Shown in pieces: positions 1-64,000 of a stretch of DNA of 64,000 bases. The notes below the pieces were generated by a model, which did not search any database, was not told where the DNA came from, and saw nothing but the letters and a program-made list of their open reading frames with translations. This DNA comes from Paenibacillus sp. 37 (GTDB lineage: Bacteria; Bacillota; Bacilli; Paenibacillales; Paenibacillaceae). Position numbers and translations under genes: made by a program. Position 1 is the stretch's first letter. Every line of letters begins with the position of its first letter. The stretch is taken from the NCBI RefSeq assembly GCF_008386395.1, contig NZ_CP043762.1, positions 248,001-312,000 of the forward strand, read 5' to 3'.

Positions 1-379
1 CAAGCTAAATAAACCGATTATCTGATATTAATTGAAACTCTGGTAAAGTGACTTACATCTGTGAGTCTGCCATGTCCGTATATAACTATAGAAATAGCCG
101 TGACATAACTCAGTACAATTGAGAGACCTGAATGGAGTTTCTCAATTGTACAAAATAGATATTCTTAAGAAATAAAGTAGACTCTCAAGTCAAGCAAAAC
201 CAGGACTCAACTCCCCATATTTTCTGCTTCGCCAACACCTCTTGTAATGTAACATTTGTGGCCCGTTTGAACATGGATTTCTTCTATAATCTTATTGGCA
301 TGTGAAGAGTATTTTCTTCTCTCCCCCCATACATTAGTAAGGTTCATTTATTTCCTCCGTTTTTTTCTTCCTGATGTTA
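1..379. other. Non-coding left edge, nothing recognised
   Basis: No reading frame with a ribosome binding site, no clear promoter and no strong hairpin was found before the stop codon of the minus-strand gene that ends at 380. It may hold the 3' trailer of that gene. Confidence 0.4.
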
Positions 380-919
380 TTACCTCTCTCGAATTTTCCC
401 ATACAAAACCTCATCAATTTTATTCATTACCAACTGATATGGTTCTATAGCTTCAGCAATTAATTGAGAATATTTCTGAGCAGTTTGATGCCCCTTTTTG
501 TTTCCATCGTACATCATCACATGAGATTCTATTTCTAACGCAGCGATAACTGAATGGATTATATAGAGTGACATACTAAGATACAGATCATTAGAGGTAC
601 TATTAGTTTTGTGAATTGTTAATTCCTTATAAATAGTTGAGAATATGCTTAAATCAGACTCTTGGCTATCGTAATTATCAGTAGACCTCAACCATTCTTT
701 AGCACAATTCACTCGATCTAAAATCATTCGGTTCCAAAATCCTAAATCATAAGAGTCTATTTTAATCCTAATGGATATATGAATACCTGGGATAAGCTTT
801 TCTGCACGTAAATAATACATCGTATCTTGTATTGCTATTATTGACTGACTAGAGATGGATTCGATGTCTTGCTCTGCTTGATCTCGAACCTCTTGTGGGC
901 CTCGTAATATCGGGTCCAT
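380..919 (-). CDS. Hypothetical 179-aa protein behind a terminator leader
   Basis: I do not recognise this family. The 179-residue product is soluble, mostly helical and slightly acidic, with no signal peptide, membrane segment or catalytic motif that I can see. The ATG at 919 is preceded by AAGGAG at 8-nt spacing, which supports the start. It is the only minus-strand gene left of the 9-kb repeat array. It has its own promoter and terminator leader of the type found at eight loci here (see 975-1071), so its expression probably follows that group. Function is unknown. Confidence 0.7.
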   Translation of the reverse strand: MDPILRGPQEVRDQAEQDIESISSQSIIAIQDTMYYLRAEKLIPGIHISIRIKIDSYDLGFWNRMILDRVNCAKEWLRSTDNYDSQESDLSIFSTIYKELTIHKTNSTSNDLYLSMSLYIIHSVIAALEIESHVMMYDGNKKGHQTAQKYSQLIAEAIEPYQLVMNKIDEVLYGKIRER

Positions 920-974
920 GAATTCAACTCCTTAAGCCCTAAACTGAGTTAGAAACTAGTGAATGGTTAAACAC

Positions 975-1071
975 AAAAAAAACGCACCTTGCCCAAGATT
1001 GGGTAGATGCGTACTTCGCATATGGATTATTTGATTCTCATAAAGATAACATTATTTAATGTGTTTCTCAA
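975..1071 (-). promoter_or_regulatory. Promoter plus terminator leader of the 380-919 gene
   Basis: On the minus strand: -35 TTGAGA (1066-1071), 17-bp spacer, -10 TATCTT (1043-1048), 7 bp, then ATCAAATA (1028-1035) as the likely start of the RNA. GCGAAGTACGC follows (1009-1019), running into a hairpin that ends in eight U residues (975-982), about 55 bp upstream of the start codon. This is a promoter-proximal intrinsic terminator, so the gene downstream must be reached by read-through. Promoter spacing, start sequence and GAAGNAC element match the leaders at 15.7, 27.5, 32.5, 40.7, 41.9, 43.8 and 57.1 kb. Confidence 0.8.
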
Positions 1072-1210
1072 CACTGGATGTTGGAAAAGGTCTTGAATCA
1101 GAAAGGTCAAATAATTAATAGATACACCTATTCATTTCTAAGTGAAGAGATGAACGGAATCTTACTCCCAACAACCTTCCCCCAAAATGGGTCTGCTTAT
1201 CAAAGGTTAA

Positions 1211-3430
1211 ATAAAATACTTATATTACTGAATATATTATGTAATATTTAATTGTTCAATTATGTACTATTTTATCGAGTTCAAATTTCCGTATATTAAT
1301 CGGGTTCATTAGATTATCTTTATGAGATAAGGAAGCGAATGCTAAACATTTAAATGCATTACTATTTTCCCGGAGCAAGGTAAATTCATCTTATGGTTAA
1401 TGAATAATAATATATTACTGAATATAAAACTTAATACTCAAATCACTTTGCTCTATAGAATATCGTCTACAGCTTAAATAGTAAGTATTATTGTTCAGTA
1501 ATATTAATATATTATTTAAACTTAATACTTCTATTAATCGCACAACTAAGAAATGTCCAGCTCTTATTAATTTTGACTGTTGTTCATGTAGAAAGGCAAA
1601 GTAAGGAATTTAGTAAGGAGGTATTTGTTACACAATGCAAACTTACTGAACTCAAATAGGAAAGTACGGAAAATAATCAATAATACTTCAACCAATCAGC
1701 GAAAAACATCACACGGCATTCTGCCGACGAAATTGCACCATCTTCAAGACGGAGCAATAAAAAACGCATAAGAATACATAGAGTCACTAAATATCATAAC
1801 GCTGGTTACAAATCATACAGAAGAGAGGTTTACTCGTGATGTCTGTTAAGAAAGTAAAATGGTATGGGAAACAACTTGTTTAATTGGGGCAATGGGTCCA
1901 ACAAGCGAAATTATTTCATTCTGTGGAATAGATACAGAAATACTTTACACATTCATATAGCGGTCTGCATAAATTCATTCTCATGAAGATTGAGGATGTA
2001 AGTACGAGCCTAAACTCTTAACTGATTGTTACGAGAAATTCATTCAATCGGTACCGCTTCCCAACGCGTTCACATTTTCGATCGTTGTCTAAGTAATCGC
2101 AGTTTACATAGTTCATATTCCCTGGAGACTAACGGTATATAAGTTTCTTCAGTGTTTCGATACTACTTAAGATAAAAAATATGTATATTAAGCTGGTATC
2201 AGATATTTCATTTCATCGATCATTTATATGCTGAATAAGTTACAAGTTGCGTGGTACATAGATAAATCAGATACTGAATAGTTATTTGCAATGAATTGAT
2301 ACGTTATCGTAGATTTGATTATTCAATCATTTAATTATTTATCGATTTTTCTGTTTTATTCTTTCTCTTCTTGATCTGAAGTAGCTCTCAAATCCTTGAT
2401 AACACTGGGTTTACTAGCGATCTAAACTCGGAAGAAGAAATTTATTATTGACTGATAATTTGTGAGTGAAGATTTGGTGCGTTATCGCATTTTATATCAT
2501 TCAATCATGTTATAATCTATAGCTTTCTTAAGTTTTATCCTTCCCCTTTTCAAAAAAAGGATAAGCTAAACCCTTGATAATACTGACTTTTCGTAGATAT
2601 TTTATAGAATTCATAATCATAATATGAGATTGCCTAGATTCGTAGGGACAAGATGTAAGTGCACCCAAATTACATTATCGATTCGACTAATTTTAAAGTA
2701 CCCATCAACAGCATCTCCAAATTAGCTAGATGATATACTTCAAACAATTAAAGATTAAGGTGGCGAAATAATATACTTGAAGGAGAAAACACACTTGATA
2801 GCTTAATTAAGATTGAGTAGCTAATTAAAACTTTTTTTACGGAGATTCTATATGATTCGTATACTTTTTATAGAGACCTTAATATGTAAGTAAGCATTAT
2901 CTTAACTAATACGTCTAGGTGATTACAGCGAAGGAACACTGTATTTCACAAAACGGATTACTTAGTCTTTCCTCCTTGATAATCTTCAACTCTATTGAAA
3001 CGGGTAAATGTTCACATTACTCATTAAGTTGAGTTCCAAAAAATGTTGTCGCTACTCAATACTACTGAAAACAGCTAAACAAATTTTAAGAAATATACGA
3101 AATCTCGTGTATAGCAAATCCTTAATGTGTTAATACTATTAATAGGGAGCTTTTAATTCGCAGTATAAGCGTAAGCGTCATATGAAATTTACATAATATA
3201 AATATATTCAACAAAGTATTTAGTTTACTGAACATTTTTGAAATTCAGACATTATATTTTTGAATAAAGCAATACGCTGTGTTAATGCAACATGCGATGG
3301 ATTGGTGAGTTGTTTATAAATTACATATTATGATTATAATCAAATAACTACACCTGAATTTAGCGTCTCTTAGGGATTAGCTATTCTGCCAGGTCACATG
3401 AGCTGTACATGTAAACGCACTAGATTTTTT
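1211..3430. repeat. Degenerate left flank of the giant repeat array
   Basis: About 2.2 kb without credible genes. It holds scattered array motifs, for example ATATTACTGAATATATT near 1221 and TATTACTGAATATAAAA near 1410, in inverted orientation relative to the main array. Two diverged ~160-bp direct copies lie near 2290-2450 and 2460-2620. They share GTTATCG, ATTCAATCAT and TTTTATCCTT blocks that recur in the ordered array (GCTTTATCCTT near 4301). It looks like older, decayed units. No ORF here has a ribosome binding site. Confidence 0.6.
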
Positions 3431-6400
3431 TCATAATACTAAAGTATTCAGTTTATTATTACTTTAAAAACATTGTTTAATATATCAGATCTTATCGGAA
3501 TAAGATGATGTGGTTGTTTATCCCAAACTATATGTTTATTCAAAGTGCGGTTATGCTCTGCGAAAGACTATCAAACGAATCGAGTCAAATTTCCATAATA
3601 GATCATAACAGTGTTTTACAAGACATAATGCACCTTATTTATTACAACATATATTACGTAATATATGAGTATTCAGTTTTATATTCGATTTTAAGTGTCA
3701 ATTCACACCATATCCTAGCGGAAGTTAACTCAATTAACTAGTCTGTTGGCATCAACAACGTATTTGTGTGAACAAGCCATATTCTTACTTAATACAAACG
3801 TATTCAGTTTACTATTACTTCTAAATAATGATTATACAAGCAACCCCTCAGTTCATGGTAGATTAAGCTTAGGGGTTTTAGTTACCACACTCCATGAATG
3901 TACAGTGTACGTAAGAAAAGCGAATTTCAAAGGCCACCGACAATATAAATCTCCAATGGATGGCATGAAGTGATCTTATGAGAATACTACATGTTAGCTT
4001 ATAAATCACATAATAAATTCAGTAACGTATTGAACACTCAATATGAAGAATCATTGTATCAAAAAGTTACTCTCTCATTAAAATTACATAAACTGTTACG
4101 TTGTATATTACGTAATATATAAGTATTCAGTAATATCATATTTGGGGTGTAGCACAACAATCAATAGATGATTATACATAATCAATGAGTATTCGTGCTT
4201 AGTAATGTATACTTCTTATTCAGATTACTGAACTTGAATATATTCATTCAAGTACTGAGGTTACTTAATACTTGATGACACCACAACTGATCATTTTGTC
4301 GCTTTATCCTTTTTCTATGCGTTAAAGAAGGATAAGTAAATAACTTTCAAGTCAGATAACCTGAATATATTCAGTTATATATTCAGGTTACTAAACGTGA
4401 ATAATCATCCCATACTACAAGCACAAGATAACTCAATAATACCTCTGACGGGATCAACAGGTACTCGTCATGAACAAGCCAGATTCTTGCTTAAACAAAC
4501 GTATTCCGTTTACTGTTAGTTGAAACTAATGATTACACAGGCAGCCCCACTGCTTATGCTGGATTATGTCGAGGGGTTTTAGCTACGACACCCCATGTAT
4601 GTTCAGTATCGGTCAAGCTGTACAGGAGAATTCGAAATACCATCATGAGTATAAATCTCCAGTACGTGGCTTGATATGATCTTATGAGTGTACAGGGTTA
4701 ACTTATATATTACATAATATATTCAGTAACTTATTCACTATTCAATATGTAAAATTATTCAATCAGAACGATCAGTATCTCTTTTGAAATAACAAATTAA
4801 ATCATATATTACGTTGTATATTACGTAATATATAAGTATTCAGTTAATATTACATTTGAAATTAAGCACTACAATCAATAGAAGATTATAAGGGATCAAT
4901 CAGAATCTATTCTTGGCAATCTATACTGCTTTTTCATATTATTGAACTTGGATTTATTCAATTTAGTATTTAGTTTACTGAATATTTTATAACACTACAC
5001 CGAGTCATTAATCGCTAAAAGGAAATATGTCTTGATTCTATACGTTATAAAGAAGGATACATATGTGATATTCAAATAAAGTAATATGAATATATTCAGT
5101 TATATATTCAGGTTCCTACGCATGAATAGACACCAGATACTAGAAGAACGTTAACTCGATTAACTCCTCTGTGGGTATCAACAACGTATTAGTTTGAACC
5201 AGCTAATTTCTTCCTTAATACAAACGTATTCAGTTTACTGTTACAGTTAGCCCCTCAGTTTATAGTGAGCATACTTTAATGTATGTTAACTGTACCGTTA
5301 AGCTGTACAGGAGATTTCGAAAGGCCACCGAGAGTAGATATCCCTATCTTGTGGCTTGTTGGCCTCGTGTGAATACTCACTGGTAGTATTAAATAATATA
5401 TTCAGTAACATATTATACAATGATAATGAAGAATCATTGTATCAGAAAGATTAATGGGTTCTTGAAATTACATCATCTATTACGTTGCATATTACGTAAT
5501 AGATAAGTATTCAGTAGAAACTAAATTGGAATGTGGAAACACAATTCAATAGATGATTATAAGTCATCAATTTGTATTCATGCTTGGTAGTATAAACTGT
5601 TTATTTAATTTAATGAACTTGAATATATTTAATCAAGTATTGAGTTTACTGAATAGTTTATAACATCACAGTCGCTCATTTATCGTTAAAAAGCGAATAT
5701 GCATTGATTCTATGCGTTAAAGAAGGCTACGTATGTAACATTCAAATAATTTAATATGAATATATTCAGTTATATATTCATGTTACTTCATATGAATATA
5801 CATCACATACTAAACTAAAAGCAGAAGTTTATTTGAATAACACCTCTACGGAGATAAATAACGTATTAGTAACATACAAGCAATGCTTAATATAAACGCA
5901 TTCAGTTTACTGTTACTTGGACCTATTGATTATACAGTCATCCCCACCGCTTATGGTGGTTTAAGCCGTGGGGTTTTAATTACGACACCCTATGTATGTT
6001 TAGTTTACGGTGAAATTGTACAGGAGAATTCGAAAAGCCACCTAGAGTATAAATCTACTTTGGGTGGCTTTTAATGGTCTTATAAGAATACTAACAGTTA
6101 ACTATATTACATAATATATTCAGTAACGTATTAAATACTTGCTGAGAAGAACATTGTATTGAAAAGATCAGTATTTCTTTCGAAATTATAAATTACATCA
6201 TATATTACGTTGTGTATTACGTAATATATAAGTATTCAGTTAGTATTACATTGGAATGTAACACTATAATTTAATAGATGATTTATAAGTCATCAATGAG
6301 TATTCATGCTTGACAGTAGATACACATTATTCAGATTACTGAACTTAAATATATTCAATTTAGTATTTAGTTTACTAAATATTTTATAGCACTACACCGA

Positions 6401-9400
6401 GTCATTAATCGCTAAAAGCAGATATGTCTTGATTCTATACGTTATAAAGAAGGATACATATTTGATATTCAAATAAAGTAATATGAATATATTCAGTTAT
6501 ATATTCAGGTTCCTACATATGAATAAACATCACATACTAAACACAGAAGTTTATTCGAATAACACCACTACGGGGATAAACAACGTATTAGTAACATACA
6601 AGCGCTAAAATCTTGCTTAACATAAACGCATTCAGTTACTTGGAACTATTGATTGTACAGTCATCCCCACCGCTTATGGTGAATTAAACCGTGGGGTTTT
6701 AGTTACGACGCCCTATGTATGTCTAGTATACGGTGAAGTCGTACAAGAGAATTCGAAAAGCCGTAGAGAGTATAAATCTCCTTTGGGTGGCTTGTAGTGG
6801 TCTCCTAAGAATACTAACTATTATTTATATTACTTAATATATATTCAGTAACGTATTATATACTTGCTGATAAATTGTATCAAAAGATCAATACTTATTT
6901 TGAAATTACAAATTACATCATCTATTACGTTGTATATTACGTAATATTTAAGTATTCAGTTAGTATTCCATTTGAAATGGAACACTACTATGCAATAGAT
7001 GATTATACATCATCAATGAGTATTCATTCTTGGCAGTATGTACTGCTTATTCAGGTTACAACACCAGATCATTTATCACTAAAACGGGATATGTCTTGAT
7101 TCTATACGTTAAATAAGGATACGTATGTGACATTCAAACTAAATAATATAAATATATTCAGTTGTATATTCAGGTTCCTACATCTGAATATACTTAACAT
7201 AGCTGAAGCAAAAGTTTATATTATTACTGCCTTTGTGGAGATCAACAACGTATTTGTAATAATCAAGCTCAATCCTTGCTTAATATAAACATATTCAGTT
7301 TACTGTTACTTTGAACAAATTATTATATAGTCCGCCCCTCAAGTTTATGGTGGATTAAGCAGAGGAGTTTTAGCTACCATACTTTATATATTATGCTTTA
7401 CAAGAGAATTCGAAATGCCATTGATTTTATTTTGAGGCTTATAGATCTTGTCTGAATACTGAAAGGTAAATTGTAAATTACATAATATATTCAGTAACGT
7501 ATTAAATACAATCTCAGAAGAACCTTTGTATCGAGAAGATTAGTATTCTTTTGATAATATATATTACATAATCTATTACTTTGTATATTACGTAATAAAT
7601 GATTATTCAGTTTTGATAAATTTTATATGAAGCACTGCAATTCAATAGATGATTATAAGTCATCAATGAATATTCATGCTTGACAGTAGAAAAACATTAT
7701 TCAGATTACTGAACTTAAACATATTCAATTTAGTATTGAGTTTACTGATTAGTTACTACACCACACAGGTCATCTATCGCCAAAAGCGAACATATCTTGA
7801 TTTTATGCGTTAAAGAAGGCTTAGTATGCAACTTTCAAATAAGTTAACCTGAATATATTCAGTTATATATTCAGGTTACTACATATGAATATACATCACA
7901 TACTAAAAGCAGAAGTTTATTCGAATAACATCTCTACGGGGATAAACAACGTATTAGTAACATACAAGCTGTATTCTTGCTTAATATAAACACATTCAGT
8001 TTACTGTTACTTGGAACTATTGATTATACAGTCATCCCCACCGCTTATGGTGGATTAAGCCGTGGGGTTTTAGTTACGACACTCTATGTATGTCTAGTAT
8101 ACGGTGAAGTCGTACAGGAGAATTCGAAGAGGCACAAAGAGTATAAATCTCCTTTGGGTGGCTTGTTAGTGGTCTTATAAGAATACTAACTGTTACTTAT
8201 ATTACATAATATATTCAGTAACATATTATATAGATGCTGAGAAGAACATTGTATCAAAAACAGCAGTATTTCTTTTGGAATTATAAATTACATCATCTAT
8301 TACGTTGTATATTACGTAATATTTAAGTATTCAGTTATTATTCCATTTCAAATATAACACTACTATTCAAAAGATGATTATAAATAATCAAAGAGTATTC
8401 ATGCTAGGCAGTATGTAATGCTTATTCAGGTTACAGCACCACACCAGGTCATTTATCACTAAAACGGATATGTCTTGATTCTATACGTAAAGAAGAATAC
8501 GTATGTGACACTCAACCCAAATAATATAAATATATTCAGTTATATATTCAGGTTCCTACATCTGAATATACTTAACATAGTTGAAGCAGAAGTTTATATT
8601 ATTACTACCTCTGTGGGGATCAACAACGTATTTGTAATAAACATGCTGAATTCTTAATTAATATAAACGTATTCAGATTACTGTTACTTGAAATTATTGA
8701 TTATATGGTTAGCCCCTCAGTTTATGGTGGATTAAGCTGAGGATTTTTAGTTACGTTCGGAGTAAGACAGTGAATTTTAGAGGACACAGGGGGTATAGGG
8801 CAACCATTGGATGCTTTGTAGCGGTCTTATGAGAACTCTAAAAGTTAACTTATATATTACATAATATATTCAGTAACGTATTGAACACTCAATATGAAGA
8901 ATCATTGTATCAAAAAAGTTATAACTCTTTGAAACTACATAAACTGTTACGTTGTATATTACGTAATATATAAGTATTCAGTAATATAATTTTTTGTATG
9001 TAGCTCAACAATCAGTGGGTGATCATACATAATCAAAATGTATTCGTGCTTAGTAATATATACTGCTATTCAGATTACTAAACTTGAATATATTCAATCA
9101 AATATTGAATTTACTGAATAGTTTTATATAACCACTCTGATTTATCGCAAGAAGCGACTATGTTTTGATTCTATACGTTAAAGAAGGATAATGAGATGCA
9201 ACCAATAAAATAACCTGAATATATTCAGTTATATATTAAGGTTACTACACTGAAATACAAGTATCATAATCAGAAGCAAAAGGTAACTTCTCTGTGGAGA
9301 TAACACTGTATTTATAATGAACAAGCTAATTTGTTCATTAACACTAACGTATTCAGTTTACTGTTACTTGAAACTATTGATTACACAACTAGCCCCTCAG

Positions 9401-10125
9401 CTTATGTCGATTTAAGCTGAGGGCTTTCACTTTATGTATGTTCAGTATAGGGTCAAGCTATACAGGAGAATGCGAAAGGCCACCGAGAGTAAAAATTTCC
9501 ATTTTATGGCTTGTAGTGATCTTATGAGAATCCTAAAAGATTATTATATATTACATAATATATTCAGTTATATATTCAAAGAAAAATGATTTATAGTGCT
9601 CCAATGAGTACTCATAGTTGGCGATATATAATGCCTACTCAAATTACTGAACCCGAGTACATACATTTATCTGTTGAGATTACTAAATAGTTTTTATCAC
9701 CAAGCAGAATATTTATAACTAAAATCGAATATGTTTTGAATTGTTTATAAGTAACCTGTGATTTTTATCCAATCCAAATAATATGAATATATTCAGTTAT
9801 ATATTCAAGTTACTAAAGTTGAATATACTACAAGCAAAAGGTTACAAGTTTAACTCCTATGTGGGGATCAAAAACGTATTTGTAACAAACAAGCTAATTT
9901 GTTCATTAACACAAACGTACTATTACATAATATATTCAGTATAATAATAAATTTAACTTAAATATTTTAGTGTTACGTAATATATTCATTCAAGTATTAA
10001 GTTTTGTAATATATTTCTGAATAAGTGACTGAATCCTATAAAAAAGATTCTAAAAGTACACAAGGTAAGTCAATATTATATTGAAGAATGGGTAGAATTC
10101 GAAAAATATTCAGTATAAGAATTTG
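3430..10125. repeat. Nine-copy ~694-bp AT-rich repeat array, candidate giant centromere
   Basis: Nine diverged tandem units. The same GC-rich anchor (CCCC of a hairpin) occurs at 3844, 4545, 5251, 5942, 6665, 7335, 8036, 8713 and 9393, with spacings of 670-723 bp. Each unit repeats, in order: GAATATATTCAGTTATA, ACGTATTCAGTTTACTG, the anchor hairpin, a second hairpin built on GCCACC/GGGTGGC, TATTACATAATATATTCAG, TATTACGTAATATATAAG followed by TATTCAGT, and an ACTGAAC/ACTGAAT block. ATTCAGT or its complement occurs several times per unit. The short ORFs inside (for example 5883-6074, 7977-8180) lack ribosome binding sites and are interrupted in other copies. The parA cassette at 14.1-15.6 kb has the same motifs in its upstream region, so I infer a partition site; that role is not shown directly. 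Confidence 0.75.
5942..5974 (+). repeat. Anchor hairpin of the array, covarying stem (representative copy)
   Basis: CCCCACCGC pairs with GCCGTGGGG around a 14-nt loop, followed by TTTTA. The same type occurs at 6665 and 8036. Copies at 8713 and 9393 instead use CCCCTCAG with CTGAGG(GG), so stem positions change on both sides together. Copies at 3844, 4545, 5251 and 7335 are partly decayed. Paired changes suggest selection on a folded nucleic acid (RNA hairpin or cruciform). In the first type the loop also allows CCACC to pair with GGTGG, an alternative fold. Confidence 0.55.
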
Positions 10126-10183
10126 AGGATTTAATCGTGACGCAGAGCGTCTAGACTGTAGTTATCTATAAGACACAAAAAAT

Positions 10184-11590
10184 TTATTCAACAAGAAATA
10201 AATTTAAGGGGTTGGATTGAATATGTTTCCCGTTTTTATCGAACCACTTATTCTCAGAAACATTATGCCAAAGATACTTCTTAAAGATAGAATCGAATTT
10301 AACCTTCTGATCACAACCAATAAAATCAAGAGAGTGTGGCTTTTTATCCGAGTAAAGTAAAACAGGGATAACCTCAATTGCATTAATCCTTTTCATGGAT
10401 TCAATAGTTTCGAATTTTGAAGCGAAATCTATTGCCTTACAAATACCACCAGTTTCATATTCGTCGAACTTAACATAAAGAAAAACCTGATGTTCATTGC
10501 TTTTAAGACGAGTTACTGTAAAATACGGCTCCCAACCTAATATCTTCATTTCGTTACCATAAAGATAACAAAAACTTGAAAGGGAGGAGGCATTCGTGAG
10601 ATTTTTGGAGGGCTTAGGTTGTCCAATAAAAGCTTGATCATTAAGGAGTGGTCTTAAGTTTAAATTCAGTTTATTTTTAAATAAGTCTCCTTCATTTATA
10701 AAGGAAAGCACCAAACTTTCAAGTGATTCAATATTTCCTACATACAAATTTAAAAATGTGCTCCAGTTTTTAATGGTGTTCAAATAATTCCGCTGAATAT
10801 TCAGCCATCGAGACCAAATACTTTGACGCGCAGTCGTTACAAAAAAAATAGTACTAGGTATAGATGTGGCTAAAGAATCTCTCTCAACCCCTTGGCTTAT
10901 ATATGACAGATATTGATTGTACTTAGAAAACTTCTCATATAAAAGTTTGCCTTTCTCCGTTCCCATATCAAACTCAACCCAACAGTGAAATTCCTTGTCA
11001 GTACCATTAGGTCGAATAATAAACTCTCCATCGGGCCTGAAAATTTTCTTAGTTTCTATTTTAGTATTTTCATCCATAGAGGAGAACTCAACTGAAGCGT
11101 ATCTATTATCAATAAAATCATATGTGAAATTATGTTTTAAAGATAAGAGTTCCATTAAAACATTGAAATCAATACCCAAGTTATGATGTTTTTGCAGTCT
11201 CTCTTTTGGAGCGCGATAAAGTTCATATGGAAAATAACCGTGTTGATTATTCCAACCTGTATTTCGATAACCTTCAATCTCAGGGATATCTAAAAGGCTG
11301 TAAGCTATAGATAATCCTTCTTCTGATAAAGTTAAAACCTTCGTATCATTATTAAGTTTAGCTGCCACCTGAATAATACCGGTCTTCTGCATTTGAGCCA
11401 ACTGATTCCATGTGCTTCTCATTTTTGATAAGTTAAGTAGTTCCCATGAGAAATGAGGATAGGTTAAAGGAATATTATCCGGATCCAAAAGAAAAAACAC
11501 TTGATACGGGGTAAGACTTCTATAAATAAAGAGACATTCAATTATCTTACACTTGGTCGGAGAAAGTTTATGTATTGTTCGAACATCCAA
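10184..11590 (-). CDS. Replication-relaxation family protein
   Basis: The 468-aa product resembles the plasmid replication-relaxation family (Replic_Relax): an N-terminal winged-helix-like half (about residues 8-110) followed by a nuclease-like core. Residues near 185-225 contain RPDGEFII and then CWVEFDMGTEKGK with a later K-x-x-Y, the typical RPDG...E-x-D-x-GTE...K pattern. Members are found on Bacillota plasmids and mobile elements and are tied to replication or mobilisation; the exact reaction is not settled. The start is TTG at 11590 with AAGGAG about 11 nt upstream. It sits alone between the repeat array and tubRZ, on the minus strand. Family call fairly sure, function unsure. Confidence 0.65.
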   Translation of the reverse strand: MDVRTIHKLSPTKCKIIECLFIYRSLTPYQVFFLLDPDNIPLTYPHFSWELLNLSKMRSTWNQLAQMQKTGIIQVAAKLNNDTKVLTLSEEGLSIAYSLLDIPEIEGYRNTGWNNQHGYFPYELYRAPKERLQKHHNLGIDFNVLMELLSLKHNFTYDFIDNRYASVEFSSMDENTKIETKKIFRPDGEFIIRPNGTDKEFHCWVEFDMGTEKGKLLYEKFSKYNQYLSYISQGVERDSLATSIPSTIFFVTTARQSIWSRWLNIQRNYLNTIKNWSTFLNLYVGNIESLESLVLSFINEGDLFKNKLNLNLRPLLNDQAFIGQPKPSKNLTNASSLSSFCYLYGNEMKILGWEPYFTVTRLKSNEHQVFLYVKFDEYETGGICKAIDFASKFETIESMKRINAIEVIPVLLYSDKKPHSLDFIGCDQKVKFDSIFKKYLWHNVSENKWFDKNGKHIQSNPLNLFLVE

Positions 11591-11769
11591 TTTGATGACA
11601 ACTCCTTTATAAATTTGCTTGAATATGATACATATTTACTAACCTTTATGAACCCTAATTTCTTGTCACATAAAGCAGTATGTCGAGATTAACAGAAAAA
11701 AACCTTATGTGACAACGAATTTGTCGACCTTTTGTGGTCGATATATGCAATGACAGACATCGTGACAAG

Positions 11770-11814
11770 TTCAGTGATAACAATAGTGACTCAGTCACCA
11801 AAGTTATCACTGAA
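11770..11814. promoter_or_regulatory. Large nested palindrome, possible operator
   Basis: TTCAGTGATAAC (11770-11781) is exactly inverted as GTTATCACTGAA (11803-11814). Inside lies a second perfect palindrome, GTGACTCAGTCAC (11786-11798). There is no U-run on either side, so a terminator is unlikely. It lies in the 650-bp gap between the divergent replication-relaxation gene and tubR and could be a protein-binding site. The rest of this gap has no credible ORF. Confidence 0.5.
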
Positions 11815-12015
11815 TCAATCATTAATGTAGTCATTAAAATCATCATAATATTGTTTGAGTGTAATATTTTTCAGAAACGAAATATTATAAAAATAAATGA
11901 GAGAAATCACACTACTATTGTGGATACTCTCCAACAGACCATTAAGAAGAGTAGAAAAGCGTTTATACTCTCCCCTAATGTAAATAATGATAATATGACT
12001 ATATTTAAATAAAAT

Positions 12016-12037
12016 AGAGTCACCCTAGGGTCACTCT
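12016..12037. promoter_or_regulatory. Imperfect palindrome around CCCTAGGG
   Basis: AGAGTCACCC is followed by TAGGGTCACTCT, a 22-bp palindrome with one mismatch pair. Its GTCACCC half resembles the GGTGACC boxes 170 bp downstream at the tubR promoter, so it may be a diverged TubR site. On the minus strand it is followed by a T-rich run, so a terminator is the alternative reading. Confidence 0.35.
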
Positions 12038-12149
12038 AAATTAACAGCTTTAATAAAAATGTCTCACACGAGAAATCGTTATAACAGATAGAGTATTACA
12101 GAATTCATATTAGATAAGATAGCATTCTTAAAATAATATTTAGATATAT

Positions 12150-12213
12150 TTGCTAAATTAATATTAAAGCGATATACTTAAGGTAACCCAGAGGTGACCT
12201 TAAGGTGACCTCT
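12150..12213 (+). promoter_or_regulatory. tubC: tubRZ promoter overlapping three 11-bp boxes (candidate tubC)
   Basis: Promoter: TTGCTA (12150-12155), 17-bp spacer, TATACT (12173-12178). Three direct repeats start exactly 11 bp apart over the expected RNA start: AGGTAACC (12181), AGGTGACC (12192), AGGTGACC (12203). Helically phased repeats next to tubR are what a TubR-binding centromere and operator would look like, so TubR probably binds here and represses its own operon. A second triplet with the same phasing lies at 52346-52378. Binding is inferred from position and spacing. Confidence 0.6.
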
Positions 12214-12238
12214 AATCAGGGGGAGGTGAAGACTGAGC

Positions 12239-12550
12239 ATGTCAGAAAAACTTTATACAGAGGTGCATTATCGAGCATTTCTTGATAAATTAAGTGAGGC
12301 TCACATATCGGTATTGAGCATTATTACAGACAACAATCTCATCCCAAAAAAAGACATCATCTCTATGATGAGTGAGGATTATTCTAAAAATCCAGTTGTT
12401 GCAGCAATAGATGCTCTTTTGTTCGCTGGTTTAATATCATTCGAGTATAGCAAAAGGCAACATAAGTTCTTTCTTTCTGATGACGGTAAAGCATTCACAG
12501 AATATGTAGCAAAACAATATGAGGAGGAAAATTCTAATGGGTCTATCTAA
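12239..12550 (+). CDS. tubR: TubR-like winged-helix centromere-binding protein
   Basis: A 103-aa protein placed directly before, and overlapping by 14 nt, a TubZ-type GTPase gene, as in TubR-TubZ type III partition loci. The sequence reads as a small winged helix: a recognition-helix region around residues 36-65, then a beta-wing with FEYSKRQHKFFLSDDGKAF at about 72-90. TubR proteins bind clustered repeats (tubC) and tether the plasmid to TubZ filaments. The ATG at 12239 follows GGGGGAGGTGA. The phased AGGTGACC boxes at the promoter fit autorepression. Family placement rests on size, fold-like pattern and context more than on identity. Confidence 0.7.
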   Translation: MSEKLYTEVHYRAFLDKLSEAHISVLSIITDNNLIPKKDIISMMSEDYSKNPVVAAIDALLFAGLISFEYSKRQHKFFLSDDGKAFTEYVAKQYEEENSNGSI

Positions 12551-13997
12551 TAGTAAAGTACTTACATTCATGAACGAAAATGCACTAATCAATGACGTCT
12601 CTCTAAGATTTGGTGTAATTGGAGCAGGGCAGAAAGGTAACAAAGATGCAGATATTTTTGCAGGTTATACATATGCAAATGGAAAACAAATATATCCTAG
12701 CCTTGCCGTGAATTTTTCTAAAAATGACATGCTTCATCTTAAGAACATTCCGGTCGAAGATCGCATACATTTTGAAGATTTCAGAGGTGCTGCCCGAACA
12801 CCTTCTCTTGTTGTTGAGAATTTCGATCCACAATTGAACCCAAATGCAGACAAGATGCGTAATCAATTGATTGAAGCAATGGAAAGAAAATTCATGGATG
12901 TTGATCATTTGTTTATTTGCGCTGGAGCTGGTGGGGGCTTTGGTACAGGCTTTATTTCACTAGTGTTAAGTTTAATAAAAGAACAGTTTTTTCCGGTCCC
13001 TATAACTCTTTTGCTCTCAAGTCCATTTGATGATTTCACTGAAATGTCTAATGCAATTCTTCTCCTCGCAGAAATCAAAGAATTCATTGAACTTCAAAAT
13101 GAGCTATTTAGTCCAGGTCAAGAAAAACCACTTGGTAGTGTAATTCTTACTGATAACAAGAAACTATTTAACGACTTTACAACCAAAAAAGAGAATAGAC
13201 TGAACAGTAGTACTTTGATTTCTTGGAAAGATGAAGGGAACGATGCGATTATAAGTACTATCCATGAGGCTAACTTGATTCCTGCTAACTTTGGATCAGA
13301 CAATAGTACTTATGATCCTTCGGACTTTATTAAAATCGTACAACTGTCAGGTGGTTTCTTGAGTATTCACAAAGCTAGCATTGAAGCCCCTTACGAAAGT
13401 AATACTTTGAATAGTAAAATGAGAAATAGTATTCAGTTGGGCTACTTTTCTTGTGGTCATGATTATGAAACTGCAACAATGTATGGTGGTTTTGTACTTA
13501 GACCATCAAGTGCATCAATATTCAAAGATGTCAAAACAGAGCAGACTATTAAACAAGTAATATCAGAGTTTAATGATACAGCTCAAGGAAAATATGGAGA
13601 TCCTATCTGGTTTGATGAATACGCGGTTGTCTATACTATTTTTAGTGGGATGACTTTACCAAGCCGAGTCGTTGAAATGACTATAGAATATGATGAAATG
13701 TTAGAAAAACAAAAACAGGTGAAAAACAAAGATATCGAACTGAATATCTCAGGTGTAATGGAATCTGTAAAACAATCCACTTTTAATCCATATCAAAAAC
13801 GAGGAGCCAACAAATTTGGTGGTGGCGCTTCTGGAGGCTTTGGGGGATCTGTATTCAATCGAAAGCAAGAAAATCAAATTGAAGAAGAAGTTGCTTCAAC
13901 CACTGAAGAAATTTCAGAGCCTAATAACAGATTTGGAAGCAACTCGGATGATACTAAACCTACAAATGTTTGGAATAAAATTCAAAACCGTAAATAG
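12537..13997 (+). CDS. tubZ: TubZ-like tubulin/FtsZ-family partition GTPase
   Basis: This 486-aa cytomotive GTPase should form treadmilling filaments that move TubR-bound plasmid. The tubulin signature is GGGFGTG (residues 132-138, within ICAGAGGGFGTGF), with Phe where FtsZ has Thr. The N-terminal FGVIGAGQKGN (25-35) matches the first GTP-binding loop. The C-terminus has a Gly-rich stretch, an acidic linker and a basic end (NVWNKIQNRK), as expected for the tail that contacts TubR. I prefer the ATG at 12537 over the in-frame one at 12519 because GAGGAGG then sits at proper spacing. A strong bidirectional terminator follows at 14051-14090. Length is close to the pBtoxis-type TubZ. Confidence 0.88.
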   Translation: MGLSNSKVLTFMNENALINDVSLRFGVIGAGQKGNKDADIFAGYTYANGKQIYPSLAVNFSKNDMLHLKNIPVEDRIHFEDFRGAARTPSLVVENFDPQLNPNADKMRNQLIEAMERKFMDVDHLFICAGAGGGFGTGFISLVLSLIKEQFFPVPITLLLSSPFDDFTEMSNAILLLAEIKEFIELQNELFSPGQEKPLGSVILTDNKKLFNDFTTKKENRLNSSTLISWKDEGNDAIISTIHEANLIPANFGSDNSTYDPSDFIKIVQLSGGFLSIHKASIEAPYESNTLNSKMRNSIQLGYFSCGHDYETATMYGGFVLRPSSASIFKDVKTEQTIKQVISEFNDTAQGKYGDPIWFDEYAVVYTIFSGMTLPSRVVEMTIEYDEMLEKQKQVKNKDIELNISGVMESVKQSTFNPYQKRGANKFGGGASGGFGGSVFNRKQENQIEEEVASTTEEISEPNNRFGSNSDDTKPTNVWNKIQNRK

Positions 13998-14050
13998 GTT
14001 CTCACTCAAATCACTAAACGGTTTAAATTGTTTATAGCATAAAATACTAA

Positions 14051-14090
14051 AAAGAGGTACAAAGGGCTTATTTGCTCTTTGTACCTCTTT
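14051..14090. terminator. Bidirectional terminator between tubZ and the RHH gene
   Basis: AAAGAGGTACAAAG (14051-14064) pairs perfectly with CTTTGTACCTCTTT (14077-14090) around a 12-nt loop. T-rich sequence follows on the plus strand and A-rich sequence precedes it, so it can stop the convergent tubZ and parA/RHH transcripts. Confidence 0.85.
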
Positions 14091-14112
14091 CTTATTTTGA
14101 AAATCAGTAAGT

Positions 14113-14721
14113 TTATAATTTAAATTCCTTATTTTCATTCACTAATTCTAGCACAATTCTTAGACCAGAGTTAATCATTTTCGTTTTGTAGCCTTTTTTC
14201 TTACCAACACATAACTTATCTAATTCAGCCAACAATTCATTTTCGATTAGATACGTTTTACGCGTATGTGTTTCTTCTACTTTTAAATCAACTGTGTTTG
14301 ACAAAGATGAAATAATACTTGATATCCCGTTAACAGCTGAAACTTGTGGATGAGAACTAACAGGTGCTTGCTCATTGTTCTGTTTCGCCTCTTGAGTTTC
14401 TTGTTGAATTAACTCTTTAGCAGGATCTTGTTGTACTGGTTGTTGGTATTGCTGTACTAAAGGTTGTTGTACTGGTAGTGATTGTTGTTGTGTTGGTGGT
14501 TGTTGCTGTTGTTGTGTTGCTTGTTCTTGTATTGGTTGTTCCTCTGCTGGATTAATTGTAGATATATCCGAATCAGTACTTGAATGTTTATTCTCATCTG
14601 AAACAGGTGGCAAAGAATTATTACCACTTATAAGAGTATCATTCAATATACGATTTTTTTGATCTGATCCGGTAGTACCACTATCACCCAACAATTTTTT
14701 AAACTGATCCTTTTTGGACAC
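14113..14721 (-). CDS. Ribbon-helix-helix-like partner of ParA, Gln-rich linker
   Basis: A 202-aa second gene of the parA operon. Residues 1-60 are polar. About 65-125 is a low-complexity Gln/Pro-rich linker (QATQQQQQPPTQQQS). The last ~50 residues (HTRKTYLIENELLAELDKL and onward) look like a ribbon-helix-helix DNA-binding fold: a beta strand followed by two helices. Such proteins serve as centromere-binding ParB-type adaptors in Gram-positive partition cassettes and often repress parA. The start is GTG at 14721 with GAGGAG about 10 nt upstream, overlapping the parA stop by 23 nt, so translation is probably coupled. Its target is probably the ATTCAGT motif shared by the parA upstream region and the 9-kb array (inference). 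Confidence 0.65.
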   Translation of the reverse strand: MSKKDQFKKLLGDSGTTGSDQKNRILNDTLISGNNSLPPVSDENKHSSTDSDISTINPAEEQPIQEQATQQQQQPPTQQQSLPVQQPLVQQYQQPVQQDPAKELIQQETQEAKQNNEQAPVSSHPQVSAVNGISSIISSLSNTVDLKVEETHTRKTYLIENELLAELDKLCVGKKKGYKTKMINSGLRIVLELVNENKEFKL

Positions 14722-15475
14722 GGTTTAGCAACTCCTCTAAAAATTGTTGATATTGCTCAAGAGCATCTCGGTCCTCTTTTGTTGTGTTTTGGATACCAAG
14801 AATAGAATACTCTTTAATTCGATTACGTCTTTTAATTACAGTATCAAATACCCAGTCCTCATAATCTTCCCTAGCTTGATCAATAATTGAAGAGTCAATT
14901 CGAGTTCTGGAATCCGACATACTTGGTAGAATGCCAGCTAACTTTAATGTAGGCGTAATTCTTTCTTTAATAAGTTCCACCAATTGAAGGTACCTTGGGA
15001 TAGCTTTAAAACATAAAGGTTCCGATTGTAGCATAACTACCACATAGTCGCTAGCAGATAATGCAGATACTGAAAGATCGCCTAAGTTAGGTGGCTGGTC
15101 AATAAGGATAAAATCATACTGGTCTTTTATGATATCCAATGTTTCTTTTAGAGAGGTAGGAACAACTCTGTTTACATTTCCTAAAGCTCTGCCTAATGTC
15201 GATAGGATGTCATCGGCCGGCAATAAATCCAGGTTCTCATTCACTTTAACAATGTACTTAGCAGGATCTAAATCGATAATTGCGTTTAGTACTGTATTAT
15301 CTTCAAAAGAGTAAATGTCTTTTCCTGATAATATTTGTGTAGTGTTACCCTGCGAATCAAAATCAACAGTTAAAACTTTAAATCCTCTTTCAGCTAAAAG
15401 ATAACTCGTAATGCATGTAGTAGAGCTTTTACCCACTCCGCCTTTTTGTACTCCTATAGATACTGTGATACCCAT
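14699..15475 (-). CDS. parA: ParA/Soj-type partition ATPase
   Basis: A 258-aa Walker-type ParA ATPase. The deviant Walker A is KGGVGKSS (residues 11-18) with both signature lysines, followed by VDFDSQGNTT (switch I/A') and FILIDQPPNLGDLS (Walker B region). It would form dynamic ATP-bound patches on the nucleoid that pull cargo carrying a centromere-binding protein. I set the start at the ATG at 15475 because GGAGG lies 5 nt upstream; the 27 extra upstream codons have no RBS. It is the first gene of a two-gene minus-strand operon with the RHH protein. Unusually, the same locus also has TubZ, so two partition motors sit back to back. Confidence 0.9.
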   Translation of the reverse strand: MGITVSIGVQKGGVGKSSTTCITSYLLAERGFKVLTVDFDSQGNTTQILSGKDIYSFEDNTVLNAIIDLDPAKYIVKVNENLDLLPADDILSTLGRALGNVNRVVPTSLKETLDIIKDQYDFILIDQPPNLGDLSVSALSASDYVVVMLQSEPLCFKAIPRYLQLVELIKERITPTLKLAGILPSMSDSRTRIDSSIIDQAREDYEDWVFDTVIKRRNRIKEYSILGIQNTTKEDRDALEQYQQFLEELLNRVQKGSV

Positions 15476-15554
15476 GATATCCTCCAGTTCGGTATAAATA
15501 TACTTATACTCTATTTTGGTGGATAGTAGAGAAAGAGTCAAGTGTAATACACAC

Positions 15555-15618
15555 AAAACTGAATACTTAAGTGTTAAATGAACAATATAGTATTCAGTTT
15601 TATATTACATAATATATT
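15555..15618 (-). promoter_or_regulatory. parA operator sharing motifs with the giant array
   Basis: A perfect 12-bp inverted repeat: AAAACTGAATAC (15555-15566) and GTATTCAGTTTT (15590-15601), 23 bp apart. It is immediately followed by TATATTACATAATATATT (15601-15618). The 18-mer is found in several array units, for example near 4710, 8853 and 9547, and GTATTCAGTTTTATATT occurs near 3670. It lies 80-145 bp upstream of parA. The same sequence serving as operator and centromere is normal for RHH-type partition proteins, so this links the cassette to the array. Confidence 0.7.
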
Positions 15619-15722
15619 TTTAACTATATAAATATTACACTGCATGAAGATTATGCGACTTAACTAGTACTACGATTTACTAGAGAAAAGAGGATACAGT
15701 GAAAAAATTGAAATCAAAGTTG

Positions 15723-15841
15723 TTGACACAAACCAGTTAATAATCTATATTGTGTATAAATAAACCAAATATGATCCGGACGGGTCCTCAAAAAAAGCGA
15801 AGCACGCTCAATGCCTTAGGCATTAAGCGTGCTTTTTTTTG
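15723..15841 (+). promoter_or_regulatory. Promoter plus terminator leader of the pilus operon
   Basis: TTGACA (15723-15728), 17-bp spacer, TATATT (15746-15751), then CCAAATATGATCC. GCGAAGCACGC (15797-15807) runs into the hairpin AGCACGCT...AATGCC-tta-GGCATT...AGCGTGCT (15801-15833), with eight or more U residues. The first gene starts 34 bp later. This is the strongest promoter/terminator pair in the family and is almost identical to the leader at 27.45 kb from -10 to the ribosome binding site. Confidence 0.85.
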
Positions 15842-15874
15842 TTTTCTTACCCTGAAGGAAAGGGGTGATAGTGA

Positions 15875-16093
15875 TTGGATTATACACCTGGGGAACTGAT
15901 GCGTATCCATAGAACAAGAAAAGATATGACTCAAAAAGATCTTGCAAACTACATAGGATCATTTCAAGTGAGAGTCAGTAGATTGGAAAATGGACTTAAG
16001 CCACCCACACCTGACGAGATAAAGAAGATAGAGAAGGTTCTTGGAACTATTATTTGGAGCCAACAAAGGGGAGATGCAATGAATGGCACCTGA
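15875..16093 (+). CDS. Small XRE-family HTH protein, first gene of the pilus operon
   Basis: A 72-aa Cro/C1-type helix-turn-helix protein. MTQKDLANYIGSFQVRVSRLE (about residues 18-38) gives the two HTH helices, and a third helix follows (PTPDEIKKIEKVLG). It starts with TTG at 15875 after AAGGGGTGAT and overlaps the next gene by 11 nt, so it is cotranslated with the Tad-like genes. It is the likely local regulator of this operon. It lies directly behind the terminator leader at 15723-15841. Confidence 0.75.
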   Translation: MDYTPGELMRIHRTRKDMTQKDLANYIGSFQVRVSRLENGLKPPTPDEIKKIEKVLGTIIWSQQRGDAMNGT

Positions 16094-17543
16094 TTTTGAG
16101 CAACTCAATAAGAAAAAAATTATTATTGCCATTCCTAATCCTGCTTTTGCAGAGGCTTTAAAAAAACATTTTGAAAATGAAAACATTCATGTATTAGAAG
16201 TGTGCGTTGTAGTTGATCATCTTGTGGAGAGGCTTCATCTAATCAAAGAAGACCCTTCAACCACTTTAGATGCAGTCATTATCTCAAGCTCTCTCGCTGT
16301 AAAGCAATCTGATAAAAGGCACGAGTTCCTCGCAGATGTAATCGATAGAATTCGAGAAGATTTCAGTAAAAGCTCGATAATTTTTTTATCGGATGAAAAG
16401 CAAGGTCATCCTTTACTTGCTGAACTAGTATCCATGGGGATTTACAATATATTTTTAAAATCACAAAAATCTGAACCCTTGAATATTAAACAGTTAATTA
16501 AATGTATAGACCACCCTTTACCTTATAGTGAAGTTAAAAAGTATCGGAATTATGATCAAGGAATACCGTGGAGAAGATTTGTAAATGGTGCTCAATCTAT
16601 AACCATTAATATTGAGGGACATAACAAAGATAAGGCCCACAGACGACAGGATAAACAAAATGTGAAGGAAGGTGAGGTTAGTACCAATACATCAAATGAA
16701 ATAAATTCTTCTTCTAAAGAAATGGATGAAGATGAAGAACATCTGGTGAAGAGTAACAAGCAAACAAACAAAACAATCTTACCCGACATCATGGAAGAAG
16801 AATTAGAAGAATCAGATTTTTGGACGCTACCTGATCTGAAGCAGAAGATCGTAGTCAGAGACCGAATTGTCGGTAAATCAGTCATCTCGGTAGTCGGTAT
16901 CGAAAAAGGCGTAGGAACAACCCACTCTTCTATATTGATAGCAAATTATCTGGCAAGTCATGGATATTCAGTTAAGTTATTAGAACTGAGCGGAAATAAC
17001 GAACTTGTTTATATCGAAAAAGCCTACGAAGGTAAAAACGTAGACACCCGTCTTAATGATGAATTCATAATTGAAGGCGTAACTTACGTAAAATCAGCAG
17101 ATGAATTTGAAATGGCTGACCATCTGAATTCAGAACATACACATATTGTTCTAGATATGGGGACTTATGAAACCACTGAACACATATCTGAATTTCACCG
17201 GGCAAGTACCCAAGTTGTAGTTGCATCAGGTAGTGAGTGGAAACAGCACAACATCAAAAGATTTCTGTCATCCAATCATGTTGATCTCGAAAGATGCATC
17301 TTTATGGTCCCTCTTGTCAGCAAACAAAGCATTGCCGATATCGAAAAAGATAATGAGGGAATCCATGCATTAGAAATCCCTTTTCACTCTGATCCTTTTG
17401 ACTCTCAGGATGATACGAATGAACAATTTGATCTAGTGTTTGATCGAGGCTTTACAAAGAAGAAGAAAATGATAAAGAGATCCATTCTTTTACTAGCAAC
17501 AATTATACTTATGTTTTTGTTAATTTTCTTTATTTCAAGATAA
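16083..17543 (+). CDS. TadZ/CpaE-like MinD-family protein with C-terminal anchor
   Basis: A 486-aa protein in three parts: a receiver-like N-terminal domain (about 10-150, KKIIIAIPNPAFAEAL), an acidic, low-complexity linker (about 180-245), and a MinD/ParA-like domain (about 260-450). The P-loop position reads VVGIEKGVGTTHSSI, which keeps KGVGTT but lacks the usual second lysine (GKT). A C-terminal hydrophobic helix (IKRSILLLATIILMFLLIFF) would anchor it to the membrane. Receiver plus MinD layout is that of CpaE/TadZ, which positions Tad pilus machines. ATM anchor at the C-terminus is uncommon. ATG at 16083 follows AAGGGGAGATG. Confidence 0.65.
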   Translation: MAPDFEQLNKKKIIIAIPNPAFAEALKKHFENENIHVLEVCVVVDHLVERLHLIKEDPSTTLDAVIISSSLAVKQSDKRHEFLADVIDRIREDFSKSSIIFLSDEKQGHPLLAELVSMGIYNIFLKSQKSEPLNIKQLIKCIDHPLPYSEVKKYRNYDQGIPWRRFVNGAQSITINIEGHNKDKAHRRQDKQNVKEGEVSTNTSNEINSSSKEMDEDEEHLVKSNKQTNKTILPDIMEEELEESDFWTLPDLKQKIVVRDRIVGKSVISVVGIEKGVGTTHSSILIANYLASHGYSVKLLELSGNNELVYIEKAYEGKNVDTRLNDEFIIEGVTYVKSADEFEMADHLNSEHTHIVLDMGTYETTEHISEFHRASTQVVVASGSEWKQHNIKRFLSSNHVDLERCIFMVPLVSKQSIADIEKDNEGIHALEIPFHSDPFDSQDDTNEQFDLVFDRGFTKKKKMIKRSILLLATIILMFLLIFFISR

Positions 17544-17556
17544 GGGGTGTATGTAA

Positions 17557-18663
17557 TTGTCCAAAGTAAGGCAGCGTACAAAAAATTTGATTATAGCTGG
17601 TGTTGTAGGGGCTCTATCTATGGGAGTTTTATCAACTGGTGGCGCCATCTACCTCATTAAGCAGCAAGCTAAAGAGCAAAAAGTGTTAAGGATGCATTAT
17701 GAGTCTCAACTCGTTGAAGCAGAGGCATTACTCCAGCACCAACAATCAACTATGAAAACAGTCGTAGTAGCATCCAAACCGCTAAAAGAAGGGGACAAGC
17801 TTAAGAAGGAAAATTTGAAAGTTATTCAAATTCCTGAAACAGATGCTCCAACTAACATGGTACAGACACCAGATGATCTATATGGAAAGATCGTTAAAAT
17901 TGATGTAGGTGAGAATACACCCGTAATCAATTCAATGGTATTTGATAACGGTCCAACCCCTCGTGATCAACGGATACAAGAGTACAATGTGATGTTACTT
18001 CCAACTAAACTGAAAAAAGGTCAATTTGTAGACGTACGGTTAACCTTCCCGACAGGTGAAGATTTTATCGTTCTATCAAAGAAAAAAGTTGAAGATCTTT
18101 CCGGCACAACTGTTTGGTACAAAATTAATGAAGCTGAATTGTTAGTAATGACTAGTGCGATCGTTGATGCATACCTTAACGGTGCCAAACTTTATGCCGT
18201 TACTTATTCTGATCCATATATGCAAGAAAAAGCAATTCCAAACTATCCAGCTAACCTGAAAGTAATTGACCTTATTCAATCCGATCCGAATGTTCTGACA
18301 TTCGCAAAAGAGCAATTAAAAAGAAATGTAAGACAAGTACTAGAAAACAATCTCTCTCAAATGGATGAAGCAGATAAAATGAAAATCCAAAATGGAAGTG
18401 TGATCTTACAACAAGAGGTTGCTAACAACCAAATTACGAATCAGCAAAATAACGAAGCAGTAACCGGAACACAGGGGGCACCTATACCCGATACAAGTGC
18501 AGAACCGAGTACAACACCAGGTAGTTCTATAGATTCATCTCCAACAACTCAATCTACGGAAGCAAGTAAAGAGGAAATTGTTCAGCCGATAGAGTCCGGA
18601 CTGGATACTTCTACAAGCGAAGAAAAACAGAAAGACGTTTTTGGGCAGCCATTAGTGAAATAG
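17557..18663 (+). CDS. CpaB/RcpC-like SAF-domain pilus assembly protein
   Basis: A 368-aa protein with an N-terminal membrane helix (about 8-32) and a SAF domain beginning at TVVVASKPLKEGDKLKKENL (about 68-87), as in CpaB/RcpC of Tad pilus systems. The last ~100 residues are Gln/Thr/Ser-rich and disordered, so the protein probably extends outside the membrane into the wall. TTG start at 17557 after AAGGGGTGT, 13 nt after the preceding stop. In Gram-negatives RcpC acts near the outer-membrane secretin; here no secretin is needed, so its exact role is open. Confidence 0.72.
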   Translation: MSKVRQRTKNLIIAGVVGALSMGVLSTGGAIYLIKQQAKEQKVLRMHYESQLVEAEALLQHQQSTMKTVVVASKPLKEGDKLKKENLKVIQIPETDAPTNMVQTPDDLYGKIVKIDVGENTPVINSMVFDNGPTPRDQRIQEYNVMLLPTKLKKGQFVDVRLTFPTGEDFIVLSKKKVEDLSGTTVWYKINEAELLVMTSAIVDAYLNGAKLYAVTYSDPYMQEKAIPNYPANLKVIDLIQSDPNVLTFAKEQLKRNVRQVLENNLSQMDEADKMKIQNGSVILQQEVANNQITNQQNNEAVTGTQGAPIPDTSAEPSTTPGSSIDSSPTTQSTEASKEEIVQPIESGLDTSTSEEKQKDVFGQPLVK

Positions 18664-18677
18664 AACGGAGGGGCAGC

Positions 18678-19403
18678 ATGAAAAGATCATTATTTCTTGG
18701 ATCAGCAGATATAAGTGATTTGCTTCAATATGTAGGTAAAGTCATTTCAATTTCTGGGAGGAAAGTACTTTTAGTTGATGGCACAACAGAAAAGTACATA
18801 CAGAACAACACACCAACACCAATGACGACATCGCAAATGAAAGTAGTAGAGTTTGATGGGTTTGACGTAGCAGTTGGCTACGAAACTTTTGATGAAATCG
18901 AAACCTTAATTGCAAAAAATGATTATGAGCAACTCATTGTTCACTGCAGTGATATTTCATTTTTGAACAAAGAGGAGTTCAATTCGTTTCATACCAAATA
19001 TATTGCCGCTACGCCAGAAAAAATGAGCATAGATAAAACAGTTGATTTAGTAAAGGTTTTATTCGGAAAAGAACATTCTGACGGTAAAAGTCCAAAAACA
19101 GATGTTACTAAAATCTCGGTTAATCATGTAGAAGGCAATATTGCCGAGGATTACCTCGAGACAATTCTGACAGACCTCCCTATCAGTTGGTCTGAAGAGC
19201 CATTTGAATTACTACATGATGAAATTGATTATGTAACAAAAATAAATAACCAACACCAAGGAAAAATAAACATTCGACGTCTCTCAAAGAACTATAAAGG
19301 GATTATTAAGAAATTAACGGCGGAAATTTCGGAACTTGAAACGAATTTAATAAAAAGTTCTATGAAAGAACTTACGAGGAGGTCCTTTGCATGGGGCAAG
19401 TAG
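18678..19403 (+). CDS. Unknown 241-aa pilus-operon protein, MinD-like fold without P-loop
   Basis: Not recognised with certainty. The N-terminal half alternates beta strands and helices (VISISGRKVLLVDG at about 22-35, YEQLIVHCSDISFL at about 83-96), like a SIMIBI-class ATPase, but no Walker A is present, so it is probably a non-catalytic partner of the next protein. The C-terminus is a charged coiled coil (about 195-240). RBS GGAGGGG precedes ATG 18678. It overlaps the next gene by 13 nt, which indicates tight coupling. Confidence 0.5.
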   Translation: MKRSLFLGSADISDLLQYVGKVISISGRKVLLVDGTTEKYIQNNTPTPMTTSQMKVVEFDGFDVAVGYETFDEIETLIAKNDYEQLIVHCSDISFLNKEEFNSFHTKYIAATPEKMSIDKTVDLVKVLFGKEHSDGKSPKTDVTKISVNHVEGNIAEDYLETILTDLPISWSEEPFELLHDEIDYVTKINNQHQGKINIRRLSKNYKGIIKKLTAEISELETNLIKSSMKELTRRSFAWGK

Positions 19404-20212
19404 CATTTTGGAGTAACCGTCATGGTCAGTCAGGAAACTCATCCAATTTGATTGCTGTGGCCACACTCATTGGGATGGAGTATTTAACCAAAACGCTTGT
19501 GAGTCACACACATTGGAGTATGTCGTCTTTGGAATCTACTTTTCTGAACGAAAAGGATCTTGATAGTTCAGAGTATTCGAGCTTAGGCATCGACGCCTTA
19601 GAGAGACTAGCTCGCAGTAATCGCTTGGCTCCAAAGATCGTAAAAGACTACACCGACACCGTTCTGCGGGATCGTTTAGAACTACTGCGTGGAACAGTGA
19701 AACCTAATGAAGAAATGTTCTCCATGATTCATGAAGTAATCGGAAGTATTTTCGATGCGGCAAAGAATTACTATAATCTCACTCTGATTGATGTGAGTAG
19801 TGGGATGCGAAACAAGTTAACGAATTCGGTCCTGACGACCTCAGATGTAATCGTAGTTAATCTCAACCAAAATAAAGCGGTCTTAGATGAGTTCTTCACT
19901 GATGAACCAGAGTTCCTCAAAGAGAAAAAAGTTGTAATTGTTCTTGGTCAATATGATCGTCATTCCAAATATTCTGTTTCCAACATTAAACGAATGTATA
20001 AACCAAAAGCACCTATATATACCGTTCCTCACTGCACAGGTTACATGGATGCTCTTAATGATAAGTCAGTAGTTCAATTTTTCTTTCGAAATAAAAATAT
20101 CGGAATCCAACATGAAAATCACTTCTTTCTGAGTGAAGTTCGAAAACTGGCTAAAGGGATATTTGAAGCCGCTGGAGTTGATACAAAGATATATAGTGAG
20201 CAGGGGGCTTAA
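19391..20212 (+). CDS. TadZ-like MinD-family ATPase with altered P-loop
   Basis: A 273-aa protein that opens with VAFWSNRHGQSGNSSNLIAVA (residues 4-24). This is the position of the deviant Walker A of MinD/CpaE proteins, but the final GKT is replaced by GNSS. LTLIDVSSGM at about 129-138 fits Walker B/switch II, and DVIVVNLNQN follows as in MinD. It is probably the membrane-linked positioning protein of the pilus. With the two preceding proteins it makes three MinD-like or degenerate MinD-like products in one operon. Overlaps the upstream gene; the TadA gene starts 4 nt after its stop. Confidence 0.6.
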   Translation: MGQVAFWSNRHGQSGNSSNLIAVATLIGMEYLTKTLVSHTHWSMSSLESTFLNEKDLDSSEYSSLGIDALERLARSNRLAPKIVKDYTDTVLRDRLELLRGTVKPNEEMFSMIHEVIGSIFDAAKNYYNLTLIDVSSGMRNKLTNSVLTTSDVIVVNLNQNKAVLDEFFTDEPEFLKEKKVVIVLGQYDRHSKYSVSNIKRMYKPKAPIYTVPHCTGYMDALNDKSVVQFFFRNKNIGIQHENHFFLSEVRKLAKGIFEAAGVDTKIYSEQGA

Positions 20213-20215
20213 GGT

Positions 20216-22096
20216 ATGAGTATTAGTCATCTTGTGAATCTTGGATTAATTCTAGTAATGCTATTTCTTGTTGGTGTTTACGTCTATTTTAAAATGACTG
20301 AAAAACGTCAACCCAAACGCGACCCTCGTGAGATAGATCAGAAGTACACTTTAGCTGGAATTACCGAATATGTAAAAACAGCCATTAATGATCTGACAAC
20401 AAGTAACATGGAGCATTTGGGGTTAACTGAAGAAGAATTTGATCGACGGATGAATCAGCGTTTGATGTTGCAAAAATCATTAAAGGGATGCACAGATGGA
20501 GATATTCGTGATAAAAACTATGTCAAAAATACGATTTTTGATCTTCTCTTGAAAACATATGACTTAAATGATGAAAATATCAATCGTATTATTCCGTTTG
20601 ATAATAAGAAAACTCTCTCCCTACAAGATAAGTTTGAAATTATGTTGTTTCAAAACAAACAAAAACATGGGGTAAATGCTTTAGGTCAGATCATTGATAG
20701 ATACAAGTTAGATGAGCTGAAGAATCCTGAAGAAGAAGTAGAAGACGAATATTACGTTATTACACCTCAAGAAATTGAAGAGGTTTATCGTAAGGAATCC
20801 AAGGGACTTTCTTTTGAGGATAAGCTCATGATTATTGTCCAAAGAATCTATCAGCAATATAAAGGTTTCTCAGTAATTGATGAAATAAGAGACATGAAGA
20901 TTGATGGAGTGTCAGGTGGGGTTTCTGGTGTACCCATTGATCAGATTGAACCTTTCGATGATATGGCTTTCTTTGCGGATCGTGTTAATAAGAAACCTAC
21001 ACCCTATAGTCATGACAGTGTTTGGATTTTGTATAAAGGTAAACCGATCCATATGTCGTTTTTGAGTTTCGGATCTGAAGCTGAACTTAAACGTGTCTGC
21101 CAAAATATCTATCGTTACAATAATCCAGGACAACTCTCAGAATCGAATGGTTACAAAGTAAATGAAATGAAAGACGGTTCACGGATCGTTGTTGTCCGTC
21201 CTGGTTTCTCTGAGTCTTGGGCATTTTTCAATCGTAAGTTTGATACACAAAAAGCATCACTCGAGCAACTCATCAGCCAAGAAGAAAAAAATCGGATGTT
21301 AGTTATTCTTCTCATCAGGTATCTAGTTAGAGGAGGGCGTGTAACAGCTGTAACCGGGTCACAAGGTTCTGGTAAAACAACGTTACTTATGGCTATGGTT
21401 CTTGAAATGTATAAAACTCATGCAATTCGTGTCCACGAGATGGCATTTGAGCTGCATTTGAGGAAGATTTTCGGCAATCGAAATATCCTCACTTTTAGAG
21501 AAACCGACTCTATTACTGGACAACAAGGTTTGGATATTCAAAAGAAAACAGACGGAACAGCATTTATTTTGGGAGAAGTAGCAACAGATGCTGCGGTACC
21601 TTATATGATTCAAATGGCACAGCAAGCAGATATGTTTTTTACACACCATGCGAGAACATTTAAAAAGCTCGTTCATTACCTCCGAAATTCATTGCTCAAA
21701 ATGAATGTTTTCAGTGATGAGAAAATAGCTGAAGAACAAGTTGTGAATGTCCTAAATTTCGATATTCATTTAGTTCGTAAGCGTAACGGACATCGATTTA
21801 TTGAGAGAATCACAGAATGTACACCACTTCATGATGATGAAGATATTCCATTCGATATCCGGACTATGAGTGATTCAGAAGAGAGAAAAATTACATTCAT
21901 GGAAACATTCATTAAGTATATGAAGAGATCTACAAATCGGAAAGTATTCGATGAACGAAATATTATTGAATATCGTGATGGTGGTTATGTTGCAGTTCAT
22001 CCAATCTCTGATCACAATGTCAAAGAAATGCTTGAAAATCTTACGGAAGTTGATCAAGCAGGCTTTAAACAATTTATGCAGGAAAACTGGGGGTAA
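20216..22096 (+). CDS. tadA: TadA/CpaF-type pilus assembly ATPase
   Basis: The 626-aa secretion ATPase that should power pilus extension and retraction. Walker A TGSQGSGKTTL (around residues 380-390), Walker B FILGEVATDAAV (about 440-451), and a His-containing segment FFTHHARTFKKLVHYLRN after it. Unusual for the family, the protein begins with a membrane helix (NLGLILVMLFLVGVYVYF, about 7-24) and has a long N-terminal domain of roughly 350 residues. It sits between the TadZ-like genes and the platform protein, the usual order of Tad loci. Start ATG 20216. Confidence 0.85.
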   Translation: MSISHLVNLGLILVMLFLVGVYVYFKMTEKRQPKRDPREIDQKYTLAGITEYVKTAINDLTTSNMEHLGLTEEEFDRRMNQRLMLQKSLKGCTDGDIRDKNYVKNTIFDLLLKTYDLNDENINRIIPFDNKKTLSLQDKFEIMLFQNKQKHGVNALGQIIDRYKLDELKNPEEEVEDEYYVITPQEIEEVYRKESKGLSFEDKLMIIVQRIYQQYKGFSVIDEIRDMKIDGVSGGVSGVPIDQIEPFDDMAFFADRVNKKPTPYSHDSVWILYKGKPIHMSFLSFGSEAELKRVCQNIYRYNNPGQLSESNGYKVNEMKDGSRIVVVRPGFSESWAFFNRKFDTQKASLEQLISQEEKNRMLVILLIRYLVRGGRVTAVTGSQGSGKTTLLMAMVLEMYKTHAIRVHEMAFELHLRKIFGNRNILTFRETDSITGQQGLDIQKKTDGTAFILGEVATDAAVPYMIQMAQQADMFFTHHARTFKKLVHYLRNSLLKMNVFSDEKIAEEQVVNVLNFDIHLVRKRNGHRFIERITECTPLHDDEDIPFDIRTMSDSEERKITFMETFIKYMKRSTNRKVFDERNIIEYRDGGYVAVHPISDHNVKEMLENLTEVDQAGFKQFMQENWG

Positions 22097-22101
22097 GAAG
22101 G

Positions 22102-24192
22102 ATGGATTTGAAGGCTATTGCAGTCAGTATTCTTTTAACCTCAGTGGTCCTAAGCATCGTACTCTATATCGTAATGAAGATCATTTCAAGAAGATCCGAG
22201 CGCGATGGTTCCCAGGAACATTATAAGAGCTATGAGATGCTCACCGGGAATAAGAAATCAAATCGTAAACAGATGATTCATCGATTTATGCAAGATTCGT
22301 ACATCGCGTACAATAAAGTACCATTCTTGCGAAATTATATCCAAAAGATTCGAAAGAGATTGCAAGCCATCCATTCGTATGATGAATTCACAATGCGAAG
22401 AGAAACCATGAGAATTGTTTTTTACACACTTGGAACAATTGCTGCTGTCGTTCTAGTTTTGTTATTAATGAATCATGATTTCACATTCATCTTCATGCTG
22501 TTCCTTGCAGCTATCGTAGTGAATGGCATGTTAATCGATACCCTTGTACATAAAGTGGATGATCGATTGTTAATTCAATTACGAGATCAACTCTTCAAAG
22601 ATGTACGACATCACTATCATCAGCATGGCAGTGTAGAAGAGGCTCTTCGTCAAGCATCAGAATCTTCATCGTATGAAGCTGCACTACACGCTAAAAAAAT
22701 TCATGAGGTCTTAGTCTCTGTAAATCCAGAAGAGAGCCTAACCGTATACTATGAGCAAGCTCCAAACCGTTTCTTGAAGGCATTTGCAGGCATGTCCTTT
22801 CTAATAAAAGAATTCGGTGATAAAACAATCAAGGATGGATCTCTATATCTCAGTAATCTCAATAAGTTAGCCAGTGAGGTTAACCTTGAAATTCTAAAGA
22901 GAACTCGATTAAATTACTTGTTCAAAGGTCTTACCGTCATTGCAGTTACACCTATTATCTTCACAAAACCAATAGAACTTTGGGCAAGTCAGCAATTTCC
23001 TGCGATGGAGGCTTTCTATTCTAGCAAGTTAGGATTCATAACGAAAATAGTTGTATTTGCATCTGTTTTGTTATCATATATCCTCTTAAAAAAAATGCAG
23101 GATCAACAAGAAGGGACCTATGTAGCGAAAACAAAAAAACGTTCTTGGGAAAAACTTCTTTTGAAATCAAAAATTGTTTCATGGATAGTAGACCGTCTTG
23201 AACCAGCCAAAAGAACAGCACAGCATTTCAAAATAAGTAAGTTAATTAAGGATGCTAATGCGGGTTATCCCATGGAGTGGCATTACCTTCATCGTTTTGT
23301 TCTGACGATCATTCTTTCTATTGGCCTGGTGTTCTCATTCGTATTAATGCATCACATCGCAATCAAAGATGTGCTGGAGTCACCCACGCAAAACAATTCT
23401 ATGTTTGGTCGAATGTCCGAAGAGGAGTTGCGTGAGGCAAAATCCATCACTGATTTTGATAGTACTATCATTAAACATATGAAGGAGGTGAAAGACAATA
23501 ATCTGCAGGATCGTGTAGTTCAGATGATTAAGCAAGACCCCGAAGTTGCAACAAACGATACTCTACTCAATGCTTCAACAGAAAGGATCCTAGCAAAAAT
23601 GGATCGGATTAATTCCGAATACATGAAGTGGTGGGAAATCCTTATATGTTTATTAATGGGTTGGGTGGGTTATCAATTACCCTATTGGGTACTTCTCTTC
23701 CAGAAGAGAATGAGAGCAATGGATATGCAAAATGAAGTGGACCAATTTCATACCATCATTGCGATGCTCAGTGAAATCGATCGAGTATCGGTTGAGGTCA
23801 TTCTTGAATGGATGGAAAGATTCGCTTCAATTTTCAAGGCTCCACTACATAAGTGCCTTATGAACTATGAGAGTGGTGCTGAACTTGCTCTTGAGCAACT
23901 GATGATCGATGCGCCATTTGCTCCACTCGTGAGAACCATTGAAAAACTTCAGTTAGCTGTAGAAAAAATTCCAGTCAAACAAGCTTTTGATGATCTTGAA
24001 ACTGAACGTAATTACTATTTCGAACAAAGAAAACAGGATTACGAGGAAATGATCAATGCAAAAGCAGGCTGGGGTCGCATGATCGGTTTCACTCCAATGT
24101 ACATGATCATCTTTTTGTATCTCGTGTTTCCATTTGTCTTTATGGCTTTTACACAGATGTCTACGTATTACGAACTTATGCAAAAATTATAA
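22102..24192 (+). CDS. TadB/TadC-like membrane platform protein (apparent fusion)
   Basis: A 696-aa polytopic protein with membrane segments near residues 5-28, 104-145, 275-295, 311-330, 400-425, 510-535 and 665-690. The layout is two consecutive half-proteins, each a cytoplasmic helical domain flanked by membrane helices, so it looks like TadB and TadC joined in one chain. Platform proteins couple the TadA ATPase to pilin entry. It starts 5 nt after tadA ends. The pilin-like gene follows 20 nt later. A single long platform gene instead of tadB-tadC is the notable point. Confidence 0.65.
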   Translation: MDLKAIAVSILLTSVVLSIVLYIVMKIISRRSERDGSQEHYKSYEMLTGNKKSNRKQMIHRFMQDSYIAYNKVPFLRNYIQKIRKRLQAIHSYDEFTMRRETMRIVFYTLGTIAAVVLVLLLMNHDFTFIFMLFLAAIVVNGMLIDTLVHKVDDRLLIQLRDQLFKDVRHHYHQHGSVEEALRQASESSSYEAALHAKKIHEVLVSVNPEESLTVYYEQAPNRFLKAFAGMSFLIKEFGDKTIKDGSLYLSNLNKLASEVNLEILKRTRLNYLFKGLTVIAVTPIIFTKPIELWASQQFPAMEAFYSSKLGFITKIVVFASVLLSYILLKKMQDQQEGTYVAKTKKRSWEKLLLKSKIVSWIVDRLEPAKRTAQHFKISKLIKDANAGYPMEWHYLHRFVLTIILSIGLVFSFVLMHHIAIKDVLESPTQNNSMFGRMSEEELREAKSITDFDSTIIKHMKEVKDNNLQDRVVQMIKQDPEVATNDTLLNASTERILAKMDRINSEYMKWWEILICLLMGWVGYQLPYWVLLFQKRMRAMDMQNEVDQFHTIIAMLSEIDRVSVEVILEWMERFASIFKAPLHKCLMNYESGAELALEQLMIDAPFAPLVRTIEKLQLAVEKIPVKQAFDDLETERNYYFEQRKQDYEEMINAKAGWGRMIGFTPMYMIIFLYLVFPFVFMAFTQMSTYYELMQKL

Positions 24193-24212
24193 TTTAAAGG
24201 GGATTATTAAAA

Positions 24213-24695
24213 ATGGGTAATGCACAAAGCGCTTTAAAAATGGCTGCGGGACTTTTCCTGGCAATCGCACTGATCACTACAGCTGTAATTTTGTTTATTT
24301 CTGCTCAAGACGCCACCAAAACTGCACAAACAAGTTTCGCAGATATCCAAACAGAGCTTTCTCAAACAGCATACACTGTCTATGATGGCACCACGGTTTC
24401 TGGTAGCCAAGCAATCAATGCACTTAGAAAGTTCCAAGACAAAGGTGAATTCGGTATCCAAGTAATCACTGGTAAAAATCCAACTGGCTCTTGGTACTTC
24501 AAAACAGTGAACACAACTGTGCCAGTAGGTGGTCAGGGTTACGGTTCGATTGGTACAGGTACGCCAGCAGGAACTCTTGCTAAAGCTATGGATGAAGCAA
24601 ACAATGATTACGTTAATCCGTCCGGAAAATTCAAAGCTCAACTGATCAAAGACAACAGTAACGTTATTCGCGGTATCATTTTTACACAAAACTAA
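24213..24695 (+). CDS. Putative major pilin-like protein
   Basis: A 160-aa protein with one N-terminal hydrophobic helix (about 9-30, KMAAGLFLAIALITTAVILF) and an extracytoplasmic domain rich in Gly, Thr and Ser. Position right after the platform gene, size and a strong AAGGGGATTATT ribosome binding site suggest the main structural subunit. A terminator immediately after it (24710-24736) would make its transcript more abundant than the downstream genes. No class III prepilin cleavage site is obvious, because the helix starts within 10 residues of MGN. Confidence 0.6.
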   Translation: MGNAQSALKMAAGLFLAIALITTAVILFISAQDATKTAQTSFADIQTELSQTAYTVYDGTTVSGSQAINALRKFQDKGEFGIQVITGKNPTGSWYFKTVNTTVPVGGQGYGSIGTGTPAGTLAKAMDEANNDYVNPSGKFKAQLIKDNSNVIRGIIFTQN

Positions 24696-24709
24696 TTAAA
24701 TCACTGACT

Positions 24710-24739
24710 GGGGATAGACTTACTCAAGTCGTCCCCTTT
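24710..24739 (+). terminator. Internal terminator after the major pilin-like gene
   Basis: GGGGATAGACTT and AAGTCGTCCCC form a stem (24710-24736) with TTT after it. The operon continues past it, so it probably sets the ratio of the abundant pilin to the minor ones. Confidence 0.7.
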
Positions 24740-24761
24740 CAAGTAATTAAGGGTGATTATT

Positions 24762-25148
24762 ATGGGATTAGGTGAGAATACAAGATCTGCTTTGTATATG
24801 AGCGTTGCAGCACTTATGTTCATTACTGCTCTAACAATATTTCTGTTTTTCTTTAAAACTGTTTCCGATACGAATGATATGACTTACAAAATGACGTCCC
24901 AGTCTGACAAAAGTATTACTTCAACTTTGAAAATACCTACCTCTTATAAGGTTTCTGGTGCCGAAGTTAGACAATCCATATTTAAAATTAAAGACATCGG
25001 CGTTGATATCATAGTAGATGGTGTTACTTACTACAAAACATTGGATCCAACGGAGGTTAATGTTTCAGGAATTAATGTAAATAAAAACTATACTCCTACA
25101 TACGTTCGAGATACAAAGGGCGACCTGATATTATTAAGATTTAATTAG
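24762..25148 (+). CDS. Minor pilin-like protein 1
   Basis: A 128-aa protein from the ATG at 24762; AAGGGTGA precedes it, and the in-frame GTG three codons earlier overlaps that site. It begins MGLGENTRSALYM, has one membrane helix (about 13-31) and an extracellular beta-rich domain. Same architecture as the gene before it, including the short MG-initiated N-terminus. Probably a low-abundance subunit or tip/base protein of the filament. Confidence 0.55.
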   Translation: MGLGENTRSALYMSVAALMFITALTIFLFFFKTVSDTNDMTYKMTSQSDKSITSTLKIPTSYKVSGAEVRQSIFKIKDIGVDIIVDGVTYYKTLDPTEVNVSGINVNKNYTPTYVRDTKGDLILLRFN

Positions 25149-25164
25149 AGAAAGGATGTAGAGG

Positions 25165-25716
25165 ATGGGTAATCCCTTTTTAAAAGTCTTTATGGTTGTA
25201 GTGGCCCTCGTACTTATCTTTTTATGGCCGATTTCATCTGGGTTAAATAAGCAGGATGACATCTCTGAAATTGTGGTCTTGAATTCTGTGACTCAGTTTG
25301 TAGATTCTGTTAGAGATAAAGGTTACATTACTCCAACGATGTATAATGAATTTGTTGATCAAATGGCACTAACCACAAATACATACGACATCCAAATGGA
25401 ACATCGCCATAAGCGTTACGACCCAATATATAATGATGCAGGGGATTATTTGGGTGGATTTAATGTCAATTACGAATCCTTTTATAATGCTCAGATTAAT
25501 GACAAGCTTTTTCCAAGGAACTCGACCGAGAATACTGAAAGTCCGACTCGTGTTTATAAGTTAGCGACGGGAGATTTTTTCTCCGTAGTGGTTAAGAACA
25601 CGAACCGTACATCTGGAACCCTCATTAACGATGTCCTTACTGGGACCATCAATACTCCGAATGAAAAGATTGTCATCCCTTATGGAGGAATGGTCCTCAA
25701 TGAAGATTACAACTAA
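25165..25716 (+). CDS. Minor pilin-like protein 2 (TadE/F-like layout)
   Basis: A 183-aa protein starting MGNPFLKVFMVVVALVLIF: one N-terminal membrane helix, then an extracytoplasmic domain with several Tyr and Asn residues. RBS AAAGGATG. It overlaps the next gene by 17 nt. Pseudopilin-like role inferred from operon position and topology; no family-specific motif was identified. Confidence 0.5.
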   Translation: MGNPFLKVFMVVVALVLIFLWPISSGLNKQDDISEIVVLNSVTQFVDSVRDKGYITPTMYNEFVDQMALTTNTYDIQMEHRHKRYDPIYNDAGDYLGGFNVNYESFYNAQINDKLFPRNSTENTESPTRVYKLATGDFFSVVVKNTNRTSGTLINDVLTGTINTPNEKIVIPYGGMVLNEDYN

Positions 25717-26692
25717 TCTCACGCTAGTGTTCGTTCTCATTTTACTTCCTTATTTCATTATTAATAATATCAATGTAACGCATAATCGGCAGAATGTAAT
25801 TCTTGAGACGCGTTATAACCATGCCATGGATACTGCAACCCAGGACGCAGCCAAAGCCCTTATTATCAATGGTTCACAAGGCGCTGAATCTCAGTATGAG
25901 TTTCAAAAACGACTTAGAATCAATAAAGAAGAGGCAGTGCAAACGTTCTTCAATTCACTCTACTTGAACTTTGATGTTTTTGATAATTCGGCCGGTCAAG
26001 GTGTAATCAATAGCTACGTACCTGTTATCCTTATTGTTGGTTATGACGGTTACTACGTTTACTATATGGACGAATTTACGAATGCTACTGGGGAAAAAGA
26101 ACTTAAGCATGTTTGGAGCCCTAAGAAACCCTATGCTCACTCTGATCAGAACGGAAACACGTTTGGGTTTACACTTGATGATTTTGTCACGGTAAATCGT
26201 AATACGGACCAACAATGGTTCGAAGGATTCCGCGGAGAGATTGCAGGTACTGCATCTATACCACTATTAAATGACGCAAGTACGTTTGATCAAGTTAGAA
26301 GGGCATCTATTGTCAATCCGATTCAGAAAGATTTGGAACACTATATTAATATGTACAATAACTTTGCGAAACGCAACGGTGTAGCCTACACCTTTACATT
26401 GCCCCTCATCAGTCAAGAAGAATGGAACAATACCATTAATGATGTCGGAGTACTCTCTTTTGTTCAAGGCATGCCAATGGGCGAAAAATACTATAATAAT
26501 TACGCTTTGGGTGGAAGCCGTGTTGTGAAAAAGCCTATTTATAATGGGATTATAGCTAATGGCCGTAAGTATTATTATTCCAGGAATTCATGTACTTCCT
26601 CATTCACTACGGAAGAGGTTTTCTCTTCAGAAAAGGATGCTGCAAGTAATGGATATATTCCACTTGACTGTACTGTTGGTAATAGAAATTAG
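25700..26692 (+). CDS. Last pilus-operon gene, large TadE/TadG-like protein
   Basis: A 330-aa protein from the ATG at 25700 (GGAGG about 11 nt upstream, inside the previous gene). An N-terminal membrane helix (LVFVLILLPYFIINN) is followed by a large extracellular domain rich in Tyr, Asn and Gly. In Tad systems the operon often ends with a big single-pass pseudopilin of this kind that caps or initiates the filament. Two cysteines near the C-terminus (CTSS and LDCTV) could form a disulfide. A terminator follows at 26703. No prepilin peptidase gene is present in the window. Confidence 0.5.
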   Translation: MKITTNLTLVFVLILLPYFIINNINVTHNRQNVILETRYNHAMDTATQDAAKALIINGSQGAESQYEFQKRLRINKEEAVQTFFNSLYLNFDVFDNSAGQGVINSYVPVILIVGYDGYYVYYMDEFTNATGEKELKHVWSPKKPYAHSDQNGNTFGFTLDDFVTVNRNTDQQWFEGFRGEIAGTASIPLLNDASTFDQVRRASIVNPIQKDLEHYINMYNNFAKRNGVAYTFTLPLISQEEWNNTINDVGVLSFVQGMPMGEKYYNNYALGGSRVVKKPIYNGIIANGRKYYYSRNSCTSSFTTEEVFSSEKDAASNGYIPLDCTVGNRN

Positions 26693-26702
26693 TTATAGTG
26701 AG

Positions 26703-26739
26703 GCATACTTAATGTGTTTGTCCATTAGGTATGCTTTTT
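26703..26739 (+). terminator. Terminator of the pilus operon
   Basis: GCATACTTAATG (26703-26714) pairs with CATTAGGTATGC (26723-26734), followed by TTTTT. It lies 10 bp after the last pilus gene. Confidence 0.88.
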
Positions 26740-26744
26740 GATTA

Positions 26745-27205
26745 GCTTCTATTAGGATTTGTCATTATAATATAAAAGGTACGCGAGGGAGCAAATAAGT
26801 TATTAGTAGAAATTAAGATCGGTCCAGACAAAGTGGAGAAGGTAAGTAGTAGATTTGATGAAAGAATTTCATTTAAATATGGAAGATATACTACATATAT
26901 AAATTTCAGCCTCTCACTTAGATCCCTGATTGATAACTCGTAGTTATATTTTTCAACAGTGGATCTATGCCATGGGTGTATATAAGATGATTTATTACCA
27001 ATAAAGGAGATCAGGTTTTACTGTCGAAACTAAATTTGAGGTGCGAATGCCAAGTACACATGATTTTCCTGGAAGACTCGCACCTCGAATTTTGTCGAAA
27101 CGATGTTATTTGTTGCCTTTTGGTAATAATATATGATTATTCTCATTACAATAACACAGAAGCACGTTATTAATTTCTTTTATTATGCTTGTATTACGTC
27201 ATTTT
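26745..27205. other. Gene-free gap with an inverted repeat upstream of the CRISPR repeats
   Basis: A frame near 26800-26943 could encode about 48 residues after GAGGGAG, but it has no start codon at a usable distance, so it may be a remnant. GAGGTGCGA (27038-27046) is inverted at TCGCACCTC (27078-27086), and both arms are flanked by GTCGAAAC (27023 and 27094). This lies in the expected leader position of the CRISPR array. Confidence 0.4.
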
Positions 27206-27210
27206 TAGTA

Positions 27211-27376
27211 GCCGTACTCTATATGAGTGCGTGGATTGAAACCCCTAGACACACCGCTTACTGTCATACGGAGATACGCCGTACTCTATATGAGTGCGTG
27301 GATTGAAACATTTTGAACAACATAGTACAACGGATTTGTTCCTTGTCGTACTTTATATGAGTGCGTGAATTGAAAC
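27211..27376 (+). CRISPR. Orphan type I-C-like CRISPR mini-array, three repeats and two spacers
   Basis: Three 32-bp repeats at 27211-27242, 27278-27309 and 27345-27376, separated by two different 35-bp spacers (27243-27277, 27310-27344). The first two repeats are identical; the third has three changes (GTCGTACTTT start, GTGAATT), the usual decay at the trailer end, so the leader is to the left. The repeat core GAGTGCGTGGATTGAAAC, with partial palindrome ACTCTATATGAGT, matches type I-C repeats of Bacilli. No cas gene exists in the window, so any processing would depend on a system encoded elsewhere. Confidence 0.9.
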
Positions 27377-27429
27377 CATAGCACAATTCACACAATATCA
27401 GGCTCTTGCAGAGGTCTCAGTCTATGTGG

Positions 27430-27548
27430 TTGACAATATACACCCTTACCCTTTATATTAAGTATAATTAAATCAAATATGATCTTTTATCAAAGGTCAC
27501 AAAAGCGAAGCACGCTTAATGCCATCAGGCATTTTGCGTGCTTTTTTT
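27430..27548 (+). promoter_or_regulatory. Promoter plus terminator leader upstream of the SLH operon
   Basis: TTGACA (27430-27435), 18 bp, TATATT (27454-27459), then ATCAAATATGATC. GCGAAGCACGC leads into a hairpin (27509-27542; AATGCC-atca-GGCATT at the tip) with seven U residues. It matches the pilus leader through to AAAGGGGTGA, including a TTG codon at the right place (27575), but that TTG is followed at once by TAA. The first real gene starts 160 bp later. The copied leader was probably kept after its small gene was lost. Confidence 0.8.
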
Positions 27549-27739
27549 GTTTGGATTTGAAAGGGGTGAGTAGTGTTGTAAATATTCTAAAATATAATAA
27601 AGATATCCATTTCTTCCGATATAAAATTATATTGTTCAATATTCGCGTTCCTTTTTGACTTCTAATATGATTGAAGGAACAGGAGCTGAGTTCATATATC
27701 ACTCAGTTGAAAATAATTTAATGATGGAGGAAAAAATTA

Positions 27740-29017
27740 ATGAAGAAGATGTTTATTTCAGGAGTTACTGCTTTAGCTTTGTTGACTGGGGGCGTTGTAG
27801 GTGTAGGAGGTGTAGGGAGCTCGGTAGAGGCAGCTCAAACTACCCTGAAATTCAAAGACGTTCCTTCTACACACTGGGCCGCTGGAGCTATCAACTCAGC
27901 TGTGGAACAAGGCTATTTTAAAGGGTACACAGACGGAACGTTCAAACCAAGCTCACCTGTAACTAAGGCTGAAATGGCTAGCATCCTTGGTAGACTCTCA
28001 GATCAGCCCAATGCTTCTAGCCCAGGAATTAATAATTTCACGGATGTTCCTGAGTGGGCAAAAGGTGGGGTTTCCGCTGCTATACAAAAAGGCTTTATCA
28101 ACCCTACAAGCTACCAAGGAAAACTGGATGCAAAAGCCTCTCTCAAACGTGGTGAAATGGCAATTTGGTTGACTCAAGGTTTAGCTACAGTAGATTTAGA
28201 CTACAAACAAGCCCTATCTGACGTAAAAAACACGGTTATACCTGCTAAAGAATACTTTACTGGTAATCTTGCTACATCTCAAAAAAATGCTGTAGCTGTA
28301 GCCATGGGAACCGGGTTAATGAGTGTTTATAATGACAAAATGTTTGGAGCAGATCGGACGACAACTCGAGCTGAGGTTGCTGTATTGATTACGCGTTATA
28401 ACACTGTGGCAAAAACTAAACCTTCCAACTACAAGGGTTTAAATGAACTTCGCCAAGTTGGTTTGACTGGAACAAACATTAATATTATTGCGCCTAAATA
28501 TAAGAAGACACCAAAGGATAGGGTTTCACTTTCAATTGATTACAGCAAGGTTACAGACGAATTCTCGAAGGTTCGCAATAAAAATATTATCACGGATACC
28601 AATTATGCTGATCTTAAGATAAAGAATTGGATTATTGTTAATACCTTTGCTAAGGGGGCTGAAAGAAGTATTTATTATCCTGCCTTTGTGGATGAAGGAT
28701 TTACTCTTTTACGGGGAGCATACTTTTCTTTTGCAGAAGTTGAATTGAATGTGAAAAGTGCTACCATGAATGCACTTCAAGCTGGAAGTTTGCTTAATTC
28801 ACCAACAATTAATCCTATGACTTCTCCAAATTCAGATGCATTTGCTGCATTTGCTGGACCTAGTATTAATGATGTCACGAAAAATAGAGGTGTATTTGCT
28901 GTTAATGATCCAGTTTACTGGAGTGTAGGACTTTTACATTTCGATAAAAAGTTGATTTCTGCTGTCAGCCTTGTGACTAAAGAAGGTCCTACCTACAGCG
29001 TAATAGCCACAGATTAG
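27740..29017 (+). CDS. SLH-domain surface protein with paralog at 50.7 kb
   Basis: A 425-aa secreted protein. Signal peptide 1-32 (ends SSVEAAQ), then three SLH repeats (about 38-85, 95-145, 155-215; FKDVPSTHWAAGAI and GYFKGYTDGTFKPSSPVTKAE are typical). These bind secondary cell-wall polymer. The C-terminal ~200 residues form a domain that begins LTGTNINIIAPK; the SLH protein at 50690 has a similar block (WHGTNIFTVMPE) at the same place. GGAGG precedes ATG 27740. Operon with the large secreted protein that starts 12 nt after its stop. Confidence 0.85.
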   Translation: MKKMFISGVTALALLTGGVVGVGGVGSSVEAAQTTLKFKDVPSTHWAAGAINSAVEQGYFKGYTDGTFKPSSPVTKAEMASILGRLSDQPNASSPGINNFTDVPEWAKGGVSAAIQKGFINPTSYQGKLDAKASLKRGEMAIWLTQGLATVDLDYKQALSDVKNTVIPAKEYFTGNLATSQKNAVAVAMGTGLMSVYNDKMFGADRTTTRAEVAVLITRYNTVAKTKPSNYKGLNELRQVGLTGTNINIIAPKYKKTPKDRVSLSIDYSKVTDEFSKVRNKNIITDTNYADLKIKNWIIVNTFAKGAERSIYYPAFVDEGFTLLRGAYFSFAEVELNVKSATMNALQAGSLLNSPTINPMTSPNSDAFAAFAGPSINDVTKNRGVFAVNDPVYWSVGLLHFDKKLISAVSLVTKEGPTYSVIATD

Positions 29018-29029
29018 AGGGGATAAGGT

Positions 29030-32000
29030 TTGGGGCAAAAAACATCTATTAATAAAGTGATTATTTTCGTGCTGTCACTTGTAGTATTTGTATCATCAGT
29101 AGGACAAGTCCATGCAGGTGGGGGGCCAGGGATTAAACCAGAATTGAAAACATTCCATATGGAGCCTTCTACACCTGCGAAGTTACAAAAAAAGGTTATC
29201 CCTGTTGAAGGGACAAAAAAAACAAACATTGGTGTCTATATTTACCAGATTGATAGCCTAAGATGGAAAGTTGATGGTCAGTGCAATGACATCGAACTAG
29301 AAAACGATAGTACAAAAAACCTTCCGGTATCTTCAACAATCTGTGTCGACCTAAATTTAAATAAAGATGTTTATATACCGACTGAGTACTTTGATAAATC
29401 AGGTGAACCTCATTCGTTTGCGGAAATAACTGATAAATCTAATGAGCCTCACTACATGGATAATACAAGCTATTATTATCCAGGACTCCCCATTTTAGTT
29501 TCTGTTGAATCATTTACTGGTCGTAAAACTAAATTCACCACTCAAATTGGTGGAGCAATTCCACCTATAAAAACGGAAGAATATAATCCGCCCAAATGGA
29601 ATGCTGACTATCGATTCAACACAGATCTATACTGGAAAGCATTAGCTGAAATCACTAAAGAAATCAATCTCACAAACGGTGGGCAACTCGAGATCAATGA
29701 TCGAAAACAGTTAAATGCAACTGTGAAGACCAAAACTGGTGATGGAAGCTTCGGTGCTGAAACGAATGTCAACAGCGGCAATGGTAAAACAACCTGGACC
29801 TCTTCCAACCCTTCAGTGGCGACAGTAGGATCTTCTGGACTCGTGACAGCTGTAGCTAAAGGAACAACAACTATAACAGTATTGTGGGAGAAGGATGACT
29901 TTCAGTTAACAACCACAACAAATGTCGGAGTAGAAGAAGAACCCGGTGGTGGAGGAGATGATGACACTGGGGGCGGAGGAGGATCCTGCACCCCAAACAT
30001 CGGACCACCTTCCCAGGGAACTACGATGAACATGAGTGATCTGGATCCAAATGCGAATGGAGTAATTAAAGCAGACAATAGGGACGCTGAGAAATTCGAT
30101 GTGCTAAAAGGGATCCCGACATCTGAATCACTTTACACTAATGCATTCGCAGACAACTATCTGTTCAAACAAGCTTGGGCAAAAATGAGTGGTAAAACAA
30201 CGTATGATTGTAACGTAACGATATCCTATGTAAGAGAATGGACTATACCTGGTCCAGAAATTTGTCCACCTAGAGGAGCTTGTTCACCAGGACCTCCGGT
30301 GAAAACAGGGGATACAGTACCTAAACCTTACAACTTCCAGATTACAAGAGACTATTCTTACTGGAAGATCAACAATCTTGAAGTATACAAAATTGCTAAA
30401 GCAACCATGGAGAATTACGCTCTTCCAGGTAAAAAGGTAACCATGACACCTGCTGGCTACACACCACCGACGCTTGAATCTAAAAATGATGAAGCAGTGG
30501 AAAGTCATGTACGACCAGCACCAACAGCTGCAATTTCGTATACACCACCAAAATTAACAGGGGGATTGAATTCTCCACCAGATGTACCTGATGACACGGG
30601 ACGTTTAAAAGGAATGGCTGAATCAAACACGCCACAAAGTAAAGTAAACAATGACCTTGTGAATTTTAACAGTACTAAGGTTATGGACGATGCTGAAGCT
30701 ACTAAAGATGGTCCAACTCCATCAAACATCCCTAATCCAACAACCATTGGACGAGATGTTCTGTATAAGCCAAATAACATGATTAGTAAAACATTGCTTA
30801 ATGATCTAAATACCACTAGTTCCGGTGACATCTACTACGACTTGTTGCCTGGCAACATCAACGGTGGTGCAAACAAAGTGTTACCGATCAATGGAATCAA
30901 CACTGTTACAGTACATACTCCAACAGTTATCTATTCCAATGCATCAGACGACAAAGAGCACAATCAGCGGACAAAGCCCGATGCGTCACGTCGTGCCTTT
31001 ATTTTAGATCGTCCATTCACTGTAAGTCTTCCTACAAGTGGGCAGCACCGAAACATACTTGGTTATGGCAACAGGGATTACGCAAAGTACATCAAACTCA
31101 AGCAGGTTCTCTTTGAATTCGATGTGTATACAGCTGACAAATCTACATTCTATCCTGCGAACACATGGATTGATGTCCCTGTAAGTCAGATCGAGAAAGC
31201 ATTCTATTTACCCTTATGGGTAGAAGAAGGAAATTATACTGTGTCCTATAGATCCTTTGCTGAAAATTCACCAGCCACCGGATTTACATGGGAGGACAAG
31301 GCTAACCTTAACCTTGTGAATCATGTTGCTGTAAATACAGTTCCTGTACAGGTTATTGGACGTGTGTATGATTTCAGAGTAACTGATATTGCGGACCCGA
31401 ATTGGGAAACTGTATTCCGGACAGCAAAAGGCAGCAGTACTTCAAAAGGGACATCCTATTGGGTCGGCATTAAAGGGATTGATGGGGGATCGAACGGTTC
31501 ATTCTCTCCTTATCAATTGCCTATTCGGAGAGGAAGTCATCCATTAGCGAACTTTAAAAGCGTTGCGGTAAAGACCGGTTACCATTTCAAGTTTGATCTG
31601 AAGACGAAGGGAAATATGTATGGAGATAAGGATGCTATCCGAATCACACCAACATTCTACTTCCAGGATAATAATGCGAGTACAACCGCTAAACGGATAC
31701 CTGTTGATCTGTATTATCATTCAGACAAACAGAAATTTGTTAAGATCGGATCGAGTGCAGATGTAGAGCGTAGGAACATTACACTTAACACTAGACTTCG
31801 AAATGTACCTTATGCAGATATCGTGAATTCTGCCGGATCCGTTTATGATCTGAATACAGGCTGGTCAGTGACGCGAAATCAGTATTTGAATTCATATCTA
31901 AAACGTGCTAAAGAAGCCACGTATGTTGGAGGATATGATGTTCAGGTCCTGCCTTCGCCACTTCGGACCTTCATTAATACATTTGACCGCCCAAACAATG

Positions 32001-32413
32001 CAAACGCCACACCAGCGCGAGTAAATGCATCGGTTCAACAATGGTATGGTGAATATAGTTTACCTGCTGCTGTATATGTTGTACCGGCTGGAACCGATTT
32101 AGCAACGTATGGTAAAAAGAATAGATTGGATGAAAAGTCACCTATCTTCTTAAAAAACGGTTATATCACGGTCAACTTCAACATTGAGACCATTCGAAAT
32201 GCAGATTTGAATAATCCATATCTTCAATATATTCATGGTCCATTGAACAACCAATGGTGGGACATGGAGGGTTATGACGGTACAGATGGTTCGCGTGACC
32301 ACAAGATCACTGATCCGTATGGAGTTCAATTCCTTCTAGAGGATGGAGATGTAATGTACTACGACGCGAGTAAGAGCTCATATGATGACTATACTCCTAA
32401 CGGTACACATTAG
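29030..32413 (+). CDS. Very large secreted protein with BIG2-like domain
   Basis: A 1127-aa exported protein. Signal peptide about 1-30 (FVLSLVVFVSSVGQVHA). A bacterial Ig-like (BIG2) segment lies around 210-295 (WTSSNPSVATVGSSGLVTA), followed by a Gly/Asp-rich spacer (about 300-320). The remaining ~780 residues resemble the large secreted proteins of Paenibacillus that carry DUF5704 (low certainty). No LPXTG or membrane anchor is seen, so the cotranscribed SLH protein may hold it at the surface. TTG start at 29030 after AGAGGGGATAAGG. Role in adhesion or conjugal contact is only a guess. Confidence 0.65.
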   Translation: MGQKTSINKVIIFVLSLVVFVSSVGQVHAGGGPGIKPELKTFHMEPSTPAKLQKKVIPVEGTKKTNIGVYIYQIDSLRWKVDGQCNDIELENDSTKNLPVSSTICVDLNLNKDVYIPTEYFDKSGEPHSFAEITDKSNEPHYMDNTSYYYPGLPILVSVESFTGRKTKFTTQIGGAIPPIKTEEYNPPKWNADYRFNTDLYWKALAEITKEINLTNGGQLEINDRKQLNATVKTKTGDGSFGAETNVNSGNGKTTWTSSNPSVATVGSSGLVTAVAKGTTTITVLWEKDDFQLTTTTNVGVEEEPGGGGDDDTGGGGGSCTPNIGPPSQGTTMNMSDLDPNANGVIKADNRDAEKFDVLKGIPTSESLYTNAFADNYLFKQAWAKMSGKTTYDCNVTISYVREWTIPGPEICPPRGACSPGPPVKTGDTVPKPYNFQITRDYSYWKINNLEVYKIAKATMENYALPGKKVTMTPAGYTPPTLESKNDEAVESHVRPAPTAAISYTPPKLTGGLNSPPDVPDDTGRLKGMAESNTPQSKVNNDLVNFNSTKVMDDAEATKDGPTPSNIPNPTTIGRDVLYKPNNMISKTLLNDLNTTSSGDIYYDLLPGNINGGANKVLPINGINTVTVHTPTVIYSNASDDKEHNQRTKPDASRRAFILDRPFTVSLPTSGQHRNILGYGNRDYAKYIKLKQVLFEFDVYTADKSTFYPANTWIDVPVSQIEKAFYLPLWVEEGNYTVSYRSFAENSPATGFTWEDKANLNLVNHVAVNTVPVQVIGRVYDFRVTDIADPNWETVFRTAKGSSTSKGTSYWVGIKGIDGGSNGSFSPYQLPIRRGSHPLANFKSVAVKTGYHFKFDLKTKGNMYGDKDAIRITPTFYFQDNNASTTAKRIPVDLYYHSDKQKFVKIGSSADVERRNITLNTRLRNVPYADIVNSAGSVYDLNTGWSVTRNQYLNSYLKRAKEATYVGGYDVQVLPSPLRTFINTFDRPNNANATPARVNASVQQWYGEYSLPAAVYVVPAGTDLATYGKKNRLDEKSPIFLKNGYITVNFNIETIRNADLNNPYLQYIHGPLNNQWWDMEGYDGTDGSRDHKITDPYGVQFLLEDGDVMYYDASKSSYDDYTPNGTH

Positions 32414-32427
32414 AAGATCTGTCTGCA

Positions 32428-32531
32428 TTGTGAAACAGTTTTGTATCATTTATAATGAAGTTAATCAAATACACAATTAAACGGAAGCACCGTCATCTTA
32501 AGGATACCCTTATGGATTGGCGGTGTTTTTT
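32428..32531 (+). promoter_or_regulatory. Promoter plus terminator leader of the 32549 gene
   Basis: TTGTGA (32428-32433), 17 bp, TATAAT (32451-32456), 7 bp, ATCAAATA (32464-32471). GGAAGCACCGTCA leads into a hairpin with GGCGGTG and an inner TTAAGG/CCTTA stem (32486-32525), then eight U residues. The gene starts 18 nt later. Same design as the other leaders. Confidence 0.85.
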
Positions 32532-32548
32532 TATTGTAGGAGGCATTT

Positions 32549-33586
32549 ATGAATAAAAGCATTCAAAAACCTTTAGTCATGGGAAATTACTACTATGGAG
32601 ATGGAGAAATGGCTTGGGCATGGTGGCAATATAATCAAGCTGAACTAGCAATTATAGGCGATAAAACACTCTCACCACGTAGGCAGCTTGTTTCCCATAT
32701 CACGAATGAAATTAGCAAGCGAGATCCTCAGGCAGTTTTTATGATTTCAACAGAGGCTCCTCAGCTTGGCGAGGCATGTACAATTGAGTCTATTCCATGG
32801 GTGGAAGGCTATCCCGATCCACCTGAATTCTTCGAGGATCGAAGTGTATTTATTGAAACCAGACACTTTTTTTCGAACTCTTATTTCAACCTGTTGGCAA
32901 AGATACTAGATGTCCCACGAAGCCAACTATTGCCACCCATTAGTTTTAAACCGCATATTGAGGGACCACTACAAGGTTACAAGAGAGCTATTGAGTCTCT
33001 TAGCGATGATGTGATCTATAAAGAATTGCTTATGGATCACCAGTTAAAGATCGGAAAGATCCCTTGGGTTCAATTGAAGGATCACGGAAAAAGATATTAC
33101 ATTGAAGCTACGGGGAGTGTTTATGAACAGGCACTATCCTTTCTAACTGCTGCTTGGTCTTTCTGGAGCATGACCTGTCAAATGGATGATCCTCAACAAA
33201 TGTTACTAGTCGTTGAGTTACCAAAAGAATTACTTCGTCATGATGTAGATCCAGTAATTGAAAAGATAGTCATAGAAACTTTGAAAATTTTGAAATATGT
33301 TTCGATCGTCACCACAACTTCTATTATTCTCTCATCAGAAATGTTGTATCCTGCACCTGAATTGAAGCTACGCTTCAAGTTGTTTTTTCAGACAGAGGAC
33401 TCTGATATCGATCTTAATCACGAGAGCGTAAAGAATGTAATTGATCCTGAGTTACTTCAAGAATGGAAGAATGGAAATCCTAACGTGGGTTTATGGATGG
33501 ATGACGTCACCAGTAATCCCGATGACACTAGAGTCGTTGTAAAAGTAGGAGATCAGAGACCATTTTTCTGGGATGATTATGAATAA
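32549..33586 (+). CDS. Hypothetical 345-aa protein
   Basis: Not recognised. The soluble 345-residue protein opens with MGNYYYGDGEMAWAWWQYNQ, an aromatic-rich stretch, and alternates strands and helices afterwards. MLLVVELPKELL (about 222-233) resembles a Walker B strand, but no Walker A is visible, so at best it is a degenerate P-loop protein. ATG 32549 follows GTAGGAGG. It is a single gene behind its own leader and ends in a small hairpin that overlaps its stop (33581-33603). Strong expression control suggests a real function in plasmid biology. Confidence 0.7.
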   Translation: MNKSIQKPLVMGNYYYGDGEMAWAWWQYNQAELAIIGDKTLSPRRQLVSHITNEISKRDPQAVFMISTEAPQLGEACTIESIPWVEGYPDPPEFFEDRSVFIETRHFFSNSYFNLLAKILDVPRSQLLPPISFKPHIEGPLQGYKRAIESLSDDVIYKELLMDHQLKIGKIPWVQLKDHGKRYYIEATGSVYEQALSFLTAAWSFWSMTCQMDDPQQMLLVVELPKELLRHDVDPVIEKIVIETLKILKYVSIVTTTSIILSSEMLYPAPELKLRFKLFFQTEDSDIDLNHESVKNVIDPELLQEWKNGNPNVGLWMDDVTSNPDDTRVVVKVGDQRPFFWDDYE

Positions 33587-33603
33587 CCTTGAACAGGTTA
33601 TTC
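33581..33603 (+). terminator. Weak hairpin at the end of the 32549 gene
   Basis: GAATAACCT (33581-33589) is inverted at AGGTTATTC (33595-33603), overlapping the stop codon. No U-run follows, so it may be a mRNA 3'-end stabiliser more than a terminator. Confidence 0.45.
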
Positions 33604-34048
33604 CTGACCTCTATTCTAGTTTTTGACCTTCATTACGTGATGGGATAGAGCTTAAATGTAGCAATTCATCCTTAAGGTGTTATTGTTATACAATAACGGA
33701 AGAGTACAATGAATTTCTTAATCTTTTTGATTACTTTGCCTCCACAGGACTGTATGCAAAAGTCACTCTGCAGTTAACCACATGTTGCTGGGGGAGTCTC
33801 ACTTTTAAGCCTTTTGTCAAACAGAATAATTGATACAAAATCTATGTGTTGACCATTTCGTGTGCAAAGGTTGAACAAGTGTACACTCACTTAGAGAACA
33901 AGATCTATGCTCTCATACAAATCAACTCTTGTGCTGATGCTCATTCACTGGAGATTCATGTATATGTCATTGGCCTGTGAATGGGAGTCCATTGAACCTA
34001 TACTAATTAGGGAATCTGATGAAAACGAGTAAGAACACCTTAGTATAG
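33604..34048. other. Gap of about 450 bp, nothing coding found
   Basis: No ORF with a ribosome binding site. Since a good terminator closes the gap at 34049-34075, an untranslated RNA could be made here, but I could not find a convincing promoter. Confidence 0.35.
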
Positions 34049-34075
34049 CAATTAAGTCGTCAATATTGGCGGCTT
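34049..34075 (+). terminator. Intrinsic terminator without an obvious gene
   Basis: AAGTCGTCAA and TTGGCGGCTT pair fully in RNA (with G-U pairs), followed by TTTTTT. The transcript it ends is not clear. Confidence 0.6.
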
Positions 34076-34319
34076 TTTTGCAGTTGAGTATTTATAAAAG
34101 ATTTTTAGACGGTTAGTATAAGTATGAAATATTAGGATCTGTCTAAAGAATACTAGATCACGACCTATAATCAAGTAACCCTTACTAAATTTTTCTATTA
34201 TTTTATTGCTAATGAAGATACTAACCAGATTAAAAGTTGTTGACAATCATAGCAGTTGGGACAAGGTCTAAAGTTTAATAACACGTTATTTTTATGTAGA
34301 AATTATTTATCATATGAAG

Positions 34320-34533
34320 TATAATAGAGGTATATCATTTACTTATATCTTAAAAACTTTCGGAAGGTCAGGCGACTATCCGCATTCTAAAGATCTATTG
34401 GATCTATTGACTCGAGTTTTTTACTTGTGTCTTAATTTTAGAATCGGTTGTTGTTCTGGCCTTTTTTGTTGAGACTTTTAAATGTATCCCACCAGGATGA
34501 GTGTAAATCACACTACATTTTGGTGGTTTTTTT
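34320..34533 (+). promoter_or_regulatory. Variant leader with two tandem terminators
   Basis: TATAAT at 34320-34325, then AAGGTCAG (34364-34371) pairing over a long distance with CTGGCCTT (34456-34463), followed by TTTTTT. A second hairpin has CCACCA (34489-34494) and TGGTGG (34521-34526), an inner GTGT/ACAC and seven U residues. The gene starts 30 nt later. It is promoter, terminator, terminator, gene: the same logic as the other leaders, but without ATCAAATA or the GAAGCAC element. Confidence 0.6.
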
Positions 34534-34562
34534 ATTTATCCAATTATAAAGGAGAGATTCTG

Positions 34563-34910
34563 ATGGAATTATTAATTGCTTTTCTCGTCGGAGGTATGAC
34601 GAATCTGGCTGTTGCGTCTAAAATGGAAGGTGGTACTTTACTACCCTACGTTAAAAAGGTGGGTAAAAAACGTTTTTTTGTTCCTGGCCTGCTAGTTGAT
34701 TTTTTCATCGGTGGAGCAGCAGCACTTGCAGCATTCTCCTTCTTTGAACCAGCTGGTTATGCTAAAATTGTCGGTACCTCTGTGCTTGCAGGGTTTAACG
34801 GTTTAACGTATTTGGCAAAAAATGCTCTAAGCAAAGCAACAGATACTGACTTAAAAGCCATTGATGAGGAATACCAAAAACTTGTTGGTGGCAAAGATGA
34901 GAAGAAGTGA
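34563..34910 (+). CDS. Small membrane protein, DUF4257-like
   Basis: A 115-aa protein with hydrophobic segments at about 2-18 (LLIAFLVGGMTNLAVA), 42-60 (LLVDFFIGGAAALAAFSFF) and a weaker one at 65-80, ending in a charged tail (GGKDEKK). The layout is like the DUF4257 membrane proteins of Bacillota plasmids and genomes; the assignment is tentative. ATG 34563 has GGAGA at 7-nt spacing; the longer frame from 34482 would run through the terminator hairpin and is not likely. It lies behind the double-terminator leader. Confidence 0.6.
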   Translation: MELLIAFLVGGMTNLAVASKMEGGTLLPYVKKVGKKRFFVPGLLVDFFIGGAAALAAFSFFEPAGYAKIVGTSVLAGFNGLTYLAKNALSKATDTDLKAIDEEYQKLVGGKDEKK

Positions 34911-34991
34911 ATGGTTTCTTTATGGCGTGTGTGCATTAAGGTACATACGCCCAATACGTCTCACCAATAACTTTTCCGAGGTGTGCATATA

Positions 34992-35255
34992 ATGAATGAA
35001 ACTAAATCAATTACGAGAGAAATAGATGAACTTAAAGAATTAATATACAGAACATACTATCTATATATAAATTCTACGAATATAGTCATTAAGGCTGAAT
35101 GTGAAGAACGATTGCAAAAATTGTTTATACATAAAAGTGAACTTGAGCATTTAGTTATGGCAGTACACTATATTGCACGAAAAAAAAAAAAGACATCGAG
35201 TCAGAAACCATGCGTCTATCGAGCATTACTGAAGGTAGGACCGTTTACTAATTAA
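34992..35255 (+). CDS. Small helical protein, paralog of the 35345 gene
   Basis: An 87-aa, highly charged, probably helical-hairpin protein (IDELKELIYRTYYLYINSTN at about 12-31). A similar pattern, LIETKTLMAKILRLYYLTDS, is found in the next gene, so the two appear to be paralogs. ATG 34992 follows GAGGTGTG. Ends before a strong terminator. No family recognised. The run AAAAAAAAAAAGA near the 3' end could allow frame slippage. Confidence 0.55.
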   Translation: MNETKSITREIDELKELIYRTYYLYINSTNIVIKAECEERLQKLFIHKSELEHLVMAVHYIARKKKKTSSQKPCVYRALLKVGPFTN

Positions 35256-35259
35256 GAAG

Positions 35260-35290
35260 AAGCCTAAGCAAATTTGCTTAGGCTTTTTTT
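35260..35290 (+). terminator. Intrinsic terminator
   Basis: AAGCCTAAGC pairs with GCTTAGGCTT (35260-35284) around a 5-nt AT loop, followed by seven T residues. Confidence 0.93.
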
Positions 35291-35344
35291 GTTTTTGTGG
35301 GAGAAATTAGTCTGTGATATGATATTAATATAGGAGGGATTCAC

Positions 35345-35656
35345 ATGGAAAATAGCTCATCTGTTAACAAACTAATTGAAACAAAAACACTAATGGCAAA
35401 GATACTTCGACTATATTATCTAACGGATAGTATTGTTGAAAAAGAAGAATTGCAATTGAAGTATACTGAGTTGGAAACACAATATCAGCAATATAACGAA
35501 GAGTCGTTGTCTGAAATAGAGAAGGCTCAGCTAGAACGATTAAATCACTATACTGAACTCTATGAAGAGTACCAAACAACAAGTAGTATTGTTCGGAAGG
35601 CTGAGATTGAAGAAGTTTTCAAGAATATTGAGGCTAATGATGAGGTTAATAAGTAA
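35345..35656 (+). CDS. Small coiled-coil protein, paralog of the 34992 gene
   Basis: A 103-residue, Glu- and Lys-rich helical protein that contains two copies of one pattern: ILRLYYLTDSIVEKEELQLK near residue 20, and HYTELYEEYQTTSSIVRKAE near 68. It therefore looks like an internal duplication related to the single copy in the preceding gene. AGGAGGGATTCAC precedes ATG 35345. Function unknown; perhaps a small adaptor or anti-factor. Confidence 0.6.
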   Translation: MENSSSVNKLIETKTLMAKILRLYYLTDSIVEKEELQLKYTELETQYQQYNEESLSEIEKAQLERLNHYTELYEEYQTTSSIVRKAEIEEVFKNIEANDEVNK

Positions 35657-36467
35657 CGTTGCTTTGGAGACATCCAATACCCTAGTAGATGCAACTATTC
35701 TAAGAATGAAGTAGATTGTTTTGTTAGGAGTGTTCACTACTCATAAAACAAAACCAGGTTAAGGTATTTGAGTTTGATATACGATTCACACACCATAATG
35801 CAATACCATTTGAAGTCGCACTAAAGAGGATTTACATGCGGTTACATAGCAAAATTTGTAGGAGGGGCGACCAATTTGTTGGTCGCCTCTTATTTCTAAA
35901 CTCTCAGTTATCTGGACTAAAGGCAATAAAACGTGCAAGACATATATGAAGTGTCCAATATATTCTCTTCCTATAGCCATGTCAGTATGATTTATTTGTT
36001 CTCCTAAAAAGAGTTTCTATATGGGTTAATTCATCTAAGATTATATATTATTAGTAAAATAAAAAATTGAAAGTGATTGTACAAATATAGGTGGAGCAAT
36101 CAATTAGAAATAAGACGTTATACCGTTTTCCTTTACTTTTTGATTAGTACTTCCATAACTCCAATCTCTTCTCGCAACTACAATAGAAGGTGTCTTTCAG
36201 CTTTGGTTCCCTTAGGATTTATATTGATTTTTTATGGATCGATATGATGAAAATTAGTGACAGTTACAGCGGTAAGTTCAAAGAAACTACTTTTCAGAAA
36301 GGACCCAAAGTGTGAATAGCTATTATATTCAAACATTGAGTGTCTGTGAGGCTCTTTGACTACATCGAATCGTATTTTGGAACCAAAAACTGGGAACTAT
36401 ATTGATTTTTATTCCAATATATAATCCAAGAGTTTCTATGTTATGATAGTGCTGGAGGTGAGTAGCT
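35657..36467. other. Gap of about 810 bp before the initiator gene
   Basis: No credible ORF. A strong hairpin lies at 35862-35889 (GCGACCAA-tttg-TTGGTCGC) with only a weak T-rich tail. TATATTGATTTTT occurs twice (about 36220 and 36396), within 250 bp of the initiator start. The rest shows nothing I can name. Confidence 0.4.
35862..35895 (+). terminator. Strong hairpin, probable terminator
   Basis: GAGGGGCGACCAA and TTGGTCGCCTC form an 11-bp stem with one bulge and a 4-nt loop, followed by TTATTTC. Its transcript is unknown. Confidence 0.55.
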
Positions 36468-37895
36468 TTGATGGAAGAGCATATACCGCAATATTTTATC
36501 AATCAAGTTGTTGATGAGTTAGGCCTTAGATGTGAAGAGCTCTATAATAAACTTAATGAAGGAAACATCAGGGATTTCCTGCATGACATCATTTCTTCTG
36601 AGCTCACACCTGCCAACATACATGAGGTAAGAAGGAATACATTTAAAGAACTTCAAAAAACAAAGAAACGATGGCTCAAGTCTCTTCAAGAGCTTTCAAA
36701 TATATCTAAAGTAAAAAACAAGCGTGTTGAAGTCGTCAAGGAACTTGACCTTGCCAATGAACTCATTGAGATGTATGGCATGGAGCAATTCATAAAAATT
36801 TATGAAGTTAATACGCTAGAGGAGTTAAATGCAAAACGAGTCCAAGAAGTCAAAACATGGGCAAATGACAAAACGTCAAGACTCATTGATTACCTATATA
36901 TTAAAGACAAGACGCCTTTACAAATAAAAAAGGCAATTAAATCAGATACGATTGTAATCATCGCAGACATACTTATAAAAAATTTCGACGGGAACATCAA
37001 CAAAATTATCATTGATCAACCTCTGGTATATACGGATCATGCCGCTGTAAATCCAGGATGGTCACGTATGAAATTAACCAAGAAAAGTGTAATCATAGAT
37101 AACAAGTTACATTATATCAGTGAATATCAACCTGATGAGAATTATTCATTACTGACACTTGTGAATCAAGAAATCATTAATGAAGACCAAATTTTACGTG
37201 CCATCGATGAAACAGATTCAAAATTGTTTAGAGCTGTACTCTCTATGCGAGATCGTAAACTATTTTTCGAAGAGCGCAAAATATACGTAACGATCGGGGA
37301 TTTAGTGAGAAGAACTCATGGTTCTGATAATAAAAGTAACTATCTTTCCGTAAAGAGCCGTTTGACTAAACTCGCTAACGTTAAATTTAATGTTATCTCG
37401 GATAATGAAACACTCGTATTTGGTATTTTCGATCGATTGCATATTACTGAATTCGGTGACGGGGAAATGGCAGAGATCACTATCGCAGAGGATATTCACC
37501 AAAATTACATGATGGGCCAGGTCGTTCGTGCGTACAGTGATAAGTTAATTCATTTCGAAAATCGGATGTCGGAGCATTTAATCTTCCCTTTGCAGAAGGA
37601 AAGATTTCTTTGTTACTTACGCCAGCAAGGATATACTGCTGAATTCGATTACACATACTTTATCCACAAAATACAATTTCGCAGTAAAAGGAAAGATATC
37701 AATCTCTCATTTATTGAAGAGTGTTTAAATGACTTTGTTAACCATGGAGTCACCGTTGAGTCATATGTACGAAAGAAAGATGTTTTTCACATTACTTTTC
37801 TCCCGGTCAAACCTTACGAAGCTGAGGATTTGCTAGGGAATCAACAAATCAATCATTTTATGAATGAGCCAGAGCAACTGACCTTACCCTTCTAA
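36468..37895 (+). CDS. Putative plasmid replication initiator
   Basis: A 475-aa protein directly upstream of eight iterons, the usual place for an initiator. The N-terminal ~170 residues are helical and charged. The C-terminal half (about 225-460) reads as two winged-helix-like modules, as in Rep_3-type initiators: IYVTIGDLVRRTHGSDNKSN with the following helix, and a second unit near 390-450. I infer that it binds the CCCCAAATCTCCGCTC repeats and opens the origin. TTG at 36468 or ATG at 36471 could start it; GGAGGTGAG lies 9-12 nt upstream. No close family was recognised by sequence, so the call rests on context. Confidence 0.6.
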   Translation: MMEEHIPQYFINQVVDELGLRCEELYNKLNEGNIRDFLHDIISSELTPANIHEVRRNTFKELQKTKKRWLKSLQELSNISKVKNKRVEVVKELDLANELIEMYGMEQFIKIYEVNTLEELNAKRVQEVKTWANDKTSRLIDYLYIKDKTPLQIKKAIKSDTIVIIADILIKNFDGNINKIIIDQPLVYTDHAAVNPGWSRMKLTKKSVIIDNKLHYISEYQPDENYSLLTLVNQEIINEDQILRAIDETDSKLFRAVLSMRDRKLFFEERKIYVTIGDLVRRTHGSDNKSNYLSVKSRLTKLANVKFNVISDNETLVFGIFDRLHITEFGDGEMAEITIAEDIHQNYMMGQVVRAYSDKLIHFENRMSEHLIFPLQKERFLCYLRQQGYTAEFDYTYFIHKIQFRSKRKDINLSFIEECLNDFVNHGVTVESYVRKKDVFHITFLPVKPYEAEDLLGNQQINHFMNEPEQLTLPF

Positions 37896-37938
37896 TATTC
37901 ACTCAATAGAGTTAGATAACTAACTCTATTTTTATTTC

Positions 37939-38391
37939 CCCCAAATCTCCGCTCAAAACTTGGGGGAATTTTTTAAAATGGTACAAAAATTACTCCAAAT
38001 CTCCGCTCGATCCTAAAAAAATCCCCATATCTCCGCTGGAAAAAGGTTTCTTACCTAAATCTCCGCTCAATATAAGCGAAGTTCGCATTTCTATCTTTAT
38101 TTTAAAGACAGTTGGGGGAAAAAAACTAGTTTTTGAAGTGTAAAACAGTGAATAATTCCCCAAATCTCCGCTTAACTTGGATAATTCAATATATAAATCG
38201 CTAATGGTGTTAAATAGTTAGATAAACTTCTCCAAATTTCCGCTGTATAGATGAGAAAATAATTTTTTTTATCTATTATTCCCAAAAAACACTGTTTGAG
38301 TAGGGGTTCAGAAATAATTCTCCAAATCTCCGCTCTATTGATAGACCTTATACTTCAAGGGATATTCCATAAATCCCCCAAATCTCCGCTC
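37939..38391 (+). repeat. Eight iterons: candidate replication origin
   Basis: 16-bp direct repeats, consensus CCCCAAATCTCCGCTC, start at 37939, 37993, 38023, 38053, 38158, 38230, 38320 and 38376. Core CTCCGCT is invariant except one copy (TTTCCGCT at 38230). Spacings are 54, 30, 30, 105, 72, 90 and 56 bp, so three consecutive copies are phased by 30 bp. The spacers are AT-rich. All copies point the same way. The array is bracketed by the initiator gene and a second winged-helix-like protein. No DnaA box was seen inside it; one consensus box lies 1.7 kb away at 40122. Confidence 0.88.
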
Positions 38392-38706
38392 AACTTACCT
38401 CTATTTACCATCAATTTTTTCGGTGCTATAATTGCTTAAAGCTTAGAAGATCTATTAATACATAAACGAATTGCTCGAAATTAACTGTCGAAATAAAAAT
38501 CAGCATAAAAAAAGAACCCAACCACAAAGTTCTACTAAATGGCTAAGTTTGGCGACCTGGCATTTAGATAGAATTCGAGAAATCGGGTCTTGGTCTTGCT
38601 TCTTAAATGGATATGCCTCAATTATAGCATGTCTTTTTCAGAAAAAAAAGCCAAAACCTCTTATTTCCCATACCATTTTTCGGTTGGATTTAAGGAGCGG
38701 CACACT

Positions 38707-39906
38707 ATGAAACACCATCCTGATCTATTTGATGCACGGACACTCCACAATGATACTCGTTTGTTATTCAAACTTAAATTGCTGCTCGGTACAATTTGTG
38801 CATATGGTGGGGAAGTTCCGCTTCCCATAACAGCACTTGCAAAACGTATGGGCACCTCCACATACCGTATCCGAATCCTTCTTAATAAGTTAGAGTTTGA
38901 GGGCATTGTTCACTACAATGATTCTGGAAACCTGTTCTTTAATCGATACGTCTTTGTTCGAGATCAAGCAGAGCCTTCCCAAGAAAACCTCTATGCGAAG
39001 AACTTTGCATTTTTCAATTGCGATGAGTTCCTATCTGAAGATCGCAATGTTCAACGGTTTGTTCTCCATTATGTCGGTAAAGAATTGATCTACATCCCCG
39101 GAAACTTTCGCTGGGGTTATATTAATGATCTTTATGGTCCAACTGGGCTTCTTAATATTCGAACGCCTAAGGAAGCGAAAAACATTCTTATCCAAGCTTC
39201 CAAGTATCTGAAAATTAAAATACATACAGAAAACTATCAAGTACTCCATGTTCATCAAAAATGGATCGATATGGGGGAAGTCTATTCTGAGGGTGCTGAG
39301 CTGTGGGTCTTTAAACAGCTTAAAAAGCATCGTTTTTGTTGTGACTTTCTATCACGCAAAGCAGTGTGGCAGATCGCAAAAGTTATGGAAGACTACTATG
39401 CTAAATTTGGCTATGAATATGCCACTGAGATCTTTGACACAGCTCTGTTTAATATTCAGCTAAATAAGATGCGCTCTCAAACCTTCTTCAATATGATATA
39501 CCGAGAAGACTCTGAGTATATTGTTAATGATGATAAGAATGAATTAGATGAGATCAGTGCCTACTTTCGGTCTGTGATGGAATCAGCCGAGCTGAAGTAT
39601 GCAGTACAGCTATCCATGGACCTTGAAGTAGTACACCAGAAGAAACACATGGCAGAAACTCAGCTTTTTGTTAATGATGCACTCTCAGAGTTGAATCAAG
39701 ATCTGATTGTCACAGCAGAGGAACAACAACGCGAGATTTGGGATAAGCTTCGTCTGCTACATAACTGCTGGCTTAGTCGCTTTAGACAAAACCCTGAATG
39801 GTTCGCTCAACGTTATTATCAGATAAAAACCTTACCCGCACCTATTCTAGAGATAAAACTTGAGATCGAAAAATTCATCTCAAAACAAAAAAATAATGTA
39901 GTTTAA
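38707..39906 (+). CDS. Winged-helix-like protein next to the origin
   Basis: A 399-aa protein of unknown family. An N-terminal helix-turn-helix is likely (LPITALAKRMGTSTYRIRIL, about 38-57, then LNKLEFEGIV), followed by a large mixed domain and a long helical C-terminus (about 285-399). ATG 38707 follows AAGGAGCGG, so I reject the longer frame that begins at 38590. It is transcribed away from the iterons. Position suggests a second replication or copy-control protein (inference). TATAAT at 38426 may be its -10. Confidence 0.6.
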   Translation: MKHHPDLFDARTLHNDTRLLFKLKLLLGTICAYGGEVPLPITALAKRMGTSTYRIRILLNKLEFEGIVHYNDSGNLFFNRYVFVRDQAEPSQENLYAKNFAFFNCDEFLSEDRNVQRFVLHYVGKELIYIPGNFRWGYINDLYGPTGLLNIRTPKEAKNILIQASKYLKIKIHTENYQVLHVHQKWIDMGEVYSEGAELWVFKQLKKHRFCCDFLSRKAVWQIAKVMEDYYAKFGYEYATEIFDTALFNIQLNKMRSQTFFNMIYREDSEYIVNDDKNELDEISAYFRSVMESAELKYAVQLSMDLEVVHQKKHMAETQLFVNDALSELNQDLIVTAEEQQREIWDKLRLLHNCWLSRFRQNPEWFAQRYYQIKTLPAPILEIKLEIEKFISKQKNNVV

Positions 39907-40727
39907 TTGGTCTAATTTGAAACCAAAGTTAGGCTTCTTTAAGTTGTTTTGAATCCTAATTCATCTAAATTTTAATGCAGTGACTTCTACAAATCGTAGA
40001 GTGACTGCTATTTGTCATGAGATAAAATGAATAATACTTACAATCATTAAGGAGTTTTCTTTCGAGAGAGTAATCAATCCTAAATATTTCATCTAATTAA
40101 ATACTAACTGTATAAAATACCTGTGGATAACGTGTTTATCATCTTTGATAAAGTGATACTCGTTGTTGATTATGAATTCTTCAAATGGTATATCGTTTAT
40201 TAGAGTAGGGATTACTTTAGGCTAAACGTTGATAAGTTTTGTTGGTTCGTGGACATAGCTTACAGCAGAGTGTATTCAGCTTTTAGTCTATTCTTTCGAA
40301 AATGAAGCTTATGTTAGAAGCCTTATATATCAAGGGTTTCATTCGTTTTTTTTGGCCTATAAAAAGGTATTAACTAAAGGTTTTAATCTATGGTGTTAAA
40401 TAAATGCATTAAGATAAGGTATTAATTGATGGTGTTTTGAAATGGTTTTAATATGTTTTAAAATAACTCCATCACCTAAAAGATATGAAACTAACTTCCA
40501 GATCAGAACATAAACTTAAAACATCAATATCTTGACCCCTAAATACAAGTAACATATATGTAGCTTTCAATTTAAATTCAGGCAAGCTAGTAAGCCCCTC
40601 ATTGAGAAAGGCACTTATATACCTATCTTGCTCAGACAAGGAGCAGGAAATACACTGGAGAGCTTTTTATCGATACTTCCAGTTATTCATTTGTTAATTG
40701 ATCCTTATATTATCCAAACGGCTATGA
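39907..40727. other. Gap of about 820 bp with a consensus DnaA box
   Basis: No credible ORF. TGTGGATAA (40122-40130) is the exact complement of the DnaA box TTATCCACA. TTTATCATCTTTGATAAA forms a nearby palindrome (about 40135). Around 40365-40450, GGTATTAA and GGTTTTAA elements repeat. It may belong to origin or regulatory DNA. Confidence 0.4.
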
Positions 40728-40803
40728 TATACTTACGGTAATCAAATATTAAATAAGTGGAAGCACCGCTACGTCGATTGAAGACGTCTAGCGGTGCTTT
40801 TTT
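40728..40803 (+). promoter_or_regulatory. Promoter plus terminator leader of the HTH-NYN pair
   Basis: TATACT (40728-40733), 7 bp, ATCAAATA (40741-40748). GGAAGCACCGC leads to a long hairpin: AAGCACCGCTACGTC against GACGTCTAGCGGTGCTT (40761-40799), with T residues after it. The -35 is poor (TTGATC sits too far up at 40698), so an activator may be needed. The first gene starts about 120 bp downstream. Confidence 0.8.
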
Positions 40804-40925
40804 GTGTGAACTGTACTTTATGCGGGCGCAACTCAACGATTAGATGAAGGAGCAAGAGTTTGAGGTGGTTAGGTTTCTAACCCAACAAATTATCCAGCTA
40901 AACAAATGAACCAGAGGTGAATGTT

Positions 40926-41171
40926 ATGAACGTACAGAAAATTAAACCAATCACAACAATTGCAGCAGACCTTAAACTTAAAAGGCTATCAAAAAGGTAC
41001 TCTCAGCAACAGTTAGCCTTAAAAATGGGCGTAGATAAAACCACAATTTCAGCCTGGGAACGAGATGTGCGATTTCCAAAAGAAGAGCATTTACTTCAGA
41101 TATCGGAGTGTCTAGGTTTGCCACTCATGGATCTTCTTAGAATCTCTAAGAATAGAAAGTCCGTAGGTTGA
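40926..41171 (+). CDS. XRE-family transcriptional regulator
   Basis: An 81-aa Cro/C1-type repressor. The HTH is RYSQQQLALKMGVDKTTISAW followed by ERDVRFP (about residues 24-50), a textbook match. ATG 40926 follows AGAGGTGAATGTT. It overlaps the start region of the NYN-domain gene by a few bases, so both are one operon behind the 40.7-kb leader. Probably controls this pair. Confidence 0.85.
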   Translation: MNVQKIKPITTIAADLKLKRLSKRYSQQQLALKMGVDKTTISAWERDVRFPKEEHLLQISECLGLPLMDLLRISKNRKSVG

Positions 41172-41176
41172 AGATC

Positions 41177-41746
41177 ATGAGACCAGTAGGGATACGTCTC
41201 AAAAGTGCAATTCTCATTGATGAAAGCAATGCTATTTATCAGTTACTTGAATTAGGTATCAAAGGCATACGTTCGTGGCGAAAATTCTATGAAGTAGTTG
41301 AAGAATATTTGAAAGCTAACTACGGTTTGAAGATGTCAACGGATTTTAATTTCTATGGAGCTTTACCACCTAAGCATGCGGATGAGATTAGATATAATAA
41401 AAGGCATAAGTTCTTGCAAGCGCTAGAACATGATGGGATTAATGTGTATCGCGGTACATGTGATATCCAGAAGGATATCTATATTGAAAAAGGGGTTGAT
41501 GTATTGATCTGTTTGGATCTTTATCAATTCTCTGTATATAAGTACGATTATGTTGTTGTTTTTTCTGGAGATGCAGATTTCGTACCTGCTATTAAACGAG
41601 CGAAGAAAAATGGAACACTAGTACTTGCCATATTAGGCCATAATAAAGCAGCATTTCATCTTAGAAATATGGTAGATGTAACAATTGATCTGGAATCTAT
41701 TATAGAAAAATTAGATCAGACAACACTGATTCAAAAATTGAGTTAA
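41177..41746 (+). CDS. NYN/LabA-like PIN-fold nuclease-type protein
   Basis: A 189-aa protein of the NYN (LabA/DUF88) class of PIN-like putative RNases. Conserved acidic sites: AILIDESNAIYQL (near residue 15), KGVDVLICLDLYQF (about 106-119), and VVVFSGDADFVPAIKRAKKNG (about 125-145), the SGDxDF motif that holds the metal. These proteins are thought to cut RNA or act in RNA-linked regulation. ATG 41177 is 6 nt after the regulator stop; a TTG at 41168 is also possible. Coupled to an XRE gene, it could be a regulated RNA-processing or toxin-like unit, but no antitoxin-type signature is clear. Confidence 0.8.
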   Translation: MRPVGIRLKSAILIDESNAIYQLLELGIKGIRSWRKFYEVVEEYLKANYGLKMSTDFNFYGALPPKHADEIRYNKRHKFLQALEHDGINVYRGTCDIQKDIYIEKGVDVLICLDLYQFSVYKYDYVVVFSGDADFVPAIKRAKKNGTLVLAILGHNKAAFHLRNMVDVTIDLESIIEKLDQTTLIQKLS

Positions 41747-41859
41747 TTGAATCTTCGGAGACGATCTCATCGATTTATTGGATAATAAGTATTTGTGATG
41801 ATATAGAATCATACCATGAGAGATACGCTGTGCACGGTTATTATACAACTGATATATGC

Positions 41860-41957
41860 TTGATCAGCTTACATTATTTTGTATATAATAAGCGTAATCA
41901 AATATATGAAGCGACGAAGAACGCGCAAACTCCTAGGAGTTGTGCGTTCTTTTTTTT
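41860..41957 (+). promoter_or_regulatory. Promoter plus terminator leader of the SNase gene
   Basis: TTGATC (41860-41865), 18 bp, TATAAT (41884-41889), 7 bp, ATCAAATA (41897-41904). Then GAAGCGACGAAGAACGCGC and a hairpin, AGAACGCGCAAACTCC against GGAGTTGTGCGTTCT (41919-41950), with at least eight U residues. The gene begins 17 nt later. Confidence 0.87.
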
Positions 41958-41974
41958 GCTTAGGAGGAAAAAAG

Positions 41975-43597
41975 ATGTTCAAAAAACTAATGATTAGTTC
42001 TATCGTTGCGATAACTTCGTTATCCTCACCATTACAAATGAGCGCCGCAGCTGTGGAGAAGGAAATATCAGTGTATGTAGATGGAGAAAAACTACATTTT
42101 GATGTTTATCCAAAAATGATAAATGGAAATACATTAGTTCCCATGAGGACGATATTTGAGAGGTTAGGTGCAGCTATTGAATGGAACAAAGATAATCACT
42201 CCATTGAAGCTACAAAGGGAGAACGAAGCGTATATCTGGTCATTGGGAAGAAAGAGGCCACAGTGAATGGGGAATCATTAAAACTGCGTCAAGCCCCCGT
42301 CATGATTGATAATGTTACCTATGTGCCCCTTCGTTTTATTAGTGAGAGTATGGGTACCACGGTCGGGTGGTTGAGTAAAAATCAAACCGTGACCATCAAC
42401 TCTACTCCACTGGAAAAGATTAAGGTCACACGTGTAAAAGATGGTGATACTTTTGTCGGGCAATATACAGATGGGACAAGTGCCGGCAAGCAAGCTGTGT
42501 TTCGTTTAATTGGTGTTGATACCCCAGAGGTCCTAAATGGGCCTATCCAATTTTATGGCCCAGAAGCTTCAAAATACACTAAAGATCAACTGATAGGTAA
42601 AACAGTTTATGTATCTCGGGACCAGACAGATGATCCCTATGGTAGAGTACTTGCTTATGTATACCTAGAAGAGGGCATATTCTTCAATGCAGCTCTCGTC
42701 TCCAACGGATTTGCTCGGTCTATGGCGATTGCACCTAATACACGCTGGGAAGGTCTATTTGAACAACTAGAATCTAAGGCTAAAGAAGAACATAAAGGGA
42801 TGTGGGTTCAAACTGAAGCTTCTAATTTATCCATTGATCCCTTGAAAAATTACGTTAAAAGCAAGAGCAAAGAATTAGGGATTCTCCAAGGAGAGTTTCA
42901 TCCAGAGCAGCTAATCACCAAAGAGCAACTGTTAAAGAGCCTCCTGATTGTTCTCTTCCCTGAAATTAAAGCCGTGCTTCTGGCAAAGTCATTCTATGAA
43001 TTAAGTCAGGATGAGCAGTTTAAAGAGATTCTCCAATATTCAATACATGTAGGATTAGTATTAAAGGATGAAGTAGTCAATCCGGATGAGCCAGTAACAA
43101 CTGTAGATGCAGCATCCATACTAAAACGTGTAATGCATGTAGACAGTATGGAGCAGGGTAAAACACTAAGTGATTTTGGCATTTACGCGCTTCGTTCCAA
43201 TCCAAATGAAAAGCTCACATATATGGATGCTATACTACTGATGGAAAAAACGAATAATGCATACCAACCTATCAAAGATTATCTATTCCATCTAAAAGAA
43301 GCTGCAAAGGAATCGGAAGTGATTGACCAATTGTCCTCAACTCTATCAAATAGAGCAATGGCTGAGAAGATCTCATCTTTTGCAAATCGAATGTCTCTAC
43401 GCAATTTTTCGGATGTGGATGGGTTAACAAATCTGAAAACAGATGCTACAGATGTTCTTAAAGAGATAACCAAAGATATCAAAAGTAACTGGAAGGATAT
43501 ATTGAACCTTGCCAAAATAAAAAATGCTATTGAAAATGCTAACGATAGTTTGGATAAAGCCGATATGGCTCTGCGAAAAGCACTTGATGTGAATTGA
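41975..43597 (+). CDS. Secreted thermonuclease (SNase) with stalk and SLH-like modules
   Basis: A 540-aa exported protein from ATG 41975 (AGGAGG, 7 nt). Signal peptide about 1-25. A copper-amine-oxidase-type stalk domain follows (about 28-140; NTLVPMRTIFERLGAAIEW and VTYVPLRFISESMGTTVGW). The staphylococcal-nuclease domain spans about 145-270: RVKDGDTFVGQ, FRLIGVDTPE and DPYGRVLAYV carry the catalytic Asp, Arg and Glu set. The rest has weak SLH-like repeats (LGILQGEFHPEQLITKEQLL; VGLVLKDEVVNPDEPVTTVD). It should degrade DNA or RNA at the cell surface. It lies behind its own terminator leader. Confidence 0.85.
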   Translation: MFKKLMISSIVAITSLSSPLQMSAAAVEKEISVYVDGEKLHFDVYPKMINGNTLVPMRTIFERLGAAIEWNKDNHSIEATKGERSVYLVIGKKEATVNGESLKLRQAPVMIDNVTYVPLRFISESMGTTVGWLSKNQTVTINSTPLEKIKVTRVKDGDTFVGQYTDGTSAGKQAVFRLIGVDTPEVLNGPIQFYGPEASKYTKDQLIGKTVYVSRDQTDDPYGRVLAYVYLEEGIFFNAALVSNGFARSMAIAPNTRWEGLFEQLESKAKEEHKGMWVQTEASNLSIDPLKNYVKSKSKELGILQGEFHPEQLITKEQLLKSLLIVLFPEIKAVLLAKSFYELSQDEQFKEILQYSIHVGLVLKDEVVNPDEPVTTVDAASILKRVMHVDSMEQGKTLSDFGIYALRSNPNEKLTYMDAILLMEKTNNAYQPIKDYLFHLKEAAKESEVIDQLSSTLSNRAMAEKISSFANRMSLRNFSDVDGLTNLKTDATDVLKEITKDIKSNWKDILNLAKIKNAIENANDSLDKADMALRKALDVN

Positions 43598-43768
43598 TTG
43601 AACTCTACTGTAATTGTCCAGTGTGCTTTAGTTAATATGGCTTATAATAGGATGTAATTATTTGAAAAAAGAATCATGTACCCTGCTGACAACATAGAAA
43701 TTTAACCAGATACCAAATCATTAGTGCATAAATGGCGACCTCTTTCACTAAGAATAAACAGAGAATGA

Positions 43769-43861
43769 TTGAGCAACAAGAGAGGTTGTTGTATAATGAG
43801 AACAATTAAATATGCTAACGCGAAGCACGCGAACGTCCTTAGGGATAGTTCGCGTTTTTTT
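43769..43861 (+). promoter_or_regulatory. Promoter plus terminator leader of the membrane protein/GGDEF operon
   Basis: TTGAGC (43769-43774), 17 bp, TATAAT (43792-43797), 7 bp, ATTAAATA (43805-43812). GCGAAGCACGC leads to CGCGAAC-tip-GTTCGCG (43828-43854) and seven U residues. The gene starts 29 nt later after GGGAGGTG. Confidence 0.87.
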
Positions 43862-43889
43862 ATTTCTTTAACAATATGGGAGGTGAACT

Positions 43890-44273
43890 ATGAGAAAGCA
43901 CAACAAAGTATTATTGCTTTTATCTGTGATACTGCTTTTGTTCGTCTTTAATCTTCAATTTGTAATACCTGCTTTTTATGTCGTATGTGGGTTTGTCCTT
44001 TATGTCATCCTCTTCTGCTGGGCCAAAGCAAAAGGCCTAGATGCTCAGCATGATGCTTGGGATCCGATCTTAAATACGCCAAAGGGAATGTTGTATTTTA
44101 TTTTAAGTGGAAGCATTCTATGGGCACCCGTTTTTATTCCATTTGTAATAGCACAGAGACAGAAATGGAGATCAAGCAAAGAAGGCAAAAACGAATGGTT
44201 ATATATGTGGGTTCAATATTTCAAAAACCCAACGAAATTACATCGTGACTGGTTTGATAATTTCTATCAATAA
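43890..44273 (+). CDS. Hypothetical membrane protein
   Basis: A 127-aa protein with three or four hydrophobic segments (about 7-24, 26-46, 66-90) and an aromatic, charged C-terminus (WLYMWVQYFKNPTKLHRDW). Not recognised. GGGAGGTGAACT precedes ATG 43890. It lies 18 nt before the diguanylate cyclase gene, so the two share a transcript; it might be an accessory to that enzyme. Confidence 0.65.
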   Translation: MRKHNKVLLLLSVILLLFVFNLQFVIPAFYVVCGFVLYVILFCWAKAKGLDAQHDAWDPILNTPKGMLYFILSGSILWAPVFIPFVIAQRQKWRSSKEGKNEWLYMWVQYFKNPTKLHRDWFDNFYQ

Positions 44274-44291
44274 AAAGGATGTGCAAGACTT

Positions 44292-45422
44292 ATGAGTATT
44301 TTTGATTTTTTTGTTGGTATTCAAGGGAGCTTCATTGCATCACTTCTGCTTTTTCCAATATTAATATTGTCTTGGGTTTTATCGAGGCAATTACTTGAAA
44401 AGCGGAAAAGAAAATCATATATGTTCTTATCTAAAATCACGCTAGGTTATCTTGCGTTCAATGGGATAATACTGATCTTCAGTTTAGTTGCCACCACTGT
44501 AGGAATAGAATCACATGCAATCTCTTCTTTCTTTAACATCATAGTAAAAAGTACGTTCATTATATTTCTTTATGGCTTCTACCGGATACATAACAAAGAA
44601 AACTTTAAACTTCAACTCATTTTTATAGTTCCAACCATTGTCGTGATTCTCACGGGTTTGTTTGCTCCTATACTCGGACATATCATAGCCATTTTATCGA
44701 TCGTAACGATGATGATTTTATATGGGGATAAGTTAGGAAGAGGTAAATCCATTTATATGGCTTCTGGATTATTTCTAGCTTCTCTACTGCTCTCCATAGC
44801 TATAAGTATCGTGCCTTCGTTGCATGGATCTTTTTACATGCTCAATATTATTTTTGAAGTCAGTTCGTTCACTTTTTTATTGGTAAACCTGATTGAGCAT
44901 TCATTGATCATCATGCAAAGCTCGTACGTTTCCGCAATTACAGATTCACTCACTGGGCTATTTAATAGAAGGTATTTTACTAAGTATATCAATGGCTGTG
45001 TGGATCGGAGTATTCCAGTGAATGTTATATTCTGTGATATCGATAACTTTAAAAGATTGAATGATACCAAAGGACATAAAGTAGGGGATGAAGTACTTAA
45101 GCAAGTGGCTACTATTTTTAAGGAAGAGGTTCAGGGCATAGGTGTGGCTGGACGATATGGTGGAGAGGAGATGGTTTTACTTATTCAAAGTCTCGACGTT
45201 GATATGGAAGAGATCACGGAACGAATGAGATCCCGTATCGAAAAGGAAACAATCACTACAGCTAGCATCGGCTATCGAATGTATGACCCAAGTGTACCAG
45301 CCGACCTTTTAATCAAACAGGCAGATGAAGCTATGTATGAGGCAAAAGCAGCAGGCAAGAATCGGGTAATGTCCTATAGATTAAAAGCAGCAAATATATT
45401 GGACGTAGCTGCCAACGAATAG
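44292..45422 (+). CDS. Membrane diguanylate cyclase (GGDEF domain)
   Basis: A 376-aa enzyme that should make c-di-GMP from two GTP. Six hydrophobic segments fill residues 10-210. The GGDEF domain spans about 215-360: DSLTGLFNRRYF, VIFCDIDNFKRLND with the metal Asp, then GRYGGEEM (residues 287-294), an active GG(D/E)EF-type site with Met at the last place. No RxxD inhibition site precedes it. An HD-GYP gene at the right edge of the window could provide the opposite activity. Second gene of the operon started by the 43.8-kb leader; terminator after it at 45466. Confidence 0.9.
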   Translation: MSIFDFFVGIQGSFIASLLLFPILILSWVLSRQLLEKRKRKSYMFLSKITLGYLAFNGIILIFSLVATTVGIESHAISSFFNIIVKSTFIIFLYGFYRIHNKENFKLQLIFIVPTIVVILTGLFAPILGHIIAILSIVTMMILYGDKLGRGKSIYMASGLFLASLLLSIAISIVPSLHGSFYMLNIIFEVSSFTFLLVNLIEHSLIIMQSSYVSAITDSLTGLFNRRYFTKYINGCVDRSIPVNVIFCDIDNFKRLNDTKGHKVGDEVLKQVATIFKEEVQGIGVAGRYGGEEMVLLIQSLDVDMEEITERMRSRIEKETITTASIGYRMYDPSVPADLLIKQADEAMYEAKAAGKNRVMSYRLKAANILDVAANE

Positions 45423-45465
45423 GGCAATAGAGTTTATATTAAACCCTTCATAAATAAGATCTAAT

Positions 45466-45516
45466 AAGAGATTTCCCTTGAATTTTTTTAAACTCTTGGG
45501 CAATCTCTTTTCGTTT
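45466..45516 (+). terminator. Terminator after the GGDEF gene
   Basis: AAGAGATTTCCC and GGGCAATCTCTT pair (45466-45509) over a T-rich loop, then TTCGTTTT. Confidence 0.7.
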
Positions 45517-45541
45517 TAACTCAAAAGTTTAATTGTAATAC

Positions 45542-46912
45542 ATGGGGGTTAGTAGATTTGAATTCATTGAAATAGCTTGTAAAGAGTTTTCAATATCGAG
45601 CAAATTTCTATCTATTCATTTAGGAAAGCACATGTTTCAATTTTATGGAACAACCTGGTATGATAATAATCATAACAACGTGACTGAGGTGATTCATGTG
45701 TCAGAGCTTATTGAAAATCGATTAGAAACAGAAAACACTAACGAAAGAACAGGTGAGCTACACATTAGAGAGGCGATACAATACATACTCGATCATTACC
45801 AGGAAGCAAGATTGTCATTGTTTGAGAACCATAAGATGGGTGACCACGTACGCAGTATATTTAAAGATATCATTATTAATGAAGCAAATTTAAATCAAGA
45901 CCATCTCTATATCAAGGGCTCCGTTGGAAACGGACGATGGGCCGAAATACCGTGGATTTCAATTTTTAATAGAGATATTACCACAACAGCTACAAAAGGT
46001 TATTACATTGTTTATTTGTTTAAAGCAGATATGAGCGGTGTGTATATTTCCTTAAACCAAGGCTGGACATATTTTAAGGAAAAGTATCAGACCAAACTGG
46101 GACGGAAAAAAATCCGGACGACTGCAAATATAATTCAAAAGAAGTTGAACTTTACTCCAGATCATATGACTGCAGAAGCCATTACGTTAAGAGGACAAGG
46201 ATGGCTAGCAGAGGGCTATGAAAAGGGTCATATTTTTGGACGTTTTTATAGTGCCAACAACTTACCTAGTTCAAAGGAACTTATTAGCGACCTTAAAGAA
46301 TTACTGATTACATATAAAGAGATCGCATATATGATCGGTGAAAGAACGCTAGACCAATTTAATGATTACCTATTGTTAAGTGATGATGGCCAATTTTTAG
46401 AAGAAGAGCAGCAACAAGAAGAAGACTTTCAAAATAGAGTGCAATCGATACTTGATGAAAAGGTAAAGAAAGCCGAAAAGAATAGTATGGAGGATATAGA
46501 GACGGAGGATACTCCACTTCCAAAACCAGAACCTGTTATTGATCAGACCCAAAAAGAACGCTGGCCAAGAGATGCTCAAGTTGCCGCTAAGGCGCTTCGT
46601 TTATCTAAATTCAAGTGTGCCTTCGATGAAACACATGTTTCGTTTACTTCGAAAGTTACAGGAGAAAGATATCTGGAAGTTCATCATCTTGTACCCATGA
46701 AATATCAAAGGAATTTTAATGTTAGTTTGGATCGAGCATCCCAACTTCTAGCATTATGTCCAACGTGTCATCGTCAGATCCATCATGGAACAGACGAAGA
46801 TAAAGAGAACATATTAAGAAAACTATTTGACGATCGACATGAGAAATTAAAGGCTATTGGTATTGAGATAAATTTAGATGAACTATGTCAGATGTATGGT
46901 ATCGAGAAGTAG
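45542..46912 (+). CDS. McrB_N (DUF3578)-HNH endonuclease, type IV restriction-like
   Basis: A 456-aa two-domain protein. The McrB N-terminal DNA-binding domain (DUF3578-like) covers about 95-270: GNGRWAEIPWISIFNRDITT, GYYIVYLFKADMSGVYISLN and WLAEGYEKGHI are its hallmarks. After a Gln/Glu-rich linker comes an HNH nuclease domain (about 350-425) with CAFDETHVSF, EVHHLVPM, and CPTCHRQIHHG. Such proteins recognise modified DNA and cut it, so this is likely plasmid-borne phage defence. No clear SD precedes ATG 45542, so the start is uncertain. The next gene also looks like defence. Confidence 0.85.
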   Translation: MGVSRFEFIEIACKEFSISSKFLSIHLGKHMFQFYGTTWYDNNHNNVTEVIHVSELIENRLETENTNERTGELHIREAIQYILDHYQEARLSLFENHKMGDHVRSIFKDIIINEANLNQDHLYIKGSVGNGRWAEIPWISIFNRDITTTATKGYYIVYLFKADMSGVYISLNQGWTYFKEKYQTKLGRKKIRTTANIIQKKLNFTPDHMTAEAITLRGQGWLAEGYEKGHIFGRFYSANNLPSSKELISDLKELLITYKEIAYMIGERTLDQFNDYLLLSDDGQFLEEEQQQEEDFQNRVQSILDEKVKKAEKNSMEDIETEDTPLPKPEPVIDQTQKERWPRDAQVAAKALRLSKFKCAFDETHVSFTSKVTGERYLEVHHLVPMKYQRNFNVSLDRASQLLALCPTCHRQIHHGTDEDKENILRKLFDDRHEKLKAIGIEINLDELCQMYGIEK

Positions 46913-46987
46913 GCAAAGAAGAGAGATATATACTACTGATTATAGAAGCACCGAGTTGAATGTCTTGAATATAATAATGAAAGTGAC

Positions 46988-48622
46988 GTGTTAGTTATGA
47001 TACTCGCAGGGAAACTGTATTCATTTGAAATGCTTAAGAAAACACGAAAGGAATTTGAACATTTTGATGTTAAAGACTTTGATATAGACACAGTTCCAGT
47101 TGTGTATATCCAAAGAGACAAGAAAAATCTCTATGTAGGAAAATCTACAGACATATATGGTCGTTTTTCTACACATTTAAAAGATATTAGTAAAACATTT
47201 ACTGACATTACGATTATCAAAAGTGCTCTATTTAATGAGAGCTCCATCAAACACATTGAAACACTCTTGATTGATTACTTGCTAGCAGATGCCCAGTTCA
47301 ACTTACTGAATAAGATTAAAGGCCAGAATATTCACTCTTATAATGGAATTGAAAATGTAAACGATATGTTCGTAACCATATGGAAAAAACTAATTCATGA
47401 AGGGATTGCTAGTGAACCATTAAAAGAGATACATAATAAGTTTATCTATAAATACTCACCTTTTAAGGAGCTCACTGCCAATCAAATTGATATTAGCCGT
47501 GACATCTTAGATACAGTGCTAAGTACATCTAAAAGTAGACATCTGATTGCTGGAGATCCAGGTACAGGTAAAACAGTAGTTTTAACGAATCTTCTATATA
47601 CACTCGTATATGATCAAACAACAGGTAAGGACCGTGAAGGATTAGAACGGGAAGACATCGCACTCGTCATTCCACAAAACCACTCATTAGGCTTATATAA
47701 AGATTTAATTCGTAAAGTTGGTTTACATGGAATTACAGTGTTATCTCCTTCACACTTTATTAAGAAGGCTAAAGGTAGGGATACAAAATATAAGTATGTT
47801 TTTGTGGATGAAGCACATCGGCTAAAACAGTATTTTGGGAAGCAAGCGAGAGATTTAAAACATCTAATCACTTCGGATGGGTTTACAACCGAATTAGATC
47901 TGATATCAAACTACGCTCATCATCTAACCGTTGTATATGATCAGTATCAAACTATTCGTCCAGCTGATATAGACTCCGACCATTTTAAAGAAAAGACAAC
48001 AGATTATCGTAGACATGTACTACGTAAACAGTTCAGGTTGAAGTCAGGGGATCAATATTTAGCATGGTTGAGAAAATATCTGCAAATGGCTTCAGATGTC
48101 CCTGTTTATGAAAAAGGATTACTAAAAGGTTATGACTTTAGAGTGATGGATTCCATTTCGGAATTACACAAGGGGATAAAGAAACTAAATAAGACCCATA
48201 AACTATGTCGAGTGATTGCGGGCTATTCTTGGGAATGGGCAACACAAAAGGATAATAATTTATATGATATAAGTGATCCTATCACAGGTGACACATTTAA
48301 CTGGAACTCTAGAACAATAGGTTGGATTAATCAAGAAAATAGTGTTGAAGAAATAGGCTGTATTCACACAACTCAAGGTGCAGATCTAAATTATGTAGGC
48401 GTGATCTTTGGAGAGGAAATTGATTGTAATTATACGGGTGAAGAAGATGGAAGCTATGATTTTGAAAAAGTAAGAATTATAGTCTATCCAGAAAATCTAT
48501 TATGTCTTACTGTCACGTGGCATAAATGGTTGTTACGTATATGCAACAAATCCCAATATGCAAAAGTATTTAAAGGAACTTCTAAAAATCAGTCAGTAGT
48601 TGATAGAATGGAGTCTTCATAA
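46988..48622 (+). pseudogene. GIY-YIG/DUF2075 helicase-like gene with a frameshift near the 3' end
   Basis: Domains: GIY-YIG nuclease-like N-terminus (about 37-66, VVYIQRDKKNLYVGKSTD), then a DUF2075/Schlafen-like superfamily-1 helicase with Walker A AGDPGTGKT (188-196), DEAH box VDEAHRL (273-279) and IGCIHTTQGADLNYVG (about 455-470). The expected last motif is lost in this frame, but the +1 frame from about 48486 reads IYYVLLSRGINGCYVYA, the conserved end, and stops at 48599. One extra C at 48488-48489 would explain it. It is either a real inactivating mutation or a sequence error. Family members occur in defence islands; the neighbour is an McrB_N-HNH nuclease. Confidence 0.8.
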
Positions 48623-48624
48623 GG

Positions 48625-49005
48625 AACGTGAGTTCCTAGAAGATTTTCATTGAGAAAGTAGCTTCAGATTATGAATCATTTGAGTACAGAAAAAATCCAG
48701 AGATAATGTTTATTATTTGTCTAGGAACTTTACGAAGTAAAGTTGTTTACTGCAGTGTGTAGTGAATAATACAAAGTAAGGCCTAGACAAAAGAGCTAAG
48801 GTAACCCTTTTTATAGGGTTGTCTTTTCTGAATACCTAGAATAAAATACAAATATATATAAGCACACAATTAATGAGTCTATCATGAGACACTGAGGTAA
48901 ATATATTTGTATTACATATAAGAAAGATTCATATAGTTCTAGGAAAACTGTAATAATAACAATGATTTCTCAATTATAAAATCATGAACAGAAAGGAATT
49001 TTTTC
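48625..49005. other. Gap of about 380 bp with one terminator
   Basis: GGTAACCC (48800-48807) pairs with GGGTTGTC (48816-48823) followed by TTTTCT, a probable terminator. No ORF is supported. AT-rich sequence upstream of 49006 may contain that gene's promoter. Confidence 0.45.
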
Positions 49006-49197
49006 ATGAAAGAACCCGAACGTTATTTAAATAAAGGTCCTAATGTGTTTAAAGTCGTAGGCTTATCATTTAGACCAGAAAAACGCGAGACTGCAACAGA
49101 GAATAAACTATCTATTGGATTTAAAATTGGGGATTGGAATGAACCTATTAATTTTATTCCTTACTTTCAAACGGTAGATAGAACCCAATTACATTAA
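49006..49197 (+). CDS. Small hypothetical protein, 63 aa
   Basis: A charged 63-residue protein (MKEPERYLNKGPNVFKVVG) without recognised motif. AGAAAGGAATTTTTTC gives a reasonable RBS for ATG 49006, and a terminator follows at 49210, so it has the borders of a real monocistronic gene. Confidence 0.5.
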   Translation: MKEPERYLNKGPNVFKVVGLSFRPEKRETATENKLSIGFKIGDWNEPINFIPYFQTVDRTQLH

Positions 49198-49209
49198 AAG
49201 ACGCTCTTC

Positions 49210-49238
49210 AAAGGCTTCCTTATAGGAAGTCTTTTCTT
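49210..49238 (+). terminator. Terminator of the 49006 gene
   Basis: AAAGGCTTCCT and AGGAAGTCTTT form a stem with a 3-nt loop, followed by TCTTCT. Confidence 0.72.
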
Positions 49239-49869
49239 CTATATCAAGAAACAGTGCTTAGTAAATGAGATACAGCAGTTGATTACTTAGATATTCCAAT
49301 GGGGTAAAACGATAATAAAATATACTAGCCCATATAAAAATGGAATTGCGTGTGTACGGTGATTTAGTGAAGAGTAACGCCGTACTGGGGCGGCCAATGA
49401 ATAACAAGTTAAAAGTTTTCGAAACAAGTGCTCCTCGGAATAGAGCAAGTGAAGATACTTCAGTGTGAAGAGCAATCAGAACATCTTCACTATCAGAGTC
49501 ATGCCTGAACGGTTGGCTATCATTGCTTATGCACTCTCATGGTCTGGTATTTCTTAAGGTGGAAGTACACCACATATTCTGTTCCGGATCCTTCCTACGG
49601 CGAAGTTGTGTTTACTGAGAACGCTCAAGTAGTACGAACGAAACACAAGACACCATTAATCGGATTATTCGAGTAGTTCAACTTACCTCGCTCAATGTAG
49701 ACCATCTCGTTTATTAGCGTGTGAGGAAGACGAATACGTCGCGTTCTGCTCCAATAAAGATCAAAGCCTTCCGGCTAGGCCAGAGGGCTTTGTAGATACG
49801 TTCGTCTAAATGAAGATTTTCATACTACATAAAGATCCATATGGCCAAGTACACTTCTTTTTCTCGCAG
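49239..49869. other. Degraded stretch without intact genes
   Basis: About 630 bp of mixed composition. Short frames such as MPERLAIIAYALSWSGIS (49503) stop early. CAAAGCC...GGGCTTTG near 49763-49795 forms a hairpin that could end a transcript on either strand. It looks like debris of lost genes next to a composition change. Confidence 0.4.
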
Positions 49870-50187
49870 TCACTTTAACATCATTCTAGTAAAAAGGAAA
49901 GCCAACAGAAGAATACCACTCAATATGTAAATTGGGATTAAAGCAGATCTTAACGCTGTTTTAGCTAAATGTGGTTTCGTATCTTTCCAAAGAAAATACA
50001 TTAGAATGCCCAAAGGAAAGATAAGAAAAGAAATGATTTGCACTCTATCATTACGTTTCCTTTTTTTCTTATAAGCTTTGGAACAGGGTTTGCATCTTTG
50101 TTGCAACGGTCTGTAAGGATCTATCTTGTATATTCCTTCACAATCTATACATCTTGCATCTGTAACCCATACCCGAACACGTCCCAT
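49870..50187 (-). CDS. Zinc-ribbon membrane protein
   Basis: A 105-aa protein: an N-terminal four-cysteine zinc ribbon (CIDC about residues 13-16, CKPC about 32-35), a Lys/Arg-rich stretch (KAYKKKRKRNDR), and two membrane helices (about 49-67 and 80-102). AGGAGG lies 8 nt before ATG 50187. Topology suggests the ribbon faces the cytoplasm. No function known; similar small ribbon-plus-membrane proteins are common in Bacillota. Confidence 0.65.
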   Translation of the reverse strand: MGRVRVWVTDARCIDCEGIYKIDPYRPLQQRCKPCSKAYKKKRKRNDRVQIISFLIFPLGILMYFLWKDTKPHLAKTALRSALIPIYILSGILLLAFLFTRMMLK

Positions 50188-50312
50188 AATATTCGCCTCC
50201 TTTTACATGAATTCAGGACGAAGATCGGCATATACCTAGACAATTTTATCCAAGGAGAGTTTTTTTCGCAACTTTATTTTTAAACTGCATGAGAAGCAAG
50301 TTCGTTATTATC

Positions 50313-50472
50313 ACATCAGGTAAAAGCATTGGCTGAAGAAGTTCTGCAGCTGTTCCCAAATAAAGTACTTCAACGGGTGAAAGATAACGAGCTCTGCCAT
50401 GAATGCTCAATGTGCAGGAAATGCTCGCGTATCCAAAAGAAATATGTAGAAAATGCTGCAGAAGCAATAAGC
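50313..50472 (+). pseudogene. Possible remnant with a CxxC-x3-CxxC motif
   Basis: One plus-strand frame reads ALAEEVLQLFPNKVLQRV and then CHECSMCRKCSRI, about 50 residues without a start codon or RBS. It looks like the tail of a lost zinc-binding protein. The rest of the 50188-50689 gap holds nothing I can support. Confidence 0.25.
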
Positions 50473-50689
50473 TGATTACTTGTACTAATCCAATATCTGA
50501 GATAGTGTTTCTTGCGGTTACTATTGGAAGGCCCGATCTATCACTATGTTGATCCATATCGTGTAGAGAATACCTCGGCATTACACTTACGAAATATAGA
50601 GAAGTAAATTGCTAAACCCATGATGACGATAATGAATAAAGACGGGTGTTCTCCCAAATCAAGAGCGCTGAATTAAAAGGAGAAAGTTT

Positions 50690-51907
50690 ATGAAAAAACA
50701 GTTTATTAAATTCGCAGGAATCGCACTGGCAGCAGCACTTATCGTAGGTACGATGAGCATCACGACACCTAATGCGCAAGCTGCTACAACTCCATTTTCC
50801 GACGTACAATCGACCCATTGGGGCGCCAGTGCCATAACCAATGGCGTTTCCAAAGGCTATGTCGATGGATACACGAACGGTACTTTTAAGCCAGACGCTA
50901 GCGTCACACGCGCAGAGTTCGTGAAGATGGTCGTTTCGGCTATGGAACTTGAAACTACGCCATCCAGCGGTAAATGGTACACCGAGTACGTTGACGCCGC
51001 AAGCCAAGCAGGCCTTTACGCATCTACCGATTTCAACAATAGCGAAGCGGCTTGGGCGAAAGTCATATCACGTGAAGAAATGGCTCGTGTTGCAGCTCGT
51101 GCGATCGGGGAAACAACAAAGGAAGATGACAAATGGATGTATCTCGCTACGAAAGCCGGTCTCATTAAAGGCGTCGGTATAGGGCAGATCGCTCCGAAAG
51201 GACTGACCACGCGTGCGCAGGCAATCGTTGTCATCGAACGTATTCTTTCCAAAAATACCGGCGCTTCTCTTGACGTCGATAGGTATGCGGTCGGTAGTGC
51301 TGAAATCGCTTGGCACGGTACAAACATCTTCACCGTGATGCCGGAAATGTGGGTAACAACGGAATCCGATCTGAGACAAGCTAGAAAAGATTCGGTGGAG
51401 GAAATGTGGAACGAGGAACGGATGACGATCACGTCAAAAGACGGGCTCTATCAAGGCAAGCTTGACGCACTTATCGCCATCGACCTTGCAGATCCCAACG
51501 ACCCTAACCTTGGATTGATAAAGCCGATCAATACGCTCAAATGGTTCAATAATGATCCATCAAACAAAAACCTAATGGTAAAAGACCAGAAAAACAGTTT
51601 TTACGTCCTCTATTTCAAAGGTGGAACGGTATTTAACAAAGATCCTAAAAGATATAATACTTATGATTATCTGAAGTTTCGGGTCGATGGCTTTAATAGT
51701 CCTGATCTAGATGCCTTTTTTGATAAAGGAGTGCTAAATAAAGTAGCTAGTCTTTATCGAGATAATTTTAATGACATTCCTGCCGTTATAATCCCCAAAA
51801 CGGGAACAGTGCAAAATAACTGGGATTTGGCAATTGGAATTCAAACACCGGCAGGTGGATGGTGGTTCAGCGAAAGTATTCTACTCCGTCTCGAAGGTAC
51901 CCAATAA
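50690..51907 (+). CDS. SLH-domain surface protein, mosaic composition
   Basis: A 405-aa secreted protein with signal peptide 1-32 (ends NAQAA) and three SLH repeats (about 36-80, 95-145, 150-195; THWGASAITNGVSKGYVDGY). The C-terminal domain starts near 205 (IAWHGTNIFTVMPE) and resembles that of the 27740 protein, so they are paralogs. AGGAGAAAG precedes ATG 50690. The first ~850 bp are clearly richer in G+C than the plasmid, and the rest is AT-rich, which points to recombination near 51.54-51.65 kb. Single gene; no terminator leader seen. Confidence 0.87.
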   Translation: MKKQFIKFAGIALAAALIVGTMSITTPNAQAATTPFSDVQSTHWGASAITNGVSKGYVDGYTNGTFKPDASVTRAEFVKMVVSAMELETTPSSGKWYTEYVDAASQAGLYASTDFNNSEAAWAKVISREEMARVAARAIGETTKEDDKWMYLATKAGLIKGVGIGQIAPKGLTTRAQAIVVIERILSKNTGASLDVDRYAVGSAEIAWHGTNIFTVMPEMWVTTESDLRQARKDSVEEMWNEERMTITSKDGLYQGKLDALIAIDLADPNDPNLGLIKPINTLKWFNNDPSNKNLMVKDQKNSFYVLYFKGGTVFNKDPKRYNTYDYLKFRVDGFNSPDLDAFFDKGVLNKVASLYRDNFNDIPAVIIPKTGTVQNNWDLAIGIQTPAGGWWFSESILLRLEGTQ

Positions 51908-52150
51908 AGAAAAAGCGAGATTAAAAAAAAGAGGGTATTCATGAAGAACAATTCAGATTAGCAATGTATCACTCTTTATCACGGTACGACATTGAAAAGA
52001 GCTTGAACTATACTAAATAAGGTCAAATACGCATCGATAATGACTAATCAAGTGACCACAGCGGGATAGCTGCTAGATGTAATGAAATGAATTTTTGCAA
52101 ACTAAGGAATATAGCATGGTTTAATTTTAGTCTTTCGTTAGAGAATATCT

Positions 52151-52315
52151 TTAAATCTCCGTCCGCTTTGTGATATACTCTACTCATACATTAGTAACAT
52201 GGATCTCTAAGGAACAGGCACACGCCACATTCCAATTCTACGTCCTTCAAGGGCGATCTGTATCACTTTTATTTGGTGATCATGTAGAATTCGGAAAGGG
52301 CAGGTGCCTTTTTTT
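52151..52315 (+). promoter_or_regulatory. Large structured terminator leader upstream of nusA
   Basis: TATACT (52174-52179) with a weak TTAAAT 17 bp upstream. The RNA then folds as nested stems: AGGCAC (52217-52222) with GTGCCT (52304-52309), TTCC/GGAA, ATTCTAC (52235-52241) with GTAGAAT (52284-52290), and TATCAC (52261-52266) with GGTGAT (52275-52280). It ends in TTTTTTT. It is a terminator of about 95 nt with several interior elements, so it could also be a sensor. The 5' start sequence does not match ATCAAATA. nusA begins about 820 bp downstream. Confidence 0.6.
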
Positions 52316-52345
52316 GTTGTGTTGATAGGCTATACCTCTCTGAGA

Positions 52346-52378
52346 ATAGGGTGACCTAAAGGTGACCTTAAAGACACC
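52346..52378 (+). promoter_or_regulatory. Second triplet of 11-bp TubR-type boxes
   Basis: GGTGACC at 52350 and 52361, exactly 11 bp apart. The next 11-bp unit is a decayed copy, TTAAAGACACC (52368-52378). Unit TAAAGGTGACC is nearly the same as TTAAGGTGACC at the tubR promoter. It starts about 35 bp after the terminator at 52315. If TubR binds here, the site could be a second centromere element or a control point upstream of nusA. Confidence 0.5.
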
Positions 52379-53132
52379 TTTAACACTTAGGTCCATCCAA
52401 AGAAACCAAAGGAGGTCTATACAAATCCATAAAACACGTATAAACGTACAACTCGCTCATAGGACTAAACCTCTTTTAATACATCCTAGTCCTGCTGCGT
52501 TCTCGCCGCTCATTTTTTGTTTGACTATTTAGCCTGCCTGTTGTATTGCCCTCCTTTTAACGAGGGTTTAGATTTGTAACTAAAAATCTGCTACTTTTAT
52601 TGAACCTGGAACCCTCTTTGCGCGCGGCGCGCACTCACTCTAGCCCTAAAGAAAAGGTATAGATACGTATCTAGGTTTCAGAATTGAAAGTAGATCATAG
52701 ATCCGTGTTTATGTGTCTCAGGGTTGAAGATCTCGTATAAAGGGGAAGGAAAAGGTGAGAAGTAAGAACGTATGCGAGAATAGTAAGAACTTTCCTGTGA
52801 CCGAGTAGTACGATATAATGTATATATGGATGAGTTTTACAGTTGATGGTCTATTGCCCTTCCTCCCTCTCCATATGTGTTGACGATCGTTGCTCTTCGC
52901 ATCTACTAAACGTTCATCATTTTTTTAGAAACAGATACATATACGCTTAGATTTGCGTTTCCATCGAAAGGTACTTGTGCGGTAAAGAATTTATCTCTGT
53001 CTCGAGATCGAAGCTTTTTCTAGTAATACGATTGTGTCGAAAGTATCTATAGCACGATAGGGAGAACGATACGCATACAGAGGGCGGATTTAGCTTGTGT
53101 AGTAAAAATCAGAAAACAAAAGGAGAATGAAA
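52379..53132. other. Upstream region of nusA, about 750 bp
   Basis: GGAGG (52411) is followed by a 35-codon frame that can start only at ATC 52425 or ATA 52419 and stops at 52532. TATAAT lies at 52814-52819. A better promoter for nusA is TTGACG (52880-52885) with TACTAA 18 bp later (52904-52909), which gives a 5' UTR of roughly 215 nt. GCGCGCGGCGCGC near 52620 is a local GC-rich palindrome. Confidence 0.4.
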
Positions 53133-54206
53133 ATGAATAAGGATTTTTTAGTAGCATTAACGGAGATTGAAAAGCAAAAAGGGATTTCAAAAGAAGTTTT
53201 GTTAGAGGGTCTTGAGGATGCACTCGTATCAAGTTACAAAAAGAAGTTCAATACGGCAACGAATGTGCGTGTCGATATTAATCGTACGTCTGGTGCAATG
53301 AAAGTGTTATCAAAGAAAATGGTTGTAGATGATATTATTGATGAACGAGTCGAGATATTGATCGACGAAGCTCGGCAGATCAACCCAGATGTCCAGCTTG
53401 ACGAGTTTATTGAAATTGAAGTTACTCCGAAAGACTTTGGACGGTTGGCTGCTCAAACGGCTAAACAGGTGGTTATGATGAGAATTAAAGAAGCTGAACG
53501 AGCTCTCGTATTTGATGCGTACGCTGGTAAGGAAGAAGAGATCATCACTGGTAAGGTCCAGGGCATGGACTCAACTAACTTATATGTTTTACTAGACCAT
53601 ACCGAGGCTGTCCTACCTATCAGTGACTTGATGCCAAATGAAAAGTTTAAGCTTGGGGATACACTATCAGCGTATATCTCTCGCGTTGAACAAACCTCTA
53701 AGGGAACTTTGGTCATTCTGTCGCGTGTACACCCAGGACATCTGAAGAAGTTGTTTGAAACAAAGATCCCAGAAATACAAGAAGGAAAGGTCGCCATCAA
53801 ATCCATCTCCAGAGAAGCGGGGATCCGTTCGAAGATTGCAGTTACTGCACTAGATCCAGATGTGGATGAAGTTGCGGTATGTGTAGGCGTAAAAGGGCAA
53901 ACTATTCAATCCATTACCAGTGAACTCGGCGGAGAGAAATTAGATATCATTAAATGGTCCAAACAGATGGAAGAGTATGTTGCAAATTCCTTAGCACCTG
54001 CTAAAGTACTTGAGGTCCACATTTTTGACGATGAAGAGGATCCGACAGCACGTGTGATTGTGCCCAATAATCAGCTCACACTTGCGATTGGTTTGAAGGG
54101 GCAAAATGCACGTCTTGCAGCAAAATTAACGGGTTATAAGATGGATCTGTATAGTGAAGATCAAGCATTTAAACAATTCGGCCGTCCAGTAACGATAGTC
54201 GAATAG
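53133..54206 (+). CDS. nusA: Plasmid-encoded NusA transcription factor
   Basis: A 357-aa full NusA. N-terminal RNA-polymerase-binding domain about 1-125 (KGISKEVLLEGLEDALVSSY), S1 domain about 130-200 (ITGKVQGMDSTNLYVLLDHT), KH1 about 200-280 with GVKG, and KH2 about 280-345 with GLKG (LTLAIGLKGQNARLAAKLTG). Length is near the chromosomal Bacillota protein. NusA enhances pausing and intrinsic termination and takes part in antitermination. ATG 53133 is preferred over 53127 because AGGAG then has 7-nt spacing. It is not in the usual rimP-nusA-ylxR-infB context, so it is a second, accessory copy. Its likely targets are the terminator leaders of this replicon (inference). Confidence 0.93.
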   Translation: MNKDFLVALTEIEKQKGISKEVLLEGLEDALVSSYKKKFNTATNVRVDINRTSGAMKVLSKKMVVDDIIDERVEILIDEARQINPDVQLDEFIEIEVTPKDFGRLAAQTAKQVVMMRIKEAERALVFDAYAGKEEEIITGKVQGMDSTNLYVLLDHTEAVLPISDLMPNEKFKLGDTLSAYISRVEQTSKGTLVILSRVHPGHLKKLFETKIPEIQEGKVAIKSISREAGIRSKIAVTALDPDVDEVAVCVGVKGQTIQSITSELGGEKLDIIKWSKQMEEYVANSLAPAKVLEVHIFDDEEDPTARVIVPNNQLTLAIGLKGQNARLAAKLTGYKMDLYSEDQAFKQFGRPVTIVE

Positions 54207-54424
54207 ATTCAGTTCTTTCTACTCAGGGACAACGACACCTTGACTCCATACAATAATTTATAAGGTTAAAGGGTAACAAAGCAGGCACAAAAACGGTCGA
54301 AGATGAAGAAGTCCTCTAATTGCGTTTATAAACGTAAGAGCACCGTCTTGATCCAAATGATAGAACATGCATTTTCAACTTGCGATATGCATTTTTAATT
54401 TCAGTATACAGAGGAGAAGTACAC

Positions 54425-54853
54425 ATGCAGTTCCTCATAAAAATCGGAATTTGTTCGTTTATTCTTAGCATGTTTTTTGTGGCCAATCATATTCACGGCC
54501 TGATACCTCCAAGTGTTTACCGTATCTTTGGTACGATTGGGATATCTCAAATTATTATTTCTTATTACGTGTGGAAAGCTGAATCCTCTCGGATGCAAGG
54601 TCTTATGGATTGTAAACTACCACATGATGAAGTTGAAAAACCTACGATGACAGGACCTATGGTAAGAGGCGCTGTAGTTTCACTAGTATTGTGCGGCACT
54701 CTTTTAGTTCCTCATCTGATTGCAATAGGTGGGGTGTGGATCCTCACCTATGGAATTAGCTTTTTCGTGGTATATACGTTCCTTTCGAAATACATGGGCA
54801 TTCGTCAAGACACAAAGACACTACGTCATAAACAATCTTTGTCACGTTCGTAA
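54425..54853 (+). CDS. Hypothetical membrane protein
   Basis: A 142-aa protein with four hydrophobic segments (about 4-22, 33-48, 80-97, 100-122) and a basic C-terminus. Not recognised. GAGGAG lies 8 nt before ATG 54425; the longer frame from 54380 has no RBS. It is 34 nt upstream of the PadR-like gene and about 220 nt after nusA, so it may share a transcript with them. Confidence 0.6.
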   Translation: MQFLIKIGICSFILSMFFVANHIHGLIPPSVYRIFGTIGISQIIISYYVWKAESSRMQGLMDCKLPHDEVEKPTMTGPMVRGAVVSLVLCGTLLVPHLIAIGGVWILTYGISFFVVYTFLSKYMGIRQDTKTLRHKQSLSRS

Positions 54854-54887
54854 TCAAACTAAAGGATCCGGAAAGTGAGGGAGTCTA

Positions 54888-55661
54888 ATGCCAGTGAAAG
54901 AGGAGATTAAACTCGGTCCAGAACGCTTAGGGCTCAGTGAGAGAGATATCATGTACTTGCTCATCTTTCGTGAACTTCACAATCAGTCGGCATCTCCTTC
55001 AGATATCTTTGAGGTGGTCCGCGCGGAATTAAGTAATATACAACGAGGCCGAGCGAGATCCTATTTCTACAATGTAGTAAGTCAGATGGAATCATTCGGA
55101 TGGATAACAACGATTCGGACGGAGAACAAAAACAATAAAAAATACTACGCTATTACCTCGGACGGTTATGCGAAAATAGATAGTTTTAAAGAATCATGTA
55201 TGGATTCCATGAAGAGTTTAAAAAGTATGGCCGATCACTTTGATTTTCATATCTCGGGTACTGGTAAATCTGAACCCATTCAACTGAATACGCAGCAACG
55301 AAAAATGTTTAACCGATTAATTAACGTGCGACATTTAATCCGGTTCTTATTTTTAAAGATTCTAACTGAAGCCGAACATCGCCAAGAAAGTGGAAAGAAA
55401 GTGTGGTTACTTTTTAAAGAAAGATACGAATGGCAGCCTGCACAAGGCTATTATTACGAGGTACTTCGAGAAATGGAAGTAGACCAGGGATATGTAACAG
55501 GAAAATGGACGACAGATCGGCGTAGCACCTATATTTATCAAATTACGAGTCACGGGTTAGAGTCTATCGCAAGTGAAGCCGAGACTACGCTACACTTCGT
55601 ACGACAGTTACAACACTATACACGTTTTATACTAAATTTGTTTCCTGATCGTAACAGTTAA
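54888..55661 (+). CDS. Regulator with two tandem PadR-like winged helices
   Basis: A 257-aa protein that appears to contain the same fold twice. First copy about 15-105: DIMYLLIFRELHNQSASPSD, FYNVVSQMESFGWI, then KKYYAITSDGYAKIDSF. Second copy about 150-240: YYEVLREMEVDQGYVTGKW, then STYIYQITSHGLESIASE. The Y-x-(Y)-IT-x-x-G wing is the PadR hallmark. PadR proteins normally dimerise, so a covalent tandem may act as a built-in dimer. Start ATG 54888 with a weak GTGAGGGAG site. It sits in the nusA neighbourhood and may regulate it. Confidence 0.6.
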   Translation: MPVKEEIKLGPERLGLSERDIMYLLIFRELHNQSASPSDIFEVVRAELSNIQRGRARSYFYNVVSQMESFGWITTIRTENKNNKKYYAITSDGYAKIDSFKESCMDSMKSLKSMADHFDFHISGTGKSEPIQLNTQQRKMFNRLINVRHLIRFLFLKILTEAEHRQESGKKVWLLFKERYEWQPAQGYYYEVLREMEVDQGYVTGKWTTDRRSTYIYQITSHGLESIASEAETTLHFVRQLQHYTRFILNLFPDRNS

Positions 55662-55751
55662 TGCCGGAACGAATTGCATATTAAATAGACTCAAAGCTGC
55701 ATCTAAATCAGATGGGCTTTGGTAGGGTCATCTCAACAGGAGGAATTACGG

Positions 55752-56360
55752 GTGCAATCTTTAAATTTCGCACTACAACTGTTTAAAGATAGTGGCGTTC
55801 CATTCAAGCTTAGTGGCGAAGCGCAAACAGAAAGAGAACTGAAAGTAACACGTCTAGTTGTAACTAAAGATCATGTTTTACAAGGACATATTCAAACGTA
55901 CTTAAATGTACTAGTGAACGTTGAAAAGAAAAAACAAAAAGGTCACAGCTCTGTGGTCATCTTATTTGACGGGTATGAACATGAAGCCAGAAGAATGTAC
56001 AATGTGCCCGAGTTAAAATCTTGGATCCAAAAACTAGTGAAGAACAAACCATATCTGTTTTATTTTATCGCTAATATGAATGATCATTATGTTCATGATA
56101 TGGCACTATGTTCAGTTACGACTTCAGCTTCTTTTATGCCTACATCTTTATTGGCGTATACGGGTAAATCCCCGGAACTTGAGCTAAACGGAGCAGATGT
56201 TACACCAGTGATTCAAAAACTGGCTAAATCAGCATTTATGTATGCCAAAAAGTTGAAGCACACGCCTGAAGAACTGATGGATCAATGTATAACTTTTCTG
56301 GATCATGTGAAGTACGAAGAACATTTAAAAGAACATAAGCGATTTCTTCAAGAGATCTAG
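55752..56360 (+). CDS. Hypothetical 202-aa protein
   Basis: Not recognised. GTG 55752 with AGGAGG 6 nt upstream is the best start; the frame is open back to 55719 without an RBS. The chain alternates helices and strands (VVILFDGYEHEARRMYNVPE, about 75-94) and looks soluble. A small hairpin, AAAGCTGCATCT/AGATGGGCTTT, lies just upstream. Closed by a terminator at 56381. Confidence 0.6.
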   Translation: MQSLNFALQLFKDSGVPFKLSGEAQTERELKVTRLVVTKDHVLQGHIQTYLNVLVNVEKKKQKGHSSVVILFDGYEHEARRMYNVPELKSWIQKLVKNKPYLFYFIANMNDHYVHDMALCSVTTSASFMPTSLLAYTGKSPELELNGADVTPVIQKLAKSAFMYAKKLKHTPEELMDQCITFLDHVKYEEHLKEHKRFLQEI

Positions 56361-56380
56361 ATAACTTGCCGGTATGACGG

Positions 56381-56407
56381 AAAGCACCTCAAAGAAGGTG
56401 CTTTTTC
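56381..56407 (+). terminator. Terminator of the nusA-region genes
   Basis: AAAGCACCT (56381-56389) pairs with AGGTGCTTT (56396-56404), followed by TTTCTTTT. Confidence 0.9.
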
Positions 56408-56611
56408 TTTTGCCTCTAATGACGGTTTATGAGCAGTTTTAAGCCTCTTCACACAAGAACACCTAATACCAAGGATGAGTCTGAAAACGAGTAAAGCATT
56501 GACGCTGACTGCGCCTGCTTCCTATGTGATGCTTACGCTTCGGTGTATCAAGAGGACGTAAGCAAGGACTTTGCCGTTGTTTGTCGAATGACTGTATAGA
56601 GGTGGTTCATT

Positions 56612-56959
56612 GTGGAGGAATTAATACAAAAGATTACTGCATTTAGAGATGAGCGGGACTGGGGACAATTTCATAATCCCAAGGATCTGGCCATTTCTTT
56701 GAATCTCGAAGCGAGTGAGTTGCTTGAAATATTTCAATGGAAAAGTAACGAAGAAGCCATTGCGAAAAGCAAAGACAAACTTCAAGATGAATTGGCTGAT
56801 GTTCTATATTATGTGTTACTCATGTGCAACGATCTTAATATTGATCCGAAGAAAGCATTAATAGAAAAGCTGAAGAAGAATGCAGAGAAGTATCCAGTAG
56901 ATAAGGCATATGGCTCAAACAAAAAATACACCGAACTTCGTGGGAGTAACCAAGAATAA
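56612..56959 (+). CDS. MazG-like nucleotide pyrophosphohydrolase
   Basis: A 115-aa all-helical NTP pyrophosphohydrolase of the MazG-like/dCTPase class. The motifs are present: WGQFHNPKDLAISLNLEASELLE (about 17-39), with the E-x-x-E pair, and DELADVLYYVLLMCNDLNID (about 60-79), with the E-x-x-D pair that holds Mg. It would clean up non-standard or excess nucleotides. GTG 56612 has AGAGGTGG upstream. A possible promoter (TTGACG near 56498) and a GCTTACG/CGTAAGC hairpin precede it. Such genes are frequent on phages and large plasmids. Confidence 0.85.
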   Translation: MEELIQKITAFRDERDWGQFHNPKDLAISLNLEASELLEIFQWKSNEEAIAKSKDKLQDELADVLYYVLLMCNDLNIDPKKALIEKLKKNAEKYPVDKAYGSNKKYTELRGSNQE

Positions 56960-57125
56960 GGGTCCCTTTCCTTCATTAAGGCTGCATTGTTCATTCATAA
57001 AGTAGTAGATTAACTATCCGTGGGAAAGGTTAATCTTTTGGGTTTTAATTTGGATGGCTTGTTCACATTTAAGTAGAGACCACAGAATAAGAACATATTT
57101 AGCACGCTTCTGGACAGCATACAGG

Positions 57126-57215
57126 GTGACCTCGGTGTAAGATTACGGTATAATGAAATCAATTGAATACTCACAAAGCGAAGCACGCTTCTCCCTATGG
57201 GGAAGCGTGCTTTTT
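57126..57215 (+). promoter_or_regulatory. Promoter plus terminator leader of the topoisomerase-FtsK gene
   Basis: GTGACC (57126-57131, weak -35), 17 bp, TATAAT (57149-57154), 7 bp, ATTGAATA (57162-57169). GCGAAGCACGC leads to AGCACGCTTC-tip-GAAGCGTGCT (57183-57211) and TTTTT. The gene starts 20 nt later. The -35 overlaps a GGTGACC heptamer like those at tubR, perhaps by chance. Confidence 0.85.
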
Positions 57216-57235
57216 GCTCGTTATAGGAGGTTTAC

Positions 57236-60200
57236 ATGAAACTTATCATAGCTGAAAAAAAAGACCAAGCCCAACGACTAGCGGCTCCTTTTCCAACCAA
57301 AGGGGAAGGTTGGGGCTACATCGAGGTACTGCCCTGTCCGACATTCCCCAAGGGAGCTTACTTCTCATGGGCAGCAGGACACTTAGTTACTTTAAAAGAA
57401 CCAGAGGATTATGATCCAACGTTTGAAAAGTGGAGAATGGAGCATCTACCCATACTACCAGGACCCTTTCAATTGAAGCCTGCAAAAGGGAAAGAAAAAT
57501 TGTTCGCCCACTTGAAGAAATTGATTCAAAACAAGAGCTTTAACGAGATTATAAATGCCTGTGATCCAGGCCGTGAAGGTGAAGCTATCTTTACTCTGAT
57601 ATATCAACTTAGTGGTTGTAAAAAACCCGTGAAAAGACTTTGGACTTCTTCGTTAACGAAAGAAGCGGTTTTTGCAGCATTTCAGAAACTTCTACCCGGA
57701 TCAGAAAAGAAAAATTTGTTTTATGAAGCATATGCTCGGTCATGTGCAGATTGGCTTGTGGGGATAAATACATCAAGAGCATACTCCATACTGCTTCGAG
57801 AGAAAGGAGTCAAAGTTGAAAAAGGAGAGAGCTTCTCAACAGGGCGTGTTCAAACGCCGGTTCTAGCACTTATTGTTGAACGCGAAAGGGAAATAAAGAG
57901 TTTTGTATCCACGCCCTATTGGGAAGTCATTGCAAACTTCAGCTTTAGCGGTATGGAGTATAGGGGGAAATGGTTTACAGGCAATCAAGACCGACTTATG
58001 GATCAGGGTAAAGCTGAGAAATTGGCCGCTTGGTGTTCAGGAAAAACGGCAGATATCGATGAGATATCTGTGGAGACTAAAGAGACTTTGCCTCCCTATC
58101 TCTTTAGTCTTTCCGCATTGCAAACCCTTGCAAATAAACTTTTTAAACTAAGTCCGAAAGATGTGTTAGATGCCTGTCAAACGCTATACGACAAGGGGTA
58201 TCAGAGCTACCCACGTACGGATAGTAATCGGATTACGACGGAAGAAGCAAAGGAGTTACCCCGCATTCTTGAGAACATAAGTAAACTAGGGCCTTATACT
58301 CCTTTAATCCCTAAACCGGTTCCCTCTATTATGAATAATAAAAGATTTGTGGATGCTTCGAAAGTATCAGACCACTACGCGATTATACCGACCGATACAG
58401 CTCCAGATTTAAGCAGATTAAGCCATAATGAAAGACTGATCTATGACTTGGTTGTCAAATCAGTAATTGCAGCTCATTATGATAGTGCTATTCTGGAACA
58501 CACCACGATCATCACGTATGTGGGAGATCAATTTTCGTTCATAACCAAAGGGAAGAGAATCATTCGAGACGGCTGGCGTCTCGTTATGAATACAGATGAC
58601 CCTGACGAGAGCGAAGAAAGCCTAGATCTGCTTCCTAGTGTAGTGGAGGGACAAGTTGGTTACACCACCGATTGTTTTGTTAAAGAAGCCTGGACTTCTG
58701 CTCCTAAGCGTTTGACAGAAGGTAACCTCATCTCAATGATGAAGTCTGCCGGGAATCAGTTAGGAAATAAAGAGCTAGAAAGCATCATGCGCAAAACGCA
58801 TGGTCTTGGAACAGAAGCGACTAGAGCAAGTATTATAAGCCGATTAAAGGATCAGAGTTATATTGAAATCAAAAAAAACTTGGTGTATCCCACCGTTAAA
58901 GGACGTACGCTTATTCAAGCTATCGGCCAATCTGCCCTATCTTCTGCCGAAACAACTGCAAAGTGGGAACAAACATTAAGTGAAATTGGTCAGGGGAGAT
59001 TTACACATACTAGCTTTATTGATCAAGCCAAGAAATTGGCTACTAAGCTCGTTAATGATGCTGTGAACTCTGTTCATTCTATGGACATGCCCGGAGCAGT
59101 TAAGCCGAACTCAGCAACGACTAATAACGGCATTCCCATTTCACAACCTCCAGTATCTAGCTCACCGGTACAATCCATATCGTCGCTGGGGCATTCTGGT
59201 ACTACACATATCGAGGGGGATCCAGAGCACCAAAAGTTCTTCATGCATAATGAAGTTATAGAAATTAGGGGGAATGCTACTGAATCTTCAGATGCTTCAA
59301 AACAGATTACTTCTTCTATTTCCAGTAGCCCAGCTAAGGCACCACCTATAACTGAAGCGCATTGGCGGCCGAAACGAAATGTGACCGCTGATCAAAACTT
59401 GGGATTTTGCAAAAAATGTGGCCAGCCTGTCATCGATAAAGGAGTTTTATATGGCTGTAGCGGATGGGAGAACACGGGGTGTGATTTCAAAATTAGCAAA
59501 ACGATCAAAGGTAAAGTCATTGAAAAGGAAACTATCCTACGTATTCTGGAAACGGGATCGAGTGGCTTAATACGGGGATTTGTTCATAAGTCCAAAGAAT
59601 CGAGTAAAAGCGATACCGTCTTTGATGCTATATTACAGTTTGACCAGACAGGCAAACTGTGTTGGAATTACCCAAGCACCGATGTGTTGAAGTTACCTGT
59701 CACCTTACTTAAATCTTCAACAGTCATACCCCCTTCAAATCAGGATTCAAAAAGTGCTTTCGCTGAGCTTGAAAGAGAAACAGCTAATTTGAAGTTACCT
59801 GCCAAAGTTATTCGTGTCACCTATGGACCTCGTGTAACGAGATATGAATTGGTACCAGCAGAAGGGCTGAATATATCCCATTTTAAGCGACTCAAGATGA
59901 ATTTGAAAATGGCTCTGAAGGCTGAAGAGATTACGCTTTATCTCCCTATCCCGGGCACAAACGTAATTGGTATTGAAGTACCCAGTAAACTACCGTATAC
60001 CGTTCATTTAAGACCACTTCTTGAGAATAAAGAATTTTTAGCTACACGAACTGCTCTAAACTTCCCTATTGGTATGGACATGTCGGGGGAACCTGTTTAT
60101 GCAGATTTAGCCAGCATGCCGCATCTACTGATCGCAGGAGCTACAGGAGCAGGCAAATCCGTATTTATCAACGCTATGATCATAAGTCTTTTATACAGTG

Positions 60201-60850
60201 TGGGTCCGGATAAGCTTAAATTTTTGTTCATTGATCCCAAAATGGTCGAACTCTCTGTCTACGAAAACATCCCGCATTTGTTTGGCCCGATCGTAACGGA
60301 TGTGAAAAGAGCAGGAATCGCATTGAAAAAACTTGTTGTAGAGATGGAAAAGCGATATGAACTTTTAAGCCACTATGGTGTGCGTAATATTGAATCGTAT
60401 TACGATAGGGTACAATCTGTAGATCCTAACGCTCCTCGCCTACCTTATATCGTTTTAGTCATAGATGAACTTGCGGATTTGATGATGACAACAGGAGCGG
60501 ATGTAGAAGAATGTATTCAACGAATTGCCCAACTTGCACGTGCAGCTGGTATTCATATGATCATAGCCACACAGCGCCCGTCTAAACAAGTTTTATCGCC
60601 TGTGATTAAAGCAAATTTACCCGTAAGAGTTGCATTCGCTGTTGCCAATCATTATGATTCTAAGGTAATTCTGGATGAGTCGGGAGCTGAAGATTTGCTA
60701 GGGAGAGGAGACATGCTATATCTTCCTAAGGATGGGGCAAAAAGAAGATTGGTTTCTGCTTATGTGTCCGATGTTGAAATTGAGAATATAGTATCTCACC
60801 TCAGTTCAAGTGGAGAGGGTCCTTCACGAGCTTTTACAAAACGAAATTAA
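57236..60850 (+). CDS. Topoisomerase III-FtsK/SpoIIIE fusion
   Basis: A single 1204-aa frame. Residues 1-610 are a type IA topoisomerase of the TopB type: Toprim IIAEKKD (E7) and ACDPGREGE (D110, E114), active-site tyrosine Y325 in QSYPRTDSNR. Residues 610-715 are a Ser/Pro linker. A zinc ribbon (C725, C728, C741, C749) and a topoisomerase C-terminal repeat follow to about 815. Residues 840-1195 are an FtsK/SpoIIIE motor: GATGAGKS (968-975), FIDPKMVELSVYENIPHL, VIDELADLM (D1077, E1078), ATQRPS. There is no membrane domain and no gamma (KOPS-reading) domain. The protein could decatenate and pump plasmid DNA in one complex. RBS ATAGGAGG. Terminator leader upstream. Confidence 0.9.
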   Translation: MKLIIAEKKDQAQRLAAPFPTKGEGWGYIEVLPCPTFPKGAYFSWAAGHLVTLKEPEDYDPTFEKWRMEHLPILPGPFQLKPAKGKEKLFAHLKKLIQNKSFNEIINACDPGREGEAIFTLIYQLSGCKKPVKRLWTSSLTKEAVFAAFQKLLPGSEKKNLFYEAYARSCADWLVGINTSRAYSILLREKGVKVEKGESFSTGRVQTPVLALIVEREREIKSFVSTPYWEVIANFSFSGMEYRGKWFTGNQDRLMDQGKAEKLAAWCSGKTADIDEISVETKETLPPYLFSLSALQTLANKLFKLSPKDVLDACQTLYDKGYQSYPRTDSNRITTEEAKELPRILENISKLGPYTPLIPKPVPSIMNNKRFVDASKVSDHYAIIPTDTAPDLSRLSHNERLIYDLVVKSVIAAHYDSAILEHTTIITYVGDQFSFITKGKRIIRDGWRLVMNTDDPDESEESLDLLPSVVEGQVGYTTDCFVKEAWTSAPKRLTEGNLISMMKSAGNQLGNKELESIMRKTHGLGTEATRASIISRLKDQSYIEIKKNLVYPTVKGRTLIQAIGQSALSSAETTAKWEQTLSEIGQGRFTHTSFIDQAKKLATKLVNDAVNSVHSMDMPGAVKPNSATTNNGIPISQPPVSSSPVQSISSLGHSGTTHIEGDPEHQKFFMHNEVIEIRGNATESSDASKQITSSISSSPAKAPPITEAHWRPKRNVTADQNLGFCKKCGQPVIDKGVLYGCSGWENTGCDFKISKTIKGKVIEKETILRILETGSSGLIRGFVHKSKESSKSDTVFDAILQFDQTGKLCWNYPSTDVLKLPVTLLKSSTVIPPSNQDSKSAFAELERETANLKLPAKVIRVTYGPRVTRYELVPAEGLNISHFKRLKMNLKMALKAEEITLYLPIPGTNVIGIEVPSKLPYTVHLRPLLENKEFLATRTALNFPIGMDMSGEPVYADLASMPHLLIAGATGAGKSVFINAMIISLLYSVGPDKLKFLFIDPKMVELSVYENIPHLFGPIVTDVKRAGIALKKLVVEMEKRYELLSHYGVRNIESYYDRVQSVDPNAPRLPYIVLVIDELADLMMTTGADVEECIQRIAQLARAAGIHMIIATQRPSKQVLSPVIKANLPVRVAFAVANHYDSKVILDESGAEDLLGRGDMLYLPKDGAKRRLVSAYVSDVEIENIVSHLSSSGEGPSRAFTKRN

Positions 60851-61450
60851 TGTATCTTCACTATCTGCATTTTGTACACTTTTTTTACCCGAGCCACGAA
60901 GATGGATATGACGACTATGAGTAACTACATATCGGAAGGTGGTTTTTACACGAATGGAGAGGATGTATCGAAGTTAACTGTAATCGATCTCAATTTAATG
61001 ACTGTAATATGAAGCGAAAGAAGAGCGCGGCACCGAGGAACAACCAAGCTTTCCATGCAGTTTGCAGAAAGCCCCTGAATGAGAGAATAGAAATTACGCA
61101 TATTAGAGAGACATATTTATGCACTCTTAAAGATGCAGCTGTGCCTGATAAGGATTGTTAAGTTGGTGAGGGGGAGCGCATTCGGTAACAGATGACGCAC
61201 GCAAGCCTGTAACGTTAGCCTTAACGGAGCAGATTGTGAATTGCGCAAGTATTTCGGTAGGTTAACACCCCAAAACGATGAACGTTATCAACCCATGAAA
61301 CGGCATTCCAGGGTTGTGTATCACGGCCTGTATGGTTCGCGGTTTTCTGCTTACCGTGAGATCCTGGTACATATAGCGCGGCAAACTCGTCCGTGTACAT
61401 TCTTCTTACCGAATCTCTAACGCACTGATTCCAAAGTTTAAACTACGTAA
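60851..61450. other. Gap of about 600 bp, nothing recognised
   Basis: No frame with an RBS. Base composition becomes more balanced from about 61.0 kb, which marks the border to the next small-gene cluster. It may be degraded coding DNA. Confidence 0.4.
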
Positions 61451-61480
61451 AAAGAGCCGTAATGTTTAACGGCTCTCTTT
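61449..61480 (-). terminator. Terminator overlapping the end of the XRE gene
   Basis: On the minus strand AGAGCCGT pairs with ACGGCTCT around a TAAACATT-type loop, followed by TTTTTACG. The stop codon of the XRE gene lies inside the hairpin. Confidence 0.82.
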
Positions 61481-61720
61481 GTTGTCTTCCGGTATGTATT
61501 CCATTACGTCCATAAGACTGTAGTCTTTTCCCGTCATCGCACGTAGAGTATCTATAATAATACTGAGAGTATTCAAGTCAACCCGTTTTGTTTTGCCGTC
61601 ACACAAGTCATAGATGAGGTTAGGTCTAACTTTAGCCTCCCGCGCGAGGGCATTTCTGCTTACATTTGCCGCGTCTATTGTTTCCCCTAATTTAATTTGA
61701 ATCGACATTGCCAATTCCAC
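61466..61720 (-). CDS. XRE/YozG-like HTH regulator
   Basis: An 84-aa Cro/C1-type HTH protein: VSRNALAREAKVRPNLIYDL (about 20-39) is the HTH, and DLNTLSIIIDTLRAMTG the following helix, as in YozG-type regulators. GTG 61720 has GGAGG at 6-nt spacing; ATG 61708 is an alternative. It is transcribed divergently from the 61.9-62.8-kb small genes, separated by a strong promoter, so it probably represses them. Confidence 0.8.
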   Translation of the reverse strand: MELAMSIQIKLGETIDAANVSRNALAREAKVRPNLIYDLCDGKTKRVDLNTLSIIIDTLRAMTGKDYSLMDVMEYIPEDNKESR

Positions 61721-61768
61721 CTTTCACCTCCCATCATACCCTATCGATAAACAATTTAAAATAATCAC

Positions 61769-61797
61769 TTGACGATTAACGCCTGCCGATATATAAT
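61769..61797 (+). promoter_or_regulatory. Strong sigma-A promoter of the small-gene cluster
   Basis: TTGACG (61769-61774), 17 bp, TATAAT (61792-61797). GATAAAC, GATTAACG, TTATCGTTAG and two TTAAAC copies lie around it and could be operator half-sites for the divergent XRE protein. There is no terminator leader here, unlike the plasmid's own operons. Confidence 0.8.
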
Positions 61798-61917
61798 TAA
61801 ACAACCTTTATCGTTAGACGTTAAACATAAAGTGTTAAACTCCTGATAATATTTTTTTTCGATACTATTCACAGTAACATCGTATTGGTCCACGATTTAT
61901 CCGCATGGAGGAAAGAA

Positions 61918-62205
61918 ATTATTTCGAACATTACTGTAATCGAGAAGGTAGACGACTTTGATGGATTCATCCGTATTGAGTACGGTGTCACACTTTTAGA
62001 TGAGCATTACGCTATTAACATTCACCCTGACTATAATATCGCTGTTATGGAGCGCGTTAGCTTTGTTGGAGTAAAGTACCTCACGACTTACGGAGAAATC
62101 TTCGATCAAAAGGTCGGTGACATTAGTTTCACCCATAACATCCGCGAAATGATCGCGGTTGAATTACTCCAAAAGCTTATTCCCCAGGAGGCAACTTCAT
62201 CGTAA
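61918..62205 (+). CDS. Small hypothetical protein, likely ATT start
   Basis: A 95-aa acidic protein of unknown family (VIEKVDDFDGFIRIEYGVTL). The frame is open from TTG 61885, but the only SD, GGAGG (61907-61911), points to ATT at 61918 (6-nt spacing). A start with ATT is rare, so the true start may be either. Base composition and codon use are more balanced than in most of the window, suggesting separate origin. Confidence 0.55.
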   Translation: MISNITVIEKVDDFDGFIRIEYGVTLLDEHYAINIHPDYNIAVMERVSFVGVKYLTTYGEIFDQKVGDISFTHNIREMIAVELLQKLIPQEATSS

Positions 62206-62297
62206 CGCACTTGTCGTCCGGAAAGCAGCTAGTTATTCTATCGGGAGCATTTCGGGGGATTCTCGGATTGAATCCGCGTACAACCGAAGGAGTCTGA
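62199..62297 (+). CDS. Possible 32-aa micro-ORF with ATC start
   Basis: AGGAGG (62186-62191) is followed at 7-nt spacing by ATC 62199 and an open frame to TGA 62297 (HLSSGKQLVILSGAF). It overlaps the preceding stop by 7 nt, as coupled genes do. The SD has no other in-frame start to serve. Translation is not certain. Confidence 0.3.
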   Translation: MVTHLSSGKQLVILSGAFRGILGLNPRTTEGV

Positions 62298-62323
62298 TTT
62301 ATTATCGGAGGAGGAAAGTATAA

Positions 62324-62455
62324 ATGATTGCAACTACAAATATGCCAACTACGCGTAACAACTGGGAATATAACAATTCATATAACCGTAACTTTAACCA
62401 TATGCTCATATTCGTTTACTGTCTTGTACTTATCGTGAAGGAATTGATCGCCTAA
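62324..62455 (+). CDS. Micro-protein with one membrane helix, 43 aa
   Basis: ATG 62324 follows GGAGGAGGAAAGTATAA. The 43-aa product has an Asn/Thr/Tyr-rich N-terminus and a C-terminal hydrophobic helix (MLIFVYCLVLIVKELIA). Its stop overlaps the next start (TAATG), a clear sign of translational coupling, so it is likely a real gene. Confidence 0.62.
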   Translation: MIATTNMPTTRNNWEYNNSYNRNFNHMLIFVYCLVLIVKELIA

Positions 62456-62814
62456 TGACAGCGAAAGTTGAACTCGAACTAGCTTCGATGGTACTTGGCC
62501 CATTTGATGAGGATCACCAGTACGTATTGTATGAAGGCTATGTATTGAATGGCCGCCACATTTTCATTATGGATTCTGGCGACCTTTGGTTGCGCCAGGT
62601 ACACAAGGCTCCGAACATGGATCACCTTTATATCGACGGAGACTCCAGCGGGCTAATTATTGCCAATGAAGTAGAAGGCATGGACGTCCGCTTACTTATA
62701 GAAACGATTATCACGGAATTGATGCAGATAAACGGTCTCCAGTTCCTTCTCGATATCATGCTATGGACGAAGGATCGTAGCGACCTGAACCTCAAGCTCG
62801 AACACCTTCGATGA
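62455..62814 (+). CDS. Hypothetical 119-aa protein
   Basis: An acidic soluble protein (VLGPFDEDHQYVLYEGYVLN; ETIITELMQINGLQFLLDIM) without a recognised family. It overlaps the micro-protein gene by one base (TAATG). Codon use is the same as in the preceding small genes. Last gene of the cluster under the 61.77-kb promoter. Confidence 0.6.
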   Translation: MTAKVELELASMVLGPFDEDHQYVLYEGYVLNGRHIFIMDSGDLWLRQVHKAPNMDHLYIDGDSSGLIIANEVEGMDVRLLIETIITELMQINGLQFLLDIMLWTKDRSDLNLKLEHLR

Positions 62815-63393
62815 ACCTAACAGCCCGAGAACGATGACGTACGCCATGGAAACGTAATGTACTGAGTTAGTGGGGCTGAACGCTGACATGGATCCCTATG
62901 CAGTTCGTAGTTTATCCGGACTTTACCGCGCCAACGGTTGGTCCGGTGCTTATAACGCGATTGAGAGGCAGCCTGTTAATCCGGAACAGGCACCGTTTGT
63001 ACGTTTAATATTCCTATAAATAACAACGTTAGTTCCTGTTTATTTTTTTGCAAAAAATTATATACTCATGTCCCCAAATCAGAAAAAGTGTCCTACCCAT
63101 ATATAGGGGGATTCTTAAAAATACCCTAGACTCTAATCGGTCGGCATTAACAAAGCTACGAAAATTTTTCGGAAAATGTGTTATAAGAGATTGGGAGTCG
63201 TTTAGTACGAGCATATCCGTGGTTGACGTGAGCGGAGGTAATGTCATTGAATGAAGTAAATTCAATATGCTGTCTCAACTCGTATATGTATATTTTCATT
63301 CTGTAATCCTACGTTCTTCCTCATGATAACCACAAGGGTGTGGTATTCTCTCAAGCATACATATCCCGTTTGGAGGTTTTACGATTTTATATT
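62815..63393. other. Gap of about 580 bp, nothing supported
   Basis: Frames on both strands at 63029-63265 (78 aa minus, 68 aa plus) overlap each other and have no RBS, so I do not accept either. No strong hairpin except the terminator at 63394. Confidence 0.4.
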
Positions 63394-63428
63394 AAAATGC
63401 TCACAAGTTATACACTTGCGAGCATTTT
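63394..63428 (-). terminator. Terminator of the HD-GYP gene
   Basis: On the minus strand AAAATGCTCGCAAG pairs with CTTGTGAGCATTTT (one G-U pair), followed by AATATAAAATCG. The stem includes the last codons of the gene. The mirrored T-run on the plus strand means it can work both ways. Confidence 0.75.
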
Positions 63429-64000
63429 TTCGTGTTGTTCCATAACTCTGAAAAGGCTTGGATCTTCTTCAAGACATTGAATGAAAATCTCAACGATATA
63501 GGGATCAAATTGATGACCAGCGTTATTTCGAAGTTGCTCTATAGCGTAGTTTACATCTAAGGCAGGCCTATAGGACCGACTGGTTGTCATTGCATCGAAA
63601 GCATCGCATATGGAAACAATCCTTGCGGGCAGAGGAATCTCATATCCGGACAACCCTCTCGGATAGCCCCTTCCGTCCATTCGTTCATGATGATAGAGAA
63701 CGATCTCACTAACACCTATAGTTCGGAGCTCTTCAATCTCATTAATAATCTGAAATCCATATTCGGGATGCTTACGAATAACAGCAAATTCAGATTCAGT
63801 AAGCTTTTCTGTTTTAGAAAGGATGTTCTCAGGGACTCCTACCTTTCCGATATCATGAAGAAGCGCACCAATCTCTAAATAATAACTTTCACTTTCATTA
63901 AGCCGTAATTTTTCAGAAAGTGCCTTTGCGTATCGGCTGACATTTGTTGAATGAGAAGCTGTATAAGGATCTCGAGCATAAACCAGTTTAGAAAGAGCGC
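63408..64000 (-). CDS. HD-GYP domain protein, 5' end beyond the window
   Basis: The frame stays open to the edge, so about 197 residues of the C-terminus are visible. The HD-GYP signature is complete: ARDPYTASHSTNVSRYAKAL, ALLHDIGKVGVP (the HD pair), HHERMDGRGYPRGLSG (HHE...GYP) and CDAFDAMTTSRSYRP. Such domains hydrolyse c-di-GMP to GMP, so it could oppose the GGDEF enzyme at 44.3 kb. Any sensor domain lies outside the window. The internal ATG at 63680 is not the start. Confidence 0.92.
   Translation of the reverse strand, partial: ALSKLVYARDPYTASHSTNVSRYAKALSEKLRLNESESYYLEIGALLHDIGKVGVPENILSKTEKLTESEFAVIRKHPEYGFQIINEIEELRTIGVSEIVLYHHERMDGRGYPRGLSGYEIPLPARIVSICDAFDAMTTSRSYRPALDVNYAIEQLRNNAGHQFDPYIVEIFIQCLEEDPSLFRVMEQHEKMLASV

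Follow-up and report, generated by a model that had tools for sequence, protein, structure and literature searches.

Leaders in the plasmid window

The DNA analyzed here (the window, 64,000 nucleotides) comprises bases 248001–312000 of contig C2, a plasmid of 543,320 bp in the 7.6-Mb genome of Paenibacillus sp. 37, whose second contig has 7.08 Mb. Its segment from 26 to 46 kb is 96.4% identical, over 97% of the length, to pY5S7-1 of Paenibacillus amylolyticus, which was the sole plasmid record matched in a comparison from which the records of the own genome were perhaps absent. According to the original prediction, at least eight operons of the window share one leader design, in which a promoter and a start sequence of the ATYRAATA type are followed by a GAAGCAC-type element at the foot of a terminator hairpin. 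All eight leaders were present where they had been placed, and the gene contents named for them (SLH, SNase, GGDEF, NYN, HTH, and topoisomerase-FtsK) hold. The prediction was an understatement in number: a scan of the whole plasmid found 23 leaders of one layout on both strands, all within 65.8–312.8 kb.

On the minus strand, the leader of a gene for a 179-aa protein (380–919) spans 975–1036, with the 5′ element AATCAAATA, the small hairpin ATGCG-AAGTA-CGCAT (1021–1007), and a terminator whose U-run ends at 975; its start site was set by the 6-nt rule explained below, and its -10 is poor. The other leaders are on the plus strand. That of the Tad-pilus operon (15758–15840), an operon that in the related plasmid includes the Flp pilus gene for TadA, has the 5′ element, the small hairpin AGCG-AAGCA-CGCU (15796–15808), and the terminator, together with an insert that can fold as GAUCC-GGAC-GGGUC. 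The SLH/DUF5704 operon is preceded by a leader at 27471–27548, which consists of AATCAAATA, the small hairpin AAGCG-AAGCA-CGCUU (27503–27517), and a terminator; its insert can fold as UGAUCUUU-UAUC-AAAGGUCA, and its start site is uncertain, with two -10 candidates. The same element AATCAAATA and a terminator are found in the leaders of a gene for a 345-aa protein (32549–33586; leader 32463–32532, small hairpin ACGG-AAGCA-CCGU at 32481–32493), of the HTH/NYN operon (40740–40803, AGUGG-AAGCA-CCGCU at 40756–40770), and of a copper-amine-oxidase-N/SNase gene (41896–41957), where the loop is AAGAA and the small stem is broken (2 bp). The leader of a 127-aa gene and a GGDEF gene (43804–43861) carries AATTAAATA, the small hairpin CGCG-AAGCA-CGCG (43819–43831), and a terminator, and that of the topoisomerase-FtsK gene (57236–60850) lies at 57161–57215 with AATTGAATA, AAGCG-AAGCA-CGCUU (57176–57190), and a terminator.

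The window contains 13 copies of GAAGCAC where 5.38 are expected, and none of 100 shuffled sequences reached 13; ATYRAATA occurs 43 times against 31.7, a number reached by 5 of 100 shuffles. Because the latter motif alone is barely enriched, its position, rather than its frequency, matters. GAAG[CT]AC is present in seven of the eight window leaders, and the exceptional leader at 41.9 kb has GAAGAAC, with the broken stem found likewise in the near-identical plasmid. A 24th candidate on the plasmid (C2:82186-82254, minus), which was the weakest match of our leader model R2 on the own genome (E 0.61), also has a broken small stem and was left out of the leader count.

A covarying small hairpin

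The original prediction took GAAGCAC for the foot of the terminator. This part stands, but the element is more than a foot, because it forms the loop and the right arm of a second, competing hairpin that had been overlooked. This small hairpin is a 4-bp stem around an AAGYA pentaloop, and its stem sequence changes while the pairing stays. Among the 23 plasmid leaders, 89.6% of the cells pair and 40 cells are changed on both sides; the covariation is 0.813 against 0.175 ± 0.044 in shuffled alignments (0 of 500 shuffles), and structures shifted by 1–3 columns give only 0.014–0.185. One such change on both sides is seen upstream of the 345-aa gene, where the window stem ACGG/CCGU corresponds to GCGG/CCGC on the 453mf contig (L064). 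When stems of at least 4 bp around GAAG[ACT]AC were counted over the whole plasmid, they were found at 21 of 23 leader sites and at 24 of 283 other sites; the two leaders with shorter stems have 2 bp (that at 41.9 kb) and 3 bp.

A second test used 91 distinct stretches from a genome collection and one viral contig, collected with a pattern in which GAAGYAC, GTGCTTTT, and a degenerate 5′ element were fixed, pairs 3–5 were free, and pair 2 could be mispaired. At pair 2, 79 of these database leaders have G-C, 12 have C-G, and none is mispaired; pairs 3, 4, 5, and 6 are formed in 87, 86, 48, and 30 of 91, when 37.4, 48.7, 36.5, and 31.9 are expected from independent columns. Since pairs 3 and 4 are far above chance and pair 6 is at the chance level, the stem has 4 bp or, in some leaders, 5. 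When 89 leaders (73 from the database loci and 16 from the 23 on the plasmid) were aligned after removal of near-duplicates and of three loci (those of two odd taxa and L100), the covariation was 0.728 against 0.149, and column-shifted structures lost it here too. At 40 further sites, which were found without use of the 5′ element, pairs 1–4 are formed in 40, 39, 37, and 32 cases (pair 1 being fixed by the search pattern) and pair 5 in 18. Selection on the leader, as originally proposed, is thus strongly supported by covariation in both plasmid and database leaders, and we are almost certain that the leader family and its covarying hairpin are real.

Promoter spacing and overlap with the terminator

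The common layout is a -10 hexamer, AA-NNN-AAUA at the expected transcription start, the small hairpin with its pentaloop (AAGYA in the plasmid leaders, AAGAA in one), and an intrinsic terminator. In most plasmid leaders, the gap between the -10 and the 5′ element is 6 nt as judged by eye, and in the 91 database leaders the best match to TATAAT lies at gap 6 in 42; matches of 5/6 at gap 5–7 occur in 34 of the 91, against 6.0 in shuffled sequences (maximum 13). The distance from the 5′ element to the loop is 10–14 nt in 20 plasmid leaders, 28 nt in two, and 6 nt in one, where it becomes larger if the overlapping AACTTAATA is taken as the element. The two long ones are the variants at 15.8 and 27.5 kb that had been noticed as shifted, and their loops lie 28 nt past the element owing to the inserted sequences, which by eye can fold as hairpins of their own. 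A leader of Paenibacillus nuruki (L141), followed by an HTH gene similar to the one in the pilus operon, has ordinary spacing. The occurrence of long and ordinary spacing suggests recognition at the RNA level, short of a proof. The 5′ element is strong on plasmids and in the leaders of an HRDC gene described below, and weak in other chromosomal leaders. On account of this weakness, we have dropped the idea that it is a fixed RNA motif, and it may be a promoter feature rather than a binding site.

Sequences and computed folds show the right arm of the small hairpin to be the 5′ foot of the terminator; because the two share an arm, they are mutually exclusive structures. In many copies, GAAGCACC pairs with GGTGCTT of the terminator, and AAGYA is kept also where the terminator arm matches it incompletely (at 43.8 and 1.0 kb, by eye). 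For 22 of the 23 plasmid leaders, computed energies range from -15.8 to -36.3 kcal/mol for the terminator and from -3.0 to -9.0 kcal/mol for the small hairpin (for example, -33.0 versus -4.7 kcal/mol); the leader at 27.5 kb is not counted in these ranges, because its internal TTTT was taken as the U-run and its value was computed on a truncated stretch. As the terminator prevails at equilibrium, reaching the ON state takes either a binder or kinetics. A second kind of output is seen in the leaders of YifB/ComM genes: in all seven that were fetched and in that of the own chromosome, the start codon follows closely after the hairpin, and an RBS-like stretch lies within its 3′ arm (both by eye). 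One exclusive pair of structures could, judging from this anatomy, switch either termination or translation, and we infer that, for both outputs, formation of the small hairpin would represent the ON state.

Distribution of the leaders

The view that the family is specific to plasmids was not borne out. All of 40 genomes of the host family, presumably Paenibacillaceae, match the pattern, which gave 174 matches in total where its reversed version gave 5; a match by itself is not a proven leader. Among 299 genomes of the class, 27 of 27 family members match, and outside the family 28 of 272 do (35 matches, 10 in controls), so that the leader is sporadic there. Of the 91 stretches mentioned above, 89 carry names placed in Bacillales; the other two, from Cytophagales and a Blautia MAG, are taken for chance matches. 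At least 10 pattern matches were found on the LS1 contig, and seven leaders in the 49 kb of pY5S7-1 that were examined.

In the own genome, a looser pattern gave 21 matches (control, 1), six of them on the chromosome. Four of these six are leader-like, and a fifth chromosomal leader precedes YifB/ComM. Model R2 found matches in 8 of 75 genomes of the genus at E ≤ 0.01, and all of its 22 matches in the own genome at E ≤ 1 are on the plasmid; the lack of chromosomal leaders suggested by R2 is not real, as those on the chromosome are more divergent and were found by the looser pattern. A stricter model, R3, was uninformative on distribution, since in a scan of 398 genomes with 12 candidates scored per genome it matched the own genome only. 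The distribution described here therefore rests on pattern scans. It appears that a single layer of gene control, which had gone unnoticed before, is common to the plasmid and its host.

Genes behind the leaders

On the own chromosome, the leader-like sites precede genes for a 371-aa exported protein, a CpaE/TadZ-like ATPase, the HRDC protein, and a DEAD helicase that was called ComFA-like from a reading of its first 486 aa. We then picked 40 sites in 11 genomes of the family, setting aside the HRDC sites and several others of these genomes, and assigned the first genes by eye with family checks on representatives. These genes are Tad/CpaE in eight, YifB/ComM in seven, an exported protein of about 275 aa in 10, other exported SLH or copper-amine-oxidase-like proteins in eight, ComEC in one, a VirB2-like protein in one, and others in five. 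The ComEC gene lies 269 nt downstream of its leader (Pfam Competence, E 7.6e-59), YifB is above the cut-off of TIGR00368, and TadA matches T2SSE and, below the cut-off, TIGR03819. The exported protein of about 275 aa, the commonest first gene (L281, L282, L287, L293, L297, L303, L304, L308, L310, L314), had no Pfam match in the one member tested.

The helicase ComM acts in competence. In Liberibacter, Tad/Flp pili are reported to function in DNA uptake, and the same has been proposed for Micrococcus (cited in PMC8370563). The exported proteins behind leaders make the gene set wider than DNA uptake. We consider it fairly probable that the regulon is centred on DNA uptake, with exported proteins sharing the leader. 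In Bacillaceae, the leaders often precede genes of mobile elements, such as TniQ, integrase, recombinase, DUF771, and replication genes (partly assigned by eye); the TniQ-type genes (L082, L106, L116, L131, L139) perhaps belong to Tn7-like elements.

The HRDC gene has one match per genome in 55 of 59 family genomes, and a leader was present in all 44 orthologues read, 35 of them with GAAGCAC; in the remaining nine, the loop is changed to AGGCA, GAGCA, or TAGCA, while the stem GAGG/CCTC, or one close to it, is kept. Its product of about 330 aa (G000:C1:1985166-1986149; L171–L217) has a conserved N-terminal domain with no match in Pfam. This domain is found alone on a plasmid of Paenibacillus oralis (L246), where no leader of this type was seen.

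Candidate trans-acting factors

A full-length paralog of NusA with 359 aa is encoded in the window at 53127–54206 on the plus strand. Its N-terminal, S1, and KH domains were all found, with Pfam NusA_N, S1, and KH_5 and NCBIfam TIGR01953 above the cut-offs, and the related plasmid annotates nusA for the same ORF. The identity is 98.3% to pY5S7-1, 76% to the P. oralis plasmid, and 73% to the 453mf contig, and the paralog is thus present on four leader-carrying plasmids; it was not found on the LS1 contig, despite the aforementioned pattern matches there. Among the best 120 of 7856 relatives, 17 clusters lie at 67–98% identity, followed by a drop to 62% for other Paenibacillus NusA; when nine members of the paralog group were compared with eleven others, S1 and KH1 were most divergent (identities of 0.53 and 0.56). 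A gene for a core elongation factor on a plasmid is unusual, and this one belongs to a separate group of Paenibacillus NusA. The 740 bases scanned upstream of the gene contain no leader of this type; the region 5′ of it (52400–53126) is long and unusual.

The RNA in the co-crystal of Mycobacterium tuberculosis NusA (2ASB/2ATW), which we take to resemble AACUCAAUA, is close to the leader 5′ element; our literature search on the NusA RNA site found nothing. GAAC, which is presumably part of a NusA site, is enriched in the spacers of chromosomal leaders (11 of 40 against 1.8), HRDC leaders (8 of 25 against 1.3), and database leaders (12 of 93 against 4.0), but is absent from the spacers of all 23 plasmid leaders. 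A point against NusA is that it is universal, whereas the leader device is concentrated in one family. We regard a NusA-type protein as the leading candidate for the leader reader, with low confidence and not as a finding.

Two other proteins were considered as general factors and rejected. The HRDC protein gave only partial, RecQ-type matches in 18 of 22 leader-bearing genomes, P. nuruki and most Bacillaceae included; the other four gave three full matches and one weak match over most of the length (Aneurinibacillus, E 5.9e-22). Moreover, two genomes (G119 and G329) have no HRDC protein at E ≤ 1e-20, yet have six and seven leader-pattern matches. An S1-domain protein of the plasmid (292 aa, C2:230269-231144, minus; L361) is itself behind a leader and is common to several leader-bearing plasmids and other contigs. 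As a general factor (C2:231251, minus), it has clear homologues in only eight of the 22 genomes, and the other 14 gave only weak (38–53 bit), ribosomal-S1-like matches.

Comparison with known systems

An Rfam 15 scan of the window at E ≤ 1 gave two weak snoRNA matches, neither of them at a leader. In RAT-type systems of LicT and SacY, whose readers are BglG-family proteins, a small hairpin shares sequence with the 5′ part of an intrinsic terminator, and stabilization of this hairpin causes read-through. Sequences and computed folds predict here the same mutual exclusion of hairpin and intrinsic terminator as in the RAT/BglG type; RAT is a longer hairpin with internal loops, in contrast to the 4-bp AAGYA stem located right at the transcription start. 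In the dfn leader of Bacillus velezensis, LoaP reads a hairpin with a UNCG tetraloop and NusA is involved (PMC12691694). LoaP resembles the case proposed here as a system of Bacillota with a protein-bound small hairpin near a leader terminator, but the leaders here do not belong to it, having an AAGYA pentaloop and a 4-bp stem that shares an arm with the terminator. Antitermination on conjugative plasmids of Gram-positive bacteria is known from conAn of pLS20-type operons (PMC8955417), which consists of a ConAn1 protein gene and conAn2 RNA and heads one long conjugation operon, unlike the short leader placed here on many separate operons of plasmid and chromosome. Our literature search, whose coverage largely excluded subscription papers, found no description of this leader.

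Proposed mechanism and alternatives

Attenuation or antitermination, as stated in the original prediction, is the best reading of the shared leader, with termination and read-through as its predicted steps. It is quite probable, judging from the sequences, that the leader is a regulated switch. More specifically, we propose a bistable RNA switch located directly at the transcription start. The polymerase would begin with a short 5′ segment rich in A (AA-NNN-AAUA on plasmids), followed by the 4-bp AAGYA hairpin. The right arm of the small hairpin would then either stay in place or be captured by the downstream arm to form the intrinsic terminator, and the default product would be a short RNA, of about 55–83 nt in the window, that stops ahead of the gene. 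A trans-acting factor would hold the small hairpin, and perhaps also the 5′ segment, so that no terminator forms and the operon is read; in the leaders of YifB/ComM genes, the ribosome-binding site would be released by this change as well. We put the probability of this bistable attenuator, with its putative ON state, protein binding, and termination in the cell, at roughly 60%. The device would control a chromosomal gene set rich in DNA-uptake functions, and mobile elements would rely on this leader, too, for genes of conjugation type, of pili, and of integration. The factor is possibly host NusA for chromosomes and the divergent NusA paralog on plasmids. That a NusA-read switch is the competence regulator of Paenibacillaceae, with host NusA, perhaps in a modified state, activating ComM, ComEC, ComFA, and the Tad pilus while plasmid paralogs run it on transfer genes, is doubtful.

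Ordinary strong terminators near the promoter, which only insulate or dampen while the small hairpin has no role, would account for the aforementioned pairing of the conserved segment with GGTGCTT; however, the left arm is unneeded for a terminator and yet covaries with the right arm, and the covariation is lost when structures are slid by 1–3 columns, so that we consider this explanation very improbable. A kinetic attenuator that works with no factor, in which the small hairpin causes a pause or delay and termination follows the elongation speed, would suit a hairpin that is made first, very near the transcription start, and is weak relative to the terminator. That the AAGYA loop is nearly constant, whereas the stem beneath it is free in sequence, points to specific recognition instead and makes such an attenuator quite improbable.

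Recognition might be by RNA or by a small molecule. The RocC/RocR system of Legionella resembles our case as one RNA-level system for DNA-uptake mRNAs, in which targets of the same kind share a 5′ mRNA motif; it works through an sRNA together with a chaperone, and the abstract of the source does not mention a terminator switch. Here, a trans-acting small RNA would pair with the 5′ segment and/or the AAGCA loop. Positions 3–5 of the 5′ element are often Y, Y, and R, which a fixed RNA could read via G-U pairs, but A and T also occur at these positions, and covariation of the stem is unexpected if only linear pairing matters; this explanation is unlikely. A leader whose 5′ segment and pentaloop hairpin bind a ligand, with the terminator and the RBS as expression platforms, would agree with the occurrence of what seem to be two kinds of output, with the presence of the leader in plasmid and chromosome alike, and with the candidate status of the trans-acting factor. 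The conserved part is, however, very small (about 35 nt with one 4-bp stem), a second conserved helix was not seen in it, and many of the chromosomal copies differ in their 5′ segment, which leaves ligand sensing with a small chance.

Significance for DNA uptake in Paenibacillus

A 2021 study of Paenibacillus polymyxa (PMC8370563) reported homologues of DNA-uptake genes together with Flp-pilus genes and no orthologue of comGB, comGC, or comFA, and left the competence-inducing conditions to future study. A leader common to YifB/ComM, ComEC, the ComFA-like gene, and the Tad operon provides a concrete entry point to the control of DNA uptake in Paenibacillus. It also suggests that plasmids respond to the same signal as the DNA-uptake genes of their host, and that a core transcription factor can exist on a plasmid as a copy for its own use.
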